DNA of 64,000 bases from Ceratobasidium sp. AG-K (taxonomy: Eukaryota > Basidiomycota > Agaricomycetes > Cantharellales > Ceratobasidiaceae). Positions 1 through 64,000 of the stretch are shown piece after piece. The notes under the pieces were generated by a model. It searched no databases and was not told the origin of the DNA. It was given only the letters and a program-made list of their open reading frames with translations. Positions within the stretch are counted from its first letter, which is position 1. Each line of letters begins with the position of its first letter. A program made the position numbers and the translations under genes. The stretch spans positions 310,001-374,000 of the forward strand of contig JAWNGF010000003.1 in NCBI GenBank assembly GCA_037039685.1, given 5' to 3'.

Positions 1-1477
1 GTGGATGGGAGAACATACCTGATGGCCTTGAGCATGCCATGCCTTACAAAAATGGAGCTCCCCAAAGTTACCATCCATCACAAGATAGCGGTCCTCTCCC
101 TCTCATGCCAACTGACAGAGGTCCCGGGATTGAGATTCTTCCGTAACTTTCTCCATGGCCTTTGCTAACTCTAGTTTTGCGCTAGTGTAGTTGCATACAG
201 TGACATATGGGTCTGCCAATGATTTGAGCAGATCATATCAGTACAAAACTGGGTCGTACTCACCAGGCTGTCACCCTTGAAATACATTGGGAATTACCAG
301 GCCTCCAACAATGCCATCTGCATCAATAATAAACGTGGGTTTCTTGTCGGAAATTTCGATTGTCCCTTTCCGCCGCCCCGCCAGCTCTCCTCGTCTGGCT
401 TAGGAAGATGTCTTGTCGGCCTTTTTTCTGGTGAGCCACAAAAGAGTACTGTGGTAGTGTCACGACAAATGGGCTATAGCTACAGGAGGGGGTACCACGA
501 ATTGATAGAGAACAAAAGGGCATACCTGCATGACCAAGCGCTAGACGCAGGAAGTTTTCGTGTTTTCTTGATGCCAACCGTCCTTCATGTTTGGAGTGAT
601 TGGGTCGTCGCACACAATGAAATTCGGCGTGCGTCTGGTTCGGGTGTTAGTCGAATACCATTGAACCACACGGGGTGGCTAGTCGTAGCTGACTCGGGCA
701 TGGTGGTCACGAGTGTATGGTGTGTGGTGCGTTTCCCGAGAAAAGCAGAATAAATGGAGGGAAATTGTGGGGTATTGAAGCACAAATATGCGGGGGAATG
801 CCGTGGCTCGGGGGAGTGGACAATGGTAGCAAACCACTGGAGCAACCAGTGATCTGTCACGGAGTGGAACCACAATATCCGAGGGCCGCGTCAACGTTTG
901 GCGTATTGCCACCAGCTGCTGTACTCGGCCGATGTCCTATCTCAAGCAACGAGTTGCGTAGCCGTGTCAGCCTCGAAATGCATAGCTGCGTAAGCCTCGA
1001 GCTTGCTCGGCCAAGCAGAATTGATGGAGCGATAAGCGATTCGTTTAACGGGTTTAGGACTGTACAACGTTAGCACCAGCACAGGCAGGATATATGTACA
1101 CAACAAACATTGATATAAATAAATGAAGTGTCGGTTAGTGCCAGGTCAATGCAATGATGCAAGGGTGAGTCCGAGCGCAGCGGGTGCTGGTCAAGATTTG
1201 ACTCTTGTCTTGGGGTGTAACAATACTAAAGGCATTGAAGAATTAGCTACGTCGATAGGGTATGGAATCGACTCACATTAGAGATGATTAGAGCGGCACG
1301 GAAGGCCCCGATTTGAAACCTGTTTACGCGAGTACGCTGTTAGCTGTGTGCTCTACAAAATCAGCCATGCACAATGTCCGATTCATTGGACTTACCACTC
1401 GTGTGCAATTTGTGGCACATGTATTTGCGCCAATCGGTCCCCGAAGTGGGTTTTTGAGGTTGGAGGACGTCTATGGG

Positions 1478-1528
<51 letters not shown>

Positions 1529-2219
1529 TAGTTAATGAGCATAACAGAAACTGACGGTCAGGCGCACCAGATGAGAAAAGAGTGGCATCCAAAGTCTTTG
1601 AGATTCAAAATCGAAACAGAATATGCACCCGCAGACAGAACCCAAGATCGTGAATGTTGCATTGGCACCCTACCGCGCAACCCTCAGAATCACGCACAGC
1701 ATTGGGCCAGTGGTATTGCGCAGCCCGCTAAGACATTATAGTGAGTGTAGGTTGCCAATGGTCCGACTCAGTCGAGCAAAGAGCGACTATGTGTGGTGGA
1801 GGGACTTTGGAAACACTTGCGCCAATGATTGCCGAGGGAAATCGAGGCTCGCAAAGACCCTCAATCTACAGATAAGCAATATCTCGGATTAGCGACTCCA
1901 ATCAAATTTGTGAGTTTGGAATTGAACTCACTTTACATGCTTAAGGAGCAGGCGCAAGCGGCGAGCACCCAGCAAGCGCATGTTGTGCCATTGTTGATGG
2001 GCTTGTGGAACTGGGCCAAGCTTGCAAGTGCTTCAGCACTCGACCAAGGAGGAGGGCTTGCGGTTCGCGCCTGTAAACAAATACTTGGGAAGGTGCGCAA
2101 CTAAATCGAGGCTCTGCTGGCACGCTTTGAAGTGACAGGCCGTAAATCAGATATATTGGCAATCACAAGAATGTCATCGTTAGGATAATACATTCGACGA
2201 GTGTGTAGGATTCCCATAC
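1..2219. other. No supported gene; intergenic or decayed sequence
   Basis: Both strands carry only short ORFs of up to about 160 codons with no recognisable motif and no convincing splice-linked extension. The 45-base T run is the only clear feature. A weak minus-strand reading around 290-370 looks like a decayed coding fragment, but it is too short to name. Confidence 0.5.
1482..1526. repeat. 45-base poly-T tract
   Basis: An uninterrupted run of 45 T. On the minus strand it is a poly-A tract, as left by retroposon insertion, but no retroelement body or target duplication was identified beside it. It could equally be a simple repeat or an assembly-sensitive homopolymer. Confidence 0.9.
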
Positions 2220-3363
2220 TCATGTACAAGGGTTCCCTTGGTCCACCATCAAGAAGGTCAATATGGCGAGTGAGTGGAAGCCGGTCTGTAGATGTCGGGT
2301 CAGTGCAATAGTCAATACGGGAGGGGGGGAGACCAACGAGTGAGCAGCATGGGTACCACGCTTGGAACCCGTGTTGTTGAAAAGACCGTTGATGGCACGC
2401 GCGATCGCCGTGCGAGTTGCGATTGAAGTAGGCGATCGACGCAATTCGGGGGATAAGTGAATAAGATAACTAAAAATAACGGTTAGCCGGCAAGGAATAT
2501 CTCAGATGAGAGTGGCAGATCACAAACAACAGATTACACTTACTGTTGACGCAGATTGTCAAGCCGCCCACACTGAGCCACACAATCAGGGAATGGGCAC
2601 TTGTAATGTTGTTCACCCGTGTGAATACTGAAGCAATACGTCTATGAGTCAGGCACAAAAGTCAAGTAAGAGAACCTACCGAGTGTGCCTCATAAGAATG
2701 CTGTTTGTCGAAAATGTCCGAGAACATATTTCGCAGATTGGTTTCTTCTTTGTTCGAGCAATAACTACAGTTACGAGTTGGTGGGTCACTGGGACCCAGC
2801 CTTGTGTGTAGTTGGTTGAGGTAGACTCTTGTGCCAATGCAGCGTCAGCTAGTGGAGCCAGCGGATGGTGGGACGTTGTGGGGGTCGCAATGGGGGACTG
2901 AGCAAGGGGCACACCAAGGGGCGAATCAAATTTCCCCAAGACCGACCTTGTGGGAGACAGTTCTCCAGCGGCAATTAGCTCTGAGTAAGCCGCTAAGTTG
3001 TGAGTTGGAGAAGCCCAAGGTATAGACGACGGGCGGCCTTTGGCTGGGGAAGCAGGTCTGGAGCAATCAGGACAACTCATCTGCGACTTGGAATCCAGTA
3101 ACTGAACACAGGGGTCCTTTGCTGGTGCGGGGAAGAGGTGATGCGACTGAGCAATAGGTGGAGTGGTAGCGAAGTAAAGCCGTGTACAGAGAAGCGAGTG
3201 AGTTGGGGTGCTGTCTGTCAACGGGATAGCACTGAACCGGACTAGCTGAGTACGTACTGGAATACGGCGTGCGGCGCACGAGGCCAACGGGGATCAGACT
3301 TCCTGCAAGGTTTCTGTTGGAACCTGGGGCGCAGTGAACGAATTGGAAAGGCTCCATTGACAA
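2220..3363 (-). CDS. C2H2 zinc-finger protein, probable transcription factor
   Basis: Splicing three exons (…2680, 2627-2544, 2469-2220) gives two adjacent C2H2 fingers. Finger 1 runs from CEIC to HTRIH (C-x2-C-x12-H-x3-H) and is followed by the linker HTGE. Finger 2 starts CPFPDC and ends HYLIH (C-x4-C-x12-H-x3-H). The final histidine pairs of both fingers are completed across introns 1 and 2, which strongly supports those splice sites. Tandem fingers joined by TGE are typical of fungal DNA-binding regulators, expected in the nucleus. The region before the fingers is Ser/Pro-rich. The N-terminus is unresolved: an ATG at 3363 opens a different frame (MEPFQFVH…) from the one leading into finger 1, so there is an unplaced intron or a frameshift near 3080-3280. 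Targets are unknown. Confidence 0.65.
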
Positions 3364-3706
3364 GAGCATCTTGTCTGGACCAAATTGCTAAGTTATTAGC
3401 TCAAAAACGTTGCATCAAAATCTTGACTCACCGGAAACCTCTCCAGATGCTGGGGTTCTCACAATAAATGTTGCAATTCCCTTGCCGCGTGTGGTACATT
3501 GCGTATAGAACCTGTCGAAGAAAACAGGTAAGTTGATCCAAAGTCGCTGGGACACCTACGATTGGCGTTTGGTTGGGTGCGGTCGTTTGGATCCGCCGTG
3601 TGCGATTGCGCACTGGATCATGTGACAATGATTCGAGCGAATTTCACCACCATCTATAAACCCCAAACCCGATGGATTTGCCTGCTTGACACTCAAACTA
3701 CCAGCC

Positions 3707-6700
3707 ATGGCTCCTCAGCCCAGATTCCGGTGCATTTGTGGCTGCGACAATATCCTGGCATTACAGACAATTCGTCTACACGTGAGGAACCTCCTGCCTT
3801 CGGCTGCTCACGACGATGGCGACACTGGCGGTATTGACAACAGCTATGCTGGGAGCATTGGAGGCATAGAGCCAGATGGAAACAACGGTAAGTAATTCAA
3901 CGCAAATGCAAATCATTCTCTCCATTCATGTTGACGCGATGATCACTGTTCAGCACCACACGTACAAACACCTTTGGAGACCGATACTTACCAACAAAAT
4001 CCGATTGGCGCCCCTCCATCCTGTGAGTATTCATTTTTTATCTCATTTAGAGTCTTGGTGTCTTAAAGAGTCAAGCAGCACATCCCCCGCCAATATTGCG
4101 CAACCAACGGAGGTACAACGCGCCCCCCCTGTGGAGGGAGGAAGAAATGTCGCTGCGGGCCTCAGTGTTGGGTTCAGTATGGATGTAGACGATATGGACG
4201 AGACCCTCGGTGAGTCAAATCTGCTGTATAGATATTTTTGTCTCACCCATCCCTTTCAAGATTCACCACCAGTGAATCGTCGTGTCCATCGGAACCCCCC
4301 TGTCATGATCGAGGATTGGCCCGAACCATACTGGGAGCCCGAGTTCGAGTCCGATGAGTCCGGTGTTGACGAAGGCCCTATCCCAATTGACGAGCGCGAC
4401 CCCGAGTACATCGAGAATACCAATATCCCCCAGTGCGACCCGGTTGACGAGCCCGAGCTCGAGGACGAGGAACTACGTTCACTGTTAGAAGCTGAGCTCG
4501 GTGAACTAGACGATACTGAATGGATTGACATGTGTAAGTTTTGTTCCCAGTCCTGTTCTACCGCGCTGATTTGACAACTAACAGACCAACGCATACTCTC
4601 AATGCGCGATCACCACACCCTCCGCCTCTTGGCTACACGCCTTCACGCTCATTTCTCTTGTAGCACGTACGATGACCTTCGTTACGGTGTTTGCAAAAGC
4701 CTCAATCTTCCAAGCGAGTTTGTTGCATGGCGACGGCTTCGTATCCTTGCACAGTTGGAGACTCGGTCATACGACTGCTGTGTCAACTCGTGCTGCTGCT
4801 TCCTTGGCAAGTACAAGGACGACGTGACGTGCCCGTACTGTGGAGAGAGTCGATTTGGCCCTGGTGGCAAGCGGCGACGGCCTTCCGCTACTCCCCGTTG
4901 ATCCCCCAGCTTCGAAGTTTATTCCAAAGTCCCACCATGGCTTCAAAAATTTGGTACCGAGCTGAGGTCGAGCACGAGGATCAAATGACAAACAATACAC
5001 AAGCGAATGGCGACGACGAGCAAAACGGCGAGGATGGACCAGTCAACGACAATGACCAGGGTGGTGACCGGTATATTCAAGATGTATTCGATGGCGAGCA
5101 CTACCGTCTGCTGCGAGAGACCAAGGTCAATCCAAACAAGGAGTACCGTTTTTTTTTTGACAATCCAGAAGACATCGCACTTGGCCTGTCCACTGACGGA
5201 TTTACGCTTTTCAAGCGACGACGACGTGGGCTTTCTGCTGCTTGGCCGATAATCCTTGTTAATTATAATCTCCACCCTAGGATCCGTACTCGACTTGAAA
5301 ACATTATCTGCATCGGCGTCATTCCCGGTCCCACCCAGCCGAAAGACCTTAATTCATTCCTAATCCCGCTTCTGGAGGAGCTTTTGGACCTCGAGGAAGG
5401 TGTGGAGACCTGTGGATTGCGACCTGATGGAACCGGGTACGATTTTGTGCTTCACGCATTCATAATCATTATCTTTGGCGACATTCCTGCAGTCGCAAAA
5501 CTCCTTATGATGAAGGGCCAGAATGCGTTCTCTCCCTGTCGCACCTGCTATATTGAGGGCGTGTTGTGTAAGCTCGCCAAATCGTCCGTTTACTACGTGC
5601 CTTTGCTGGCCCCTCGCCGAGAGCGAGTTTGGGAGTGTCACGACCTCCCAATGCAATCACACAACTATCTTATGGCTCATTATGACGAACTCGACGAAGC
5701 AGAAACTCAAGACGACCGGGACAAAATAGCCAAACGCTGGGGTGTCAACGGTGCGCCGATATTTGCTCACTTGATTGTCAATCGACCTCTCGACGATTGC
5801 GCCATACGACATCATGCATCTACTCTTCGAAAATCTCGTCCCCAACCTCATAAAACTTTGGACGGGTAAGTTCAAGGGCCTTAACCAAGGCACGGGTAAC
5901 TATCAGCTATCCAAGGAGCAGTGGAATGCCATCGGCCGATCAACTGCAGGTGCTGCTCGCACCGTGCCTTCTGCATTTGTCGGCACGCTCCCGGATATCG
6001 CCCAAATGGAGGCCTATACAAGGCAGAAGCTCACTCGTTTTGGATCCAATTCGTTGCACGGTTGTACTCAAAGGTCGGCTACCGGAAAAATATTACAATG
6101 TCGAGTGGTTCCTTTGATACGTGAGACATTATCCAACTAAGATTAACCAGACAGTTCCAAACTCCTTCGCGAGATCATTCATGCGGTGTCTCCAATTGAA
6201 GATCACAACAACCGAAGTTGACGAGTTGGAGCACATGGTTCGGGAGTGGGTAACGAAATACAGAAAGAGTGAGTCAGGTTTAGTTATAACCGACAGTATA
6301 CTCACATAACATACAATACCTTTAGATATTTGTTACCAATATAAACAATCCCGTCTACCAGCCTGCCCTCTCACCTTCACGCACTCCTGCCATATGCCAT
6401 TTTTACATTCGCAAAACCGGGCCACTTTGGCGTCCTGGGCATTCGTCATGGAACGATTCTGTGGGACATATGCTACCGGCATTAGTAAAAAACCGCATCG
6501 CGCCTACGACCACCTTGACAACTACATTCAACGCCGAGCGCAAATGCAGATCGTATCAGCTGTCTACAATTTACCGTCTCTGGCCAAACCGTTTGTGCGG
6601 TCCCCGCATTGTGGAAGGTGTGGAGATTTCATCTCACGAGGTGGTTTATCCGGAGTGTAAGTTATCTTCCCACTTACACTGATAATACTAAAATATTTAT

Positions 6701-7260
6701 TACCGTAGTTCCAATGATTGTGCTTGGAAGACCGCAAAACAAAATTGAACCCCGACCAGCTCGCTTTTGGCCAAGTTCTCGCAATACTTCGGTGTAGCCC
6801 ATAACCATCAACCAAGCAGCTCTCATCCGCGGCCGGATTGATACTGACTCGGTCATTCGTTATGGGCGGTTTCCGCATGGCTATTTGGAGACGGTGACGA
6901 ATCCGTACTTTCAAAGCAAGTTCCAAAGGGCTGGGAGTGCACGCGATAATTCCTTTGTCGAGTAAGTGCACTCCCTTACGCCTGTGTCTTTCGATATTAA
7001 CATAGCTGCCTAACCACAAGTACATACTGTTCCCCGATGCTAATGCAGCCTTCCGAAACCGGCCTGACGTTCGGTTCGACAGACCCAGTATGGCCAGTTA
7101 CTCGACATCTACCATGTAGTATTCATTGAGGAGTAAGTAAATTGACATTCCACTCGATACATTATACTCAAATATCATTCAGCGACGGCACTCGTGCTCG
7201 GTACATTCTCGAGCATATACAACCCTGCGACACGCGCGGTCAGGACGCATCGGTTCCTTT
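3707..7260 (+). mobile_element. Decayed CACTA-type (Tnp2 family) transposase gene
   Basis: The reading starts with a zinc-ribbon-like N-terminus (CICGCDNI… with a downstream H) at 3707, followed by acidic exons with short introns. The Tnp2 core then covers about 4600-6600: the CPYCGESRF zinc motif, YRAEVEH, DGFTLFKRRR, WPIILVNYNLHPRIR, IGVIPGPTQPKDLNSF, FGDIPAVAKLLMMKG, then DIMHLLFENLVPNLIKLWTG and ACPLTFTHSCH. These are hallmark blocks of the transposase family Tnp2 of CACTA (En/Spm-like) DNA transposons, which cut and paste DNA. The frame changes without credible introns near 4880, 5780 and 6015, and later blocks are scattered among stops, so this copy cannot make a full transposase. Weak C-terminal similarity (GQLLDIYHVVFIE) continues to about 7250. 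Terminal CACTA repeats were not located. Confidence 0.85.
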
Positions 7261-9786
7261 GCGCCTCCGGTCAAGTATAGCCGCATGCTGAGCACGCATA
7301 TCGTCCATATAGGACACCATTGAAGCAGTTATTGGTAGGATCAAGATTGAGAGCGGCTGGGCGTCTGTTTGAGCGCGCATATACCCCTTTTTCCGGACCG
7401 CTCGAGAGATGTGGGTAGCGGATACTGATCGCTGCCGATCGTTCCCACCTGGTTTCGCAGCTCCTGTAGTCCCGGGAGCGCTCGCGAGGCTGCGTATTAT
7501 TATCAAGGGTATTTTGCCGACACCACACACATCTCCCTGCCTGGCGCGTCTCTCGCAGCCGTTCCAAATTAGTCACCCCGTTGGTAAGTACAGTTTTGTT
7601 TCATTTTCATTATCATTTATTGTCTTTCAACCTTTCCCTGCTCATACGCAGTCTCGGCGTCAACTCGATGCGCTCAAACCGGTGCATTCACTTGTGCAGT
7701 CTAAGCGCGAGAACCAAAGTTCTCGGCGCTTAGCTGCGGTCTCGCTCCTCCTCGCCACCATATTGTGTACGCAACCCGCATCCGGTAAGCCCCTCCATCC
7801 TAGACCTATTTCCTCTCTTTTCTGACACCCAAACCAACCTGTCGCCGCACACGCACACACCGCGCCCGCATACGCTCTGATCTAGCCCAACGTCACTCGA
7901 AACAACCCACCCGCCATGAGGAAACAACGACTCAAGGAACCGTTCCGCACACGGTTCGACGACGGTCACACTACGAGTGGAAACGTTGGTAAGTGCTCCT
8001 TTATTGCGCCGTCGTGCCATCATTGACCCTGTTCGACCACCTGGCAGGCCCTAGACGCAATGCCCTTCATCAACCAACGCCTTGAGGGGAGGGCCTTACC
8101 CACCCATTGCTAGTTCACGCGGGATCTCACGCTTGACCCCTATCATTCGCAACACGGCGCTCTTGGGTCCATAAACCCCTGTTTGACACGGCGTCGTGCG
8201 GCGATCGATCCTCATCGATCTGCTCTGTACCTATCATCACCCCGCTGGCTCTCCTCACAGCCCCTGGTCACCAATCTCTCACCCCTGGGATTACCGATCC
8301 ACCGATCCGCCCCTCACTTCATCCTCTACGCCCTTGGATGCCGACCTCGAGCTGATCTGCGTCACCGATCCGTCCCCGAGCCTCTCTTTGTGGCCCCGCT
8401 CGACACGACCGCCACCGCCTTGATCACTCCTGGGCCACAAGCAGCCGACGCGAGTGCTCGCCCCACAACTCGATGTGACTTGCAAGGTGCTCGACGCGGC
8501 TGATGCGAAATGGGATTTGCCTTCTCCAGCTACTCTACGTCGAGTCTCGCCGCCCACACTGTCTTTGGGCCACTGGGGCCTCAACACAGGTGATCCCTCG
8601 TCCCTCGGCATCGTCGACCTGCCCCCTCACTGCTCGTATAGACGGCTGATAAGACCCTCGACGGGCTACCATCATCCCAAGGCTCCCGTAGGCGACCTGT
8701 GGTTGTCTTGAGTCTACGCAACCGCTGCGAGTACCAGTCGCGGGCATCGATAAGACCCACGGGCACTAGACGCGGTCGATACGGCGTGGGCTTTGCTCTT
8801 CCTAACCCGCCAGCCTATGCCATGCCAAATGAAAGACCACCTACACCGTACCCGAGCGACCTGGGAATCGACGCGTGTGTCCTTTATCCCTCGGTGTCGT
8901 CGATTCGCCCCCTCCCCACACCAATGGACCGCCCACTCCCGCCCAACGTGTGGCTCCTGGTCGCATGTGCGACCACATCAGGATCCCAGATTACCCCTAG
9001 GATATACGCAGCCGTCTCGAGCCACCACAACATATGCTAGTGCCGTTCCCACACCTCGATATGACTTACAAGATCGTCGGGGACGTATCGGGCACTTTGG
9101 GTGCATGGCGGGACTGGCATAGCGAAGGTTCGAAGCACGGGGGTTCAGTAAGTGCGACTTCATCCTTTTGCAACCGGCATTGACGAATCTCGTGTCAAAA
9201 GTTTTCATTCGAACCCGTATGATTTCCCAGATTGTCCGCATGAGGGTGTAGATCGTCTTGGCCGTCGTGTCTTGGACATGTGACCACCATCTATGGGATT
9301 GAATATAATAGTATACAATTATCGCCCAGAAACTACAACGAACCCCGCAGAACAGTGCCGTAACAGTGTCAGGAAACACCCGGGCAATGGGAGGACAGCG
9401 CCAGTCCCCGCAAATCACCTGGCGCTGGCTTGTCGCTGGACGCGCACCTTGTCCTGTCCCTGCCCTGGCGTTTTTGGACCCGACAAACGCCAGGAACATG
9501 CCATCCCAAACTGGAGTAAAGTGCGGTGTAGGTGATGATCGTTGAGATTCTGGTACAAAGCAAGCTGCGCGAACCCCGCACTGCAAAGTGAAGGAAGGGT
9601 ACTTGAATGTGTTATACTGGTGCATCAAATGAATATCTAACTGTGCTTCGTCTTTGTGATCCAGGCTAGTATTTATGTCGACTGGCTCGTGGTAATAGTG
9701 GCATACGAAGCGTTCTGTGAGCCACGTTGCAGCACTCTTATCGAACAGTCGTATGTGATTTTATGACTTCGCCAATGTACCTCAAG

Positions 9787-9822
<36 letters not shown>

Positions 9823-11468
9823 CTTTCTTTCTTTGGTTTCTTTTTTCTTTCTTTGGCTGGTGCGGCAACTGCTGTTGCTCGCCTGTCTTATACAAATACG
9901 TATTGAGTCTCATCTAACATGCTTTCAGGCTCATCGGCGCGATTGGCAAATTCAATGCAGTACCCAACCATTTCGTCGTTTGTCCTTTGGTACAATGTTT
10001 CTCAGGGACAAGGGCACCGTCAATGCTAGTGCGAACTCATTTTCATATATTGATACTATACAGATTTCATAGTAATATCATAGTGAGCGATAGACCATGT
10101 TTTGCGCATGAGGTCAAAGGAAAGAACAGTCGCATACTATCAACATACACCCTTACCGGTCCTCACGGGACCCAGTCATTAAACAATGGACGGGAAGCGA
10201 TACATTTTTTGCGTTGGAGATAAACACCTTCATGTATTGGAGCGCGGCCGTACTCCGGAGATCATCGAGCGTCTCTGTTCCCGGCGGTTCGCGGGCGCAT
10301 CAGGAAAACCTGCCCAGCAAGAAATGCGGTGATAATGCATTGTCTACTCATTGTCTAGCTCACATTCACAATAATTCAAACCATAATTATGAGCCAATTA
10401 CAATGGTTTCGCGCGAATGATAATGGCCATAACTTCAAAATACAACGATCGTTCCCGTCATTCTGGCGGGAGTCACACCTCTTTCATCAGTTAGACGAAC
10501 CATATCGGGAAGTGGTTATAATCGCATTTTTGGTTCACTTATCTCATTTTGGTTACAAGCGAGTGGTCAGAAGATAGCATATATTCGTTTCCCATGTATA
10601 TACACTTTAATAACTAATAGCCGGAGCCATATCCCAGCCTAAAGCAGGCCACGCAATCAGATCCCTAAAAGCAAATCACAATAAATACTCGAGCTGAAAC
10701 TACCCATGAGTTAGAATAAGTCATTGGCCCTTAAAACTTTCCCAAGCCGAGACCAACCTAAGGTGACATTACCTACTTACCGGGCTTCTAACCCTCCCGC
10801 GAGGTAGTCCAAATAAATCAAGGGCAAAGGTGCGGGTCAGCCTTGTGGCTCATGGACTAAAAAAACTTACGAATGCGACAGTCCTCACGGACAGTAGGTT
10901 GGTGAGGTTGAGCGTATAGTTAATTGGAAAGGAAGGGCTGCAAACAGTAGGGAACGTATTGAAGGGAAGGTGAAAGGAGGGCGAGGAGATGGTACGTAGG
11001 GGAGGCGTTAAATACCTGACAAGAGAACATGCATCATAGATAACGAATGGTTCTCATGGAGCCTTGACAGCTACACTAAGACCCCGAGAGTAGCCAAGGC
11101 GCATAGCGCTGGTTGAAGATCGAGGAACCGCAGCCTAGCCGATCGTGGCCGAATCTGTGACAGCGTTACTCACTTGAGTAACTCACCATCGTGAAATGCA
11201 GCTGAGAATACAATTCAGGTAGAAAGGGCTGGATAATTAGAGCCTCAGCCTGAGAATCAATTCGTCAGAATGAGATGTATTACTTTGGATCTAAGGCCCA
11301 AATAAGCGCAATGTGATTTGATCAGACATCTAATCCTCATCAGGGCCGGCGGCTTTTCCTGATGCCGCCTGTTGCGATCAGTTCAAAGTTTGAAAACATG
11401 GCCAACAGCCAGCTGAGGTTAATGCAACCGATTCAGTACATACTCAGGCCACCATGGAGAACATGGAC
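7261..11468. other. No supported gene; probable transposon remains and spacer
   Basis: About 4.2 kb without a coherent coding frame. 7.6-9.1 kb is C-rich with several ORFs of up to 140 codons whose composition looks random. 9.3-11.4 kb is more AT-rich and closed in all frames apart from short ORFs. The left part may be the non-coding 3' part of the adjacent Tnp2 element. Confidence 0.5.
9791..9822. repeat. 32-base poly-T tract followed by CTTT repeats
   Basis: A pure T run followed by a degenerating (CTTT)n tract up to about 9850. This is compatible with a retroposon tail on the minus strand or a simple repeat. No element body was recognised. Confidence 0.85.
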
Positions 11469-13055
11469 TTACCATGAGAATTGGCGAATCCACTCTTGGG
11501 TCGCGTCTCGAAACCTAAAGTCTGCCTCGCATAGAAGTGAAATTGGCGAGCGTTCACCGTTCCAGACGGGTAGCTCGAGTGATGGCGAGAGTATCGGTAT
11601 CGCGACAGCAAGAAGGCGCAGCGATCTGTGCTCGCGTGCGATGGTCATTATATCCTCCATCGACGCGTGTTGCTGTCGACAGTGGAGCTCCACCAAACCA
11701 CTAAACAATCCCCGAAGAGGGGACAAGCTGTTATACCCTTCGAATTGAACGTTATCCAAGCGCAAGCGCTTCAACGGAAGCGATGCAAGACGGCGGTGCA
11801 GGGAGTGGGTTGGTATCTTGTAGAACGATGACTCTTCGTCCGATGGACTGTGCAGAAGCGTGAAAGTAAGATCTTCCAGCATTGTCCGCGCATGCACTAC
11901 AAGCTCGGGGAATAACGCGTCGTATTGATGGTGGGAAACGGTTGTGGCGCACATGCGAATCTGGATCGAGGGAGCATTGAAACATGGTGCGCCGCACGAG
12001 AGGAGACGAAGGAGCGCCGTCCCATTGGCAAGACCTCTTCGAGAGTCGAATCAAGACGCAGGATTTTGAGCGAGCGGAAGTATTGGCAACGCGTGCGGTC
12101 GTCAAGCACGCGAGGTACGAAGTCGCAAAACGAGCTGCCGGCACAGGATAGGAAATCTATGGTGAAGTCGACGAGGGCATAAAGTCAGCCAACGGTGAAC
12201 AGCAGTTCGTAGCTGATCGATGTCGAGCTTAGAGTCAGGCTCGTTAGATGAGCCAGTGAGCTTGATTTGGCGAATCTCGAACACATGGCGGCGATGTCTG
12301 CCTGAGAAGTCCCCTCACTTTTCGTGTCGGGTCTTGTCGTGTGAGTCAGCAGCTCGAAGTGCGTCAAACGAGCTTGGGGATGGACAGCATCGAGAACCTC
12401 GAGTCCCCGTGTCAAAGACAGGCAAGCGTGGCCCCCGTTCCTCGGACCATCGAACAAAAGGCGGCGTAAGTTTTGAGCAGCTAGGGCCCGAACCGCGTGT
12501 GGGATCGATGCGTTATGATCAAGCTCGTTACCAGCATCATCGTCAAGCTTGTTGCTCCGCCTCCCATTCAGCTCAGGAATACGATGCTGGCTGCGTCGGA
12601 ACGTCAACACCTCAAGATTGGGTAGCAGAGGCGGAAGCGACATCTTGATCCAAGAACTAGCCGCGAGTTGGTGCCAAAGATAGGGGTCGGAGTAGTAGTA
12701 GTCGAGCTCGGTGATGTACGGTGCGTAGTCGTTGTGAAAGGAATTTAAGCGATCCTCTGGTACGCTTGGAGGCAGGTGAGCCTGAGAGTTGGCATGACCT
12801 TGAGCATCCTTTTACACCCATATCGGCGACAGCATGACTTACCTCGACGCCCTCTGTACCCAACGGTGGCAATCTTGTACCATATAACTCGTACAGTACT
12901 TGTTCGATGCCACGAACGCGACGACCGACGAGCGGCTTTAGTACTCTCCAGGCGACGTAGTTAACTTGAGACAATGCATGCCGATCTTTTCTGTGGACGT
13001 AGAGGCATAGCCGATGGATGAACGAGGCATCTTGAAAGACACGAGCGGCAGACAT
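11469..13055 (-). pseudogene. F-box/LRR-like protein, probably a pseudogene
   Basis: Translation starts at 13055 (MSAARVFQDASFIHRLCLYV) with an F-box-like helix-rich N-terminus. One clean intron follows (about 12838-12780). The body has leucine-rich segments such as LPPLLPNLEVLTF, LAHLTSLTLSS, FRSLKILRLDS, LASLPLKRLRLD and EHRSLRLLAVAI. It aligns in layout with the plus-strand F-box gene that starts 456 bp away; for example its LYALVDFTIDF matches LDQLKTFTIDF there. Two lesions interrupt it. An in-frame TGA near 12183 lies immediately before that conserved segment, and a one-base frameshift near 12028 separates LEEVLP from the frame reading LLRLLSCGAP. F-box proteins normally recruit substrates to SCF ubiquitin ligases. 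Reading errors or unseen introns could make it intact. Confidence 0.65.
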
Positions 13056-13510
13056 GATCGTTCGCAAAGTTGACAGGAGATGCTATGGATGTGGCGGGAG
13101 GGCGAGCCGTTCGTGCGAGCTGAAGAGTGTAGGGGCGGAACGGTAGAGTGATTGACGGTAATCATTAGCATCTCGAACCATACCGTGGACGTAAAAATTG
13201 AAACTTATTTATTGTGTGTGCCCAATTGCGGTCGAGTTAATGGGTAACAACCAATCCGATTTTTTTTTTTTACGAAGAGCTGAAATGGGCCGCAAGGAAC
13301 ATCCGCATGTCACTTGGACCACGTTATTGTTGAAAGGCCCAAGCGGTGCTGTGGTGCGAGTGGAAAACTAACAATACAGACCGACGTCAACTTGGCAGCG
13401 CCCAGAGGGATGAAACCTAGGTGTTGTATGCGCGACACCTTTGCACCCTTTGCTGTTACCTTTCCGACCCTGCCCACACGTTCGATATCCTTTACTCGAC
13501 ACTCTGTGAT

Positions 13511-15443
13511 ATGTCGTCGAACTCTCCATTCGAAGTTCCCGAAATTCTCCTCATCCTTGCCTCGCACATGGACGTAAAGGATGTGGGCAACCTTGCGCGT
13601 GTCAGTAAGCGTTGGTATCATGTTCTCAACGCGGTTCTCTGGCGAGAGGTTCCCTCTTTACATGTGGTCTTGAATGTCATGATCAGAGATACGTTACCGT
13701 CTTTAACTCCAAGAGCATGGGATGCGACAATCGTCCCGGTGAGTCATCGAGGCATCAGCTGATTTAGACGACAGTGCTAATAACAGCTACGGCATCAAGG
13801 TCCATACACCAGAGATCGACGATCAGGTTATCGAAGACTTTCGTGGGTGCATCGGCTACCATTGCAGGAAGATGGAACTATATTCCAGCGAAACGGCTCG
13901 GTACGGGTGGCACGACGATGCAGCGCCCTTCGTCGACAAGCCACGGCCTCTTGCGCACCTGCAATCGTTGACAGTAACCTCCAATCAGCCGGGCACTTTC
14001 TTCGCTGTGGGCAAGGCGGACAGGAGTGTTTGTAACTGGTTGCGCTGGTTGATTGCGCCGACGCTCGAATCTCTTGTCTTCCGTAGTAACTTCTCGAAGG
14101 GGCTTTTCGTACCCTACGTGACCATCACTGACATGGCGCCGGTCATGCGATGCATTCGCGAGGTGAAAGCTTCGCCCTCAACGTTGAAGATATTTGCCAC
14201 GGGCTGCGATGCGCCTCATGGCTCAGCCAACGACGAAGCCCTTACCGATATCCACCACGTCTTCGCGACCGATACATTTGCGGGGCTTACGGACCTCGCC
14301 CTTAGTTGTGTCATCATTGACAACTTGCTGATGAGTATCATACGCGGTCTCGATCAATTGAAAACATTCACGATCGACTTCCCTTGGCTATTGACGCGCG
14401 AGGGCTTCCCGGATTCCTTTCACGACACAACGATATTCGCTTTCGAACGTAACAACCCTTTCCCTTCCCTCGAATCCCTGTCCCTGCGAAACCCAACCCT
14501 GGTTCAAATCATCGAGACGCTGAGATGCCACGGACTTCTGAGCAACATCAAGTCGTTCGAAGTGACGATGGCACCAATGTTGAACGACATCGAGGGAGTT
14601 ACTGTCTCACGTATTGAAACGTGCCTAAAACTTATCGGCGACAAGGCCCCAAACCTCGTCGACCTCAGCTTCACATGCCCAGAGCCGAGTGCAACCTACT
14701 CGTTGAGGGCCGAAAACCTGTCATACATTTCGCGTCTACCGCTGGAGAGCCTCGTATTCAACTGCTTCGACATCGCAGGCGGCCGTGATTGTTCGGTTTT
14801 CCATGGGCAGTTCGAGAACCTACACACCTTTGTGTGCCACGAGCAGCACGCGTCGGTTGACGACCTGTTCCGCTTCGCTAAGGATCGACCGTTGCTTCAC
14901 ACCCTCGGCGTGGCTCTGCGCCCTCTCGATGGCCGTGCGGGCATCCGCGAGGTTCTGCAACGAGTTGAAACCCGTCCGACGTCACGCCAAACCTTACGTT
15001 TAGAAAGCAGTTTCGAGATCGGTACCACCGGCAGGGTGCATCTTCATTTGTTCGCAATGTGAGTTCATCGTTGAGGAGCGGCTACGGCAATAAGCAGCTG
15101 AAACACGTGTGTAAGGTGCCTCGCCGCTCTATGGGACGACGTCAAACTGGTGATGGTGAGGCCAAGCTACTACCCGGAAAGCATTGAGTACGTGCGAGAC
15201 GTCGTGCAACTACAACATCTGCAGATGTCGATATCAATGGAGGCTCATCGTCCATGGCAACTAGTTGAGGCGCCCCGGCGTAGCGTTGCGAGGTTAATTC
15301 GTTGGTGTGCCACCATGTATCGTATCAATGTGAATGTATATGCCTACGTTATTCTCAGCGTTTCTGACAATCATCCGTGGCAAAGCACGAATATTTCGTC
15401 GTGCGAATTTATTTCAATCAGGAAGCCGCCCTTCTCTAAATAA
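13511..15443 (+). CDS. F-box protein with degenerate leucine-rich repeats
   Basis: The start at 13511 gives an N-terminal F-box: FEVPEILLILASHMDVKDV, then NLARVSKRWYHVL and LWREVPSL. This is the usual pattern for binding Skp1 in an SCF ubiquitin ligase. Exon 1 ends at GT 13741. The next exon runs to about 15060, and a third exon follows the intron that starts at GTGAGT 15060. The middle (about 13870-15050) has regularly spaced leucine segments such as LAHLQSLTV, FPSLESLSLRN and LPLESLVFNCF, as in fungal F-box/LRR families. The acceptor of intron 1 is uncertain; AAG at about 13800 keeps the frame. The predicted last 40 residues run into the inverted repeat at 15357-15512, so the native C-terminus may have been replaced. 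The neighbouring minus-strand paralogue is damaged, leaving this as the probable functional member. Confidence 0.75.
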
Positions 15444-15512
15444 ATGTAATCGGAGTCTCATATTATTGGCATCGAAATACATTTCTGGTTGGTTGTACTT
15501 CTCGTCGGGCCG
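15357..15512 (+). repeat. Inverted repeat, left arm (partner 17053-17213)
   Basis: The reverse complement of this stretch resembles 17053-17213 along most of its length, with a perfect shared core ATTTCGATGCCAATAATATG and a shared end around GAAACGC(T/C)GAGAATA. The identity is imperfect. It includes the 3' end of the minus-strand ORF at 15414-17195 and the tail of the F-box gene. Confidence 0.8.
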
Positions 15513-17195
15513 TTGATACAAGCATGCATCCACACACACGGTGCACGGCAAAATCGCAAAGGCAGGTTCGAACTTGTCGCAGTAAAACATATTCGGGTAT
15601 TTCTTTGCGAGCTCCCGCAAGCTTGAGCACCTTCTGTGATTTGGTGAGTCCGGGGTTGATTGAATGCGCATGCGACCCACATTATTAACCCTTTTCTTTC
15701 TCTGAACGATTTGCCGAATTTGGTCGGCACTTAAAACGCCCTTTCTGCCTTTAATCTTCCTTCATTCGGCTGCGCAAGTGGTCCACGGCCCGGTAATTGT
15801 GTATGCGATAAGCACCTTTTCTGTCAATGTGTGCGCCAGGACTGAGGGCTCCAATGAGTCAGCTGCCGTCAAACGAATTCGCACAAGGACAAGGTGTATG
15901 AACTCGGCGTTAGATTCTGGACTGCCGGAGTAGTTGGGATAGGGGTAAATGAAGCCATTTGGATCAGCGACCCCCAGGGGGAACATGATGTGATTGCCGA
16001 GGACGTCGAAGAATGGCGGGTTGATGTCTCTCGCCTGCGATACGTTCTCAAGGCAAGAGTAGAATGACTCACGGATGTGTTTCTTGGTTTCGAAGTCAGT
16101 CATCGAATTCATCATGATTTAATGCACTTACTTTGAACGTTGAATCTGGGACAAATCTACTGTCCTTCCCGCGAGCTACATGCGTCGCAAGCAGACCTCA
16201 AATAGACGCCAAATCACCAATTGGGACGTAGTTCTTGACGTTGGTCTTGGGATCCCAATCGATATCGGGGGTGATTAATGGCTTGGTATTCGGCGCGGGC
16301 CGAGCGCTGGTGGACAAGGCGCCAGGGGCAACTTGCTGGCTCTGTTACAGTGTCCGAAGTACGCTGGTTTGCTGGGTCACAAAAGCGTCGAACCTTGAGT
16401 CAAGTTCTGGCTCGTACTCTTTGAATCTTTTTATTCTGCGCTTGAGCCCGTCTTGTAGGTCCCAGACAATTTTCTCGTAATCTTCCTTGCACATACATTC
16501 GCCAACCAACCCGTTCAAGGTCTCCAGCTCAAGTAGGAATGAGCGGCGAACGTTGAGCTGCGGCAGACCAGCGGTTTGTGCCACTAACGCCGGTAATTCT
16601 GGTCTGCGTGCAGTTCAAATAGATTGCTTACCTGGCTCTCGTACGTGTTGCATCTCCTTTGTGCGTGTTACGACCGGGCTTGCTGGAACGGGAACGTCGG
16701 CTAAAAAGAGCGGTAAGTAATTGATCAGTGTGAATTTATGCTACTTAAAAACATCTTCTGATAGCTCAAGCGTGTTACCTCGAGCATTCGGGCGTGTCTC
16801 AGCAAGACTAGATCCCCGAACAGGAGGGTTGGGGGTCGTACGCGGGGTGATCAATGCGGTACATTGGACGTTGGCTGACGGTCCTTTGTGACCGCGGTTA
16901 TGAGTAGCTTTCGAGGCTTTGGCTGGTTGAATGCCGGAGCCGTTAGTGTATTCGAAGCCACGTTGGGGACTACCTTGGCTTTCTTGGCGACGGGAGAACT
17001 AGGTAAGTCTTCCTCACTCTGCTGTCCGTGCGATGCGTGTATATACATATTTGTATCAATGGTCCGACGAGAAGTGCGACGGAAAATAAATGTATTTCGA
17101 TGCCAATAATATGAGCCTCTGATTAGGTTTATTTGCAGAAGAGCGAACAGATCATTGAAATAAACGCGCACGCCATAAAGTTCGCATTTTGCCAT
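15414..17195 (-). pseudogene. Unrecognised protein gene, broken, between inverted repeats
   Basis: The minus strand has several open blocks in order. The first is a basic, Ser/Pro-rich block (SSPVAKKAKVVPNVAS, near 17000). Next is a helical block (LPQLNVRRSFLLELETLNG…IVWDLQDGLKRRIKRF, 16580-16350), then VKNYVPIGDLASI near 16200. A globular block follows (PFFDVLGNHIMFPLGVADPN, 16030-15780), and finally a Cys-containing end (FAILPCTVCVDACLYQRP, 15600-15414). The blocks are joined partly by plausible introns. However, the frame is lost near 16860 and the terminal block recurs, degenerate and inverted, at 17053-17213. I do not recognise the family. It may be a transposon-associated gene. Confidence 0.4.
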
Positions 17196-17213
17196 GGATT
17201 ATGGTAGGAAACG
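17053..17213 (+). repeat. Inverted repeat, right arm (partner 15357-15512)
   Basis: A degenerate inverted copy of the 3' end of the minus-strand ORF at 15414-17195. In plus orientation it reads MYFDANNMSL then a stop, matching YFDANNMRLRLH of the left arm. Similarity stops abruptly just beyond GAAACGCCGAGAATA. Confidence 0.8.
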
Positions 17214-19766
17214 CCGAGAATATCTGGGTACGACTTGCAGTGAAGTTACGCGTAACTTCTATTCGCATTATTTCCCACAGAATCCGCTCATAACGGGCAC
17301 ATTCTAAGTGGAGAATCCACCATCGACTTCCTGCGAGTACGACTTGTGAGTATGACTTGTAGTATATGCACAAAAAATATATTTTTCATGGTATATACAC
17401 CGCGCACATTCATGATAGAAAAGCGACCGCAAGTTGGGTGCCAACGATCAGCCGCTTTTGGGGCAACCCTCAACCTTACTCGCTTGGTCGCGGTGCGGTG
17501 TCGCCGTAAGACGAGCTGGATGTATTAATGCGTGTATCGTGTCCCCTCCCCTACATAATCATGCTCCTCCCCTGATACCACATATGATGATAACTCGCCT
17601 TTAGCCGCGCGGTGGCAGGTCACACCATGCTGGTTACCAACTATTTATTGATGGCCTTTTCACGTCGTGTGGCGCGAGCTGACCTCGATGACGCGACAAC
17701 CCAAGTGTAGGAGCCGGCGAGATAATTTGCGACCCTTTGCATAATTCGCTACTCGTCCCATGCGCGCGTCGTGGATGGGCGAGCTAGGAAAAGGTACGTG
17801 TCGAACAGGAAGCTCTCCTGCGTCGCATTGCCTGCCGTGTCGCAATAGTTCGGAAGCCAGGAGATTTCGCAAGGCAAAGTTCATGGGGAATTCCATTGTC
17901 GGTGTCCCTACCCGCCGTGTAATAATCGGGCGCCGACTGACAACGGAGACGCATTATGCATCAGTCGACGAAGAAACGCCAGATGGGCATCCATGGGTCA
18001 GCGACGATCTTTCGGTGGTGCTATTTTGCTGTAGGCCAAGTGTACGCACATGCGCAGGCGGTTCCTTCAGTACGCGTGTAACGGTCAGATCCCACTGCGG
18101 ACATTGTTTGGAATAATCCCCGGCCCCTCCTTGCGCCATCGATCGTTCAAGGCGACGAGATGCGGGTCTGACGGACACCAGCGCACACGCAGATTGCAAT
18201 CAAATCGGAGGCCGGAAATGCCCAGACAGGTTAGGTAAGCAAGTGAACGCACATTCGTGTCAACATCGTTTGTATGTGAGCTTGTACATCGACGATCTTG
18301 GCTCTGTTCCTCTCGTCAGTGTTGATTCACGTACCACCAGCCAGGAGAGTAATCGCATGATAACACATGACGAAGACATACGCCGAAGCGCCGAGCCAGG
18401 GAAGAAAAATCAACCGCCACATTCGGCTCAGGCCGTTGTTGTCGACATCCTTGTTGCAATTGTCGATTCGCTTGCCACCGGCTAGGAAAGTATTCGCATG
18501 ATAACACATGACGAAGACATACGTCAACGCGCCGAGCCACGGTGAGGCAAACGACCATTTGAGGTGGAGCGCAACGCGCTTTGCGACGTCCATAGCGCCT
18601 GTAGCCATCTTCCTGGTTCCGCTCGCCGTCCGATATGAATCTCCAAATCACAGGCCAGGAAAGTAATCGCATGATAACACATGACGAAGACATACGCCGA
18701 AGCGCCGGGCCAAGGAAAGAAAATCGACTGCCGCATTCGGGTCAATCCGTTGTCGTCGATGTCCTTGTTGCTGTTGTCATCGTCGATTTGGTTGCCACCG
18801 GCTAGGAAAGTAATCGCATGATAACACATGACGAAGACATACGCCGAAGCGCCGAGCCACGGGCCATATCGATGTTCGTGCTGTTTTCCGAGGTAGGACC
18901 ACCCAACCATCGAACCGCGCTCGCCTCTTTGTGCAGTCCTTTGCATCCGTCTTCGGTACGCAAACTCTCAGCTCGGCTTTGAGTCCACGAACGTCATGAG
19001 ACATCGCATCGGCATCGAGGCGCGGGCACGCGTCCGTGGTGGCGGTCGGGAGGATAAGCCAACAACATCGTCACGTGACGTTTATAACCCCTGATGTCAC
19101 ATGATCCTGTCAATAGCAAGCGCCGGCGCTTATCTGTCCCTGTCATCATCTTTGCCATTCGTGCGACGGACATTAAACCTCGACAAGCACATAATATGCG
19201 ATTTATATACTAAGGCTGCACGATTTAACCATACCATTGAATTAGAGGAGGAAATGGCACAATTGTATGTATGTATGTATGTATGTATGTATGTTTTTTC
19301 GTTTCTTGGTTTTTTTTTGTTCGCGCATTGCTCGTTAGCATGTCTTGAAATCTCACTTGTATTACCTACGCGTCATATAGTATTGAATTATGCGCTCAAT
19401 TTAACAGGAGACATCAATACGACGGCTCGGTGAGCTTATGACGCGCATTTGGGCGGCAAAACTGACCGTTCCGAAACTTGATTGTGCTTTTGCGCGAGGG
19501 ATTTGGCTGGATATTCTTGATTTCAGTCGGTCGGTGCCATTTTACGTGCTGCTGATAGTAGAGTAATTTCTACTATCCGATATACTCATATGACCTATAC
19601 CGCTGTCGGGCGCTGGCACAACAATTGTATCCAAACTGACCGGTCTATTCCCTGCGGGTGGCTGATGGCCGCTTTGTTGCCGAAACACACAGTAATCGTC
19701 ACGTGCTCGAGGGTCATCCGCCGGCCACGTGGGTATTCCAAACTCGTTGTACCGGCCCCCTTCAAC
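17214..19766. other. No supported gene; spacer with dispersed repeats
   Basis: No ORF here has a recognised domain or a convincing splice extension. The notable contents are the four-copy repeat at 18.35-18.87 kb and a short ATGT microsatellite at about 19265-19292. ORFs in the repeat read in parallel (…SAYVFVMCYHAIT…) only because the same DNA recurs in one frame. Confidence 0.5.
18349..18865 (-). repeat. Four copies of a ~50-bp conserved block at 140-175-bp spacing
   Basis: The block (plus strand GTAATCGCATGATAACACAT followed by GACGAAGACATACGCC) starts near 18349, 18490, 18663 and 18810. Partly conserved spacers include GCCACCGGCTAGGAAAGT. Read on the minus strand, each block has a small hairpin with stem CGC/GCG, around a UUCG loop in three copies. 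In some copies it is bounded by complementary GGCY…RGCC ends. Two more relatives lie at 40112-40262 on the opposite strand. Confidence 0.8.
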
Positions 19767-21256
19767 ATGTCGACGATCTCGGACAATACCTCGTTCACGC
19801 ACCCTGAGAAGTGCGCGTCCTTCACTGAAGTTACTCACGAACAAAGCCCCGCGCGCAAGGACGATACGCAGCTGGCAGTCCTCGTTGAGAGCGCATGCAA
19901 GTGGTATAAAGAGGGTGCGGAAGGGCCATTGTCGATTGGTGAAATCGCGATCGAAGATTTACTCCTGCTCGAGACTCGATTGAAGGAAAAAAATCTGAAG
20001 ATACGGTGGGTGGTATCATTGCGGCGGGTGCAGCAATACGTCCTTGAACTAACAGAGCCCGCATTTACTAGGTGCCACTGGTCGCGCCAAACACAGAAAG
20101 CGTCTCTCAACATGCCAACAAGGCTGCATGAAAAAGTGGGGGTCAAGCTCGTGGAATATGCGCCAACGATATCGGAATGGCTGGAGCGCGTCGCGATCTG
20201 TGGTAAACCGTATGTTGGCTCATGCGGCACTGCTGCCACTCGCATCGGGCCATCAAGACTATCGCCCGATCAAAGCTTATACTTGATGTATAAGGGTGAT
20301 AAAATAGGAGACGGCGACATCCCACAGCGATACACCATACCCCGCGTCGTTTTCGAGACCGCATTCAGCGAGCCAGCAGATCATGCCGTGCACAAAGCGT
20401 GGGAGTATCTGACCCACTCTGATTTATCTGTACATGCGGTTGTTATCGTATCTATGACATACCCTGTGCCCGACGAACCCACTTTCCGAGCTGAGACAAC
20501 CGTATGGATCAGGGCAGGGACAGGTGACATAGGTAAGCCATGTAGCATGAAACTTCCATCAGACGAGTAGCTGATATTGATATACGTGTAACAGAGCATG
20601 ACTTTCCACTCGACCCCTGTGTCCATCCGCGAGATGAACCACACCCACACGGGGGACAGCACGCTAGCATTGTCAATCAAAGCGGTACCAGCGGCGAACA
20701 ACGAAGCCCGTCCACGAGCCCCACCAGTTCCGCGTCCCAGACAACATGGGATTCAAGCGCCACGCTATACGAACGCTCAGGATATGAGTGCGGAAGATAT
20801 CGCCCCTCGGCAGGTGACGGGGAATGGATTTTGCGGCGAGGTGCGCCTTGTGTACGTACACACTGCCTTGTTGGTTGAAAAAGTACCTGCTAAACGCACA
20901 TGTTATGTTAGGTGATCTATGATGAGTCATTGCCAGGCTCAGACGCGGAGAGCCTTACGCTCGACGTATACGATTTCCTTCGGCCATGTGATGTAGAGCC
21001 CGACATGTACATTGGGGGCGATGATGCTACGATCCACCTCCCGCTGAGTGGGCTCAAGGAGGAGATCGAGTGGTTGGTGCAGCTGGATCGCAAAGTTAGA
21101 CAAGAGACAAAGGCGGAGGCGGCGAGGGCAAAGGAGGGGCAGGCAGCACCAGCACTGATGCCGCCGCGGCCACGCATATACCCAAAGGGCCTGAAAAAAC
21201 GACCAGCCGAAGACGTACTCGACCAGCCGACGAATAAGACTCGATACCATAGGTAG
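19767..21256 (+). CDS. PD-(D/E)XK-like (restriction-endonuclease-fold) protein, uncertain
   Basis: An ATG at 19767 opens a long exon to the GTAAGC at about 20533. A second exon starts after AACAG at about 20595, and a third from about 20912 encodes an acidic-to-basic tail ending RPAEDVLDQPTNKTRYHR. The core runs in order through a MPTRLHEKVGVKLVE block, SPDQSLYLM, then IPRVVFETAFSEPADHAVHK, VHAVVIVSMTYP and an E-T-x-V-W strand. I recall this order, with D in SPD and E in VFE, from a widespread uncharacterised fungal family with a Uma2/PD-(D/E)XK-like core; this was not checked. The canonical K is not obvious, so nuclease activity is doubtful. The junction between exons 2 and 3 does not keep frame with any donor I could choose. 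Confidence 0.5.
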
Positions 21257-23015
21257 AGCCTGTCGGCACCATACGGTTTACCCTGTCGCGTAGCTTTCAC
21301 TGCTCTTTTCTTTCTTCTTATTTTTTGTTTCTTCCTTTTTGTCTTCTTGTTTACGAAATCAATACATGCGTCCAACCGTTTGTAATACTGTTTGCCGGTA
21401 CCAAACTCGATGTGAGATTAGGATTCCTAACGCATTTCATCTAAATGTGCTATCTCTGTGAACACACACTTTGACAATGAGTCCAATCATAGAAGGTAGT
21501 GTATACGTGGAGGTGAATCAATCTCGCCAAAAACAAAAACGAAAACACGAAAACACGAAAACGTGAAGTTTAGAACATGGGCAAGCTTTTGTTACACCAA
21601 AACCCAGAGACTATTCAGAAACATGGATACATGTCAAAACGTGAGCTCAGGCGGTCCCAGTCAGTCTATACAAAGAAGAATGGCTATGCCAAGCGACAGT
21701 GAGCACATAAACAAGGAAGCACTCTTTTTTGGCATCGTCTGTGGCCCATCGGTTGGGTCAACTCAAGCAAATCCGCGCCAGCTGGGGAGCACTTAGAAGC
21801 GCCCACAAGCGCGGGAGTACCGGAATCTAGACCCCCCCCCCCCCCAAGCGAGCACGTGAGAGAACCAATGGCTCTGCTAACCATTACCTTATCTTGGGAG
21901 CACGGGACACGCTCAGGAGCTCGGCGAAGTGTGAGGACCATTAAAATCATCTCTTGACGGCACACGGGTAAGGGTATGCAGTCACAAAACATCCTTATAT
22001 TATGCTAGTATACATGGTGATACAATACATATGTAGAACCAAAACCCCATCACGTCACATAGTACAAATCTCCTTACAATAGACCGTTATTGAGGCCGTC
22101 CAAAAACACGGCATGCTGTTTCGCACGTAGCCCAGCTAACTATTCAATAATTGGTTAGGTTGCAGCTCCGGTTAGGGTTAATGTACTTACATGCGCTAGG
22201 TAGAGAGTGAAGGATGTCGAATCGTAGCTACACTTATATCAGTAAGCAGTGCAGGCATGTCTGTACAAAATAGACTCACCGGAGTGGTTGCTATTATTGT
22301 GGGATGTCGCCAGCACAAAGTAGACCTTGTGTCGAGGATGGATCTAATAGGTCTTAAATGTCGAGACGGAGTGTTGTTGGTGCGGCAAGATCTGGTGGTT
22401 TGGTGCAAGACGAAGCAAGGCCCTCCGCCATCGATAAAGCAACTTGACATGGGAGCTAACTCGCATGACATTATTGTCCTCGCTCGTCGTCGGCTTCGCC
22501 GCTCCGACCACGCAATTGAATAACTCCAGCGCGTCACCGCGTCAAGTGCAACCAAGCGTATTTGGCCTGGTTGCATTACTCTAGTGGTGCCTCGAGACAG
22601 GCCACAGCCTGTCTTGACAGCCGCGGCTCACCTGCAAAATTAAACAAACCCCGAACACACCTTGAATCCCCGAGTCACTTTCTCGACGACTTGAAACCAC
22701 AAGCAATAGCCCTGGTCAGCTTTATACAGCCCAAGCCCCTTGGTGAGTCATTCACAGCCTCTCGGTGATATGATATGTACAACCAAGGCTGTAATATACA
22801 CTTTTCTTACAAACAAATATTATGTGCATATAAGATATGTGGGTTTGCCTATAATGCTTTTTTGTCTTGATGCTTGTGGGTAAATCCGTCGCTGGTGTGC
22901 GTTGAAACGGTTCAGTGCTCCTGCGCGCTCCTCAAGCCTGACCGGTGGTCCTTTATCTAAGCGAGCACGTATAAGCAAACCCGTGCTCATTAGCCCCAGC
23001 CCAATTTGGTGACGC
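21257..23015. other. No supported gene
   Basis: Only short, motif-free ORFs. It contains a pure C run at about 21833-21845 and AT-rich sequence typical of terminator/intergenic regions between the upstream plus-strand gene and the end of the minus-strand SNF2 gene. Confidence 0.5.
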
Positions 23016-26000
23016 TTACGGGCGACTATGAGGGTATCTCTCAGGCGGTGGCGGCGGCGACGGACTGGACATAATAATTCGGCCACCGCTGCGTCTCGTC
23101 GCTATAGGTGGACTACTCAACGTGAGGGCTCCCGTTTGGGATCGACGGTCAGCCTCCTCCATAACAAGCATGCGGGAGTGATTGATCGCTGCCTTATCAG
23201 CGTGCTTCTTCCTTGCCACCTTGAATTGACCCTGAGAGCGAGCGACAGTACCTGCAAGGCGCGGTGCAGGCGCGCGTACGTGCTCCTGCAACGGACGAGA
23301 GCTAGAAGCTGCGCTATCACTTGCGCCAGACACACCACCGTTAGATGACGTCCTCACAGCCGGGAATGGCCGCGCTGATGCCTTGATCGTCGTCGATGAA
23401 CGCCATGTTTTTGGGGGTACCGCCGGTGCAGTGACGGTATGCGGCGTGGATGCCGGAGGCGATGGAGTACGTGGGTAGCTCGAGGACGTACTTTCCTTTT
23501 GCACGTGCTCTTTGTCTGGCATGAAGTCGCCCCAGTCCATTGTAGCGTCATCGGAACCAATCCAGGCGTGGAGAGCAGCTTCCTCCATCTGCGAACGCGG
23601 TGCCACTCCCGCCTTCGGTCGCGCTGTTTGGTTTGGTAAGTCCCTCAATATATATCCTACAGGGAGGCGAATCGACGGAAGGCCGAAAGAAGGAAACTCG
23701 ATGCATAGCAGGAGAAGGCGGAAGAAGGCGGGGGAAGGGGGACCGGAGGGAGGGGAGGGGGGTGGAGGGGACACGAGCGGGGACACGAGGAGGTAAGAAG
23801 CAGATGTCTTACCGGGTGTTCTCTTGTTGGGTTGCGTATTGTCATCCATTACGGCCGTACGCTTGCCAAGGATCTTGTCTGACGGTAAAAAAGGTGCAGC
23901 GATCGATGAAGCCGATCCAATATCGATGAGCGAGCTTGTCACCTCAACAAGTGTTGGCGTTGCCGCCGCGGGGTCAATGTTGGATGTTGTGGCGCCTGGT
24001 TGCAACGATACAACACCGCACCGGCGGGCGGCACCGGCATCGGCATCGGCATCGGCATCGGCATCAGCATCGGCATTGGCACTGACGGTGTCATTAAGGG
24101 GCGTATCGGCTTCCGCAGGTGCGATGGCTGGCATTACCGCGTTGCAAACGCCAGCGGGCATCGAGTACGGCTCTGCAGTTAGGACGTCGTGAGCACTCAT
24201 CGGAGTTGATGACGTTAAGATGGCTGCTGTACCTGGAGCCTTACGAACCAAAGGGCCGGGAGAGGCGGCGCTGCTAGTAGAAACGGGCTGGCCGACAAGT
24301 GGTTGTGAAGTTGTCGTAATGGTTGTGGCAGTAGGGCTCGACGTAGGTGGTTGTCCCCCAGGCACATGGGAGAGGGCATCGGCTAGTGATGTAACCGAAT
24401 CATTGCACAAAGTTACCTGCGATGCCTGGATGATCTCGGGCGCGGGGTTCAGGCGGGGCTTGGCTTGCTTGCGTGCTATTGATGTCGCTTTGATCGAGCG
24501 TGACGTTGGTGAGACATGATCGTGCTCGACGACCGTAGCCAATGAGACGTGCATAGCTATGCTTCCAGACGTACGCGCCTCGTTCGTCGACGACTTCTTG
24601 CTGCGCGCCGTCGTTGTTGCCTCCTTGGCCGTCTTGGGTTTCCTCTTTGCCTTTGGCGCCTTGTCCTTCTTGGCCCTCCGGCTCGCTGTCGGCTGTTGTG
24701 GAAGCCCGGCGACCGCCTCGTCGTAGTCGAACGGTCGAGCGCCGTCGGCTGCATCCTGTTGCTTCAATCGGCGGGGGCGCAACACGTGACCTGCCGGTGC
24801 GCGTGAGAGGTCGCGCCTGAAGTGGCTCATCGTCGTTCGAAGCGGCGCGGCGCGAAGGATCGAAAAGTTGTATCGCCATCGCTTTCATTTGTGTGAAGTG
24901 GTCCAGCATGAGCAGTTTGCCGTTGGCGATTGCCGAAAGGATCTCGTCGACCGTGCCACGTATGTAAACAAAGTACACGTGGACAATCATCGTCTGTCCA
25001 GGTCGCCGTGCACGCCCAATCATTTGTCTGATTTCCATCGCAGACCAAAGACCGCTCTGGTGCGAACGATTGTTAGCATACGTTGTGAAAGCTCATTCGT
25101 ACTTCTAACACGAAACGTACGAGGAAAATGACGACCGATGCCATCGTAAGATTGAGGCCCGTTGTACCGACTTGACTGAGAAGCATGACGTGAGTGTCTT
25201 CTGATTTCTCGAAGTCGGCGATAGCCTTGTCGCGGGCAGTCATCGACATATTGCCATCGTACTCGATACACTTGTGGCCGCGTATCGATAATGCCTTGTG
25301 TAATAAAATATGCATAAGCATGGAGTAGAACGCTGCATGAAAAAAATGAGGCGGGGCCAACAACCAGAACTCACTTTCTTCATGATTTGACGATGCAGAT
25401 CGTATACGATGAAGACAAGGACCTTGCGCCGCTTCCCCGTTGGGTTGGACCCGGCGGCGACCTCCAGCCCAGTATCTATCGTCCCATCCTCGCGGTTGAA
25501 AAAGAGGGGTGGTGCATCGGGATCATCGTAATGTTCGATGAGCTGGAGGGTCTTGAGCAACTTGGACGAGCCCTCGTCTTCCAGGTTCTCCTTGTTCCAT
25601 TTTTCCCAGAACCTCTCTGGCGTTTGTCGCGCGGATTTTCCGTCAGTTTCTGTGCTGGAAGCTGCAGTCTTCAGCTGCCAATGGAATAATAGGTGCTTGT
25701 AGTCGAGGAGGAAATTCTATAAGGTGGTAAGGGAATCAGCTCACGACTTCAAGACCGCAATCGACCAACGAAAAATCGAATGCGTCCGATTCAAACATCA
25801 ACTTACGCGCCATACTAGTGGTGTCTCCTCGTTCGTACTGGATGGAAGGGTTGATGGCAAACAAAAAGAAGTTGTTGAGCGCGTAGGACACAATCGCCAG
25901 GTGGGGCTTACCTTTCTTCCTTCTCGGCCATCAGCCGATCGTGCAGCCCCTGTATAGCATCCAGCTCGTCCTGTTTCGGACATGTCCACATGATCGACTC

Positions 26001-28831
26001 GATATATGGCTTGAGGTCGAGCACGAGCGTGCCATCGGGTGTTCGGGACTCGCTCGTGCGACGTATCACGTAAGGTAGTAGCAGCCCTCTCACCATGTCG
26101 ATCGATTCTTGCTGTACGTAATAGTTGCGGTAGCCTTTTATATCGCCCTCTAAGACGTATTGCGACACCGCCGGGCCGTGAGGATGGTTTTGCTGTTGCT
26201 TCGACACCCCGGCGATCTGTTGCATGATATCTTCGCTGTTCTCACGCCATTCCTTGCCGCGTGCGCGTTCCGACCGCATCATGTCCATGCAGAGCTCGTA
26301 CCCCCTCGCGCCGATCATCGATGACACCCGAAGAAGACGACCCTGAGCAGCGAGATCCTGATAGGGCTGATGAGCCATGTCGCAATACGGAAGATGAGAA
26401 GGAAAAGTGCAGAGGTCTTGTCGCGTACCTTTACTCCAGTAAATATCGGTGTCGCAGTGGCACCGATTCGCACCATCGATTGCGACGAGATTTTCATAAC
26501 GCCTGTTTGCGCACTATTCGTATTACGGAGTTGATGCAACTCATCGCACGCCATGACGTTGAAGCTTTTGCTGAAAATCGTCAGATTTGGGCTTTGGTGC
26601 GGCATGATCGATGGCGCAGCACCACCAAAACGTTCGTGGCGCCCGGCAACACCTTTTTCCGGTTGCTCGAGGCACGCGATGCTCTCCAACATGATTGTCT
26701 GCAACATTAGGGTGCGTGTGAGCGGCGATTTGTGCTTGTTGGGAAATCATCGATTTATATGCACGTACAGACGTCGGAACGAGGAGAATAACCCTTTGCG
26801 GGTGGCGCGCGTTCATGACTTCTTTGGCAAAGGTGCCGTCGTCGGCGAAGAAAGCCAATCTATCGTGTGTATCCTTGTTGTACTCGACGATGCGGAATCC
26901 GGCCGCATACGTGAACCGCTTCAGCTGGCTGACCCATTGCGCATTGAGAGTGCGTGGCCCGATTATGACAGAAGGTAAACGCGGAATCCTTTCTTGACCG
27001 GCGAAATATAGTCTGCCTGACACTAGGTGCGCGAGTAACAAAGAACATGAGTCGACGGCAATGCGTCTTGAACGGTAGTTAAGATGGACACTCACCACTT
27101 AGAAGCGGTGGCAGTGGCTCCTTGCGCTCCTGTAGCTCGATCAAGTGGACGAGCATGGCGATCGTCCCGATCAGCTCGACGGTCTTGCCCAGCCCAACCT
27201 CGTCGCAGAGGAGGGTCGGCTCAGTCTCCTCGCCGAGCGCAGAAGAAAACATGCGCTTGAGCATTACCACGATACCGACAAGCTGATGCCACTTGATCTC
27301 CATCTCATCGCTCATGTACGGTATCCTCTTGGCCTTACTGAGACCAAGCAACCAAAAAAGCTCCTCGGTCGAAGTGTCGGCAAACTCCTGGACGCCGAGG
27401 TCGTTGTTCGCCATCCCATCGAACAGTGCAATATCGTCTGCGGATGCGGCTTGCAACGAGTTTTTCATAACAAGTGTGATTTCCTCGATTGCATCACCAT
27501 CCGCAGGGAAATGCAATGAGCAATAGTCGACATATGCCTGAAGCATCTCTTCGTCGGTTGCAAGGCGGGCAACCTTCTTGGCTTTGCTTCGAACCACTTC
27601 ACATAGGAGCCACGGTTAGCTCACAGCGCCTGTATGAAGGACGTGCAAGAGAGCTCACCGCTACCATTATCTGCACGCTGGAACCCAAGCTCCTGCCAGA
27701 GTTTCATCACGGATTCGTTGTATCTCTGCCACATCCCAACCGATTTGTCGCCAGCGATCTTGGTGAGGTGTTTATATTTGTTCAGCAAACGATTGGCACG
27801 ACGTAAATGGATTGGGCAGGGATCCTCCGTTGCATCTGGGGCACCCCCCACGTCATCAGCCGGACGTAGAGCCACATTGTCGTCGACTTGCCTTGGATCG
27901 ATCGCTCGAGCTCGACCTTCGTGTTCTTCATCTTGGTTATTGTCGATCTGACCTCGCGCCGTCCGCGCTCCCAACACCTTTGAATGACACAAATGACAAA
28001 GCGACGATAGGGCGCTTTGAGTGTCCTCGTTGCCACAGTAAGCACTTCGTGACCCAAAAGCTCGACGCCAACGGCGTTAGCGACCTCGCCGTAGATTGTG
28101 CTGCCAGGAGGCGGGACGGGCGTATCGAATATCTTCAACTATCTCAGGAGGTCGACAGATATGCCGTCAAGGTGCAATACAATATCAGGAAACAAGATAC
28201 TCACGTCGTTGTCGGCATCTTGAATGGCATCACGCCATGCGTCCGCAGGACTGCGCAAACAATTCGCCATGATAGTGGCGATGGTGGACATAACACCTCC
28301 CGGTTGATTGAACATAGCGAGAATCGCATCGGTGTATAGTTGCTTGTCGTCCGATTGCTTGGCGTGCGCGATACAATTATTGTCATCGTCGTCCGGGTTG
28401 TCGCACGGCGGCGGCTTGCATCTTGTGGCCCTATTGTTGCCCCCTTGCGTACTTTTGCCGTCAGCGGTAGCCGCTGCCTCGTATCGGCGCTGCTGGTGTG
28501 CATGGACGCGCATGTCATCAATGAAACGAACCATACGCGGGAAGTTGGCTGCGTCGAAAGCATATTGGTATCTTTCCGGGACGTGACCATGTGCCGTCTT
28601 GGTCAGTACAAAGCCATCGTCAGCCGCGGCAAACCGAGCATCATTATCGTCTTCGCCGTCATCGTCGTCCGCGTCGTCTTCAGCAGCAAGATCCGGCGAC
28701 TTTGTAGGTTTGAGACCGCACAGACGACGGAACCGCTGGTTCGACCATGGTAGGGTATTAAACGGACCGCCATCGATGTTGACGTTGGCATCGTCATAGA
28801 AAATGAGGGGGGAAAGACCGAGCTGTATCAC
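23016..28831 (-). CDS. SNF2-family DEAD-like helicase/ATPase (chromatin remodeller type)
   Basis: The minus strand carries all key SNF2 ATPase motifs over several exons. Motif I is LLCDEVGLGKTVELIG (27200), Ia IIGPRTLNAQWVSQLKRF (26950), II MACDELHQLRN (26540), III RIGATATP (26460), and a linker reads LLPYVIRRT (26080). The C-terminal lobe has VLVFIVYDLHRQIM (25420), IEYDGNMSMTARDKAIADFE (25250), GTTGLNLTMASVV (25160) and QMIGRARRPGQ (25010). Box II is DELH instead of the usual DEAH. An N-terminal acidic region (28700-27600) precedes the motor. A long low-complexity tail with a lysine-rich segment and an Asp-Ala repeat ends at 23016. Such enzymes use ATP to move along DNA and remodel nucleosomes. 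The frame changes near 24750-24800 through an unplaced intron, and an upstream first exon (to about 29056) is possible. Confidence 0.85.
24034..24080. repeat. GGCATC hexanucleotide repeat inside the SNF2 tail
   Basis: About seven near-perfect GGCATC units, encoding an alternating Asp-Ala stretch on the minus strand within the disordered C-terminal tail. It is probably length-polymorphic. Confidence 0.85.
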
Positions 28832-31494
28832 TGAAATTGGTGTTCAGCGTCAGCTGTTTATCACACATCAGCGCTTTGTATATGGCGAAGAGCTTACTTG
28901 TATTTGCCGGAGATATTCACCTACTTTTCAAGCGGGACGATTGCGGTTCAAGAACGCAAGGCAAGCGAGGCGGAAACTTTGCAGATGGCAGCTTCGTAAC
29001 GAGCAATATATGATTGCACCAATGTACATCAATCGCGTTGTCTCATGAGCGATGTCCGGCATCTTGCCGGGTTAGGTACCGTATATTGATTAGTTTAGCA
29101 CCGGCGACGCGACCCACGGTGGCACGATACACGTGCAATGAATAGAGGGCAATGAGAGAGCGGCCTATGCTCGATCAGGCGGCCTATGGACCGGGAATAT
29201 ATTGCTCCCGGTGCATCCAGCCGCGCACCATGTGACACTCTCTTACGCACCGGAACTGTTGCAAATTATTCGCCAAACTGACGCAAGCCTAATTTTCCAT
29301 TCGGATGAGAACCGCTTGCTGCGGCGCAAAGCTTGTGTTTGCGTGAGAACCCATGGGCCTTGTGCTCGAGACATACCACAGCTGCCATACGGGTTCACTA
29401 ATTACCGTAAAATCGAATTCGGGACTTCGCACCAGTCATCGCGCACCATCTTCCCTCATGACATACGGCATCCGCGCGTGGTCATCCACGAATCGACTCT
29501 AATATGTGGCCGGCATGCGATGAGTGTCACGAAACAAAAAAAAGCGCAACCCAAATTCAGCAGCGGATCGCTCATAACAAACTGATCGAAGTGAGCACTG
29601 CTCCACCAACAATACGGCGTGTGCCAGCGTCCCTCTTGCGCTTGATCACGTGACTCTTGCCACCACTGGTGGGTTTAGGGTTTGACCCTCACACTCCCCA
29701 CTATCCCGTCCCGTCATTCGTTACTCCTGCCCTTGTCTGACCGGTTTTCGTTGTCGCGAACCTACCCAGTTTACTCCCATCCTTAACTGTCCTCCGTGGC
29801 ACACTGGACCCGGCGACGTATTGGACGTGTGAGCTCTAGCGCATACGCACCCTCTATCGCCACCTTACCTCTATCCCGACGGCCTTAGTGCCAAACACTG
29901 ACCTCCTATCCTCTGCCTCGGCTTGGGCTTCCGGACGACCGTCAATACGGGCGATGGTGCCACTTCCATGAATACAGAGCTCTATCGGACCTACCACGCA
30001 TCGACAGGGACGCCTGGCTCGTGCCGGGTGGTGTCAATTGATTAAAGATGTGTCCGGGTTGTTTTCGCGCTCACTCGTTTCCGCTCCTCTTTTCCGCAGG
30101 TTCCTGTCTCGGACTTTTCATGACTGCTGCGTGCCGTTCTCTACACCTGGGTTGTACTTATGTCTGGCTTTTGTGCGGTGTCCTCGTAGAGGGCCGCCTT
30201 GAAAATAGTATCAAGAAAAGAAAAAGTTGAATCATGTGAGGCGCTGGCACGAAACCACTCACGAGCTCACTTAATTTCGTTTACTCGTATCGCGCACCCA
30301 TCCAAGAAGGAATACACGAGATCCGGCATATACGATACATGAGATAAATCACCGAGCTTTACATGAGCTCGCGGTACACCGTGTGGCATGTCCGTTTTGC
30401 TTGCCGCCCGTATGCGCGGCACCAGGGAACTCCCAAGCTTTCATGATATGCTCCAAACTCCAACGGACTTCTCAAGTCCATTTCTGAAATATCGAGTCTG
30501 CTAATAGTCACTTCCCGGTGGCCCAAAGGCGGGCGCAATACACGTGGAATGCCCGATAGGATCAGTTTCACGGATGGTGAGCGCGACCAAAGGCTGCGGG
30601 ACCATGAAGTTGGACCGGGAAAAGGATGGTACGATCGACGGCATCGGAACAGGTGGGATACCAAAAATACGGTGACGCGCTCGGCCATTGAACACGGAAC
30701 GCAAATATAATTCCCCCATCGGGGCTAACGAACCATGGCAGCGGACGTCCTTTCATCAATTGAACAAAAAGCACATAACCCGGCAGCCGAAACCAAGAAC
30801 GGAATCGCTCAGTCATATGCGTATGAACACGCAGGCGTCGATCTCCGGTTTCTTTAAAGAGTGTTTGAATCGCCTACTAACCTTACATAGGTATATGGTG
30901 CAAACTCCTCCATCCGACACTCACCGATTGCCGACCGGTGAATACGACGCCTTTATGGATCTTCGGTACATGAAGCCTGCATAGCTTCAGAACGTACCGT
31001 CGTACATGGCGCAATCAATGGTAATGGTAATGAACACAGGGCGTGTTGGCACACATTCCTTACGCCGAACGCGTCGCGCCAACGCGGCTATCGATTGTGG
31101 TGTGCACGAGATAGCCGATGGTTGACGGTGCACCGTAGCGGGGCAGGAACAACAAAAGCGAACCCTTGATTATTAGGCTCCATACAAGCGCTTCTTCGCC
31201 ACGTTTGACAGTGTCCGGGGGAACGGAGGCGCACAACGTTCCGTGCTAGATGACGTCCGGAAGACATTCTATGACGAGCATGGGCGTACTATTCGCTTTG
31301 ATGTTCTGTAAAGAGGACGCAAGCACATGATAGATTGCTGGAATGCCATAGATATGGATATTCACGTATTGTGCACGTGCGATTGTGTAATTCATTGACA
31401 TGGATAGTAGGTGGCGAGGATTACATCCAGCAAGAAGGAAAGAAAGAAAAGCAATATTTTTCTCGCGAACAAAAGCAAAAAGAAAAAAGATGTA
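28832..31494. other. No supported gene; possible 5' exon of the SNF2 gene at left
   Basis: A minus-strand ATG at about 29056 (MPDIAHETTRLMYIGAIIYC) could begin the SNF2 gene, but a stop intervenes and no clean splice was found. 29.2-31.5 kb has only motif-free ORFs of up to about 127 codons on both strands. Confidence 0.4.
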
Positions 31495-34297
31495 TCAACG
31501 TCGAAATCGAGGATTGAATATGATCCATGGACCGCTGCCCTTGCGACCTCTGTATTCGCCCGTTGGCCAAAGTTTACCTTTCGTCATCCACGGCAACCAC
31601 CGGCATCGCCTGTTTAGAAGGTCATGCGCAGCTGAAATAACATTTCGTGCTGTTTTTGCATCGCAGTCGAGCATCAGCATCTCCCAATCGGCCCACGAAG
31701 ACAGCTGCGTAAGGCCTTGAATCTTGCCCATCATCGCCTTCTCTTCGACCGAGGGCAACCACGCATGGACCGTCGTATCCCATCTACCAAACTCGCTCCC
31801 ACAGTCGACGAAAGAAGTAAAAATACGGCTTGGCGTCTTGGCATCGGCAAAGATGTCGAGAGTGATACTGTGAAGCTCGTTTTCACCAAGTCGGCACCAG
31901 GAATTGCCACGGCGCGCGCTGGGAACCTTCGCAAAGACCTGGACGGGAAAAGCAAAGACGATATTCGTCATCTGTTGACTTAAAGGGAGGCCGTGATCGC
32001 GCTCTTCCGGATCGAGCTCCTCAGATGCGTAACGGACGATCGCCCTCGTCGCGGGCACCGCACCAGCAAAAGCATCGTCAGCATCGTCGGCTGGGAGAAC
32101 GGTGACGCGCTGCTGTCTGTTGCTTCGTCGTGCTGCGCCCGTCGTGGTCGGGTCATCGCCACCGCCCACACCCCATGGATCAGCGGGAGGTAAGGCTGCT
32201 GTCGCTCTGTTCACGATGCCGCGGAATCTTCGGAGAACCGCTAACTCCGTGCGGCCCTCCCTTGTGTCGGATGACAGGTAGACAATCGTGTGCCTCATGG
32301 CCGTGCGATGACTCGATTTACGTGGTAAGAGCGACTTGTCGGGTAAAAGGCGAAGGCCGCTGATAAAGTAAATGGTTTGGGGACGAAACGGCAGCACCAT
32401 GCCGTCGAATTCGCCATGAACGCATCCGACGTCTCGAATTTCGTCCCACGTCCCGCCATCTGCAGGACGGTTGATAAGCGCGTTTGACATCCAGGTGAGG
32501 AGTATGATGAGCGTGCCAACTTCTGGAAGCTGACTGGTGGTCATATGTTGCCGCGCGTCACTGGTGAGTATCCGGTTAAGGACGTTGTTGATCGCCATAA
32601 GTCGACGCCATTTGAAACCCCTGCGCATGGTGTCAACCCATCGTTGACGCGGTAGCTGATGACCTACCAGTAGTGTGTGTTGCGCAGGACGTAAAACCAG
32701 TTGCAAACTTGACGCATGGTTACAGCCAAATGGACGTGCGGATACCATTCGAATCCCACCCGTGACTCGAAGCGGACTGCCACGCTGTGAGTTGATGCGG
32801 CATGGCGAAATGCCTCCTGCAAAGGTATGAAATGATCTCTGCGTTGCGCCGCCCAATCGTCGAGGACCCGCTGTATGGAAGTGTTCTTGGCCTTCTTTGT
32901 TCCTCCGCCACTGAGGTGATACGTAACGCTCTTGCTCGACGAGTAGGCCTGGAAATAACGAATTCCATCCTCTGGCTCATCGAGTTCCAGACGGAAGCCG
33001 GCAAAGTCTCCGAGGTGCGCTTCTTCGTCCTTGACGTATCCACCGCGGCGCATCTCAACCCAACGCTCGCAAACACCCGTTGGGACACCGGTGAAATGAT
33101 GCATAATGTCGCAGTGCGCGGCGTAGTTGGCGAAGAGTGAAATAGGCCTGTCGTCTGGGCCTTGAAAGGCACTGAAAGTTGTGGCAACATCAATAAACCA
33201 TTCGCCTTGCGTGAAATCCTCGGGCGTAAAGTCGGACAGGGCCGCCAAAACAGCCGCCGTGCGAGGGTTATCGTCGTCGATAATCTCACCATCTGGGCCG
33301 TTTGTTGTCAGTCGAAGTGATCGAGAATAGGCACTGGATGTAGATGAAGCGCTAGCGCACCTTCTCCTGCAACGGGCTCCAAGGGCGGCTCGTGCGGCAC
33401 ACCGGCCATGTTCTTCAGTCCTTTGCCCTCAACGAGGAAGAAAAAATCCTGGGCAAATTCAAGCTCCAGGTTCTCTTCGATCCTGCGCCGGATAGCGTTG
33501 ATCCAGGTATTGACATCACCTCCATGGACCTCCCGGCCGGTTGCCTGCAGGCGATTACCTTCACCAGGCCCAGGCGCCGCGCGAAACATTTCGCTACCAT
33601 AGACTGCTGGCCATGTGCGTCTAACGTCGTCTGGCAAGGCTTCGATCGCCGCTGGTAGCACTGCCAAGTCGTAGAGAAGTCGCAAGTAGTATTCGCCAAC
33701 GTAGTTCGCATTGGTGCCACGCGTGTTCCGGTCGGCCTCGTGACGTAGTTCGGGTAGAATCAAATAGACAGTGAAGTCCCCGATGGTAGCGAAACGAGTG
33801 TTTGGGAGTTTATGGATTTTTACCTCCTTCACTACACCGTCAGTACGAAATGGAACAATAAGTGATGGACGGCTTACCTCGTCTTCACCCTCGGTATCGC
33901 TCAGCCTCACCTGCGGCAGGTGGAGATTCGTGTTCAACGTGTATCTCTCGTCGTGCAGCATGAAATATTTCATCGTTGCTGTGTCAGCGATAGGAAACTG
34001 CCCCATCACGATGCCGAGCACCGAGTCGATGTCACAGATCGCAGATAGCTTCATGTCGTCATCCAATGCGCACTGCGTCGTATCGAGACGCATTCGGTAT
34101 TCATTCATGTCGTCATCATCCATACCTTCGCTGTAATGTCCCGTTAGCGCAAATATGTCGCGCTCGATGAGGTCAGTTTTCCGCGCCAAGTCGTCGAATT
34201 TTGTGCACCACTCTTCAATCGTCATATCGACCAGTGGAGGAAGGTTCTCGTCGAGGGCGGGCTTCAGAACCGCATAACGTGGTTGCCCTTGCGCCAT
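31495..34297 (-). CDS. Large protein of unknown function (about 895 aa)
   Basis: Three exons (34297-33361, 33292-32668, 32620-31495) join in frame with good GT/AG signals into an uninterrupted product of about 895 residues. Exon 1 is acidic and helical (MTIEEWCTKFDDLARKTDLI, then NTRFATIGDFTVYLILPEL). Exon 2 carries aromatic-rich globular sequence (GIRYFQAYSSSKSVTYHL, VGFEWYPHVHLAVTMRQVC). Exon 3 has a low-complexity spacer (PWGVGGGDDP…) followed by MTNIVFAFPVQVFAKVP and WADWEMLMLDCDAKTARNVI. I do not recognise the family and see no signal peptide or membrane segment. Its intact frame beside many broken ORFs suggests it is maintained. It lies between the SNF2 gene (same strand) and the sirtuin gene (divergent, 565 bp away), so a joint role is possible but inferred only from position. 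Confidence 0.75.
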
Positions 34298-34861
34298 GGC
34301 ACTACTTCACTCAACGGATGAAGTGACATGGGCCAGCATAGGATGACTCACCGCGTGGTTGATAGAACAATGGACTTTTACGTTTGTAAGGCGCGGTAGA
34401 ATACCCACGGTGAGAGACACAACTAATCGTCCGTCCGTCTGAAAGGGCAAACACGGAGAATGGGGGAGTGAGGTTAGGCAAGGCCGATCGATTATATAGC
34501 TACCATATTATGAGCGTTGCATCCTCCGCCACCATCCTTCTCGCGCTTTTTTGTGCTTCGCCTAATTAGTCGCAGGAAGCAGAGCTAGCCTCATTTAGGT
34601 CGCTTACAGAAACGGACCGGGGAATCGAATATGCCCTTGCGAGTGGCGCCGGTCGTGCACCTACGTAAAAAATGCGCATAGCCAAGGTGGGACGAGCAGT
34701 TGAAATATCTCACATGACACCATGAACACCCGGACAGGCACGCGATTAGCCCGAGTGTTGACAAGGTTGAAAATATACCAAGCTATCGTCGCCGTGCAAA
34801 CAATGACAGACGCCTATATAATGGCGCGTACCCGTCGCCGATAATCCTCTTCGACACACAC

Positions 34862-37490
34862 ATGAATCACCCGACCTCCCCGCGGTTCGGTTGCAGCATC
34901 GCAAACCGCACAATGTCAATTCCCAGTGTATGCATGAACGAACCATCTCACCTCGGCATATTCCGTCGCTTGCTGGACATATTGGCAACAGCGCAGCGGA
35001 TAACAGTTGTATGCGGTGCAGGGATCTCGGTTAATGCTGGCATTCCGGTGCGTCTTTTGCTGTGCGGGCGTCGAATTAACTGATCCCTCGGGTGCCTTGC
35101 AATCATTTTCAGGACTTTCGCTCTGAAAACGGGCTGTACAATAAAAGTTTTGGTGGCAACAACGGGCTGAAGGGATCCGAGCTTTTCGAGACGCGCACCT
35201 TACGCGACCCCGTCAAGCGACTTATTTACAGCCAAACTCTCGCACGTTTACGCGTTTCGGCACGAAATGCGACGGTTACAAGCTGCCACCGATATATTAT
35301 GTGCTTATTTGACGCGGGTCGTTTGCTGCGCTGCTACACGCAAAACATCGATGGCCTACAAACCCGCGACCGCCCGGACATGGTGGACATGGTTGTCGAG
35401 ATGCACGGTACTAACGCGCAACTCAAATGTCATAGTTGTCGGCAGCGACCACCACAGCCTTCCGCTGACTTCGATACCCAGCTCCTGTCATCGGGATACG
35501 CAAGCTGTCCTAATTGTACGGCGAACAAGCAGCGTAAGCTCCGATCTACCCAATATACCTTCGCTGTTGACCGGGCAATGTGTCATGCCACAGGCCAGAC
35601 ATCGAGGAGTATGAAGTTGCGCGATCGTGTGCCGGGCGAGCTTCTCCCCGACATCCTTCTGAATGACGACTCCGCCGAACTGTGGAAACGCGGGAACTCG
35701 CTCGACGAGCTTGTTGCAAGCGACGGCCAGTGCAATGTCTTGCTCATCGTCGGTACGAGTTTGAAGTCCAAAGGAGCCGCCCGGGTCGTAAAAGACCTTG
35801 CGAAGGTCACACACGGCTCTGACGGTGTGGTTATCTACGTCGACAAGAACAACCTCTCGCCGCACGAATGGTTGCCGCACGTGGACCTGCATCTCGAGGC
35901 AGATATCGATGAATGGGCTAACCAGTGCCTCAAGACGCCCCCTCACGTGAGTACAAGTTGTCGCTACTGTGTGGCGGAAGTTACGGCCGCCCAGCTAACC
36001 TGCACTCGTTCCCGTGTAATAGAATCAAGACGGCCTACCGCAGCAGACGATCTCGACCCAGGTGATATATCGTGCCACGCCGAAATACCCCATATCGCGC
36101 TGACCTCTGGCATATAGGTTGCGTGTATTCTCAATATGGTCCGCCAGCTATCGGGCGACCATTCAGACCTACCTCGACAACGGGATTATCAGAGGAAAGT
36201 GCGTGGACGGAAACCCTGCCGCCATCACGAGAAGACCGCTGATTTTGCCTCGCGTTCCGCGCACGGAACGCCAAGATGCGACACCGAAATGGCGTACAAT
36301 CGTAGCGAACCTGCAGACTCTCCTCAGCTTGTTCGCATACTACTCGTGGTATGTCATCACAGTTCGGCAAGGTTCGAGGCGAGAGCTCTTGCCGGGATAA
36401 TCATACGTTTATATGCCGAGAACAAGTGGGAGGTATGTTGCGCGCACACCAGAGCAGCTTCAGGTTGCTTAAATAAGCTACAGTGCCAGCAGCATGTGGT
36501 GGAGTTGGGCAGGAAGGGGGACGTGATTCATGTGCCACCGCTCTGGTGAGCCTGTGTTATTGTGCCATATGTATCGAGTGGCTCACATCGCACCGCGCGT
36601 GCAGGAATACCTTTTATCTTGTCACTGTGTATATCTCACGGTATGCGCAGTACTTTCAGTCCGAGACGTACGCCCGGACCGGCGAGGAAGAGATCGCCAA
36701 GGTAAGCCAGCGGGCATCCGTCGGTCAGTATGTCGCAATCAGCTTTCACTGTTTCGACTAGTTCCTTCATCAATCGTTGCGCCTTGTTGGCGCCGTATCA
36801 CAAAGGGCGGAGTGGTGCGCCCTTGTGATGGTATGCGCAGAGGAAGAGCTTCTGGACAAAGGTAAATTTCACGCTCTGGAAGATTCAATCACTCGGTAAG
36901 CGTTGAGTCACGGATTTTAGAACGCCGGGAATAGTGCTAAATTATTGCACTGCAGGTTCTATCCATTTGACATGGTGGTGGCGAACATTGGCCTAAGACG
37001 GTTTCGGCTGGGTGGTTGGGCCTCCTTCATTACGGCGCTCATCATAACGCACCCACAACGCGCGCAGCCGTCGCCTGAAGTCGTATCCGTGCCTTGGATT
37101 GGCAATAGCGACATGATCGATCATACCGACCTCATTGTTCTCTTCAAGCTGCGGTCCCCAATTATGCTTCTGTCCTCGTCCTTCACTGAACGGCCGCTGG
37201 GAAAGGCGCTACCAGATATACACACCGTTTGCAGTTGTCATTCCATGGCTCGGTCAAGCCGGAAGCCAAAGCATCATTTAAATGAGTATCATGGCAACAG
37301 CGACACACTAAGTTCGAAGTGGTGGGTTGTGCAGCATGACGCTTTGGATGGAAAGGCAGTAGCTGAACTGAGTGTGACCGTCTCTTGCTCTTCCTGTGGA
37401 CGTACGTGGGCTCTCCCTTGCCGGGATATGCATGGAACGATTATTCACATGAATAGTAGATACGGTGTGGAGGTCCCTGTGTATGTCTAA
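34862..37490 (+). CDS. Sirtuin (NAD-dependent deacetylase) fused to a novel C-terminal module
   Basis: Exon 1 (34862-35047) ends inside the signature and exon 2 (35113-35946) continues it. The NAD-binding GAGIS is at residues 52-56, DFR at 63-65, QNID at 139-142 and the catalytic His in EMHG at 160. Zinc cysteines are CHSC (168-171) and a later CPNC, followed by LLIVGTSL and VIYVDKNN of the Rossmann fold. All catalytic elements are present, so an active lysine deacylase, likely nuclear and Hst3/4-like, is predicted. Further exons (35.99-37.49 kb) add an alpha/beta region (LVRILLVVCHHSS; FYLVTVYISRYAQYF). After that comes a block with ERPLGKALPDI, CSCH, WWVVQHDALDG and a final CSSCGRTWALP. This module recurs in the genes at 46.1-49.0 and 50.2-51.8 kb. 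Exon joins between 36.0 and 36.9 kb are tentative; the downstream PHD finger of the paralogue is not evident here. Confidence 0.8.
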
Positions 37491-37695
37491 TATTTTTGCA
37501 TACAATTCAATATCTCGTTCTTTGATTCCCCGCCAACCGGTCACATTTAAATTGTGTGTTTGGTGTTGAGTTTATGCCCCCTCAAATATAACCGAGCACA
37601 CGAGTCATTATTGCTTCTCACTAGTGCAGAGCAACCGGGTAGGCCATCTGGCAAGTCCGATAAAAGTTAACATAGTTGATTGGTTCTCTGTGCCT

Positions 37696-37862
37696 CTCAG
37701 CGAAAATGTCAAAAGCTACAGGGTGCTCCTGAGCTCGGTTTTGCTCGGGAGCCCTCCTTAGGCTCCTTGAGCGCTTTGGAGCACGTGATCACAACGCTCC
37801 GGAGGGCTCCCGAGCAAAACCGAGCTACAGAGCACCCCGTAGCTTTTCACATTTTCGCTGAG
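37696..37862. mobile_element. MITE-like palindromic element (167 bp)
   Basis: Long terminal inverted repeats: CTCAGCGAAAATGT…AAAAGCTAC at the left matches GTAGCTTTT…ACATTTTCGCTGAG at the right. An inner arm (GAGCTCGGTTTTGCTCGGGA) is also mirrored. The element is almost one hairpin with a small centre around GGAGCACGTGATCAC. No ORF is present. A target duplication could not be set with certainty. Confidence 0.85.
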
Positions 37863-38789
37863 CTACCGGCATTTCATCACAGCGAAAAATCGCGATTGCG
37901 GCCCATAAGCGAGCTCGCATTGACACACCAAGGCAGTCGATCTGTGAGCTTTAAATAGAGTATTGGCCGGTAATGATACGTCATTGCCTTATCCCTTGCG
38001 AGCACCATTTCCCGATGCGAGTCAACCCGTGCTCGATGAACGGCGAGGGAATACACGACGAGGTCGTGACCTAGCTTATGTGATCACGCGGGAAATAGCG
38101 GAGCCGGGCGAGCTGCGGAGCGGCCGCCCAATGGAAACGGAGTGGAATTGGCCGAGACACGAGCAAAGCGCGAGGGTGGGTGGGCCATCCGAGCGCGTAC
38201 TACAAATACATCAAAGCGTGAACGAAAAAGAGGCAGCGGCGAGGACATCGAGCAGTAGCGAATAGACGAAAGATAAGGGTCAGACAGGAAATATCGAATC
38301 TGAAAAAGGGCCGTGAGGGAAAGGCCTGAAGGTGAAGCGTCACCGTTTTTGGGTCCGAGCATGAGAGGAAAGCGTATGAAAAGGCGGTTCTCAAAAAGTT
38401 AAAACTGGGAACAAGATAAAAATACTAGGAAGTGACCGAGAAGCACAGAAAAGACGGAGACAAAGAACCTAGGGAGAGGAGAGGCGGGTAACGCGAGAAA
38501 AATGAAATCAACGCCAGCGGGCGAGCGACAATCAGCTGAATGCTACGGACGTGGTGCGTGAAGCGCGAGCTCGAGAGAGCACATACCTAACGCGAGAAAA
38601 ATGAAATCAACGCCAGCGGGCGAGCGGGGCATTCGAGGAATGCCCCCCTTCATTTTTCTATGCGCGTCGGTGAGTCGGTGTTTGTATGCGACAAACAGCC
38701 ACATACCGTCAGTTATCCCAATGCGAGGTCCCAACTGCCAAAAAGCATCATACACGGACCGTGCGCTTAATGGCAATATCGCATTAGGA

Positions 38790-38941
38790 TACATCAGGAA
38801 ACACCAACGTGTCTATGGTGGCTATGGAGGTCTATACTGGAGCCTCATTTTCTGCAAGGCGCTATAGATCACTCTATAGCCTTTCATAGAAAATGAGGCT
38901 CCAATATAGACTACTATAAACACGCTGTTTTTCCTGATGTA
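38790..38941. mobile_element. Tc1/mariner-type MITE (148 bp, TA target duplication)
   Basis: Terminal inverted repeats CATCAGGAAA… (38792) and …TTTCCTGATG (38939) are each flanked by TA. An inner palindrome (GGAGCCTCATTTTCT … AGAAAATGAGGCTCC) forms a long hairpin. There is no coding capacity. TA duplication and short TIRs are the mark of the Tc1/mariner superfamily. Confidence 0.85.
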
Positions 38942-39205
38942 GATGACGATCTGCGCGAAGGGTTCGGACGTCAGGAAGCGTCCTGGTCGGCTGGGAGAAG
39001 CAAATACGGAATGTGACCGAACGCGGCGGTGATGGATGGCTGGCGAGCCGAGAATGGTGCCTGCGGGCGGGAGGTAAGCATGCGGGCGCGCATACAACGA
39101 GAAAAGCGCAGCGCTAAAGCTCTTCGAAATGTCTCACACGCGTAGAACCCGTGAGATTACATCAAACAAGGAGCAATTGAGGTAAGCGCTGCCGCTTAGC
39201 AGACG

Positions 39206-39821
39206 CATTGGCCCAGTGTTGTCAAATTCGGGGTCGTATGGTCAGGTTTGGCAAAAAGTCAGGTTATGAGGTCATGACCTTGACCAAACCTTGACAAGTC
39301 AGGTCACGTGATAGCCCCCGATGAGAAAGAGCGAGCGGACACGGAGGATGTTTTACGAGCAACGCAGGAAATAGGTTGGGTAGGGTGGCTAGCCAACTAG
39401 GAAGATGAAGAAAGCAAGAAGAAGCCGTGAACCCGGACATGTAACCGCCAATCGGGAGCCGGTTTATTCAGCATGTTTGGGAGCCCTTTCTTGACGTAAT
39501 AGCTTAGTGGGTACCACGCGAATAGGCCGTGCGTTCGAGTCCAGCCTGCGGTATCCTTTTTGGGTGAACTCCCCCGATCGGCCGATTTTTTGCCCTCACG
39601 CGATTTGTGTCGTTTCTAAAGATCCTTCGAGTACTGTCTATGTTTAAAATATGGACTTAGGCTGACTAGCGCGGCTACAATCGTCACGACATTATACCCG
39701 CCACGTGAGCTGACGGGTCAAAGGTCAGGTTAGGGATTGACCTAACCGTGGGGTTAGGTCAGCAGACCCATTTGACCATCAGGGTCCCGGGGGACCGCTC
39801 CATGACAACACTGCATTGGCC
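39206..39821. mobile_element. Non-autonomous hAT element (600 bp) with 8-bp target duplication
   Basis: The element 39214-39813 begins CAGTGTTGTCA and ends TGACAACACTG (an 11-bp perfect inverted repeat). It is flanked on both sides by the identical 8-mer CATTGGCC (39206-39213 and 39814-39821). An 8-bp duplication and CAG-type ends are diagnostic of the hAT superfamily. No transposase ORF is present. Subterminal GGTCAGGTT-like motifs recur, and a tRNA-like segment is inside. Confidence 0.9.
39488..39552 (+). other. tRNA-like sequence inside the hAT element
   Basis: TAGCTTAGTGGGTACC resembles a pol III A box, and GTGCGTTCGAGTCC about 30 bases later resembles a B box, at tRNA-like spacing. The arms do not pair into a proper cloverleaf, so this is at most a tRNA relic or SINE-type promoter. 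Confidence 0.4.
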
Positions 39822-40111
39822 ATTATGATCATGTGACGTGTTACTAGAGATATAACCGCCACGTGACTTGGCCCAGGTTGTTCGTCCTTTCTACCGCCAC
39901 TACCACCGCCGCATGCACCAGCTCGCCGCACTGTTGCGCGCTTGCCGTCGGACACCCGTATTCCGAGGTAGATTTGGGGCTTATGGAAGGTGGACATTGG
40001 TGCTACGTGACGTGCGGTGAGGACTGAATGTGTTTTTACCCGATTTGGGACAACTTTATTCTTTCAATGGTGTTTGGTGTACGGTGATCATTCGATCTGA
40101 CCTTGTTACGT

Positions 40112-40262
40112 GGCCCGGCGCTGCGGCGTATGTCATCGTCATGTGCTATCATGCGATAACTCTCTGGCCTATGAAAACAACGCCATGCCATGATGCCCTC
40201 CCTGGCCTGGCGCTGCGGCGTATGTCTTCGTCATGTGTTATCGTGCGACTACACCCCGGCCA
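40112..40262 (+). repeat. Two copies of the 18.35-kb repeat block, opposite orientation
   Basis: Blocks starting near 40112 and 40203 contain GGCGCTGCGGCGTATGTC, TCGTCATGTG and ATC(A/G)TGCG, matching the minus strand of the 18349-18865 blocks. Each lies between GGCC ends. The hairpin stem CGC/GCG is kept while its loop changes from UUCG to UGCG. Confidence 0.75.
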
Positions 40263-41163
40263 GTGGACGCATCATTGATGAGACGACGAAGTTACCATAT
40301 GATCAACTGAGATGACTTGGCGCCGTACCTCTCGCACCCTGCTCATACACATGCAACTGTTACCTTAATTGCGCCGAACAGTCTGGGGCATTATAGTGCG
40401 CACTCAGGCTGACGCTGATAAATAAATAAGAAAGAAAACACAAAAGAAGACAAAAAAGAAAACGAATGAACAGAAACGGGTGATTATATCTTGCCGCAAT
40501 CATCCTTCACGATGGGATGCGGTGGGTGATCAGCGCGGCCTTTTCCGGTGGGGCAGTACGTAACGAGATGCGACCCTGCGTGCGGCACATTTGCCCGTAT
40601 ATTGATCAGTGCGATGAATCAGAGCACATGCTACCACAAGCGAAGCATTCCCCAACATCCGTAATGTCCGGATGAAGCGATTACTTCAAGATCACGGTTG
40701 TTTGGCGAACTTCGCTGGCGGACAATAACAAGTTCTTTCACCGTAAGATGGTACATGCCTTGCTGTAAGAATTGAACGATGTATCGCTTGCAAGGTAAGA
40801 CAGTGACGATGCGTGTAATGTGAATAGTGCCGCGCGGCGAAGACACAGTAACGATCACACGCTACGTCGTTTGTCAGTGTTGGAACCCACCATGTATAAA
40901 GCTGATTGGTGGTGCAAAATTGCGTGGCAGCTTCGATACGTCTAAGTTTCGATGATAGGACCTCGAATACCAATCAGTGTTTGCAGAAATCAATGCCTGT
41001 GATTGATCCTATTGTCGTGCAAATCGAGAAGCAATCGCGGATGATTGCTGCGCAAATACAATACGACACCAGTGTTATTGTTCCTTTGCTATAATTTGTA
41101 CACGCACAGTCACATTCCCAGCAGCGGCTTGTCGCCGTGCAAACCTACTTTCACTTCATCACG
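40263..41163. other. No supported gene; upstream region of the TET/JBP gene
   Basis: Short motif-free ORFs only. The promoter of the TET/JBP gene should lie in the right half; no specific element could be assigned. Confidence 0.4.
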
Positions 41164-43161
41164 ATGCCACCCCGCATCGTACTGCCTGCCGACGCTCAAA
41201 GTTACAGCACCTCTTTGTCTATTATCATCAACAGGATCGACGTGTTGCGCAGGACGTCGTCCTTCTTGCTAGATGTCGACCTTTTACCCGATGCGGTTGA
41301 GCATGTTACACGTGTCTTGCGGCCTATGGGTCGCCATGAGCCACCGTCGGTGCAGCTACTTGAGGAAGCACGCGTGTACAAGCAACACATTGATGCAGCG
41401 ATTTATGAATACCAGCACGGACGGGACTACGCTCATTATTATGACTATATACTGTACGTCACGATTGGCTCGTCAGGCATCTCTCTTGTGTGCTGACACT
41501 GTTCTTTCCAGAGATATTGCTTACGATATGAAATACAACGACAGCAACGAGACATTGACCACCGTTCTTGGTAGGCATGGGGCGACGCTAAAGGTTAGAG
41601 AGGCTCTCACTGCTTCTCATGGTGCGTATAAGTTTACGGGTGTTTATCCGCATGCAGGAACAACAGTTGGTGCGCCGCCGTGCTAAAAAGAAGCGGTCCC
41701 TTGTTGAATTGAATAGTAGGTTACGTTTGATGCTTTTGCCTCGCGATGTACTTAGCATTGTTTCCTCAGCGCGCATGCGTGAGCTTGCTCTACACAGTGC
41801 ACTAAACAGCGTTGGTCGTACCGATCAACCTCCTTCCGATGTGTACTGTTTTGACGCGGTGACACACGAGAAACTTGATGCTCGAAAGGTACTCTTTAAC
41901 AACGCAGATGACGCAAACGACGCTGCACCGGTCGTTACCGGAGCATTCAGCCTGGCCGACGAGGATGCAAACGTTCAGAAACCTGTGAACCCCAATCCAT
42001 CAGTACCACTACCTGCGACGAACAATCCGTTCGGCACTGGCTTCGTCAATCCTGATACCGTCCGACGAACAGAGGGCATCAAGATATTGAACAAGGGCAG
42101 CGTCTATGGATTCGCCCGTGCACCCAACGGTGCCTATTCCATGGTCTTTGCCGCACAATTTCCTCCACTAGATACCTTTGATGGCGCACCCAGACAGGCC
42201 GTCGACACCTTTGCGGATTTCGTGCCGAAAGCGGTGAAACATGCCTTTGAAGTCAAAGGAAACAAAGCCCAGAATGCCGAGGCTGTACGTCGTAGGTCTC
42301 TGCGTTGCTTTTCCGTTCCAGTACTCACCCTCATGACAGAGGGTCACCTCTACAGTGCTGGCTGGCGACCCGGCAGGACGCCGGGCGAGCGCCTGGGTGA
42401 ATATACCGCTCAGTCAGAGCGCGATAAACACAATCCCGACGGCTACATTGATTTGTACGAATGTCAGGAGGCTGTTAACGTAAGTGAACGATTACGGCCG
42501 GGGACCTTGTTATGACGCCAGTAACACAGGTTGCGTGGATGATACTACAGGAGAGGTTGTCGCCCCGCGCAGTTATGAGAACGGTCGAGACGCTGGCCGA
42601 CACGGCGGTGCCACTCTTCGGATCGCATGATAGCGATATTCGCGTATGTAACCACACCGTTTGCTTAATTCCATTCGCTCACACCACCGGCAGACGCACG
42701 GCCCAAGCCTGGGCTCGAATATGGCGGTCTCGCATCATGGCAAAGATGGTCGCGGGTTTGCAAACGGTATGCATGTCGATCGGGATATGGACTCCCTACC
42801 TCAGTACTACGGCAAGCTATTCACTTTCGGTCAATGGCTTCACACCGACCGTGACGGCAACATCGTCACTGGCGAATGCATCAAGAGAGCCATACCCGAC
42901 GGGCTGTTTGTTTTGCCGGGATATCGAGTTGCCATCGATATTGGTGCAGCCAGCGTCGTGACTGCGATTTGGCGTGGTGGGATGGATGTGCACGGCACGA
43001 CAACATCGAGAGTGAACCTTGATGATGGCATCACTAGATGGGGGATGTCGATCCAGACCAATCGAAACCTACCAAACCGAATGCGCAGTAACAAAGGTGA
43101 AATATTTGGCGTTTATGATCGCCTGCGTACGTATTACGACGTGTTGAATGCAGATGAATAA
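41164..43161 (+). CDS. TET/JBP-family 2-oxoglutarate/Fe(II) DNA dioxygenase
   Basis: Five exons (41164-41453, 41512-41593, 41658-42479, 42530-42643, 42694-43161) join in frame to about 591 aa. The C-terminal catalytic domain has the Fe(II) motif H463-x-D465 in ANGMHVDRDMDS, then YYGKLFTFGQWL, GLFVLPGYRVAIDIG and AIWRGGMDVHGTTTSR. In that last block H536 is the third iron ligand and R542 a candidate 2-oxoglutarate ligand. A terminal TRWGMSIQTNRNL block follows. I recall this pattern from fungal TET/JBP proteins, which oxidise 5-methylcytosine in DNA. Residues 1-120 are helical and 120-260 partly disordered. In basidiomycetes such genes are known to be expanded and often linked to KDZ transposons, but no KDZ transposase is visible here. 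Instead the gene sits among other chromatin-type genes. All key residues are present, so activity is plausible. Confidence 0.8.
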
Positions 43162-44113
43162 AATTCTTGGTGTTTTTATTTTATTTTCTTTTCTTTTCTT
43201 TTCTTCACACATATGCGCTTGACCCTGCAGCTCCGATGTGCATGATAGGCATTAGAAGCGAGCTGTAAGCACGTAGATGGAGTGAGATGAGGTTAGGCCG
43301 TGTATCATGATAAAATTGAGACGGTCAGATTGAGAGCCTCACTAAGGCATGTTATCATAAGCGGATTTACTGATTCTGTGTCCGACGACATTGCGGGCAA
43401 TCGATAATATGGCCGATTCCTGTTAGCTACGTTTGGCGTGCTGCCGCGTATGACACATGAGGTCAATTATGCGCGTTGTGTATCAACACCAGCTATACAA
43501 ATTAGTGCCAATAACACATTAAAAGATCGATGCGAGCCCTAGATCGACCTGGGTCAGACATGAACCGATAAATTTGGCTTCCGAACAAAGATGTCGTGTT
43601 ATCTGCAGGGTTGCGAACAATTCATCGTTCTTGCTCTCACGTTACCGTCCCGCAGCGCTTGCTATTGGAGGTTGAATAGTGCGGTTCCATATGCAGGTTT
43701 ACATAACCTTTACGCCGCGCCGCCTCAGGATTTAAGGTATGACGTCACAACGATTCACACATTAAATCGGCATTTGCGGCGCGATACAATCTAACGCGAG
43801 CGATGCAAAGTCACGTGGCGCGCACATAGGCATCTATCTGGCGGCGAACTTCTGGCGGATATAATTATATGATTGTCACAGATGGATGGATATACATATA
43901 GGAAGTGAATATATCGTCGAGTGCTATCTATATACAGTCTAGTATACAATCTAATGTACAATTCAATATATACATAATAATTATACAAGGCTATCAAAAA
44001 GTGGTTCGTCGGTGTAGGGGATGAAAAACAATGGGGATATGGTCATGGGAGATCCGTACAGTCGTTGAACAGCTATTCAAAACGCGCCTACAAAGCAGTG
44101 CGTGCACGATGCG
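43162..44113. other. No supported gene between the TET/JBP and RING genes
   Basis: AT-rich sequence between convergent genes. It starts with a TTTTC-rich stretch (43170-43206), probably the TET/JBP 3' UTR, and includes a TATA/TACAA-rich tract at 43890-43990. Confidence 0.5.
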
Positions 44114-44709
44114 CTAACCGTCCACTACCATCTTATCATTAAACTCCTCGATATTCTTCATTTGGCGGGCTACCTCCTCTAGCGTACTTGCCATCATTGC
44201 GCGCTTGACACCAATTGCCTCGATCCGGCTCTTGAGGCGCTGTAGTTCACTTCGCAGCGCCCTGTTCTTCCGCCTGCCGTCCACGTCAGTGCGCTGATCG
44301 ATGGCACTGGCATGTTACTATACGCGTAACATACCTTTCTTCAGCTATATTGTCGCCTATACCCGCAAGAGCAGCCGACTCGTCGAGTGGCGCGGCCTTA
44401 AAATCGACGGGCCGGAGCTGGCCGCGGGTCGACCATTTCCTGCACTGCGGGCATGGCCCATCGTCCATTTGCCTGTTGTAACGACGCATAGCCCTCTTCA
44501 CGCAATCTTCACAAAAAACATGACCTTTGCGACAGAAACATATCTCGGTTCAGTCTGGTGCAGTAAAGGCATAGACGCTTACCACACAACAGGACCTTTG
44601 CCTCGTCGCTTGACCTCTCATAGAAACATATGTTACAGTCGAAGAACTGGTCGTAAGACTCGACGGACTCGATGGGCATGCCATTAGGATCGGTATCGAT
44701 GGGAGCCAT
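44114..44709 (-). CDS. RING-finger protein with C-terminal coiled coil (copy A)
   Basis: Starts at 44709. Exon 1 supplies FDCNICFYERSSDEAKVLLC. After an intron (GTAAGC … GCAAAG, about 44583-44522) the RING continues CGHVFCEDC and later CPQCRKW. Together this is a canonical C-x2-C … C-x-H-x2-C-x2-C … C-x2-C cross-brace, with catalytic-type spacing seen in E3 ubiquitin ligases. The last exon is a charged helix (ALRSELQRLKSRIEAIGVKR … TLEEVARQMKNIEEFNDKM) predicted to form a coiled coil, ending at 44114. The intron near 44280-44335 is unresolved. The divergent gene 44995-45553 has the same architecture, so the two are probably an inverted duplicated pair sharing a 285-bp promoter. Confidence 0.75.
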
Positions 44710-44994
44710 CGTCGTCGGTGTCAGCGCAAGAAGTGCCTCGTGACGGACGATAACAATGCCCTGATCACGTGAGTGACAGCAGCGGCGTGTTGAAGCTCAG
44801 TCATATACTCGCAACTATTATGCACAATTACCTCCCATGCTCATTACTTGGCCCTAACAATGTGCAGCTCGAGACGAATTTAAATTTATTGTTCCACATT
44901 GAGGCGGGCGATCTGACCGAGGGTCCTGCGCCCCATCACGTGGCGCGTATTGTTCCATCAACGTTGTCTTTTCCACCATCACGCCTGCGTGTCG

Positions 44995-45553
44995 ATGTCG
45001 CAGGTATCCATAATACTCTGCAGTCTGTGCGACAGGAAGACACCGACGGACGAAAGTAGCCTGCCCGACGTCACTAATGGCCCCTACGCTACGGAGACAT
45101 GGCTGCTGCCATGCTGTAGGTCTTCCTAGCCCGCGTTCTGGGTTCTAATTCACCAAGTTTTCGTAGCTCATACGATATGCGAGTACTGCCGGAACGGACT
45201 CGAGTTGCAACAGACGATCAAATGCGGGAACTGTAGCAACGCGCAAAATGTGCGCAAGAGCAACATCATCCGTGTTTACTTGACCAGGACGGTGCCGCCG
45301 GCGATAACCCCCAAGACTATAGCAATGAGGAATGAGTTGGCGAGGCTGCGGTGCGTCACATTTTTTTTGTTCGCCAACCAGCCACAATTCATATCGATAT
45401 AGACAAGAGAATAGACAACTGCAGGCGGCGCTCGACGAGCTAAAGCCTAAGCATGACGATGAAGAGCGTCGACTGGAGGTGGCGGTAGAGGAAACCGTGA
45501 TGAAGCTAAAGGAACTCGCGAGCGCCGTACAGGCCACGGAGGACCGGCTTTGA
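44995..45553 (+). CDS. RING-finger protein with C-terminal coiled coil (copy B)
   Basis: Three exons (44995-45115, 45167-45350, 45403-45553) give about 151 aa. The RING is assembled across intron 1: IILCSLCDRK, then LLPCSHTICEYC and IKCGNC, with C-x-H-x2-C-x2-C and final C-x2-C spacing. The following helix (RNELARLRQENRQLQAALDE … ERRLEVAVEETVMKLKELAS) has strong heptads. Similar small RING/coiled-coil proteins act as E3 ligases; the substrate is unknown. Both introns are about 51-52 bases with good GT/AG sites and restore the zinc ligands exactly, which supports the model. Confidence 0.75.
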
Positions 45554-46068
45554 TGCTTCTATAAACCACATGCGTTGTAGTGCTTGCATAAATTAATGGA
45601 TAGAAAATATGTATGGGAAAACAGCAAGAATAGCTATGAACGAAACGTGAACATCAGCAGCTGGAGTGTGCACCTGCGCCTCCTTCATATCTGAAGTACG
45701 ACCGAGTTATTCTGTGGACTTCCTGCACATGTACCATGCATAGGGGCTTGTAAGCGTATAACCTTACTTGATTGGATTATTGCATTCTGTACGAGGTACA
45801 CGAACTGTCCACACGCGTGACCTCGTTGCCCGCCTGAGGTGTATCGTTGGGCGCTGTGCACTTGACTTGCGTTACTCGCCATACCATTTCGATCACACCA
45901 TAATGGTTTACATTTGCGTTTTGACACGGGGTACTGTGTTTGTTCCCGATGATAAATCAGCTATAAATGAGAGCGGTATATCGAATATATTGTACAAGTC
46001 AAATCATAATCAAACGAGATGAGAAACTACTGTAACAAAATTGACATGGACAATAAAAGATCATCAAA

Positions 46069-49001
46069 TCATGTCGCAAAATATGGAACAACGGCGGCAT
46101 AAAGCCCCGCATGACAGTGCACGTCCCCTACCAGGTGCTCTGTCGGTAAGACCCACATCTGCCGGCAAACCGAGCAAGATGCCTTGACTACAACATCCTT
46201 CAGTGCCGCGCCGTCCGACGCATTGTGTGACACAACCCAATACTTCCGGCGACCTTCCGAGTGAACACCACTCTGTCGTCGGTCGTGCCAGCAGCTACAA
46301 ACGCGAAGGAGGTGAGGCAACTCCTTTCCCAAGGGCCGGCTGGCGAATGGCGAGAAAAGCCACATCAGGGGGCGCGTATTTCTCGCCATATAAATGATGT
46401 CAGTGTGGTTGCAAGCCACTCCGTCGCTGAGCCAAGCGTTCAAGATACTGTCGGAGGTAGGCTGCCCCGTCCCGGCGAGAGAGGTGCTGATACGTGCCAC
46501 AAGATTAACGAGGAATGCGGGCATCAGCTTCTTATTGAGGCAACCGACGAGCGAGTCAAGAGCACCACCACTGCCGTTATCGTGATGCCATTGAAGAGCG
46601 TAAGTAACATCAATAAATAAAACGCGTCACTGTAAATGGAGCCCACTCACGTGTTCATCCACATCTGCATCTCCTTTGTGGCATTGGGAGAATCGAACGG
46701 GTGCCCACAGCATATAAGGGTACCGCACGTAAACTTCGAGCGCATGATGATACCTTGCGCTGGTGCAAGCGTGCGGTTGAAGAACTGGTGGAGCGCGAAG
46801 CACATTGGTACAATCCATACGCAGCGGCGACCTAGTACTCACCTCCGGCGGTGCATAGGATGTTGTATGCGAGACTTGATACGCCTTTGCCTCTGAGAGG
46901 CCGTGCGTGATGTATACGACAAGCAGCGCGAACGTGTTATCGTCCCAGGGGCTTTTAATGCGTCAAAGCACGATAAGAAAATGGGTCACCAGGACAAACT
47001 ATCCCACTAACCAGTCTTGCAGGATATCACGCGTTTCGGCGAGCTCCTCAAGCTTCACCGGGTGTATATAACACTAAGTCATGGGCGATTTGTTATTGGT
47101 GCCGCCAGTAAACATAGCATTTCAAGAAACTCACCAACCACCTTTTTGCCTTCCAGCGGCCAGCTACCAACGCGCACAGATGTTTTGCTTGCGGCCAGAA
47201 CTGGTCAAGGAAATAAACAATCATCGCCAGACGCGGGGCAGGTTGATCACGTTGTTGAACGGTGAAACGTGGCGCAGGTCGCATGTAGTACTGAATAAGA
47301 TGTAAAGGTTCAGAACAGGCCGCTGAGTGGCATAAAGAATATACTAATGAGCGTACATACCGGATAGAGGCCTTGCTCCGCATGCTTCCAACAATAGGCA
47401 CAGGTAAAGTCCGCCAATATACGTGTCATTGACGAAGTATCGGCCAAGGTCGAGAAGTTGGTCAACACGATGCATGACCTGCTGCTGTTTGTGTTATACT
47501 CTCCCGGGTGGCAGAAGTAGTCACCGCAGCTTTGGCATAGCACAAGGCATTCTGCAATGGTGAGACCGCACAAGCAGCAATGTGCAGCTGTGACATTCGG
47601 CTGCTCCTGGACCGTCTCGCGCTGCAAGTCATTATTAATGACCTTGTGATTGCCTTAGTTACCGGTAACAAATACTCAATATGTCAACAATAACACCTAC
47701 CTCGTACCACACGTCCGATGTACCGTCGTCAGTCATGGATCTCATGTCAATATCGCTGTCAACAGTCTGCCAATACCGTACAGTTAATACGATCACCATC
47801 ATACACATCGCAGATGTAAGAACTTGCCTCATCCATCGCACGCATAATACGAAGCGAGCACTCCTCGACGTCTACGCGTAAGTGGAAATCGAGACAACTC
47901 GTTGTGTTCCTCGATTTGATCGGACGAGGATCGACATATACAACACCGCCGTACCGTCCGTGCACTTTCGCCGCCGCATCATAAATGAGGCCAAATGTGT
48001 CGCTACACTTCAAAGAGACACCGACGATGAGGAGAAGGTCGCTTTCCTCAGCGGCCTTTAGAAAGCTTGCACGCAGAGAACCACCGGGTAGCAGCTCGCT
48101 GTGCAGCTGGGATCGAACAGCCGGACGGAGAAAACGTAGTGAGGGGGCGCCGATACGCCGTGTGTTTGCGACACTCTGTGCTATAACAGTGATTTGATTC
48201 AAGGTCGGCATGTGAGCGGCGTGTTATGCAAAGAAAAGGAAACGTAACGAAAGAGCGAAAAGAGATAAGTGCAAGGACAGGAAGGAATACAGAAATAGAA
48301 TACTGGCACACGAATGGGTGAGAGGGGAAAATAATCAAGAATAGTGTTGACGAAGACTTCAAACTCACCCGCTTGCGTACATGGAGGGCATGCAACTGTT
48401 TGCCCGGCAAGAAGCATGTCATCGAACTGCATGGCGTCATGCTCATTGATGCCAGGGCAGGTCGGTGTGCTGCACTGCAACCAGCGATTGTCGCCACGTG
48501 CCCGCATAATCCAGTCGTCGGTGTCAGTCCTGCCTTGCGTCTCCAAACCGTGCCAACATGTCGTAAGACACTGAACGACCCGTTGCTGACCACGGACACG
48601 TTCAATGAACTGATGCAACGCACTTCGTGGTGCCGTTCGCGCTTGTATCCTCAGGGAAGCCATAAGCTTGTTGTACGCTGCAAGCTTTTCCTCGCGCAGG
48701 AATTTAGCTTCGGGGTTGGTGGTCGAGCAATCATCGACTATCGCGCGTAGGGCCATCTGACCATCGAACCTGCCGGAGGAAAGACTCATGGTATCATCAG
48801 GATGCTGTTCGTCACCGCTCGTCAGGTAGGCAAGGTGTCTATTTGTTTCGCTGTTATGCCACTTACCGGCAGACCTGTCGCGACCGACGCACCTGCGCCA
48901 CATAATATCAAGATTTTTTCGGTTTTGGCAATTGCTTCCACGACATTGCTACATCTGACCTCATGATCAGCAAAAGTGTAAACCTTTGTTCCGCTAGACA
49001 T
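46069..49001 (-). CDS. Degenerate sirtuin fused to PHD-like finger and the novel module
   Basis: Starts MSSGTKVYTFADHEV at 49001. The NAD-binding start LILCGAGASVATGLP is kept, but the DFR motif is absent after the intron. The QNID position reads TTCWHG and the catalytic His block is lost. CSTPTC/CPPC zinc cysteines, LLLIVGVSL and VVYVDPRP remain. It should therefore fold like a sirtuin but probably cannot deacetylate. An exon at 47620-47340 adds a PHD/ADD-like finger (CCLCGLTIAECLVLCQSCG, FCHPG, CAYCWKH). Then follow the module segments found in the 34.9-37.5 kb gene: APRLAMIVYFLDQFWPQAKH, FALLVVYITHGLSEAKAY, SRPLGKELPHLLRVCSCW, KYWVVSHNASDG and CSVCRQMWVLP. The frame is consistent through many short introns, so it appears functional as a protein. 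Exact joins between 46.5 and 47.3 kb are tentative. Confidence 0.7.
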
Positions 49002-49210
49002 GTTGAAATAAAGGATCGTAGCACGAGCGATAGCGAACAGAACTGAGTACAATGTCGATCACGGTGTTGCGAAGTATTGTTGGCCGCACAGTTTGTTATG
49101 AATGATGATTGTCATACGGTCATGTGACTCAGGGCTACCTCGTGTCACGCTAACTTACTTTCGCGCCACCCACCACGTTCGTCCCTATAGCACCCGTAAA
49201 CCAGGCAAAA

Positions 49211-49976
49211 ATGCAAAGGCAGATTGGTCAGCCACGCGTAAACGGCAACATGTCGTCCAAGGCCCAAGCATTAGCGAGCAGACAAACAATGCAGGAACGT
49301 CCAACCGGACAACAGGTAAATATCGGGTTCTAGACGATCTTGCATTATCCTAGTGTTGACAATACCTTTGATACCCGTCGCCCAATTTTCAGCATCCACT
49401 TGCCATGCCACAACCAGGTAGCAACATGTCGCAGAAGGCACGAGCGGCAGCAGCGGCGGCTGGAGCAGCTGTGCCGACCGAAAGGCTGGATAATACGAGG
49501 GGTGAGGGCGCAAACAACAAGGTAAACCCAAAGCTTGCACTCTCCTTTTGCACGGTGTTATTGACAGCGTCACTGAACGCTTTCGACACGCAGAGTCGTA
49601 TTGGTTTGCCAAAGCTCGGCGGCAATATCTCTCAGAAGGCGCAAGCGCTGTCCGAGGCCGCCCGGAAGGACAACCGATCAAAAAAGCAGGTGCCACATCC
49701 AACGACGTGTGGGCTCGCGCCTTTTGTTGACCGTGAGTGTTATCCACAGCTTGCCCTTCGTGTATTGGTTCGATGACCTGAACATTGTCATTTCCAGTCG
49801 ATATCGACGAGTCGGACAGCGAGCTCATTGGTATGTCATAATGCTTGAATCAAACGCATTTTCAAACTCATGTCCAACATCTAAGCTGCAAAATAGATCA
49901 GAATTTGTACGTGCTGCATCGGGACTGCTTCTGTGGCATAATTGTAGCTGTGTGCTCTAATCTAGTAACAGATTGA
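49211..49976 (+). CDS. Small protein made of exon-encoded repeats (about 161 aa)
   Basis: Five exons (49211-49315, 49393-49521, 49594-49732, 49798-49830, 49897-49976) join in frame. Exons 1, 2 and 3 each encode a related segment: PRVNGNMSSKAQALASR, PQPGSNMSQKARAAAAAAG and PKLGGNISQKAQALSEAAR. Introns 1 and 2 are in phase 0, so the repeat is an exon-duplication unit. Exon 4 is acidic (DIDESDSELI), and exon 5 encodes a short hydrophobic, Cys-rich C-terminus (HRDCFCGIIVAVCSNLVTD). I know no family for it. The GN-x-S-x-KA pattern is basic and helix-prone, possibly a small nucleic-acid or chromatin-binding peptide, but that is speculation. It starts 210 bp from the start of the divergent degenerate sirtuin gene and may share its promoter. 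Confidence 0.55.
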
Positions 49977-50241
49977 TTGTACACCATCAATTGTATAATT
50001 ACGAAGTTGTTTGTGCATTGGCACGTTTGGCTGTGATTGAGTTCACTTGATTGTGTTGACCAGTTAAGGGGCGTATCTTCAACGTGAGGGATAGGGCAAT
50101 GAAGCGAAGGGATTAGATTACTTTTGTCAGTTGAGCGGGTTCTGGGTGCCCGAAGGTGACGCAACGAGCACACAGACATACATCGTGTCTCTGTGTCACA
50201 GCTCGATCATTCATCTAGCAAAATATGATAGATAAGAGCGT

Positions 50242-51835
50242 TTATTTGGCACAAAGGCAATGTACGACATGTGGGAAGCGCAACGAAAAAAAAAAACGTA
50301 ATGATGACATCTTGTCAATTGCCGGTTTCGCGCAATTGCTGGGCTTGTTGACCTGCGATCGTCCATGGCGTATCGTGCAACGGGCGTGTGCTTTGCTCCT
50401 CGGCACTACGTCGGGCGGGCTATGTCCGATGTCACTCGTACTGCATGAGAATGGCATAACTCCTGTAGCGCTCACCAAATACTTGATACAAACCATTCTC
50501 GATTCGTCAAACGAGAACGCTCCCATATCCCGGTCCCACGGCTCCTGCATAACTGTTGTCCCGTGCGCGTGAAGTAAAGTACGCCGGTCGATGAAAATAG
50601 CAACGTGGAGTTCCAGGCCGCAACAAGACGAGCGATAGAATCCAAACTTCTCATTGAACGAAGTTCCCGCCCACCTTGAATCCCATCGCCCAACTTTATC
50701 CCAGCAGCCGCAAATCGAAGGGACCATGGGCAAATCGAAGCCGTACGGTCGACTCGTATGAGGCGCGTGCTCGAGCTTATAAACCTTGAGCGGTTCGCTC
50801 AGCCAGCTAGCGCGCTCCATGACAATGAACCCTGTATGTGCGCGCGCCTCTGGTGATTTTGCCCAAGTACGAAGCAGTGAGCCCTTGAGTGCTGCTGTGA
50901 AGTAATATAGGTGAATAAAGAGCTCGGGGAGGATACAGATGATGTCGGGCGGCAAGACAGCAGGTACAGATGGCATGACAATTGAGTGCCAAGGACGACT
51001 ACATAGCAAGATGTCACAGTGGTAATGTGGTAGTGAGGCTATCGAACGCACCAGTTCAAAGTATCGAATATCTTCATCAAAGCGCTGTTGCGAAAGAGGT
51101 TAACAGCGCAGCTGATCATGAACATACGCGCTGTCACAGCATCTTTTGCGAGGTGGGTGAGCGCCTTGACATGATATCTAATAAACTTGTCTTCAGATGT
51201 ACGGGATGCACCCCCTTTGTCCTTGTCTGTCGATATCCACCAACCACCACGAGGGTCGCTCTCGGTGAGGAAAACCAATGCCAAATGGTATGGTGCATCG
51301 GGAAGGAGTCTTAGACCGAATTAGGACAGTTGCATTGCGAGATCAAATCACTTACTGTTTATGTATAATGTCCGCCTCCGACATTTGCACTTCGTCACCG
51401 ATCTTCCTCACGTATGTGACGATGTTGATCTCAAATACGGAAAGAGCTGCGCACAGTTGAGAGACCAACGCGTCGGCAAGCGTCTGTTGGACGCCAAGAT
51501 GGAAAACGACGAGTACCAGAGATGACTTGACCGACAAGCGTCGTGTCATTCGCGAACCACGATTAATAATGTACTGCGAGCAAAGTTAATACAAAGCCTA
51601 ACGCGATGCACAAAAGTTCTTTACGAACGTCTGGCGCGGCCTGCACATCTTGGGACAAACATTCTGGGCACCGGAAGATACTTCGCCTGTCGTGCACCAT
51701 TGTCGCGGGAATGGTGATGCACGCTTCAGTGGCCGTAAGGTCATCCTTGTGCTCGCCCATTACATCATAGCAGAAGCCACGATGACACGATGAGCAGTCA
51801 ATAATACAGCCACCGTCATCGCAGTAGAAACAATA
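50242..51835 (-). CDS. PHD/ADD-like finger protein with the novel module (third copy, 5' incomplete)
   Basis: An exon starting at 51835 encodes CFYCDDGGCIIDCSSCHRGF, then C and FRCPECL. The Cys/His spacing is like PHD/ADD zinc fingers that read histone tails and like the finger in the 46.1-49.0 kb gene. Following exons give SSLVLVVFHLGVQQTLADAL and VFEINIVTYVRK, the counterpart of ILLVVCHHSSARFEARALAG in the first sirtuin gene. Next come ESDPRGGWWISTD, a helical block (MFMISCAVNLFRNSALMKIF) and a final large exon to 50242 with ICGCWDKVGRW and CCGLELHVAI. No sirtuin domain was found upstream, so this may be a sirtuin-less paralogue or its 5' exons (52.0 kb or further) are unrecognised. I recall similar multi-exon proteins from Agaricomycete genomes as uncharacterised; this was not checked. 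Confidence 0.6.
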
Positions 51836-52355
51836 CTACATGAAAGAGTGTTAGTCCTTCGTGCACTGCGAATTCAGATGGTATCAGTAGCTCAATGAGA
51901 GAGATTGGAACACTCATACCGTCACAAGGAAGAGAGATACGGTGCGAATATTATTGGACTGGGGCAAAGTTAAACGTGTAACATACCCGGTCTTTTGCAC
52001 GGTTGAACGTAATACGAATCTTTTGCTCTGCAGAGATGCGACTTTGAGTTTGGCGACATTGCCACGGCAACTAACTTACGTGAGCGATCTGCCATCGTTG
52101 CGCTGTCGTTGTCTGCACGAGCAGCGCGCATTTGCTTGCTTTTATTTGTTCGTGACAGGCAGCGCCAAACACGCGAATTTGCTCGATTTTGGGTGCTACA
52201 ATATCACTGTTTTGTGCGACAGGGTTCATGGAACATGTATGAACAATGATAATTTGTGTGCTGCTGTGCGCCGTAGCGAAAGGTACATATATAAATCGTA
52301 AAAATAAAAACAAAAACATACACCACAAAACAAAAGGCAATCATAGCAGGGCTGC

Positions 52356-53823
52356 TCAGTCAACGCGTCTTCGCCACACAGGCCGTGCACTACGTGTCGC
52401 AAGGTCTGTGTCAGCCATGCGCGCACGAAGCTCGTCGTCCTCGGGCGTCGGCCAAGCAGCGCGACTTGGCGACAAATCCCGGCCTTCGCGGATACCCCCC
52501 GACGCGATCGCCACTCGCAGTTGCATCGAAGCCCGCGACGCCTCACGCGGCTGATCGCGCGGCAGCTGTGCGGTGTCCATTTGATCAGCATGTGCATCCA
52601 CACTCGGCGTAGATCCATGAGCGGGAGCGGAGGCAGAAGCACCGGCAGAAGTGGCGGCCGCGGCAGTGGGCGGAACAGGCGTCGCGGAGAGCATGTCGGC
52701 GTCAATGACGACTCGCGGCGGTGTATCCGGGTTGACAACTACACCGCCCGCCCGCGGCACATCTTCGGTGCTGGCGCCAGCTAGTAGACGCTGGACACTT
52801 GCGACGAGCGCCCAACCATCATCGAGCACACGGCGCGCGTCACCAACGACTTGTGCAGCATGTGCACGAAGGACTGTTATTTGTATGAGACATTAGGGCG
52901 TTCCTGTGTGTGTTGTGCTTGGTACGGGCAAGGACTTACCTATCGCCGTGGGGGGGGCAGCAGCATATGCCTCAGCAGACGCCTCAGCAGGAGCCGCAGC
53001 CAGTGCCACTGATGGTGGTGGCACGCCGGTCGGCAAACCTGACGGTGCCGCGGGCGGTGTGGCGGGGACATCCTGTGGTGCGCTTGCCGAAGACGACGCA
53101 ACTGGTGTACCAGCACCGGTTGTCCCGGCGACAACTTTGTTACCGCGAACCTTGCGTCAGCTTCACGGTCCGAACGCCATAATTCAAAGCTGCCTACCTC
53201 CCTCGTCGCGACTGCTCATGCTCATGTCGGCTTCGTAGCCTTCACCAGCGGCTGAGTCGTTTGCGCCATCAGCGGTCGACTGTAATGGCGTCATGCGCGG
53301 AATCTACATTTCAGTGCTATACGTTATACCAACAAAATATGTACGCGATGGTAACTCACTTGCGTCAGCGGCCATGGACTTTGATTGTCCGTCTCTTCTT
53401 CCGCCGCAGAGACCTCTGTGTCTTCGCCTGGTGGGGTTGATGTGTTCAACACACCATCCACCCCAGTGGCATCATCACCGCCCACCGCCTCACCCAAGCC
53501 CACGGCAACATCGTCGGCGGCAAGTGTCGGATTGCGAACGACACGAATCGTGCATGCGCGCCGCTCCTGCCAATCATGGGGAACCACCGACGGTGGCACG
53601 ACGGTGGAAGTGTTGGCTGTGGTGTCAGGTGGCGAAGAACCCGTTGGCGATCGACGCTCTGGCGCCGGGCCCGGGTCTTGTGTCGTTGCGTCAGCATCGT
53701 CGCCGTCGCGCAGAGTCTCGGACTGCTGACCTGTCTTACCAGCCGACACCACAGACCTCTTGGACGGCCGTGGCAATGACGCTGGCGGTCGTGCTTGGGC
53801 AGTCGAGGGTGCTGGCAAAGCTC
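52356..53823 (-). CDS. Disordered Pro/Ser/Ala-rich coding region, uncertain
   Basis: Long minus-strand open frames (53823-53324 and 52829-52356) have the biased composition of disordered protein, for example PPASLPRPSKRSVVSAG and ATSAGASASAPAHGS. No ATG begins the first one; it opens directly after the stop of the RFTS-like gene at 53827. It may be a C-terminal extension of that gene reached through an unplaced intron, or a separate small gene. GC-rich sequence can give such open frames by chance. Confidence 0.3.
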
Positions 53824-53826
53824 GGT

Positions 53827-54919
53827 TCAATTGTGCAGCCCTTGTTGACGAAGAGCTTGGCCCGCGGCAGATGATGCCATGGTGGATGCCGATACGACCC
53901 GGCGCTTCTTCGGCGGTCGTCCGCCGTCCACGACATCGTTCCTCGCGGCTGCACTCCTACCGGCAGATTTCCTGACGCGCGCATGACGCGCAGAGCTATC
54001 CTCCTTCGCGTTCGATTGCCCCTCGTCGCCAACTGTGCTGACCCGCGCTTTCCCCTTGCCCTTCGTCGCAGGTTTCGTCACAGACCGCTCGTTGTCGGCG
54101 CTCCCACCCGTCCCTTGTCTCGCCGGCGCCTTCCCTTTCGACTTTTTCTTCAATTTGCTCGAAGTGGCTTGCGTATCGGTGTCGACTTCGTCGCCTGCAC
54201 CGTCCGACGGCTCTTCCTCGGTGTTGCTTGCCAGAAGGTGACGTTGCAGAACGTGGTTCCAGTCGCGCACGAGGTGCCACCATTTCGGCTTTGGTAGCGA
54301 AGGGTCGACCATCGTAAAACCTGCTGGCTGCCCCCCCCCGTGGTGCTTGCTCCAGTCCTGAACGACAACCCGCCAGGTGTTTGCATACTCGTCCACAGGG
54401 TTTTGCATGACATATGCATAGTTGTTTCTCGTATGTACCCAGAGTATGGACTCTGTGCTATAAAAGGAGGGATTGTAATGAATCGCGCGGAGGTGTAACA
54501 ATGAAACTTACCCATCGCGCCACGACGAGTCCGCCTCAAGAAACATCCCAGTGATACCCGTAATGATCATGCGCTCGTAATGCATATCACCAAAGTCATC
54601 GAGATCCCAGAAGCCGCCTTGCATGTGATTACGGGACTCGCCGCGCAGGGACGCGACAAGACCTTCCATGCGAACGTCACGCCAAAACTCGTCTGTCGAA
54701 TCATTGTACAACGGCTTGACGTACTTGCCCTTCTTGTAGAACTTAAACCAGGTAATCGTCCGAACGCGAGCTATCATTAGGGTGGGTACTTTGTTATTGT
54801 GATTTATATGGTTAATGATATCACTTACATAGCCCATCTTGGAGGGGTGGCGCGTTCATCTCTGGCACCAAATCCGTACTCTCAGGAAAGACTTGAAACC
54901 TTTCGAGATCATGCGACAT
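53827..54919 (-). CDS. RFTS-like domain protein with basic tail (copy A)
   Basis: Three exons (54919-54829, 54770-54512, 54457-53827) join exactly in frame to about 326 aa. The N-terminal half reads RVRTITWFKFYKKGKYVKPL, GLVASLRGES, MIITGITGMFLEAD, ESILWVHTRNNYAYVMQNP, VDEYANTW. This order (a 'R-x-L-x-F' strand, a small-residue strand, then 'I-W-x-T-x-x-A-Y-x-L-x-x-P-x-x-Y') resembles the replication-foci-targeting (RFTS) domain of fungal DNMT1-type proteins, though distantly. The C-terminal half is disordered and strongly basic with a likely nuclear signal (RPPKKRR), consistent with a nuclear, DNA-associated protein. The divergent gene at 55213 is a paralogue. No methyltransferase domain is present. 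Confidence 0.6.
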
Positions 54920-55212
54920 CTTGATAGCGAAAAACAACAAAGAAATGCAGGGATGTTGGTGATGGAGGGCAGGAGATTGCTTACCAGGCACGTGATGCGT
55001 CTGTACAAGTCATGTGATCTGACGCGCGTGTTTGGCAGCCCTGTGCCTTATTGTTGCTCACTCTTCTCTTGTTTTCCTCTATCGATAGTCGTCTTGCAAC
55101 TGTATAGTATACATTCCCGAACTGTAAATTCATGTAAGATATTCATTGTAGTGAGGATTGTGTGGTGTAACTTAATTTGTCGACCCACCTTTAAATATTA
55201 GCTCAGACAGCA

Positions 55213-56177
55213 ATGGATGCAGAGCACGCGCCACTTGGTACAAGCCGTCAGTCAGCAGATATAGAGACGACTCTCCTGCAGGAGGAACAACTTCTTCTTG
55301 GGCCAGCCGATCGTAGGTGTGCAGGTATCTGCCGTTGGATGTCTAACATTGACATTATGGCAGGCTTCACGCGTGTACTTACCCTCTTTGAGTTTCGGCG
55401 TGAGGGTGTACCTGTTGTGCTCAACGAAGACATGGTTTTGCAGCGCCGATTTGATGGCCTTGAGGTCATAGGCGTTGTTGGAACAATCTTCGGCAAGGAG
55501 GGTTTGTTCGCCCAGTGTGGATGGTTTGGCAATCATGACCTCGACTGGTTTTGGTGCCGTATTGACGGTATCCGTTCAATTGAAGCGCGAAGCGACCTTC
55601 GATTCCGCGGTGGGTTAGTAAATTAATTCTTTCTCATTCCGTCGTTGTGCAATCAGTGAATTCACAGTTTTTCGTATGTTCTCATGATAATAGCGAGCTG
55701 TGTGTTTGGCTTGACACACCCCATGGCGACTATGCAATGCTGCTGCCGCACACCGACTTCATCGACATGTGGGAAGAGTCGCTTCATGCACTCGGTCAGT
55801 ACGGACATTCTGCGAAGTCACACCAGTGGCCACCATCTGGGGTCCGTCCGCCATGGTGGGACGATCACTGGCGCAATAGTTGGCCGTTCGATCGGTCGAT
55901 CAGGGATGCCTTAACGCCGATGGACATTGACACGTCTGCGGGGCAAGGTGGTGTGGCAGAGGGAACGGGCAGTAATACGACAGGACACGCGTGGCAACGC
56001 CTTGGTTCACGTGGCGACACCGAAACCCAGGTGAACCGCGTGCGCACTTACATCAACGCGACCCATGGATTATCACACCCGACACTGGGCTTTTGCCAAC
56101 GTTGGGCGAGCATGACTTTCAAACACAATGAAGCATTGTTGGTGTTTTTTTTTTGGTTTTCTTTTTTAATCATGTAA
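55213..56177 (+). CDS. RFTS-like domain protein (copy B)
   Basis: Exons 55213-55312, 55364-55609 and 55657-56177 join in frame to about 288 aa. The domain parallels copy A block by block. RVLTLFEFRREGVPVVL matches RVRTITWFKFYKKG, DGLEVIGVVG matches EGLVASL, and RIDGIRSIEARSD matches IITGITGMFLEAD. LCVWLDTPHGDYAMLLPHTD with MWEESL matches the I-W-x-T-x-x-x-Y block, and a Trp-rich PPWWDDHWRNSW matches PKWWHLVRDWN. Introns fall at comparable places. It lacks copy A's long basic tail. The same RFTS-like interpretation applies with the same caution. Copies A and B start 294 bp apart, head to head. Confidence 0.6.
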
Positions 56178-56289
56178 TCATATATGTTGGGAATTGGATC
56201 GATGCGACATGCTTGTTGAGCTTGTGGCAGTAGGTTGAGCAGGAGCCCAAAAGCATCATGTGATATAAATGTTTCAGCTTGAGGCCCGC

Positions 56290-57975
56290 ATTACTGTGTG
56301 CACAACTTTGCGCAACTTTCAGCCCAAGTCCAGGTGCAAGATGTGATATTGTATTTCAAATCAAGGCTTGCACTTCTGTGTGCGCAACTTTTGCGCAACC
56401 TTGAGTCCAAGTCCCTGGTGGGTCATGTGACATGCTATTTCACCAATCAAGGCTTGCACTTCTGCATGTGTGCGCAACTTTTGCGCAACTTTGAGTCCAT
56501 GTCCTGTTGTTGCACTATAATATATTGTGTAATTCCATGGCTTGCACTTTTGTGTGCGCAAATTTTGCGCAACTGTTAGTCCAAGGGCAGTTGTGGCGCT
56601 GTAATACATCATTTCACACAATGGCTTGTATTTCTGCGTGCACAACTTTTGCGCAACTTTGAGTCCAAGTCCAGGTGAGTCATGTGATATTTTATTTCCA
56701 ATCAAGGCTTGCACTTCTGCGTGCGCAACTTTTGCGCAACTTTGAGTCCATCCTGTTGTTGCACTACTCTACCAAAAACAGAATATCTTGTTTGGTTCAA
56801 GAGGTCTCGGGATGAGGGGACCTCTCTCGTGGAGCTTGTGAGCGCTCACGAGTTGTCACGAGATTTCACAAGCAAAAACAATCACTTTGCTCGTTTGGCT
56901 CATGAGCGATTACGAGCTGTCACGGTCCCTCTAGAGATGTACAAGAGAGGTCCCCCAATCCTGAGACCCCCTGAGCCAAACAAGATTTTTGATGTTGGTA
57001 GAGTATGATGTATTGTGTAATTCCATGGTGTACACTTCTGTGTGCACAAATTTTGTGCAACTTTGAGTCCAAGGCCAGTTGTGGCACTGTAATACATCAT
57101 TTCACACAATGGCCTGTACTTCTGTGTGCGCAACTTTTGCGCAACTTTGAGTCCAAGCCCACGTGAGTCATGTGACATGCTATTTCCAATCAAGGCTTGC
57201 ACTTCTGTGTGCGCAATTTTTGCGCAAGTTTTAGTCCATGTCCTGTTGTTGCACTATAATATATGGTGTAATTCCATGGCTTGCACTTTTGTGTGCGCAA
57301 ATTTTGCGCAGATTTTAGTCCAAGGCCATTTGTGGCGCTGTAATACATCATTTCACACAATGGCCTGTACCTCAGTGTGCGCAACTTTTGCACAACTTTG
57401 CGTCCAAGCCCATGTGAGTCATGTGACATGCTATTTCCAATCAAGGCTTGCACTTCTGCGTGCGCAACTTTTGCGCAACTTTGAGTCCATGTCCTATTGT
57501 GTCACTATAATGTATTGTGTTATTCCATGGCTTGCACTTTTGTGTGCGCAAATTTTGTGCAACTTTGAGTCCAAAGCCATTTGTGGCACTGTACTTCATT
57601 ATTTCACACAATGGCTTGTACTTCTGTGTGCACAACTTTTGCGCAACTTTGAGTCCAAGTCCAGGTGAGTCATGTGATATTGTATTTCCAATCAAGGCTT
57701 GCATTTCTGCGTGCACAACTTTTGTGCAAGTTTTAGTCCATGTCCTGTTGTTGCACTATGATGTATTGTGTAATTCCATGGCTTACACTTCTGTGTGTGC
57801 AGATGTTGTGCAACTTTGAGTCCAAGTCCAGTTGTGGCACTGTAATACATCATCTCAAAAAATGGCTTGTACTTCTGAGTGCACAACTTTTGCACAACTT
57901 TTAGTCCATGTCCTGATGTGGCACAGTAGTTCATGATTCTTTACCTTGGCTTGCACTTCTGTGTGCACAACCTTT
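56290..57975. repeat. Satellite array of ~84-bp monomers (left block)
   Basis: Around 18 monomers share the core GGCTTGCACTTCTGTGTGCG, then CAACTTTTGCGCAACTTTGAGTCCA and a TGTGGCACTGTAATA-type spacer. Core starts recur at about 84-bp steps (for example 57118, 57202, 57286, 57371). ORFs on both strands (…ACTSVCATFAQL… and …KVAQKLRTQKCKP…) merely follow the monomer and are not genes. The array is interrupted by a MITE at 56767-57003. Confidence 0.95.
56767..57003. mobile_element. TA-flanked MITE inserted into the satellite (237 bp)
   Basis: The ends CTCTACCAA… and …TTGGTAGAG are the outer part of about 60-bp imperfect inverted repeats containing ATCTTGTTTGG and GAGGGGACCTCTC-like blocks. TA lies on both sides (56765-56766 and 57004-57005). 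Removing the element and one TA restores an intact monomer (CACTATGATGTATTG). This is characteristic of Tc1/mariner-type MITEs. Confidence 0.9.
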
Positions 57976-58084
57976 ATACAAATTTCAGCCCAAGTCTTAC
58001 TATGGTCAAAGTTTGTGAATTCTCTTGTCATTATTACCTCTAAAACCCTGCTATATTTATGTATTGAAGTTTTTGTGCATGTAC

Positions 58085-58396
58085 CAGTGGATGTGAGTGC
58101 TCACCCTACAACAGCTCTAGGTTTAACCTGCCTATTTGAAGCTGGGTTGTGCCTAGAGTTCTGCCTACTTTTCCCCATTAACCTAACTAAAAAAGTTATC
58201 TCGCTTAAATCGCCAAGCCGGCCGCCGTGCCGCTTAGCGTGGGAGTTCCTTGGCTCCCAGCAGATATATAAACAAGGGGATGAGCACTGATGAGGTGTCA
58301 TACCGAAAGCGCTAGTCCACGTTGTGTGCTAGCCCTTTGCTTTCATCCCCACTTCGCACTCGCTCCGTTCCATCCCCGTTCTAACCTAACCTAACG
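58085..58396 (+). repeat. Hammerhead-bearing repeat unit, copy 1
   Basis: About 300 bp shared with 59805-60168. It starts near CTCACCCTACAACAGCTCTA, includes CAAGCYGGCCGCCGTGCCGC and AGATATATAAACAAGGGGAT, then the hammerhead motif, and ends in CTAACCTAACCTAAC. Both copies adjoin satellite monomers. Copy 2 carries an extra segment (about 59905-59945) absent here. This may be the body of a non-autonomous retroelement or viroid-like retrozyme. Confidence 0.85.
58276..58350 (+). ncRNA. Type I hammerhead self-cleaving ribozyme, copy 1
   Basis: Stem I is GGGGATGAGCA (58276-58286) with TGCT-tt-CATCCCC (58338-58350), complementary apart from a two-base bulge. The core CTGATGA (58287-58293) is followed by stem II GGT/ACC around a GTCAT loop, then GAAA (58305-58308). 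Stem III is G(C)GCTAG (58309-58315) with CTAGC(C)C (58329-58335), one C-C mismatch, then an A-T closing pair. The cleavage triplet is CTT, predicting scission after 58337. All invariant hammerhead nucleotides are present with correct topology, and both ends leave from stem I (type I). Confidence 0.85.
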
Positions 58397-58404
58397 GGAA
58401 CTTC

Positions 58405-58780
58405 TGACTGAAGGTATGAAAAGGGTTAATCTAACCCCTGATTATCCGCGAATAGCAACTCTCTGCTTCAGCCGCCTTCAAAAGCGGGATTTGGCCGAAA
58501 ATCTCCGCATTTTACAGCATGCAGGCCTCGGCGGGCTGAAAAAAAAAGAAAACAGGAAAAAGTACATTTTCATGAGGATGCACTTGGAAACACAGGCGGG
58601 AACTTTGACTGAGGGTATGAAAAGGGTTAATCTAACCCCTGATTATCCGCGATTAGTGACTCTCTGCTTCAGCCACCTTCAAAAGCGGGATTTGACCGAA
58701 AATATACGCATTTTACAGCATGCCAACCTCTGCAGGCCGAAAAAAACTGGAAAACCCGCATTTCCTCATTAGCCTATTGG
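58405..58780 (+). repeat. Two tandem copies of a ~200-bp unit
   Basis: The segment from GGTATGAAAAGGGTTAATCT (58413) recurs from 58613 with few changes, including CCTGATTATCCGCGA and ACAGCATGC. A weaker third relative (58790-58860) shares ATATTCGCGAT. It forms the spacer between the two satellite blocks. The associated plus ORF follows the repeat and is not regarded as a gene. Confidence 0.85.
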
Positions 58781-58904
58781 GAGACTTGGGCTGTAAAAAA
58801 TTGGAATACAGATATAAAATAGGTCACTCTAACCTGTAGATATTCGCGATTTCTCATTTTCCAATCTTTGAAATATTGCTAGGTAATATTCTGGGGCTTC
58901 CCAT

Positions 58905-59715
58905 CAGGCTTGCAATTCTGTGTGCGCAACTTTTGCGCAACTTTTAGTCTGGGTCCTGTTGTGGTACTGCAATATATTATTTCATACCATGGCTTGCACT
59001 TCTGTGTGCACAAAATTTGCACTACTTATTGTCCAGGTCCTGTTGTGGCACTGTAATATATCATTCCAAACAATGGCTTGCCCGTCTGCATGCGCAACTT
59101 TTGTGCAACTCTCCGCCTAAGTCCAGGCGGGTCATGTGACATGGCATTTCAAATCAAGGCTTGCACTTCTGTGTGCGCAACTTTTGCGCAACTTTTAGTC
59201 TGGGTCCTGTTGTGGTACAGTAATATATTATTTCAAACAACGGCATGCACATCTGTGTGCACAACTTTTGCACAACTTTCAGCCTAAGTCCTGGTGTATC
59301 ATGTGGCATGATATTTCAACTCAAGGCTTGCACTTCTGTGTGCGCAACTTTTGCGCAACTTTTAGTCTGGGTCCTGTTGTGGTACTGCAATATATTATTT
59401 CATACCATGGCTTGCACTTCTGTGTGCACAAAATCTGTGCAACTTTTAGCCTAAGTCCAGGTGCATCATGTGACATGGTATTGCAAATCAAGGCTTGCAC
59501 TTCTGTGTGCGCAACTTTTGCGCAACTTTTAGTCTGGGTCCTGTTGTGGCACTGTAATATATTATTTCATACCTTGGCTTGCGCTTCTGTGTGCACAAAT
59601 TTTGCACAACTTTGAGTCCAAGTCCAGTTGTGGCACTGTAATATATATTATTCCCTATCATAGCTTGCACTACTGTGTGCACAACCTTTATGCAACTTTC
59701 AGCCCAAGTCCCAGT
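58905..59715. repeat. Satellite array of ~84-bp monomers (right block)
   Basis: About ten monomers of the same family as 56290-57975, with a variant spacer (AGTCTGGGTCCTGTTGTGGT) that alternates with a second variant, giving a two-monomer higher-order period of about 167 bp. For example, the same variant recurs at 58915, 59165, 59333 and 59500. Confidence 0.9.
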
Positions 59716-59804
59716 GTAGTTAGACTTTGTGTATTCTCTGGCAATTATTACTTCTAACACCCTCCTATACTTATGTATGGAGGTTTTCTGTGCATGTCCC
59801 TGCA

Positions 59805-60168
59805 GATGTGAGGTCTCACCCTACAACAGCTCTAGGTTTACCCTGCCTATATGACCTTGGGTTTTGCCTAAAGTTCTGCCTACTTTTCCCTATTAACCTA
59901 AACTTCGGCCGCCGAGATCCATGTTGTCATACTATCATTCGCTGATAGGTTATCTCGCTTAAATTGCCAAGCTGGCCGCCGTGCCGCTTAGCGTGAGAGT
60001 TCCTTGGCTCTCAGCAGATATATAAACAAGGGGATGAGCACTGATGAGGTGTCATACCGAAAGCGCTAGTTCACGCTGTGTGCTAGCCCTTTGCTTTCAT
60101 CCCCACTCCGCTCGTGCTCGCTGCACTTCGCACTCACTCCGTTCCATCCCGTTTCTAACCTAACCTAA
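59805..60168 (+). repeat. Hammerhead-bearing repeat unit, copy 2
   Basis: Same unit as 58085-58396, followed by CTAACCTAACCTAAC and then a short satellite-type remnant (CTTCTGTGTGCACAACC) and sequence seen next to copy 1 (GAATTCTCTTGTCATTATTA). The order of junctions suggests that satellite plus unit was duplicated as a block. Confidence 0.85.
60030..60104 (+). ncRNA. Type I hammerhead self-cleaving ribozyme, copy 2
   Basis: Same architecture as copy 1. Stem I 60030-60040 pairs with 60092-60104, core CTGATGA is 60041-60047, GAAA is 60059-60062, and the stem III loop differs from copy 1 (TTCACGCTGTGTG instead of TCCACGTTGTGTG) while stem and core are unchanged. Cleavage is predicted after 60091. 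Confidence 0.85.
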
Positions 60169-60169
60169 C

Positions 60170-60947
60170 TTCTGTGTGCACAACCTTCATACAAATTTCA
60201 GCCCAAGTCCCACTATGGTCAAAGTTTGTGAATTCTCTTGTCATTATTACCTCTAAAACCCTGCTATATTTATGTATTGAAGTTTTTGTGCATGTACCAG
60301 TGGATGTGTAACCTACTTAGCCTTTAGTGCAGCCGCTTGGACTTAGGAGCTAGTGACTTGTACTGACAAGACTAGCATTTGTCCACCTTAGTGATAGAGT
60401 TTTAGAAGACTTATCACATATTGTTCCCACATCTCAAAGGCCATTAGCAATCATCAACCATAGGCATTAGCAGGTTGCAACAAGTGTGCAGACTTGTCGT
60501 GGATATTCTAACAAGAATTAACTACATAACTGTGTTTTAAAAGTGTTTTTGAATGTTTTGTCTAACAAAAATCCTCAAAATTTGCCTTGAGTGGTGAGAA
60601 AATTGCCTTTTACTGTCAATTCTGGCCTCCAAACCTTATTTCCGCTAGCTTCTGAAAGTTAGGTGGTGGCCAATTGCTGTCACCATCTTTGTGTGAGCAA
60701 GGTGTTATGTCATCAGGGGTGATGCTTTGCTAGTGTAAATTTAGAACCAACTATGTCCAGCCCTTTATGCAGATGCTGGCAAGTGTTCCGATGGCTCCAA
60801 TGTCTCCGAAAGATGTTTGGGAGACTCACACAACTTGCGGATGTTTATGTCTGTAACTAATATTACTGTAACCGATGAGAGACCGGCAATTTCCTTACAA
60901 ATACAAGTTAACCGAGCCAGCGCCATGCATGCGAGGCACACTACTGA
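60170..60947. other. No supported gene; 3' flank of the LRR gene
   Basis: AT-rich and closed in all frames. The first 130 bases repeat the sequence seen at about 57956-58090. The remainder is unique spacer leading to the stop codon of the minus-strand LRR gene. Confidence 0.6.
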
Positions 60948-63083
60948 TCAAACAACCCCTCCCTGCTGCTGTTGACTGAAAACCTTCAACCAGCTATCCC
61001 CAACTTCAGATCGTAACGCTTCCATTTTGCGCCTGAAAGCTTCTGCGTCGTCTACCTTGGGCTCCTCGCTGAGACTTGGCCCAGGCTCATAAACCGATGC
61101 TGATGCGCGTGCTCGTCGCTTGGCGCCCTTTGTGGCAGGACTCTTGGTGTCTCCAGACAGGGTAGAGGCGCTGGTTTGTCGTCTGTGTGCCGAAGGACGC
61201 GAAGGGGTCGCAACGCCAGAGAGTGGCTCACTGTCCTCCCGGATGGGAGAGGGTAGCGCGTGAGTCGCGTGCCGTTGGTGCCTACGTGCCGGCCCAGCAG
61301 GAGAAGAGTCAGGCTTGGGCGACGCGCCGGTCGCGACTGACAAGTTGGGCTTCGGCGAACGACCCAAAGCTTCCGCAGAGGGCTCGCGCGAATGACTCGT
61401 GCTCGCACCCGATACTTCTCCTGGTATGCCGTCGAGATCGACGATTCGGGTCGGCTTGCGCTTCCGAGCCCTGTCACGGTGGTTATGTACGACAGGCTTG
61501 GGCGACACCGAGGCTGCGGTCATGGGAGGGGGAGGGGACGCGGGGGAAGGAGGCACGGCAGTCACAGTAGGGGTCGGATGGTTGGGTTTGGGAGCTGGTG
61601 GCGGCCGAGGTGCAGAGACGGCGACAACATTTGGACTAGGTGCAGGCGCAGGCTCGATCGGAGGTGGTTCGGGTGCCGTGACAACGATTCCGCGCCGGTC
61701 ATAAAAGGTGGGCGGCGTTCCATCGAGGGTAATGTTCTTGCCGTCTTTGAGGAACATTTCGAAACATCTTGCACGATACTCGTCTTCGATCTCGGTAAAT
61801 GGGTTGCCCTCGATCGAGATGTTCGAAATGTTGGGTATCGCAACGAGACGCCCGATTTCGGCGCTCTCTTCAACGTTATTCGAGCGGAGATCCACACGTT
61901 CCAGGGCTCGGAGCCTCTCTAGCCCACAGAGGCTTTCTAGGCGATTACGCGAGAGGTCGAGATGAGAAATAGAACCGAGTGTGGTATAAATACCCAAGAC
62001 TGAATCAATCATGTTATCCGAGAGATTAAGCGAGACGAGATTGTAGAGCGCTCCGAGCCCAGGAGGGACAGCGACGAGGAGATTAGAGGACAAATCGAGA
62101 TGGGTGAGGTTAACGAGGTTAGGTAGAGGGGCAGTAGGGAAGAACGTAAGGGCATTATCGGCGAGAGACAAATGACGTAGCCGGGACCACTTGTGTGGAG
62201 GTAAAGCGGGGACGGGTGGGGTATCAGAGTCGGGCTCGACAGGCGGATCTTCTGGCACGGTGGGGGGAATCTGAGCAGTGCGCAAGGATGACTGGCGCGA
62301 GATGGAAGAGGGGCGGTGCATTCGTTTGCGCTTGGGTGTGGATTTGCCCTCTCGTCGTAGCGGGTCGTCGACAACTGCGTCGATTAAGATATCCGACACG
62401 TCCTCCAATCCGCTCCGCTTGATCGTAAGACTTCGTAATCCATCCGCGAGCCTGTCCCAGCCCAGTATCGACCGCGGGTCAACATCCAGCAGCTCCACGC
62501 TCTGCACGTTCTTGAAGACGTCAAACGGCACCACCGTATCGGAGAGTGGATCTTGTGCGAGTTCGGCAATGAGCTTGAGGCCGGCCTGTTTGATAGACAG
62601 CGCAGGCAGCTTTGTAAAGGCGCTGTAGATGTACTTGAGCTCCGTGTCGACGGGGGGCGGGGCCGCTCTGTTCCACCATCCGCCACCAAGGGAAAGACGG
62701 GACATGGTGCTCATAGCCGAGCTCGACCGAATAGAAACAGCGTCGGCGCGATCACCGGTAGCCATTTGAGCGGCGAATGAGATGGGACGTGCAGGATTGG
62801 GCAACTTGACGTCGAGAGGACCGACCGGCAGTTCCAGAGCCTCGAAGCGCATGAGCAAGTAGAATACGTGGTGCAGATCGGTGGTTAGGACCATCTTGGT
62901 AGTCGGTGCGGTCGATGAGAGTCCAACCCATGAGAGGAGATTGGGGAGGGCCGAGGGTGCCTGTGATGATTGGGGTCGTCGACCAAAGCCGGCGTCGGCG
63001 AGGCGCTGCTCGTGAGTGCGAATAAAGGCAGCCCAACGGCGCACATAGTCGTCACCAGGTTCCGTCTCCACGACAATCGGCAT
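60948..63083 (-). CDS. Leucine-rich-repeat protein, STK11IP/LIP1-like layout
   Basis: A single 711-codon frame from the ATG at 63083 (MPIVVETEPGDDYVRRWAAF). The N-terminal third is globular (VFYLLMRFEALELPVGPLDV; FDVFKNVQSVELLDVDPRSI). The middle has four to five classical LRRs: LRHLSLADNALTFFP, LTHLDLSSNLLVAVP, LVSLNLSDNMIDSV, ISHLDLSRNRLESL and LERVDLRSNNVEE. The last third is disordered, Pro/Ser-rich and basic. A domain order of globular N-terminus, then LRR, then tail resembles LKB1-interacting protein 1 (STK11IP)-type scaffolds. The assignment is by layout only. It acts presumably in protein-protein interaction in the cytoplasm. It is divergent from HEM2. Confidence 0.85.
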   Translation of the reverse strand: MPIVVETEPGDDYVRRWAAFIRTHEQRLADAGFGRRPQSSQAPSALPNLLSWVGLSSTAPTTKMVLTTDLHHVFYLLMRFEALELPVGPLDVKLPNPARPISFAAQMATGDRADAVSIRSSSAMSTMSRLSLGGGWWNRAAPPPVDTELKYIYSAFTKLPALSIKQAGLKLIAELAQDPLSDTVVPFDVFKNVQSVELLDVDPRSILGWDRLADGLRSLTIKRSGLEDVSDILIDAVVDDPLRREGKSTPKRKRMHRPSSISRQSSLRTAQIPPTVPEDPPVEPDSDTPPVPALPPHKWSRLRHLSLADNALTFFPTAPLPNLVNLTHLDLSSNLLVAVPPGLGALYNLVSLNLSDNMIDSVLGIYTTLGSISHLDLSRNRLESLCGLERLRALERVDLRSNNVEESAEIGRLVAIPNISNISIEGNPFTEIEDEYRARCFEMFLKDGKNITLDGTPPTFYDRRGIVVTAPEPPPIEPAPAPSPNVVAVSAPRPPPAPKPNHPTPTVTAVPPSPASPPPPMTAASVSPKPVVHNHRDRARKRKPTRIVDLDGIPGEVSGASTSHSREPSAEALGRSPKPNLSVATGASPKPDSSPAGPARRHQRHATHALPSPIREDSEPLSGVATPSRPSAHRRQTSASTLSGDTKSPATKGAKRRARASASVYEPGPSLSEEPKVDDAEAFRRKMEALRSEVGDSWLKVFSQQQQGGVV

Positions 63084-63230
63084 TGTCAACTGTAATAGCT
63101 GTCAGCACTCGACACTATCCAGGACGGAGCATTATACCTCGATATCTGCCTCGTGGTTGTTGGAAACAGCCGGGGCCGGCTCACGTGACAGTGTCCCACA
63201 ACCCGATCTTCATTTCCACAACCACCCGCA
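63084..63230. promoter_or_regulatory. Divergent promoter between LRR gene and HEM2
   Basis: Only 147 bp separate the two start codons, so both promoters must overlap. A CACGTG palindrome (E-box/CDE1 type) lies at 63182-63187, a site commonly bound by bHLH factors in fungi. No TATA box is obvious. Confidence 0.5.

Positions 63231-64000
<770 letters not shown>

What the first reader, a model, noticed from the sequence alone, without database searches (positions are those of the whole stretch)
22996..56177. A ~33-kb run of chromatin and DNA-methylation type genes
In one stretch the sequence shows a SNF2 ATPase, two sirtuin fusions, a TET/JBP dioxygenase, two RING proteins, two PHD/ADD-like fingers and two RFTS-like proteins, plus an intact 895-aa unknown. 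These domain types are those of DNA-methylation readers, writers and erasers (DNMT1 RFTS, UHRF1/Dnmt5 RING and SNF2, TET), yet no methyltransferase is present. Such clustering is unusual for a fungal genome. It may be an accessory island or a large mobile cargo region acting on epigenetic silencing. That the genes cooperate is inference from position and domain content.
Basis: partly seen in the sequence, partly recalled or inferred. Interest (0 to 1): 0.9.

Follow-up and report, generated by a model that had tools for sequence, protein, structure and literature searches.

The report
Giant telomere-linked fungal mobile element
The cluster of chromatin-type genes is a block of about 35 kb, carried in many near-identical but often shortened copies through this fungal genome, that ends precisely where telomere-type repeats tend to begin and seems to carry its own chromatin toolkit.

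Summary
The gene run is real, and it is a mobile block rather than a static island. Window 50,001-56,250 occurs in 8 near-identical copies (99-100%, window included) on 6 contigs. At 12 sites (window and 11 others) copies end at the same bases, '...CCCCATTAACC' near 58,183; a CCTAA-type unit follows at 7 of 12, then other sequence. (TTAGG)n is the telomere repeat reported for Rhizoctonia. Copies are 5'-truncated at many points; 3 of 5 short-copy 5' ends fetched abut telomeric tracts, one with 13 CCTAA units. SNF2-type and 895-type genes recur as neighbours in four diverged lineages (14 of 16 SNF2-clade loci); one of these also has sirtuin, Tet_JBP and PHD genes. SNF2, one sirtuin, the Tet-like dioxygenase and a PHD finger are supported; one RING is plausible, RFTS weak. 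The PHD family also has a caspase/CHAT-like fold. Best reading: a terminon-like, telomere-associated giant element whose chromatin genes may manage silencing at chromosome ends. How it copies itself is open: no reverse transcriptase or transposase was found, and break-induced replication is a close rival.

The parts
22820..58187 (+). Giant element (called alpha here), 3' end on the right; 5' end not determined. The part left of 33.6 kb is seen only in the window and its segmental duplicate on C3
   Evidence: 22,701-29,500 is shared only with C3:89,992-96,773 among long matches
23016..29374 (-). SNF2-type ATPase, 14-exon model, disordered-looking C-terminal region; the model skips the exon with helicase motif VI
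   Evidence: model; Helicase_C E 3.7e-7; INO80-type hits; relatives beside 895-type genes
31495..34297 (-). 895-aa protein, 3 exons; with SNF2 the most conserved pair
   Evidence: AF2 model of relative P0001, pLDDT 75, no confident fold
34934..36117 (+). Sirtuin, catalytic motifs readable
   Evidence: SIR2 E 4e-26; 1-2 nt and 0 aa differences in 4 of 4 other copies compared
36136..37490 (+). Sirtuin tail module (separate gene or 3' exons of the sirtuin gene)
   Evidence: model; weak similarity to the PHD-caspase profile (probability 27%)
37696..37862 (.). MITE-like inverted repeat; the C17 copy has an insertion of about 1.05 kb here
41164..43161 (+). Tet-like 2OG-Fe(II) dioxygenase, 5 exons
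   Evidence: PF20515 E 4.4e-35; its main exon scores the same 56.3 bits in 5 other copies
44350..44780 (-). RING (C3HC4) motif split by an intron
   Evidence: read; Pfam zf-C3HC4_2 E 0.04, below cut-off
46069..49001 (-). Degenerate sirtuin joined to a PHD-like and caspase-like tail
   Evidence: no SIR2 hit at E<=1
50315..52229 (-). PHD finger plus caspase/CHAT-like domain
52356..55536 (-). Protein with weak RFTS-like stretch (about 54,367-54,457) and long low-complexity tail
   Evidence: model; 19-bit PF12047 match in diverged copies only
55213..56177 (+).
   Evidence: no Pfam hit at E<=1
56294..57996 (.). Tandem-repeat tail (84/167/251-base periods), interrupted by a dispersed repeat at about 56,767-57,003
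58113..58160 (+). Stem-loop near the 3' end
   Evidence: fold z -2.28; the beta end folds no better than chance (z -0.60)
58173..58187 (+). Exact 3' terminus CCCCATTAACC followed by a CCTAA-type unit
   Evidence: CCCCATTAACC in 12 of 12 sites (window and L053-L063)
58195..58398 (+). 5'-truncated hammerhead-like unit ending TAACCTAACCTAAC
   Evidence: Rfam gives no hammerhead hit
58907..59900 (+). 3' fragment of a diverged element (beta), ending CCCTATTAACCTAA
   Evidence: 100% to C7:652,137-653,135 and C14:20,628-21,621
59902..60172 (+). Longer copy of the hammerhead-like unit, dispersed in the genome
60168..60310 (+). Fragment of an alpha tail joined to TAACCTAACCTAAC on its 5' side
   Evidence: 98% to 57,955-58,095; sequence

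Best explanation
The block is a giant mobile element of about 35 kb or more that belongs to chromosome ends in a Ceratobasidiaceae (Rhizoctonia-like) fungus. Shown here: many near-identical copies; one exact 3' end that usually passes into CCTAA-type telomeric units and then into different flanks; variable 5' truncation, in some copies directly against telomeric repeats; a head-to-tail array of such fragments; and diverged lineages that keep the SNF2 + 895-aa pair, one of them also sirtuin, Tet_JBP and PHD genes. Inferred: the 3' end is joined to an exposed telomere, the outer 5' end erodes and is healed by telomerase, and further units are then added, as described for the Terminons of bdelloid rotifers. 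Copying is either by a telomere-primed reverse transcriptase supplied in trans (hammerhead-like units that look retro-copied sit in the same array) or by DNA-level copying; I favour the first only slightly. Inferred too: SNF2 ATPase, sirtuin, dioxygenase and PHD protein let the element set its own chromatin state in subtelomeric silent chromatin, to be expressed or to be tolerated there.
For: Copies: 8 of 99-100% over window 50,001-56,250. In one search the matches of other loci that reach the end of the tail stop at q2184-2194, except the segmental copy on C3, which runs on. Junctions: 12 of 12 sites read CCCCATTAACC at the end; 7 of 12 go on with a CCTAA-type unit, 5 do not. The 11 flanks differ from the window's; two (L058, L062) share one repeat and two (L057, L063) are hammerhead-unit sequence. 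5' ends: 3 of 5 short-copy ends fetched abut telomeric tracts, L065 with 13 CCTAA units. Control: two-unit CCTAA tracts occurred only at 58,385 and 60,159 in the 360 kb held. Telomere repeat (TTAGG)n in Rhizoctonia isolates (PMC7884421, passage). Hammerhead descriptor: 2 in the window and 1 elsewhere in 361 kb, 0 in 14.4 Mb of first-order Markov controls. Core pair: 14 of 16 SNF2-clade loci lie within 15 kb of an 895-type match, and 14 of 16 895-type loci near an SNF2-clade match (loci within a lineage are copies of each other, so the independent count is four lineages). Gamma has 895, SIR2, two PHD-caspase genes, Tet_JBP and SNF2 within about 27 kb at C4 and at C7. An 895-type protein runs into a SIR2 start in Ceratobasidium sp. 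370. The Terminon description was read as passages in PMC6431247.
Against: No reverse transcriptase or transposase domain was found in the stretches scanned (some one-strand stretches were not scanned, and domains split by introns can be missed). The hammerhead-like motif is not at alpha's own 3' end, and Rfam does not recognise it. Genes lie on both strands and keep introns, unusual for RNA-level copying. Of the copies only the one at C1:9.90 Mb lies within 10 kb of a contig end (a diverged one starts at the end of C14). At C17 and at the inverted C4 pair the 5' ends show no telomeric repeats, nor do 2 of the 5 short-copy ends. 5 of 12 3' junctions have no further telomeric unit. The C1 and C3 contig starts fetched show no clean telomere array (C3 has degenerate CCTAAC runs). 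The SNF2-bearing left third of alpha is known from one locus and its segmental duplicate only. The chromatin role rests on domain names.
Confidence: 0.72

Rival explanations
1. A Y'-like subtelomeric repeat unit: chromosome ends invade telomeric repeats at the inner edge of the block on another chromosome and copy it outward by break-induced replication. No retro-copying; the block has no machinery of its own. (This overlaps with the second copying route left open in the best explanation, so the two figures do not exclude each other.)
For: Copies keep introns, genes on both strands and 99-100% identity at DNA level. Junctions lie at telomeric units. No reverse transcriptase found. C3 carries a collinear segmental duplication of the region at about 243 kb offset.
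Against: Short 3'-only copies of about 0.5-1.2 kb, two of them far from contig ends (C1:3.69 Mb, C8:2.02 Mb). 5 of 12 junctions have no telomeric unit beyond the common end. Partner genes conserved over SNF2 identities of 28-45% suggest a self-contained unit.
Confidence: 0.4
2. A classical giant DNA transposon of the Starship kind, with a recombinase at one end and the chromatin genes as cargo.
Confidence: 0.08
3. Assembly artefact or plain segmental duplication of one subtelomere, not a mobile element.
For: The two SNF2-bearing copies are a segmental duplicate on C3. The inverted C4 pair joined 5' to 5' could be a mis-join or a chromosome-end fusion.
Against: 11 further sites have the same end bases and flanks unlike the window's; segmental duplicates would share flanks, as only L064 does. 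Relatives of two of the genes occur in several copies in other Ceratobasidiaceae.
Confidence: 0.05
4. A static cluster of chromatin genes kept together because they cooperate.
For: The domain types fit a silencing system.
Against: Copy number, truncations and shared 3' end.
Confidence: 0.02

Closest known systems
Terminons (telomere-associated giant Penelope-like elements of bdelloid rotifers; passages in PMC6431247, and PMC5408684; the primary paper PMC5850863 is not held)
   Same: Tens of kilobases, many diverse ORFs, 5'-truncated copies against telomeric repeats, 3' end joined to reverse-complement telomeric repeats, head-to-tail arrays, hammerhead-like motifs in the same array
   Different: No Athena-type reverse transcriptase found; hammerhead-like motif in neighbouring units, not at alpha's 3' end; chromatin-type gene set instead of the DEDDy, GDSL, GIY-YIG and Rep genes named for Terminons; a fungus
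Y' elements (recalled) and subtelomeric RecQ-type helicase genes of fungi (PMC7473861, passages)
   Same: Subtelomeric type, multi-copy, bounded by telomeric repeats, carries a helicase-family gene
   Different: SNF2 rather than RecQ; several further genes; 3'-only fragments far from contig ends
TET-carrying DNA transposons of fungi (KDZ, Plavaka and others; PMC12730594, abstract, outline and section 3.2 seen)
   Same: Mobile element with a TET/JBP-type dioxygenase, thought to counter methylation silencing
   Different: No transposase found; dioxygenase of PF20515 in alpha; far larger gene set. A separate element with PF12851 flanks the window
Starships (Pezizomycotina; search listing of PMC12134995 only)
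   Same: Giant, cargo-bearing, fungal
   Different: No tyrosine recombinase found in the stretches scanned; variable 5' end

Membership tests
Terminon | Giant element of up to about 40 kb with several ORFs | tested here: met
   about 35 kb, 8 or more gene models; the left third rests on one locus and its duplicate
Terminon | 3' end carries short reverse-complement telomeric repeats | tested here: met
   common end in 12 of 12 sites, CCTAA-type unit next in 7 of 12
Terminon | Copies 5'-truncated by stretches of telomeric repeats | tested here: met
   3 of 5 short-copy 5' ends fetched; not at C17 nor at the C4 pair. A sixth fetched place (L069) proved to be the edge of an insertion in the C1 copy
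Terminon | Head-to-tail arrays | tested here: met
   window 58,187-60,310
Terminon | Hammerhead motif directly upstream of the 3' telomeric repeats of the element itself | tested here: not met
   descriptor hits in the window only in the neighbouring units at 58,287 and 60,041; no Rfam hammerhead hit
Terminon | Encodes a Penelope-like (Athena-type) reverse transcriptase | tested here: inconclusive
   none in the frames scanned, but the 5' end of alpha is unknown and some one-strand stretches were not scanned
Sirtuin (34,934-36,117) | SIR2 domain with catalytic His and NAD-binding motifs | tested here: met
   PF02146 E 4e-26; motifs read
TET/JBP dioxygenase (41,164-43,161) | Match to the Tet-like 2OG-Fe(II) family PF20515 | tested here: met
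   E 4.4e-35; HVD and a later His readable
TET/JBP dioxygenase (41,164-43,161) | Oxidation of 5-methylcytosine | not testable with these tools
   needs an enzyme assay; no solved TET matched by sequence
DNMT1 RFTS domain (52,356-55,536) | Match to PF12047 over cut-off | tested here: not met
   no hit in this gene; 19 bits against cut-off 22 in two diverged copies
Caspase/CHAT clan (50,315-52,229) | Caspase-like fold | tested here: met
Caspase/CHAT clan (50,315-52,229) | His-Cys catalytic dyad | tested here: inconclusive
   Cys246 nearly invariant; the expected His place reads TE in most members, by my own reading of the model
Rolling-circle replication initiator (895-aa protein) | Confident fold or sequence match to Rep | tested here: inconclusive

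The most novel reading that the evidence does not exclude
A new class of eukaryotic mobile element: a telomere-attaching DNA element without a reverse transcriptase, whose own machinery is the SNF2 + 895-aa pair (the 895-aa protein being an unrecognised initiator nuclease), copied one-endedly from a fixed 3' end, and which carries a sirtuin, TET-like and PHD-caspase toolkit to control the chromatin of the chromosome end that it occupies.
Probability: 0.25. Interest if true: 0.95.

Novelty: new variant of a known kind. Interest (0 to 1): 0.84.

Why it matters
It joins two subjects usually studied apart: elements that live at telomeres and enzymes that set silent chromatin. If the reading holds, a fungal element of about 35 kb has its own remodeller, deacetylase, DNA-oxidising enzyme and histone reader, and helps to build and reshuffle chromosome ends of a group of plant-associated fungi. 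Terminon-like behaviour would then not be confined to rotifers. It also gives a clear test set (12 junctions, four lineages) for how giant telomeric elements copy themselves.

Tried and rejected
Static island: rejected by the copies. Pure segmental duplication: only copy B on C3 (L064) shares the window's flank. Terminal inverted repeats: none pairing the ends. Viral origin of the 895-aa protein: no significant match in the viral structure library. IS110-type recombinase as the top Foldseek hit of the 895-aa model (E 0.52, probability 0.03): too weak. First gene-finder versions had a wrong exon order or too many introns and were dropped; models were used. Rfam microRNA hits at 38,832-38,910 are below cut-off and reflect a palindrome. 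RFTS homologues: none. The first hammerhead script had a bug and missed the two window motifs; it was corrected. On recounting I dropped L069 from the 5' ends: C1:94,893-96,813 (q1-1927) and C1:104,048-104,310 (q1922-2184) are one copy split by an insertion of about 7.2 kb. Searches place the 5' starts of L066 and L067 at different tail positions, as the tail is repetitive. The 20-kb search of 38,001-58,000 was not scored and was replaced by smaller stretches. DNA searches score only the best candidates (38 of 144, 40 of 348, 40 of 65), so copy numbers are lower bounds; one search listed neither the window itself nor copy B. Literature on the telomere repeat is not uniform: PMC7884421 gives (TTAGG)n in its results but TTAGGG in its methods, and PMC12144256 used TTTAGGG for R. 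cerealis; the 13 CCTAA units in L065 speak for TTAGG here. Literature: the listings of the searches showed no title or abstract describing this element, in a library that lacks most subscription papers.

Full report
What is there. The window is C3:310,001-374,000 of a 53.6-Mb, 17-contig genome. Homologues of two of its genes are named Ceratobasidium or Rhizoctonia solani (11 of 11; 20 of 21, one unnamed), so a Ceratobasidiaceae fungus is inferred. A self-trained gene finder and reading by eye give, from left to right: SNF2 ATPase (-), 895-aa protein (-), sirtuin (+), its tail (+), Tet-like dioxygenase (+), a RING motif (-), a degenerate sirtuin with PHD/caspase-like tail (-), a PHD-caspase-like protein (-), a protein with a weak RFTS-like stretch (-), and a tandem-repeat tail that ends at 58,187. 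To the right of 60.9 kb lie genes that look like core genes (LRR protein, HEM2, and in L008 ARF1, HIR1 and PPOX; recognised by eye, not searched).

The block is multi-copy. Sirtuin and dioxygenase matches with equal bit scores appear on C3 (twice), C4 (twice) and C17, at equal spacing except for an insertion of about 1.05 kb in C17; further dioxygenase copies lie on C1, C11 and C8. Window 50,001-56,250 has 8 copies at 99-100%, counting the window, one 100% partial copy, and diverged relatives at 70-74% on C14 and C7. The SNF2 part was found only in the two C3 copies, which are segmental duplicates of each other: their right flank is the same (L064). The sirtuin coding sequence differs by 1-2 bases and no residue in 4 of 4 other copies compared.

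One exact end. In one search the matches of other loci that reach the end of the tail stop at q2184-2194, long copies and short fragments alike, apart from the segmental copy. I fetched 12 of these junctions. Eleven have flanks that differ from the window's, and all eleven, like the window, read CCCCATTAACC at the end (L062 with one change just before it); L064 is the segmental copy. A CCTAA-type unit follows in 7 of the 12 sites (window, L053-L057, L060); in 5 it does not (L058, L059, L061-L063). Two flanks are fragments of a hammerhead-like unit (L057, L063) and two share another repeat (L058, L062), so the flanks are not all unrelated to each other.

The other end varies. Alpha copies begin at window positions 33,762 and 34,562 (C4 pair), 34,182 (C17), between about 35.8 and 42.3 kb (C1, C8, C11; from absence of SIR2 and presence of Tet-like matches), 55,422 (C1, right end), and within the tail for short fragments. 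Six places were fetched. One (L069) is the edge of an insertion of about 7.2 kb in the C1 copy, not a truncation. Of the other five, three abut telomeric tracts: L065 with 13 CCTAA units, L068 and L070 after the 3' end of a hammerhead-like unit (L070 with a degenerate tract); L066 and L067 do not. The C17 5' end and the inverted C4 5'-to-5' join have none. Those two joins look like fused chromosome ends or mis-joins. (TTAGG)n is given as the telomere repeat of Rhizoctonia isolates in PMC7884421 (passage); other statements differ. Before the junctions were fetched, two-unit CCTAA tracts occurred at only two places in 360 kb of held sequence, both in the window's array.

The array at 58,187-60,310. 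Inward from alpha's 3' end: a hammerhead-like unit ending TAACCTAACCTAAC, an unassigned 0.5-kb stretch, a 3' fragment of the beta lineage (100% to C7 and C14), a second hammerhead-like unit with the same ending, and an alpha-tail fragment. The hammerhead call rests on a descriptor (CUGANGA, stem II, GAAA, stem III with one mismatch, stem I): 3 hits in 361 kb, two of them these, against 0 in 14.4 Mb of Markov controls. Rfam does not support it.

A conserved gene set. A relative of the 895-aa protein finds 16 loci. The SNF2 query finds 16 loci of its clade and 4 weaker matches that cover only the C-terminal helicase part. In 14 of 16 in each direction the two lie within 15 kb, in four lineages (alpha, gamma, delta, epsilon) with SNF2 identities of 28-45% for the diverged ones; copies within a lineage are not independent. 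The exceptions are SNF2 at C1:47 kb and C8:221 kb, and 895-type fragments at C4:321 kb (a truncated alpha) and C4:4.208 Mb. In gamma (C4:4.163-4.190 Mb, C7:2.636-2.663 Mb) the same stretch also has SIR2 (divergent from the 895-type gene, as in alpha), two PHD-caspase genes and a Tet_JBP domain. Gamma copies are 100% identical over the 3.3-3.4 kb compared. Delta and epsilon showed no SIR2 or TET match. In Ceratobasidium sp. 370 an 895-type protein runs into a SIR2 start.

How it most likely works. Shown: presence at many sites at DNA level, a fixed 3' end at telomeric-type units, variable 5' ends, an array. Inferred: attachment to chromosome ends, erosion, healing and re-addition. This is what the review PMC6431247 (passages) describes for Terminons. 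Alpha fails one Terminon feature (hammerhead at its own 3' end) and no reverse transcriptase was seen, so I do not file it as a Terminon; it works like one. Break-induced replication between telomeric repeats explains much of the same and is the main rival. The chromatin role of the genes is inference from domains.

Limits. The 5' end is unknown. Pfam scanning of frames left out, within 13-59 kb, the + strand at 22,991-23,999 and 33,991-34,299, and the - strand at 13,000-22,989, 29,101-31,399, 34,401-34,801 and 49,901-49,999. Copy numbers are lower bounds. Letters of other copies were limited to 3-kb loci and short junctions. No other eukaryotic genome was searched at DNA level.

Noticed in passing
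window 1-1273 and L007: Part of another multi-copy element with a Tet_JBP (PF12851) domain, 94-97% to copies on C3, C7 and C14.
   Followed up: partly
window 3707-6221: Seven-exon gene that looks Plavaka-transposase-like by eye (recalled, not searched).
   Followed up: no
window 12185-15443: F-box gene at 13,511-15,443 (PF12937 E 7.4e-6) and a similar-looking gene on the other strand.
   Followed up: no
G000:C4:320972/320973 and G000:C17:158099: Copies joined 5' to 5' (alpha to alpha; alpha to another repeat): chromosome-end fusions or mis-joins.
   Followed up: partly
G000:C12:1574690-1574768 (L065): Interstitial telomere tract with 13 CCTAA units, about 0.2 Mb from the contig end.
   Followed up: partly
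G000:C1:96813-104048: Insertion of about 7.2 kb in the tail of the C1 copy; the two sides overlap by 6 bases of the query, as a target-site duplication would.
   Followed up: no
G000:C3:52-128 kb and 296-371 kb: Collinear segmental duplication at about 243 kb offset containing the element.
   Followed up: partly
G000:C11:697-699 kb and 1077-1080 kb; C2:2.625 Mb and C7:0.417 Mb: Two further sirtuin genes in near-identical pairs (99.5% and 98%), perhaps other elements of this kind.
   Followed up: no
G000:C12:59871, C1:9815503, C3:3921661: A second Tet-like (PF20515) family with nearly equal scores, two of three copies within 0.1 Mb of contig ends.
   Followed up: no
window 18335-18925 and 40106-40257: A tandem 130-base repeat left of the SNF2 gene recurs inverted inside the element.
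   Followed up: no
window 30092-30225, 37696-37862, 38818-38923, 56767-57003, 60313-60482: MITE-like or palindromic repeats; all but 38,818-38,923 were matched elsewhere in the genome.
   Followed up: no
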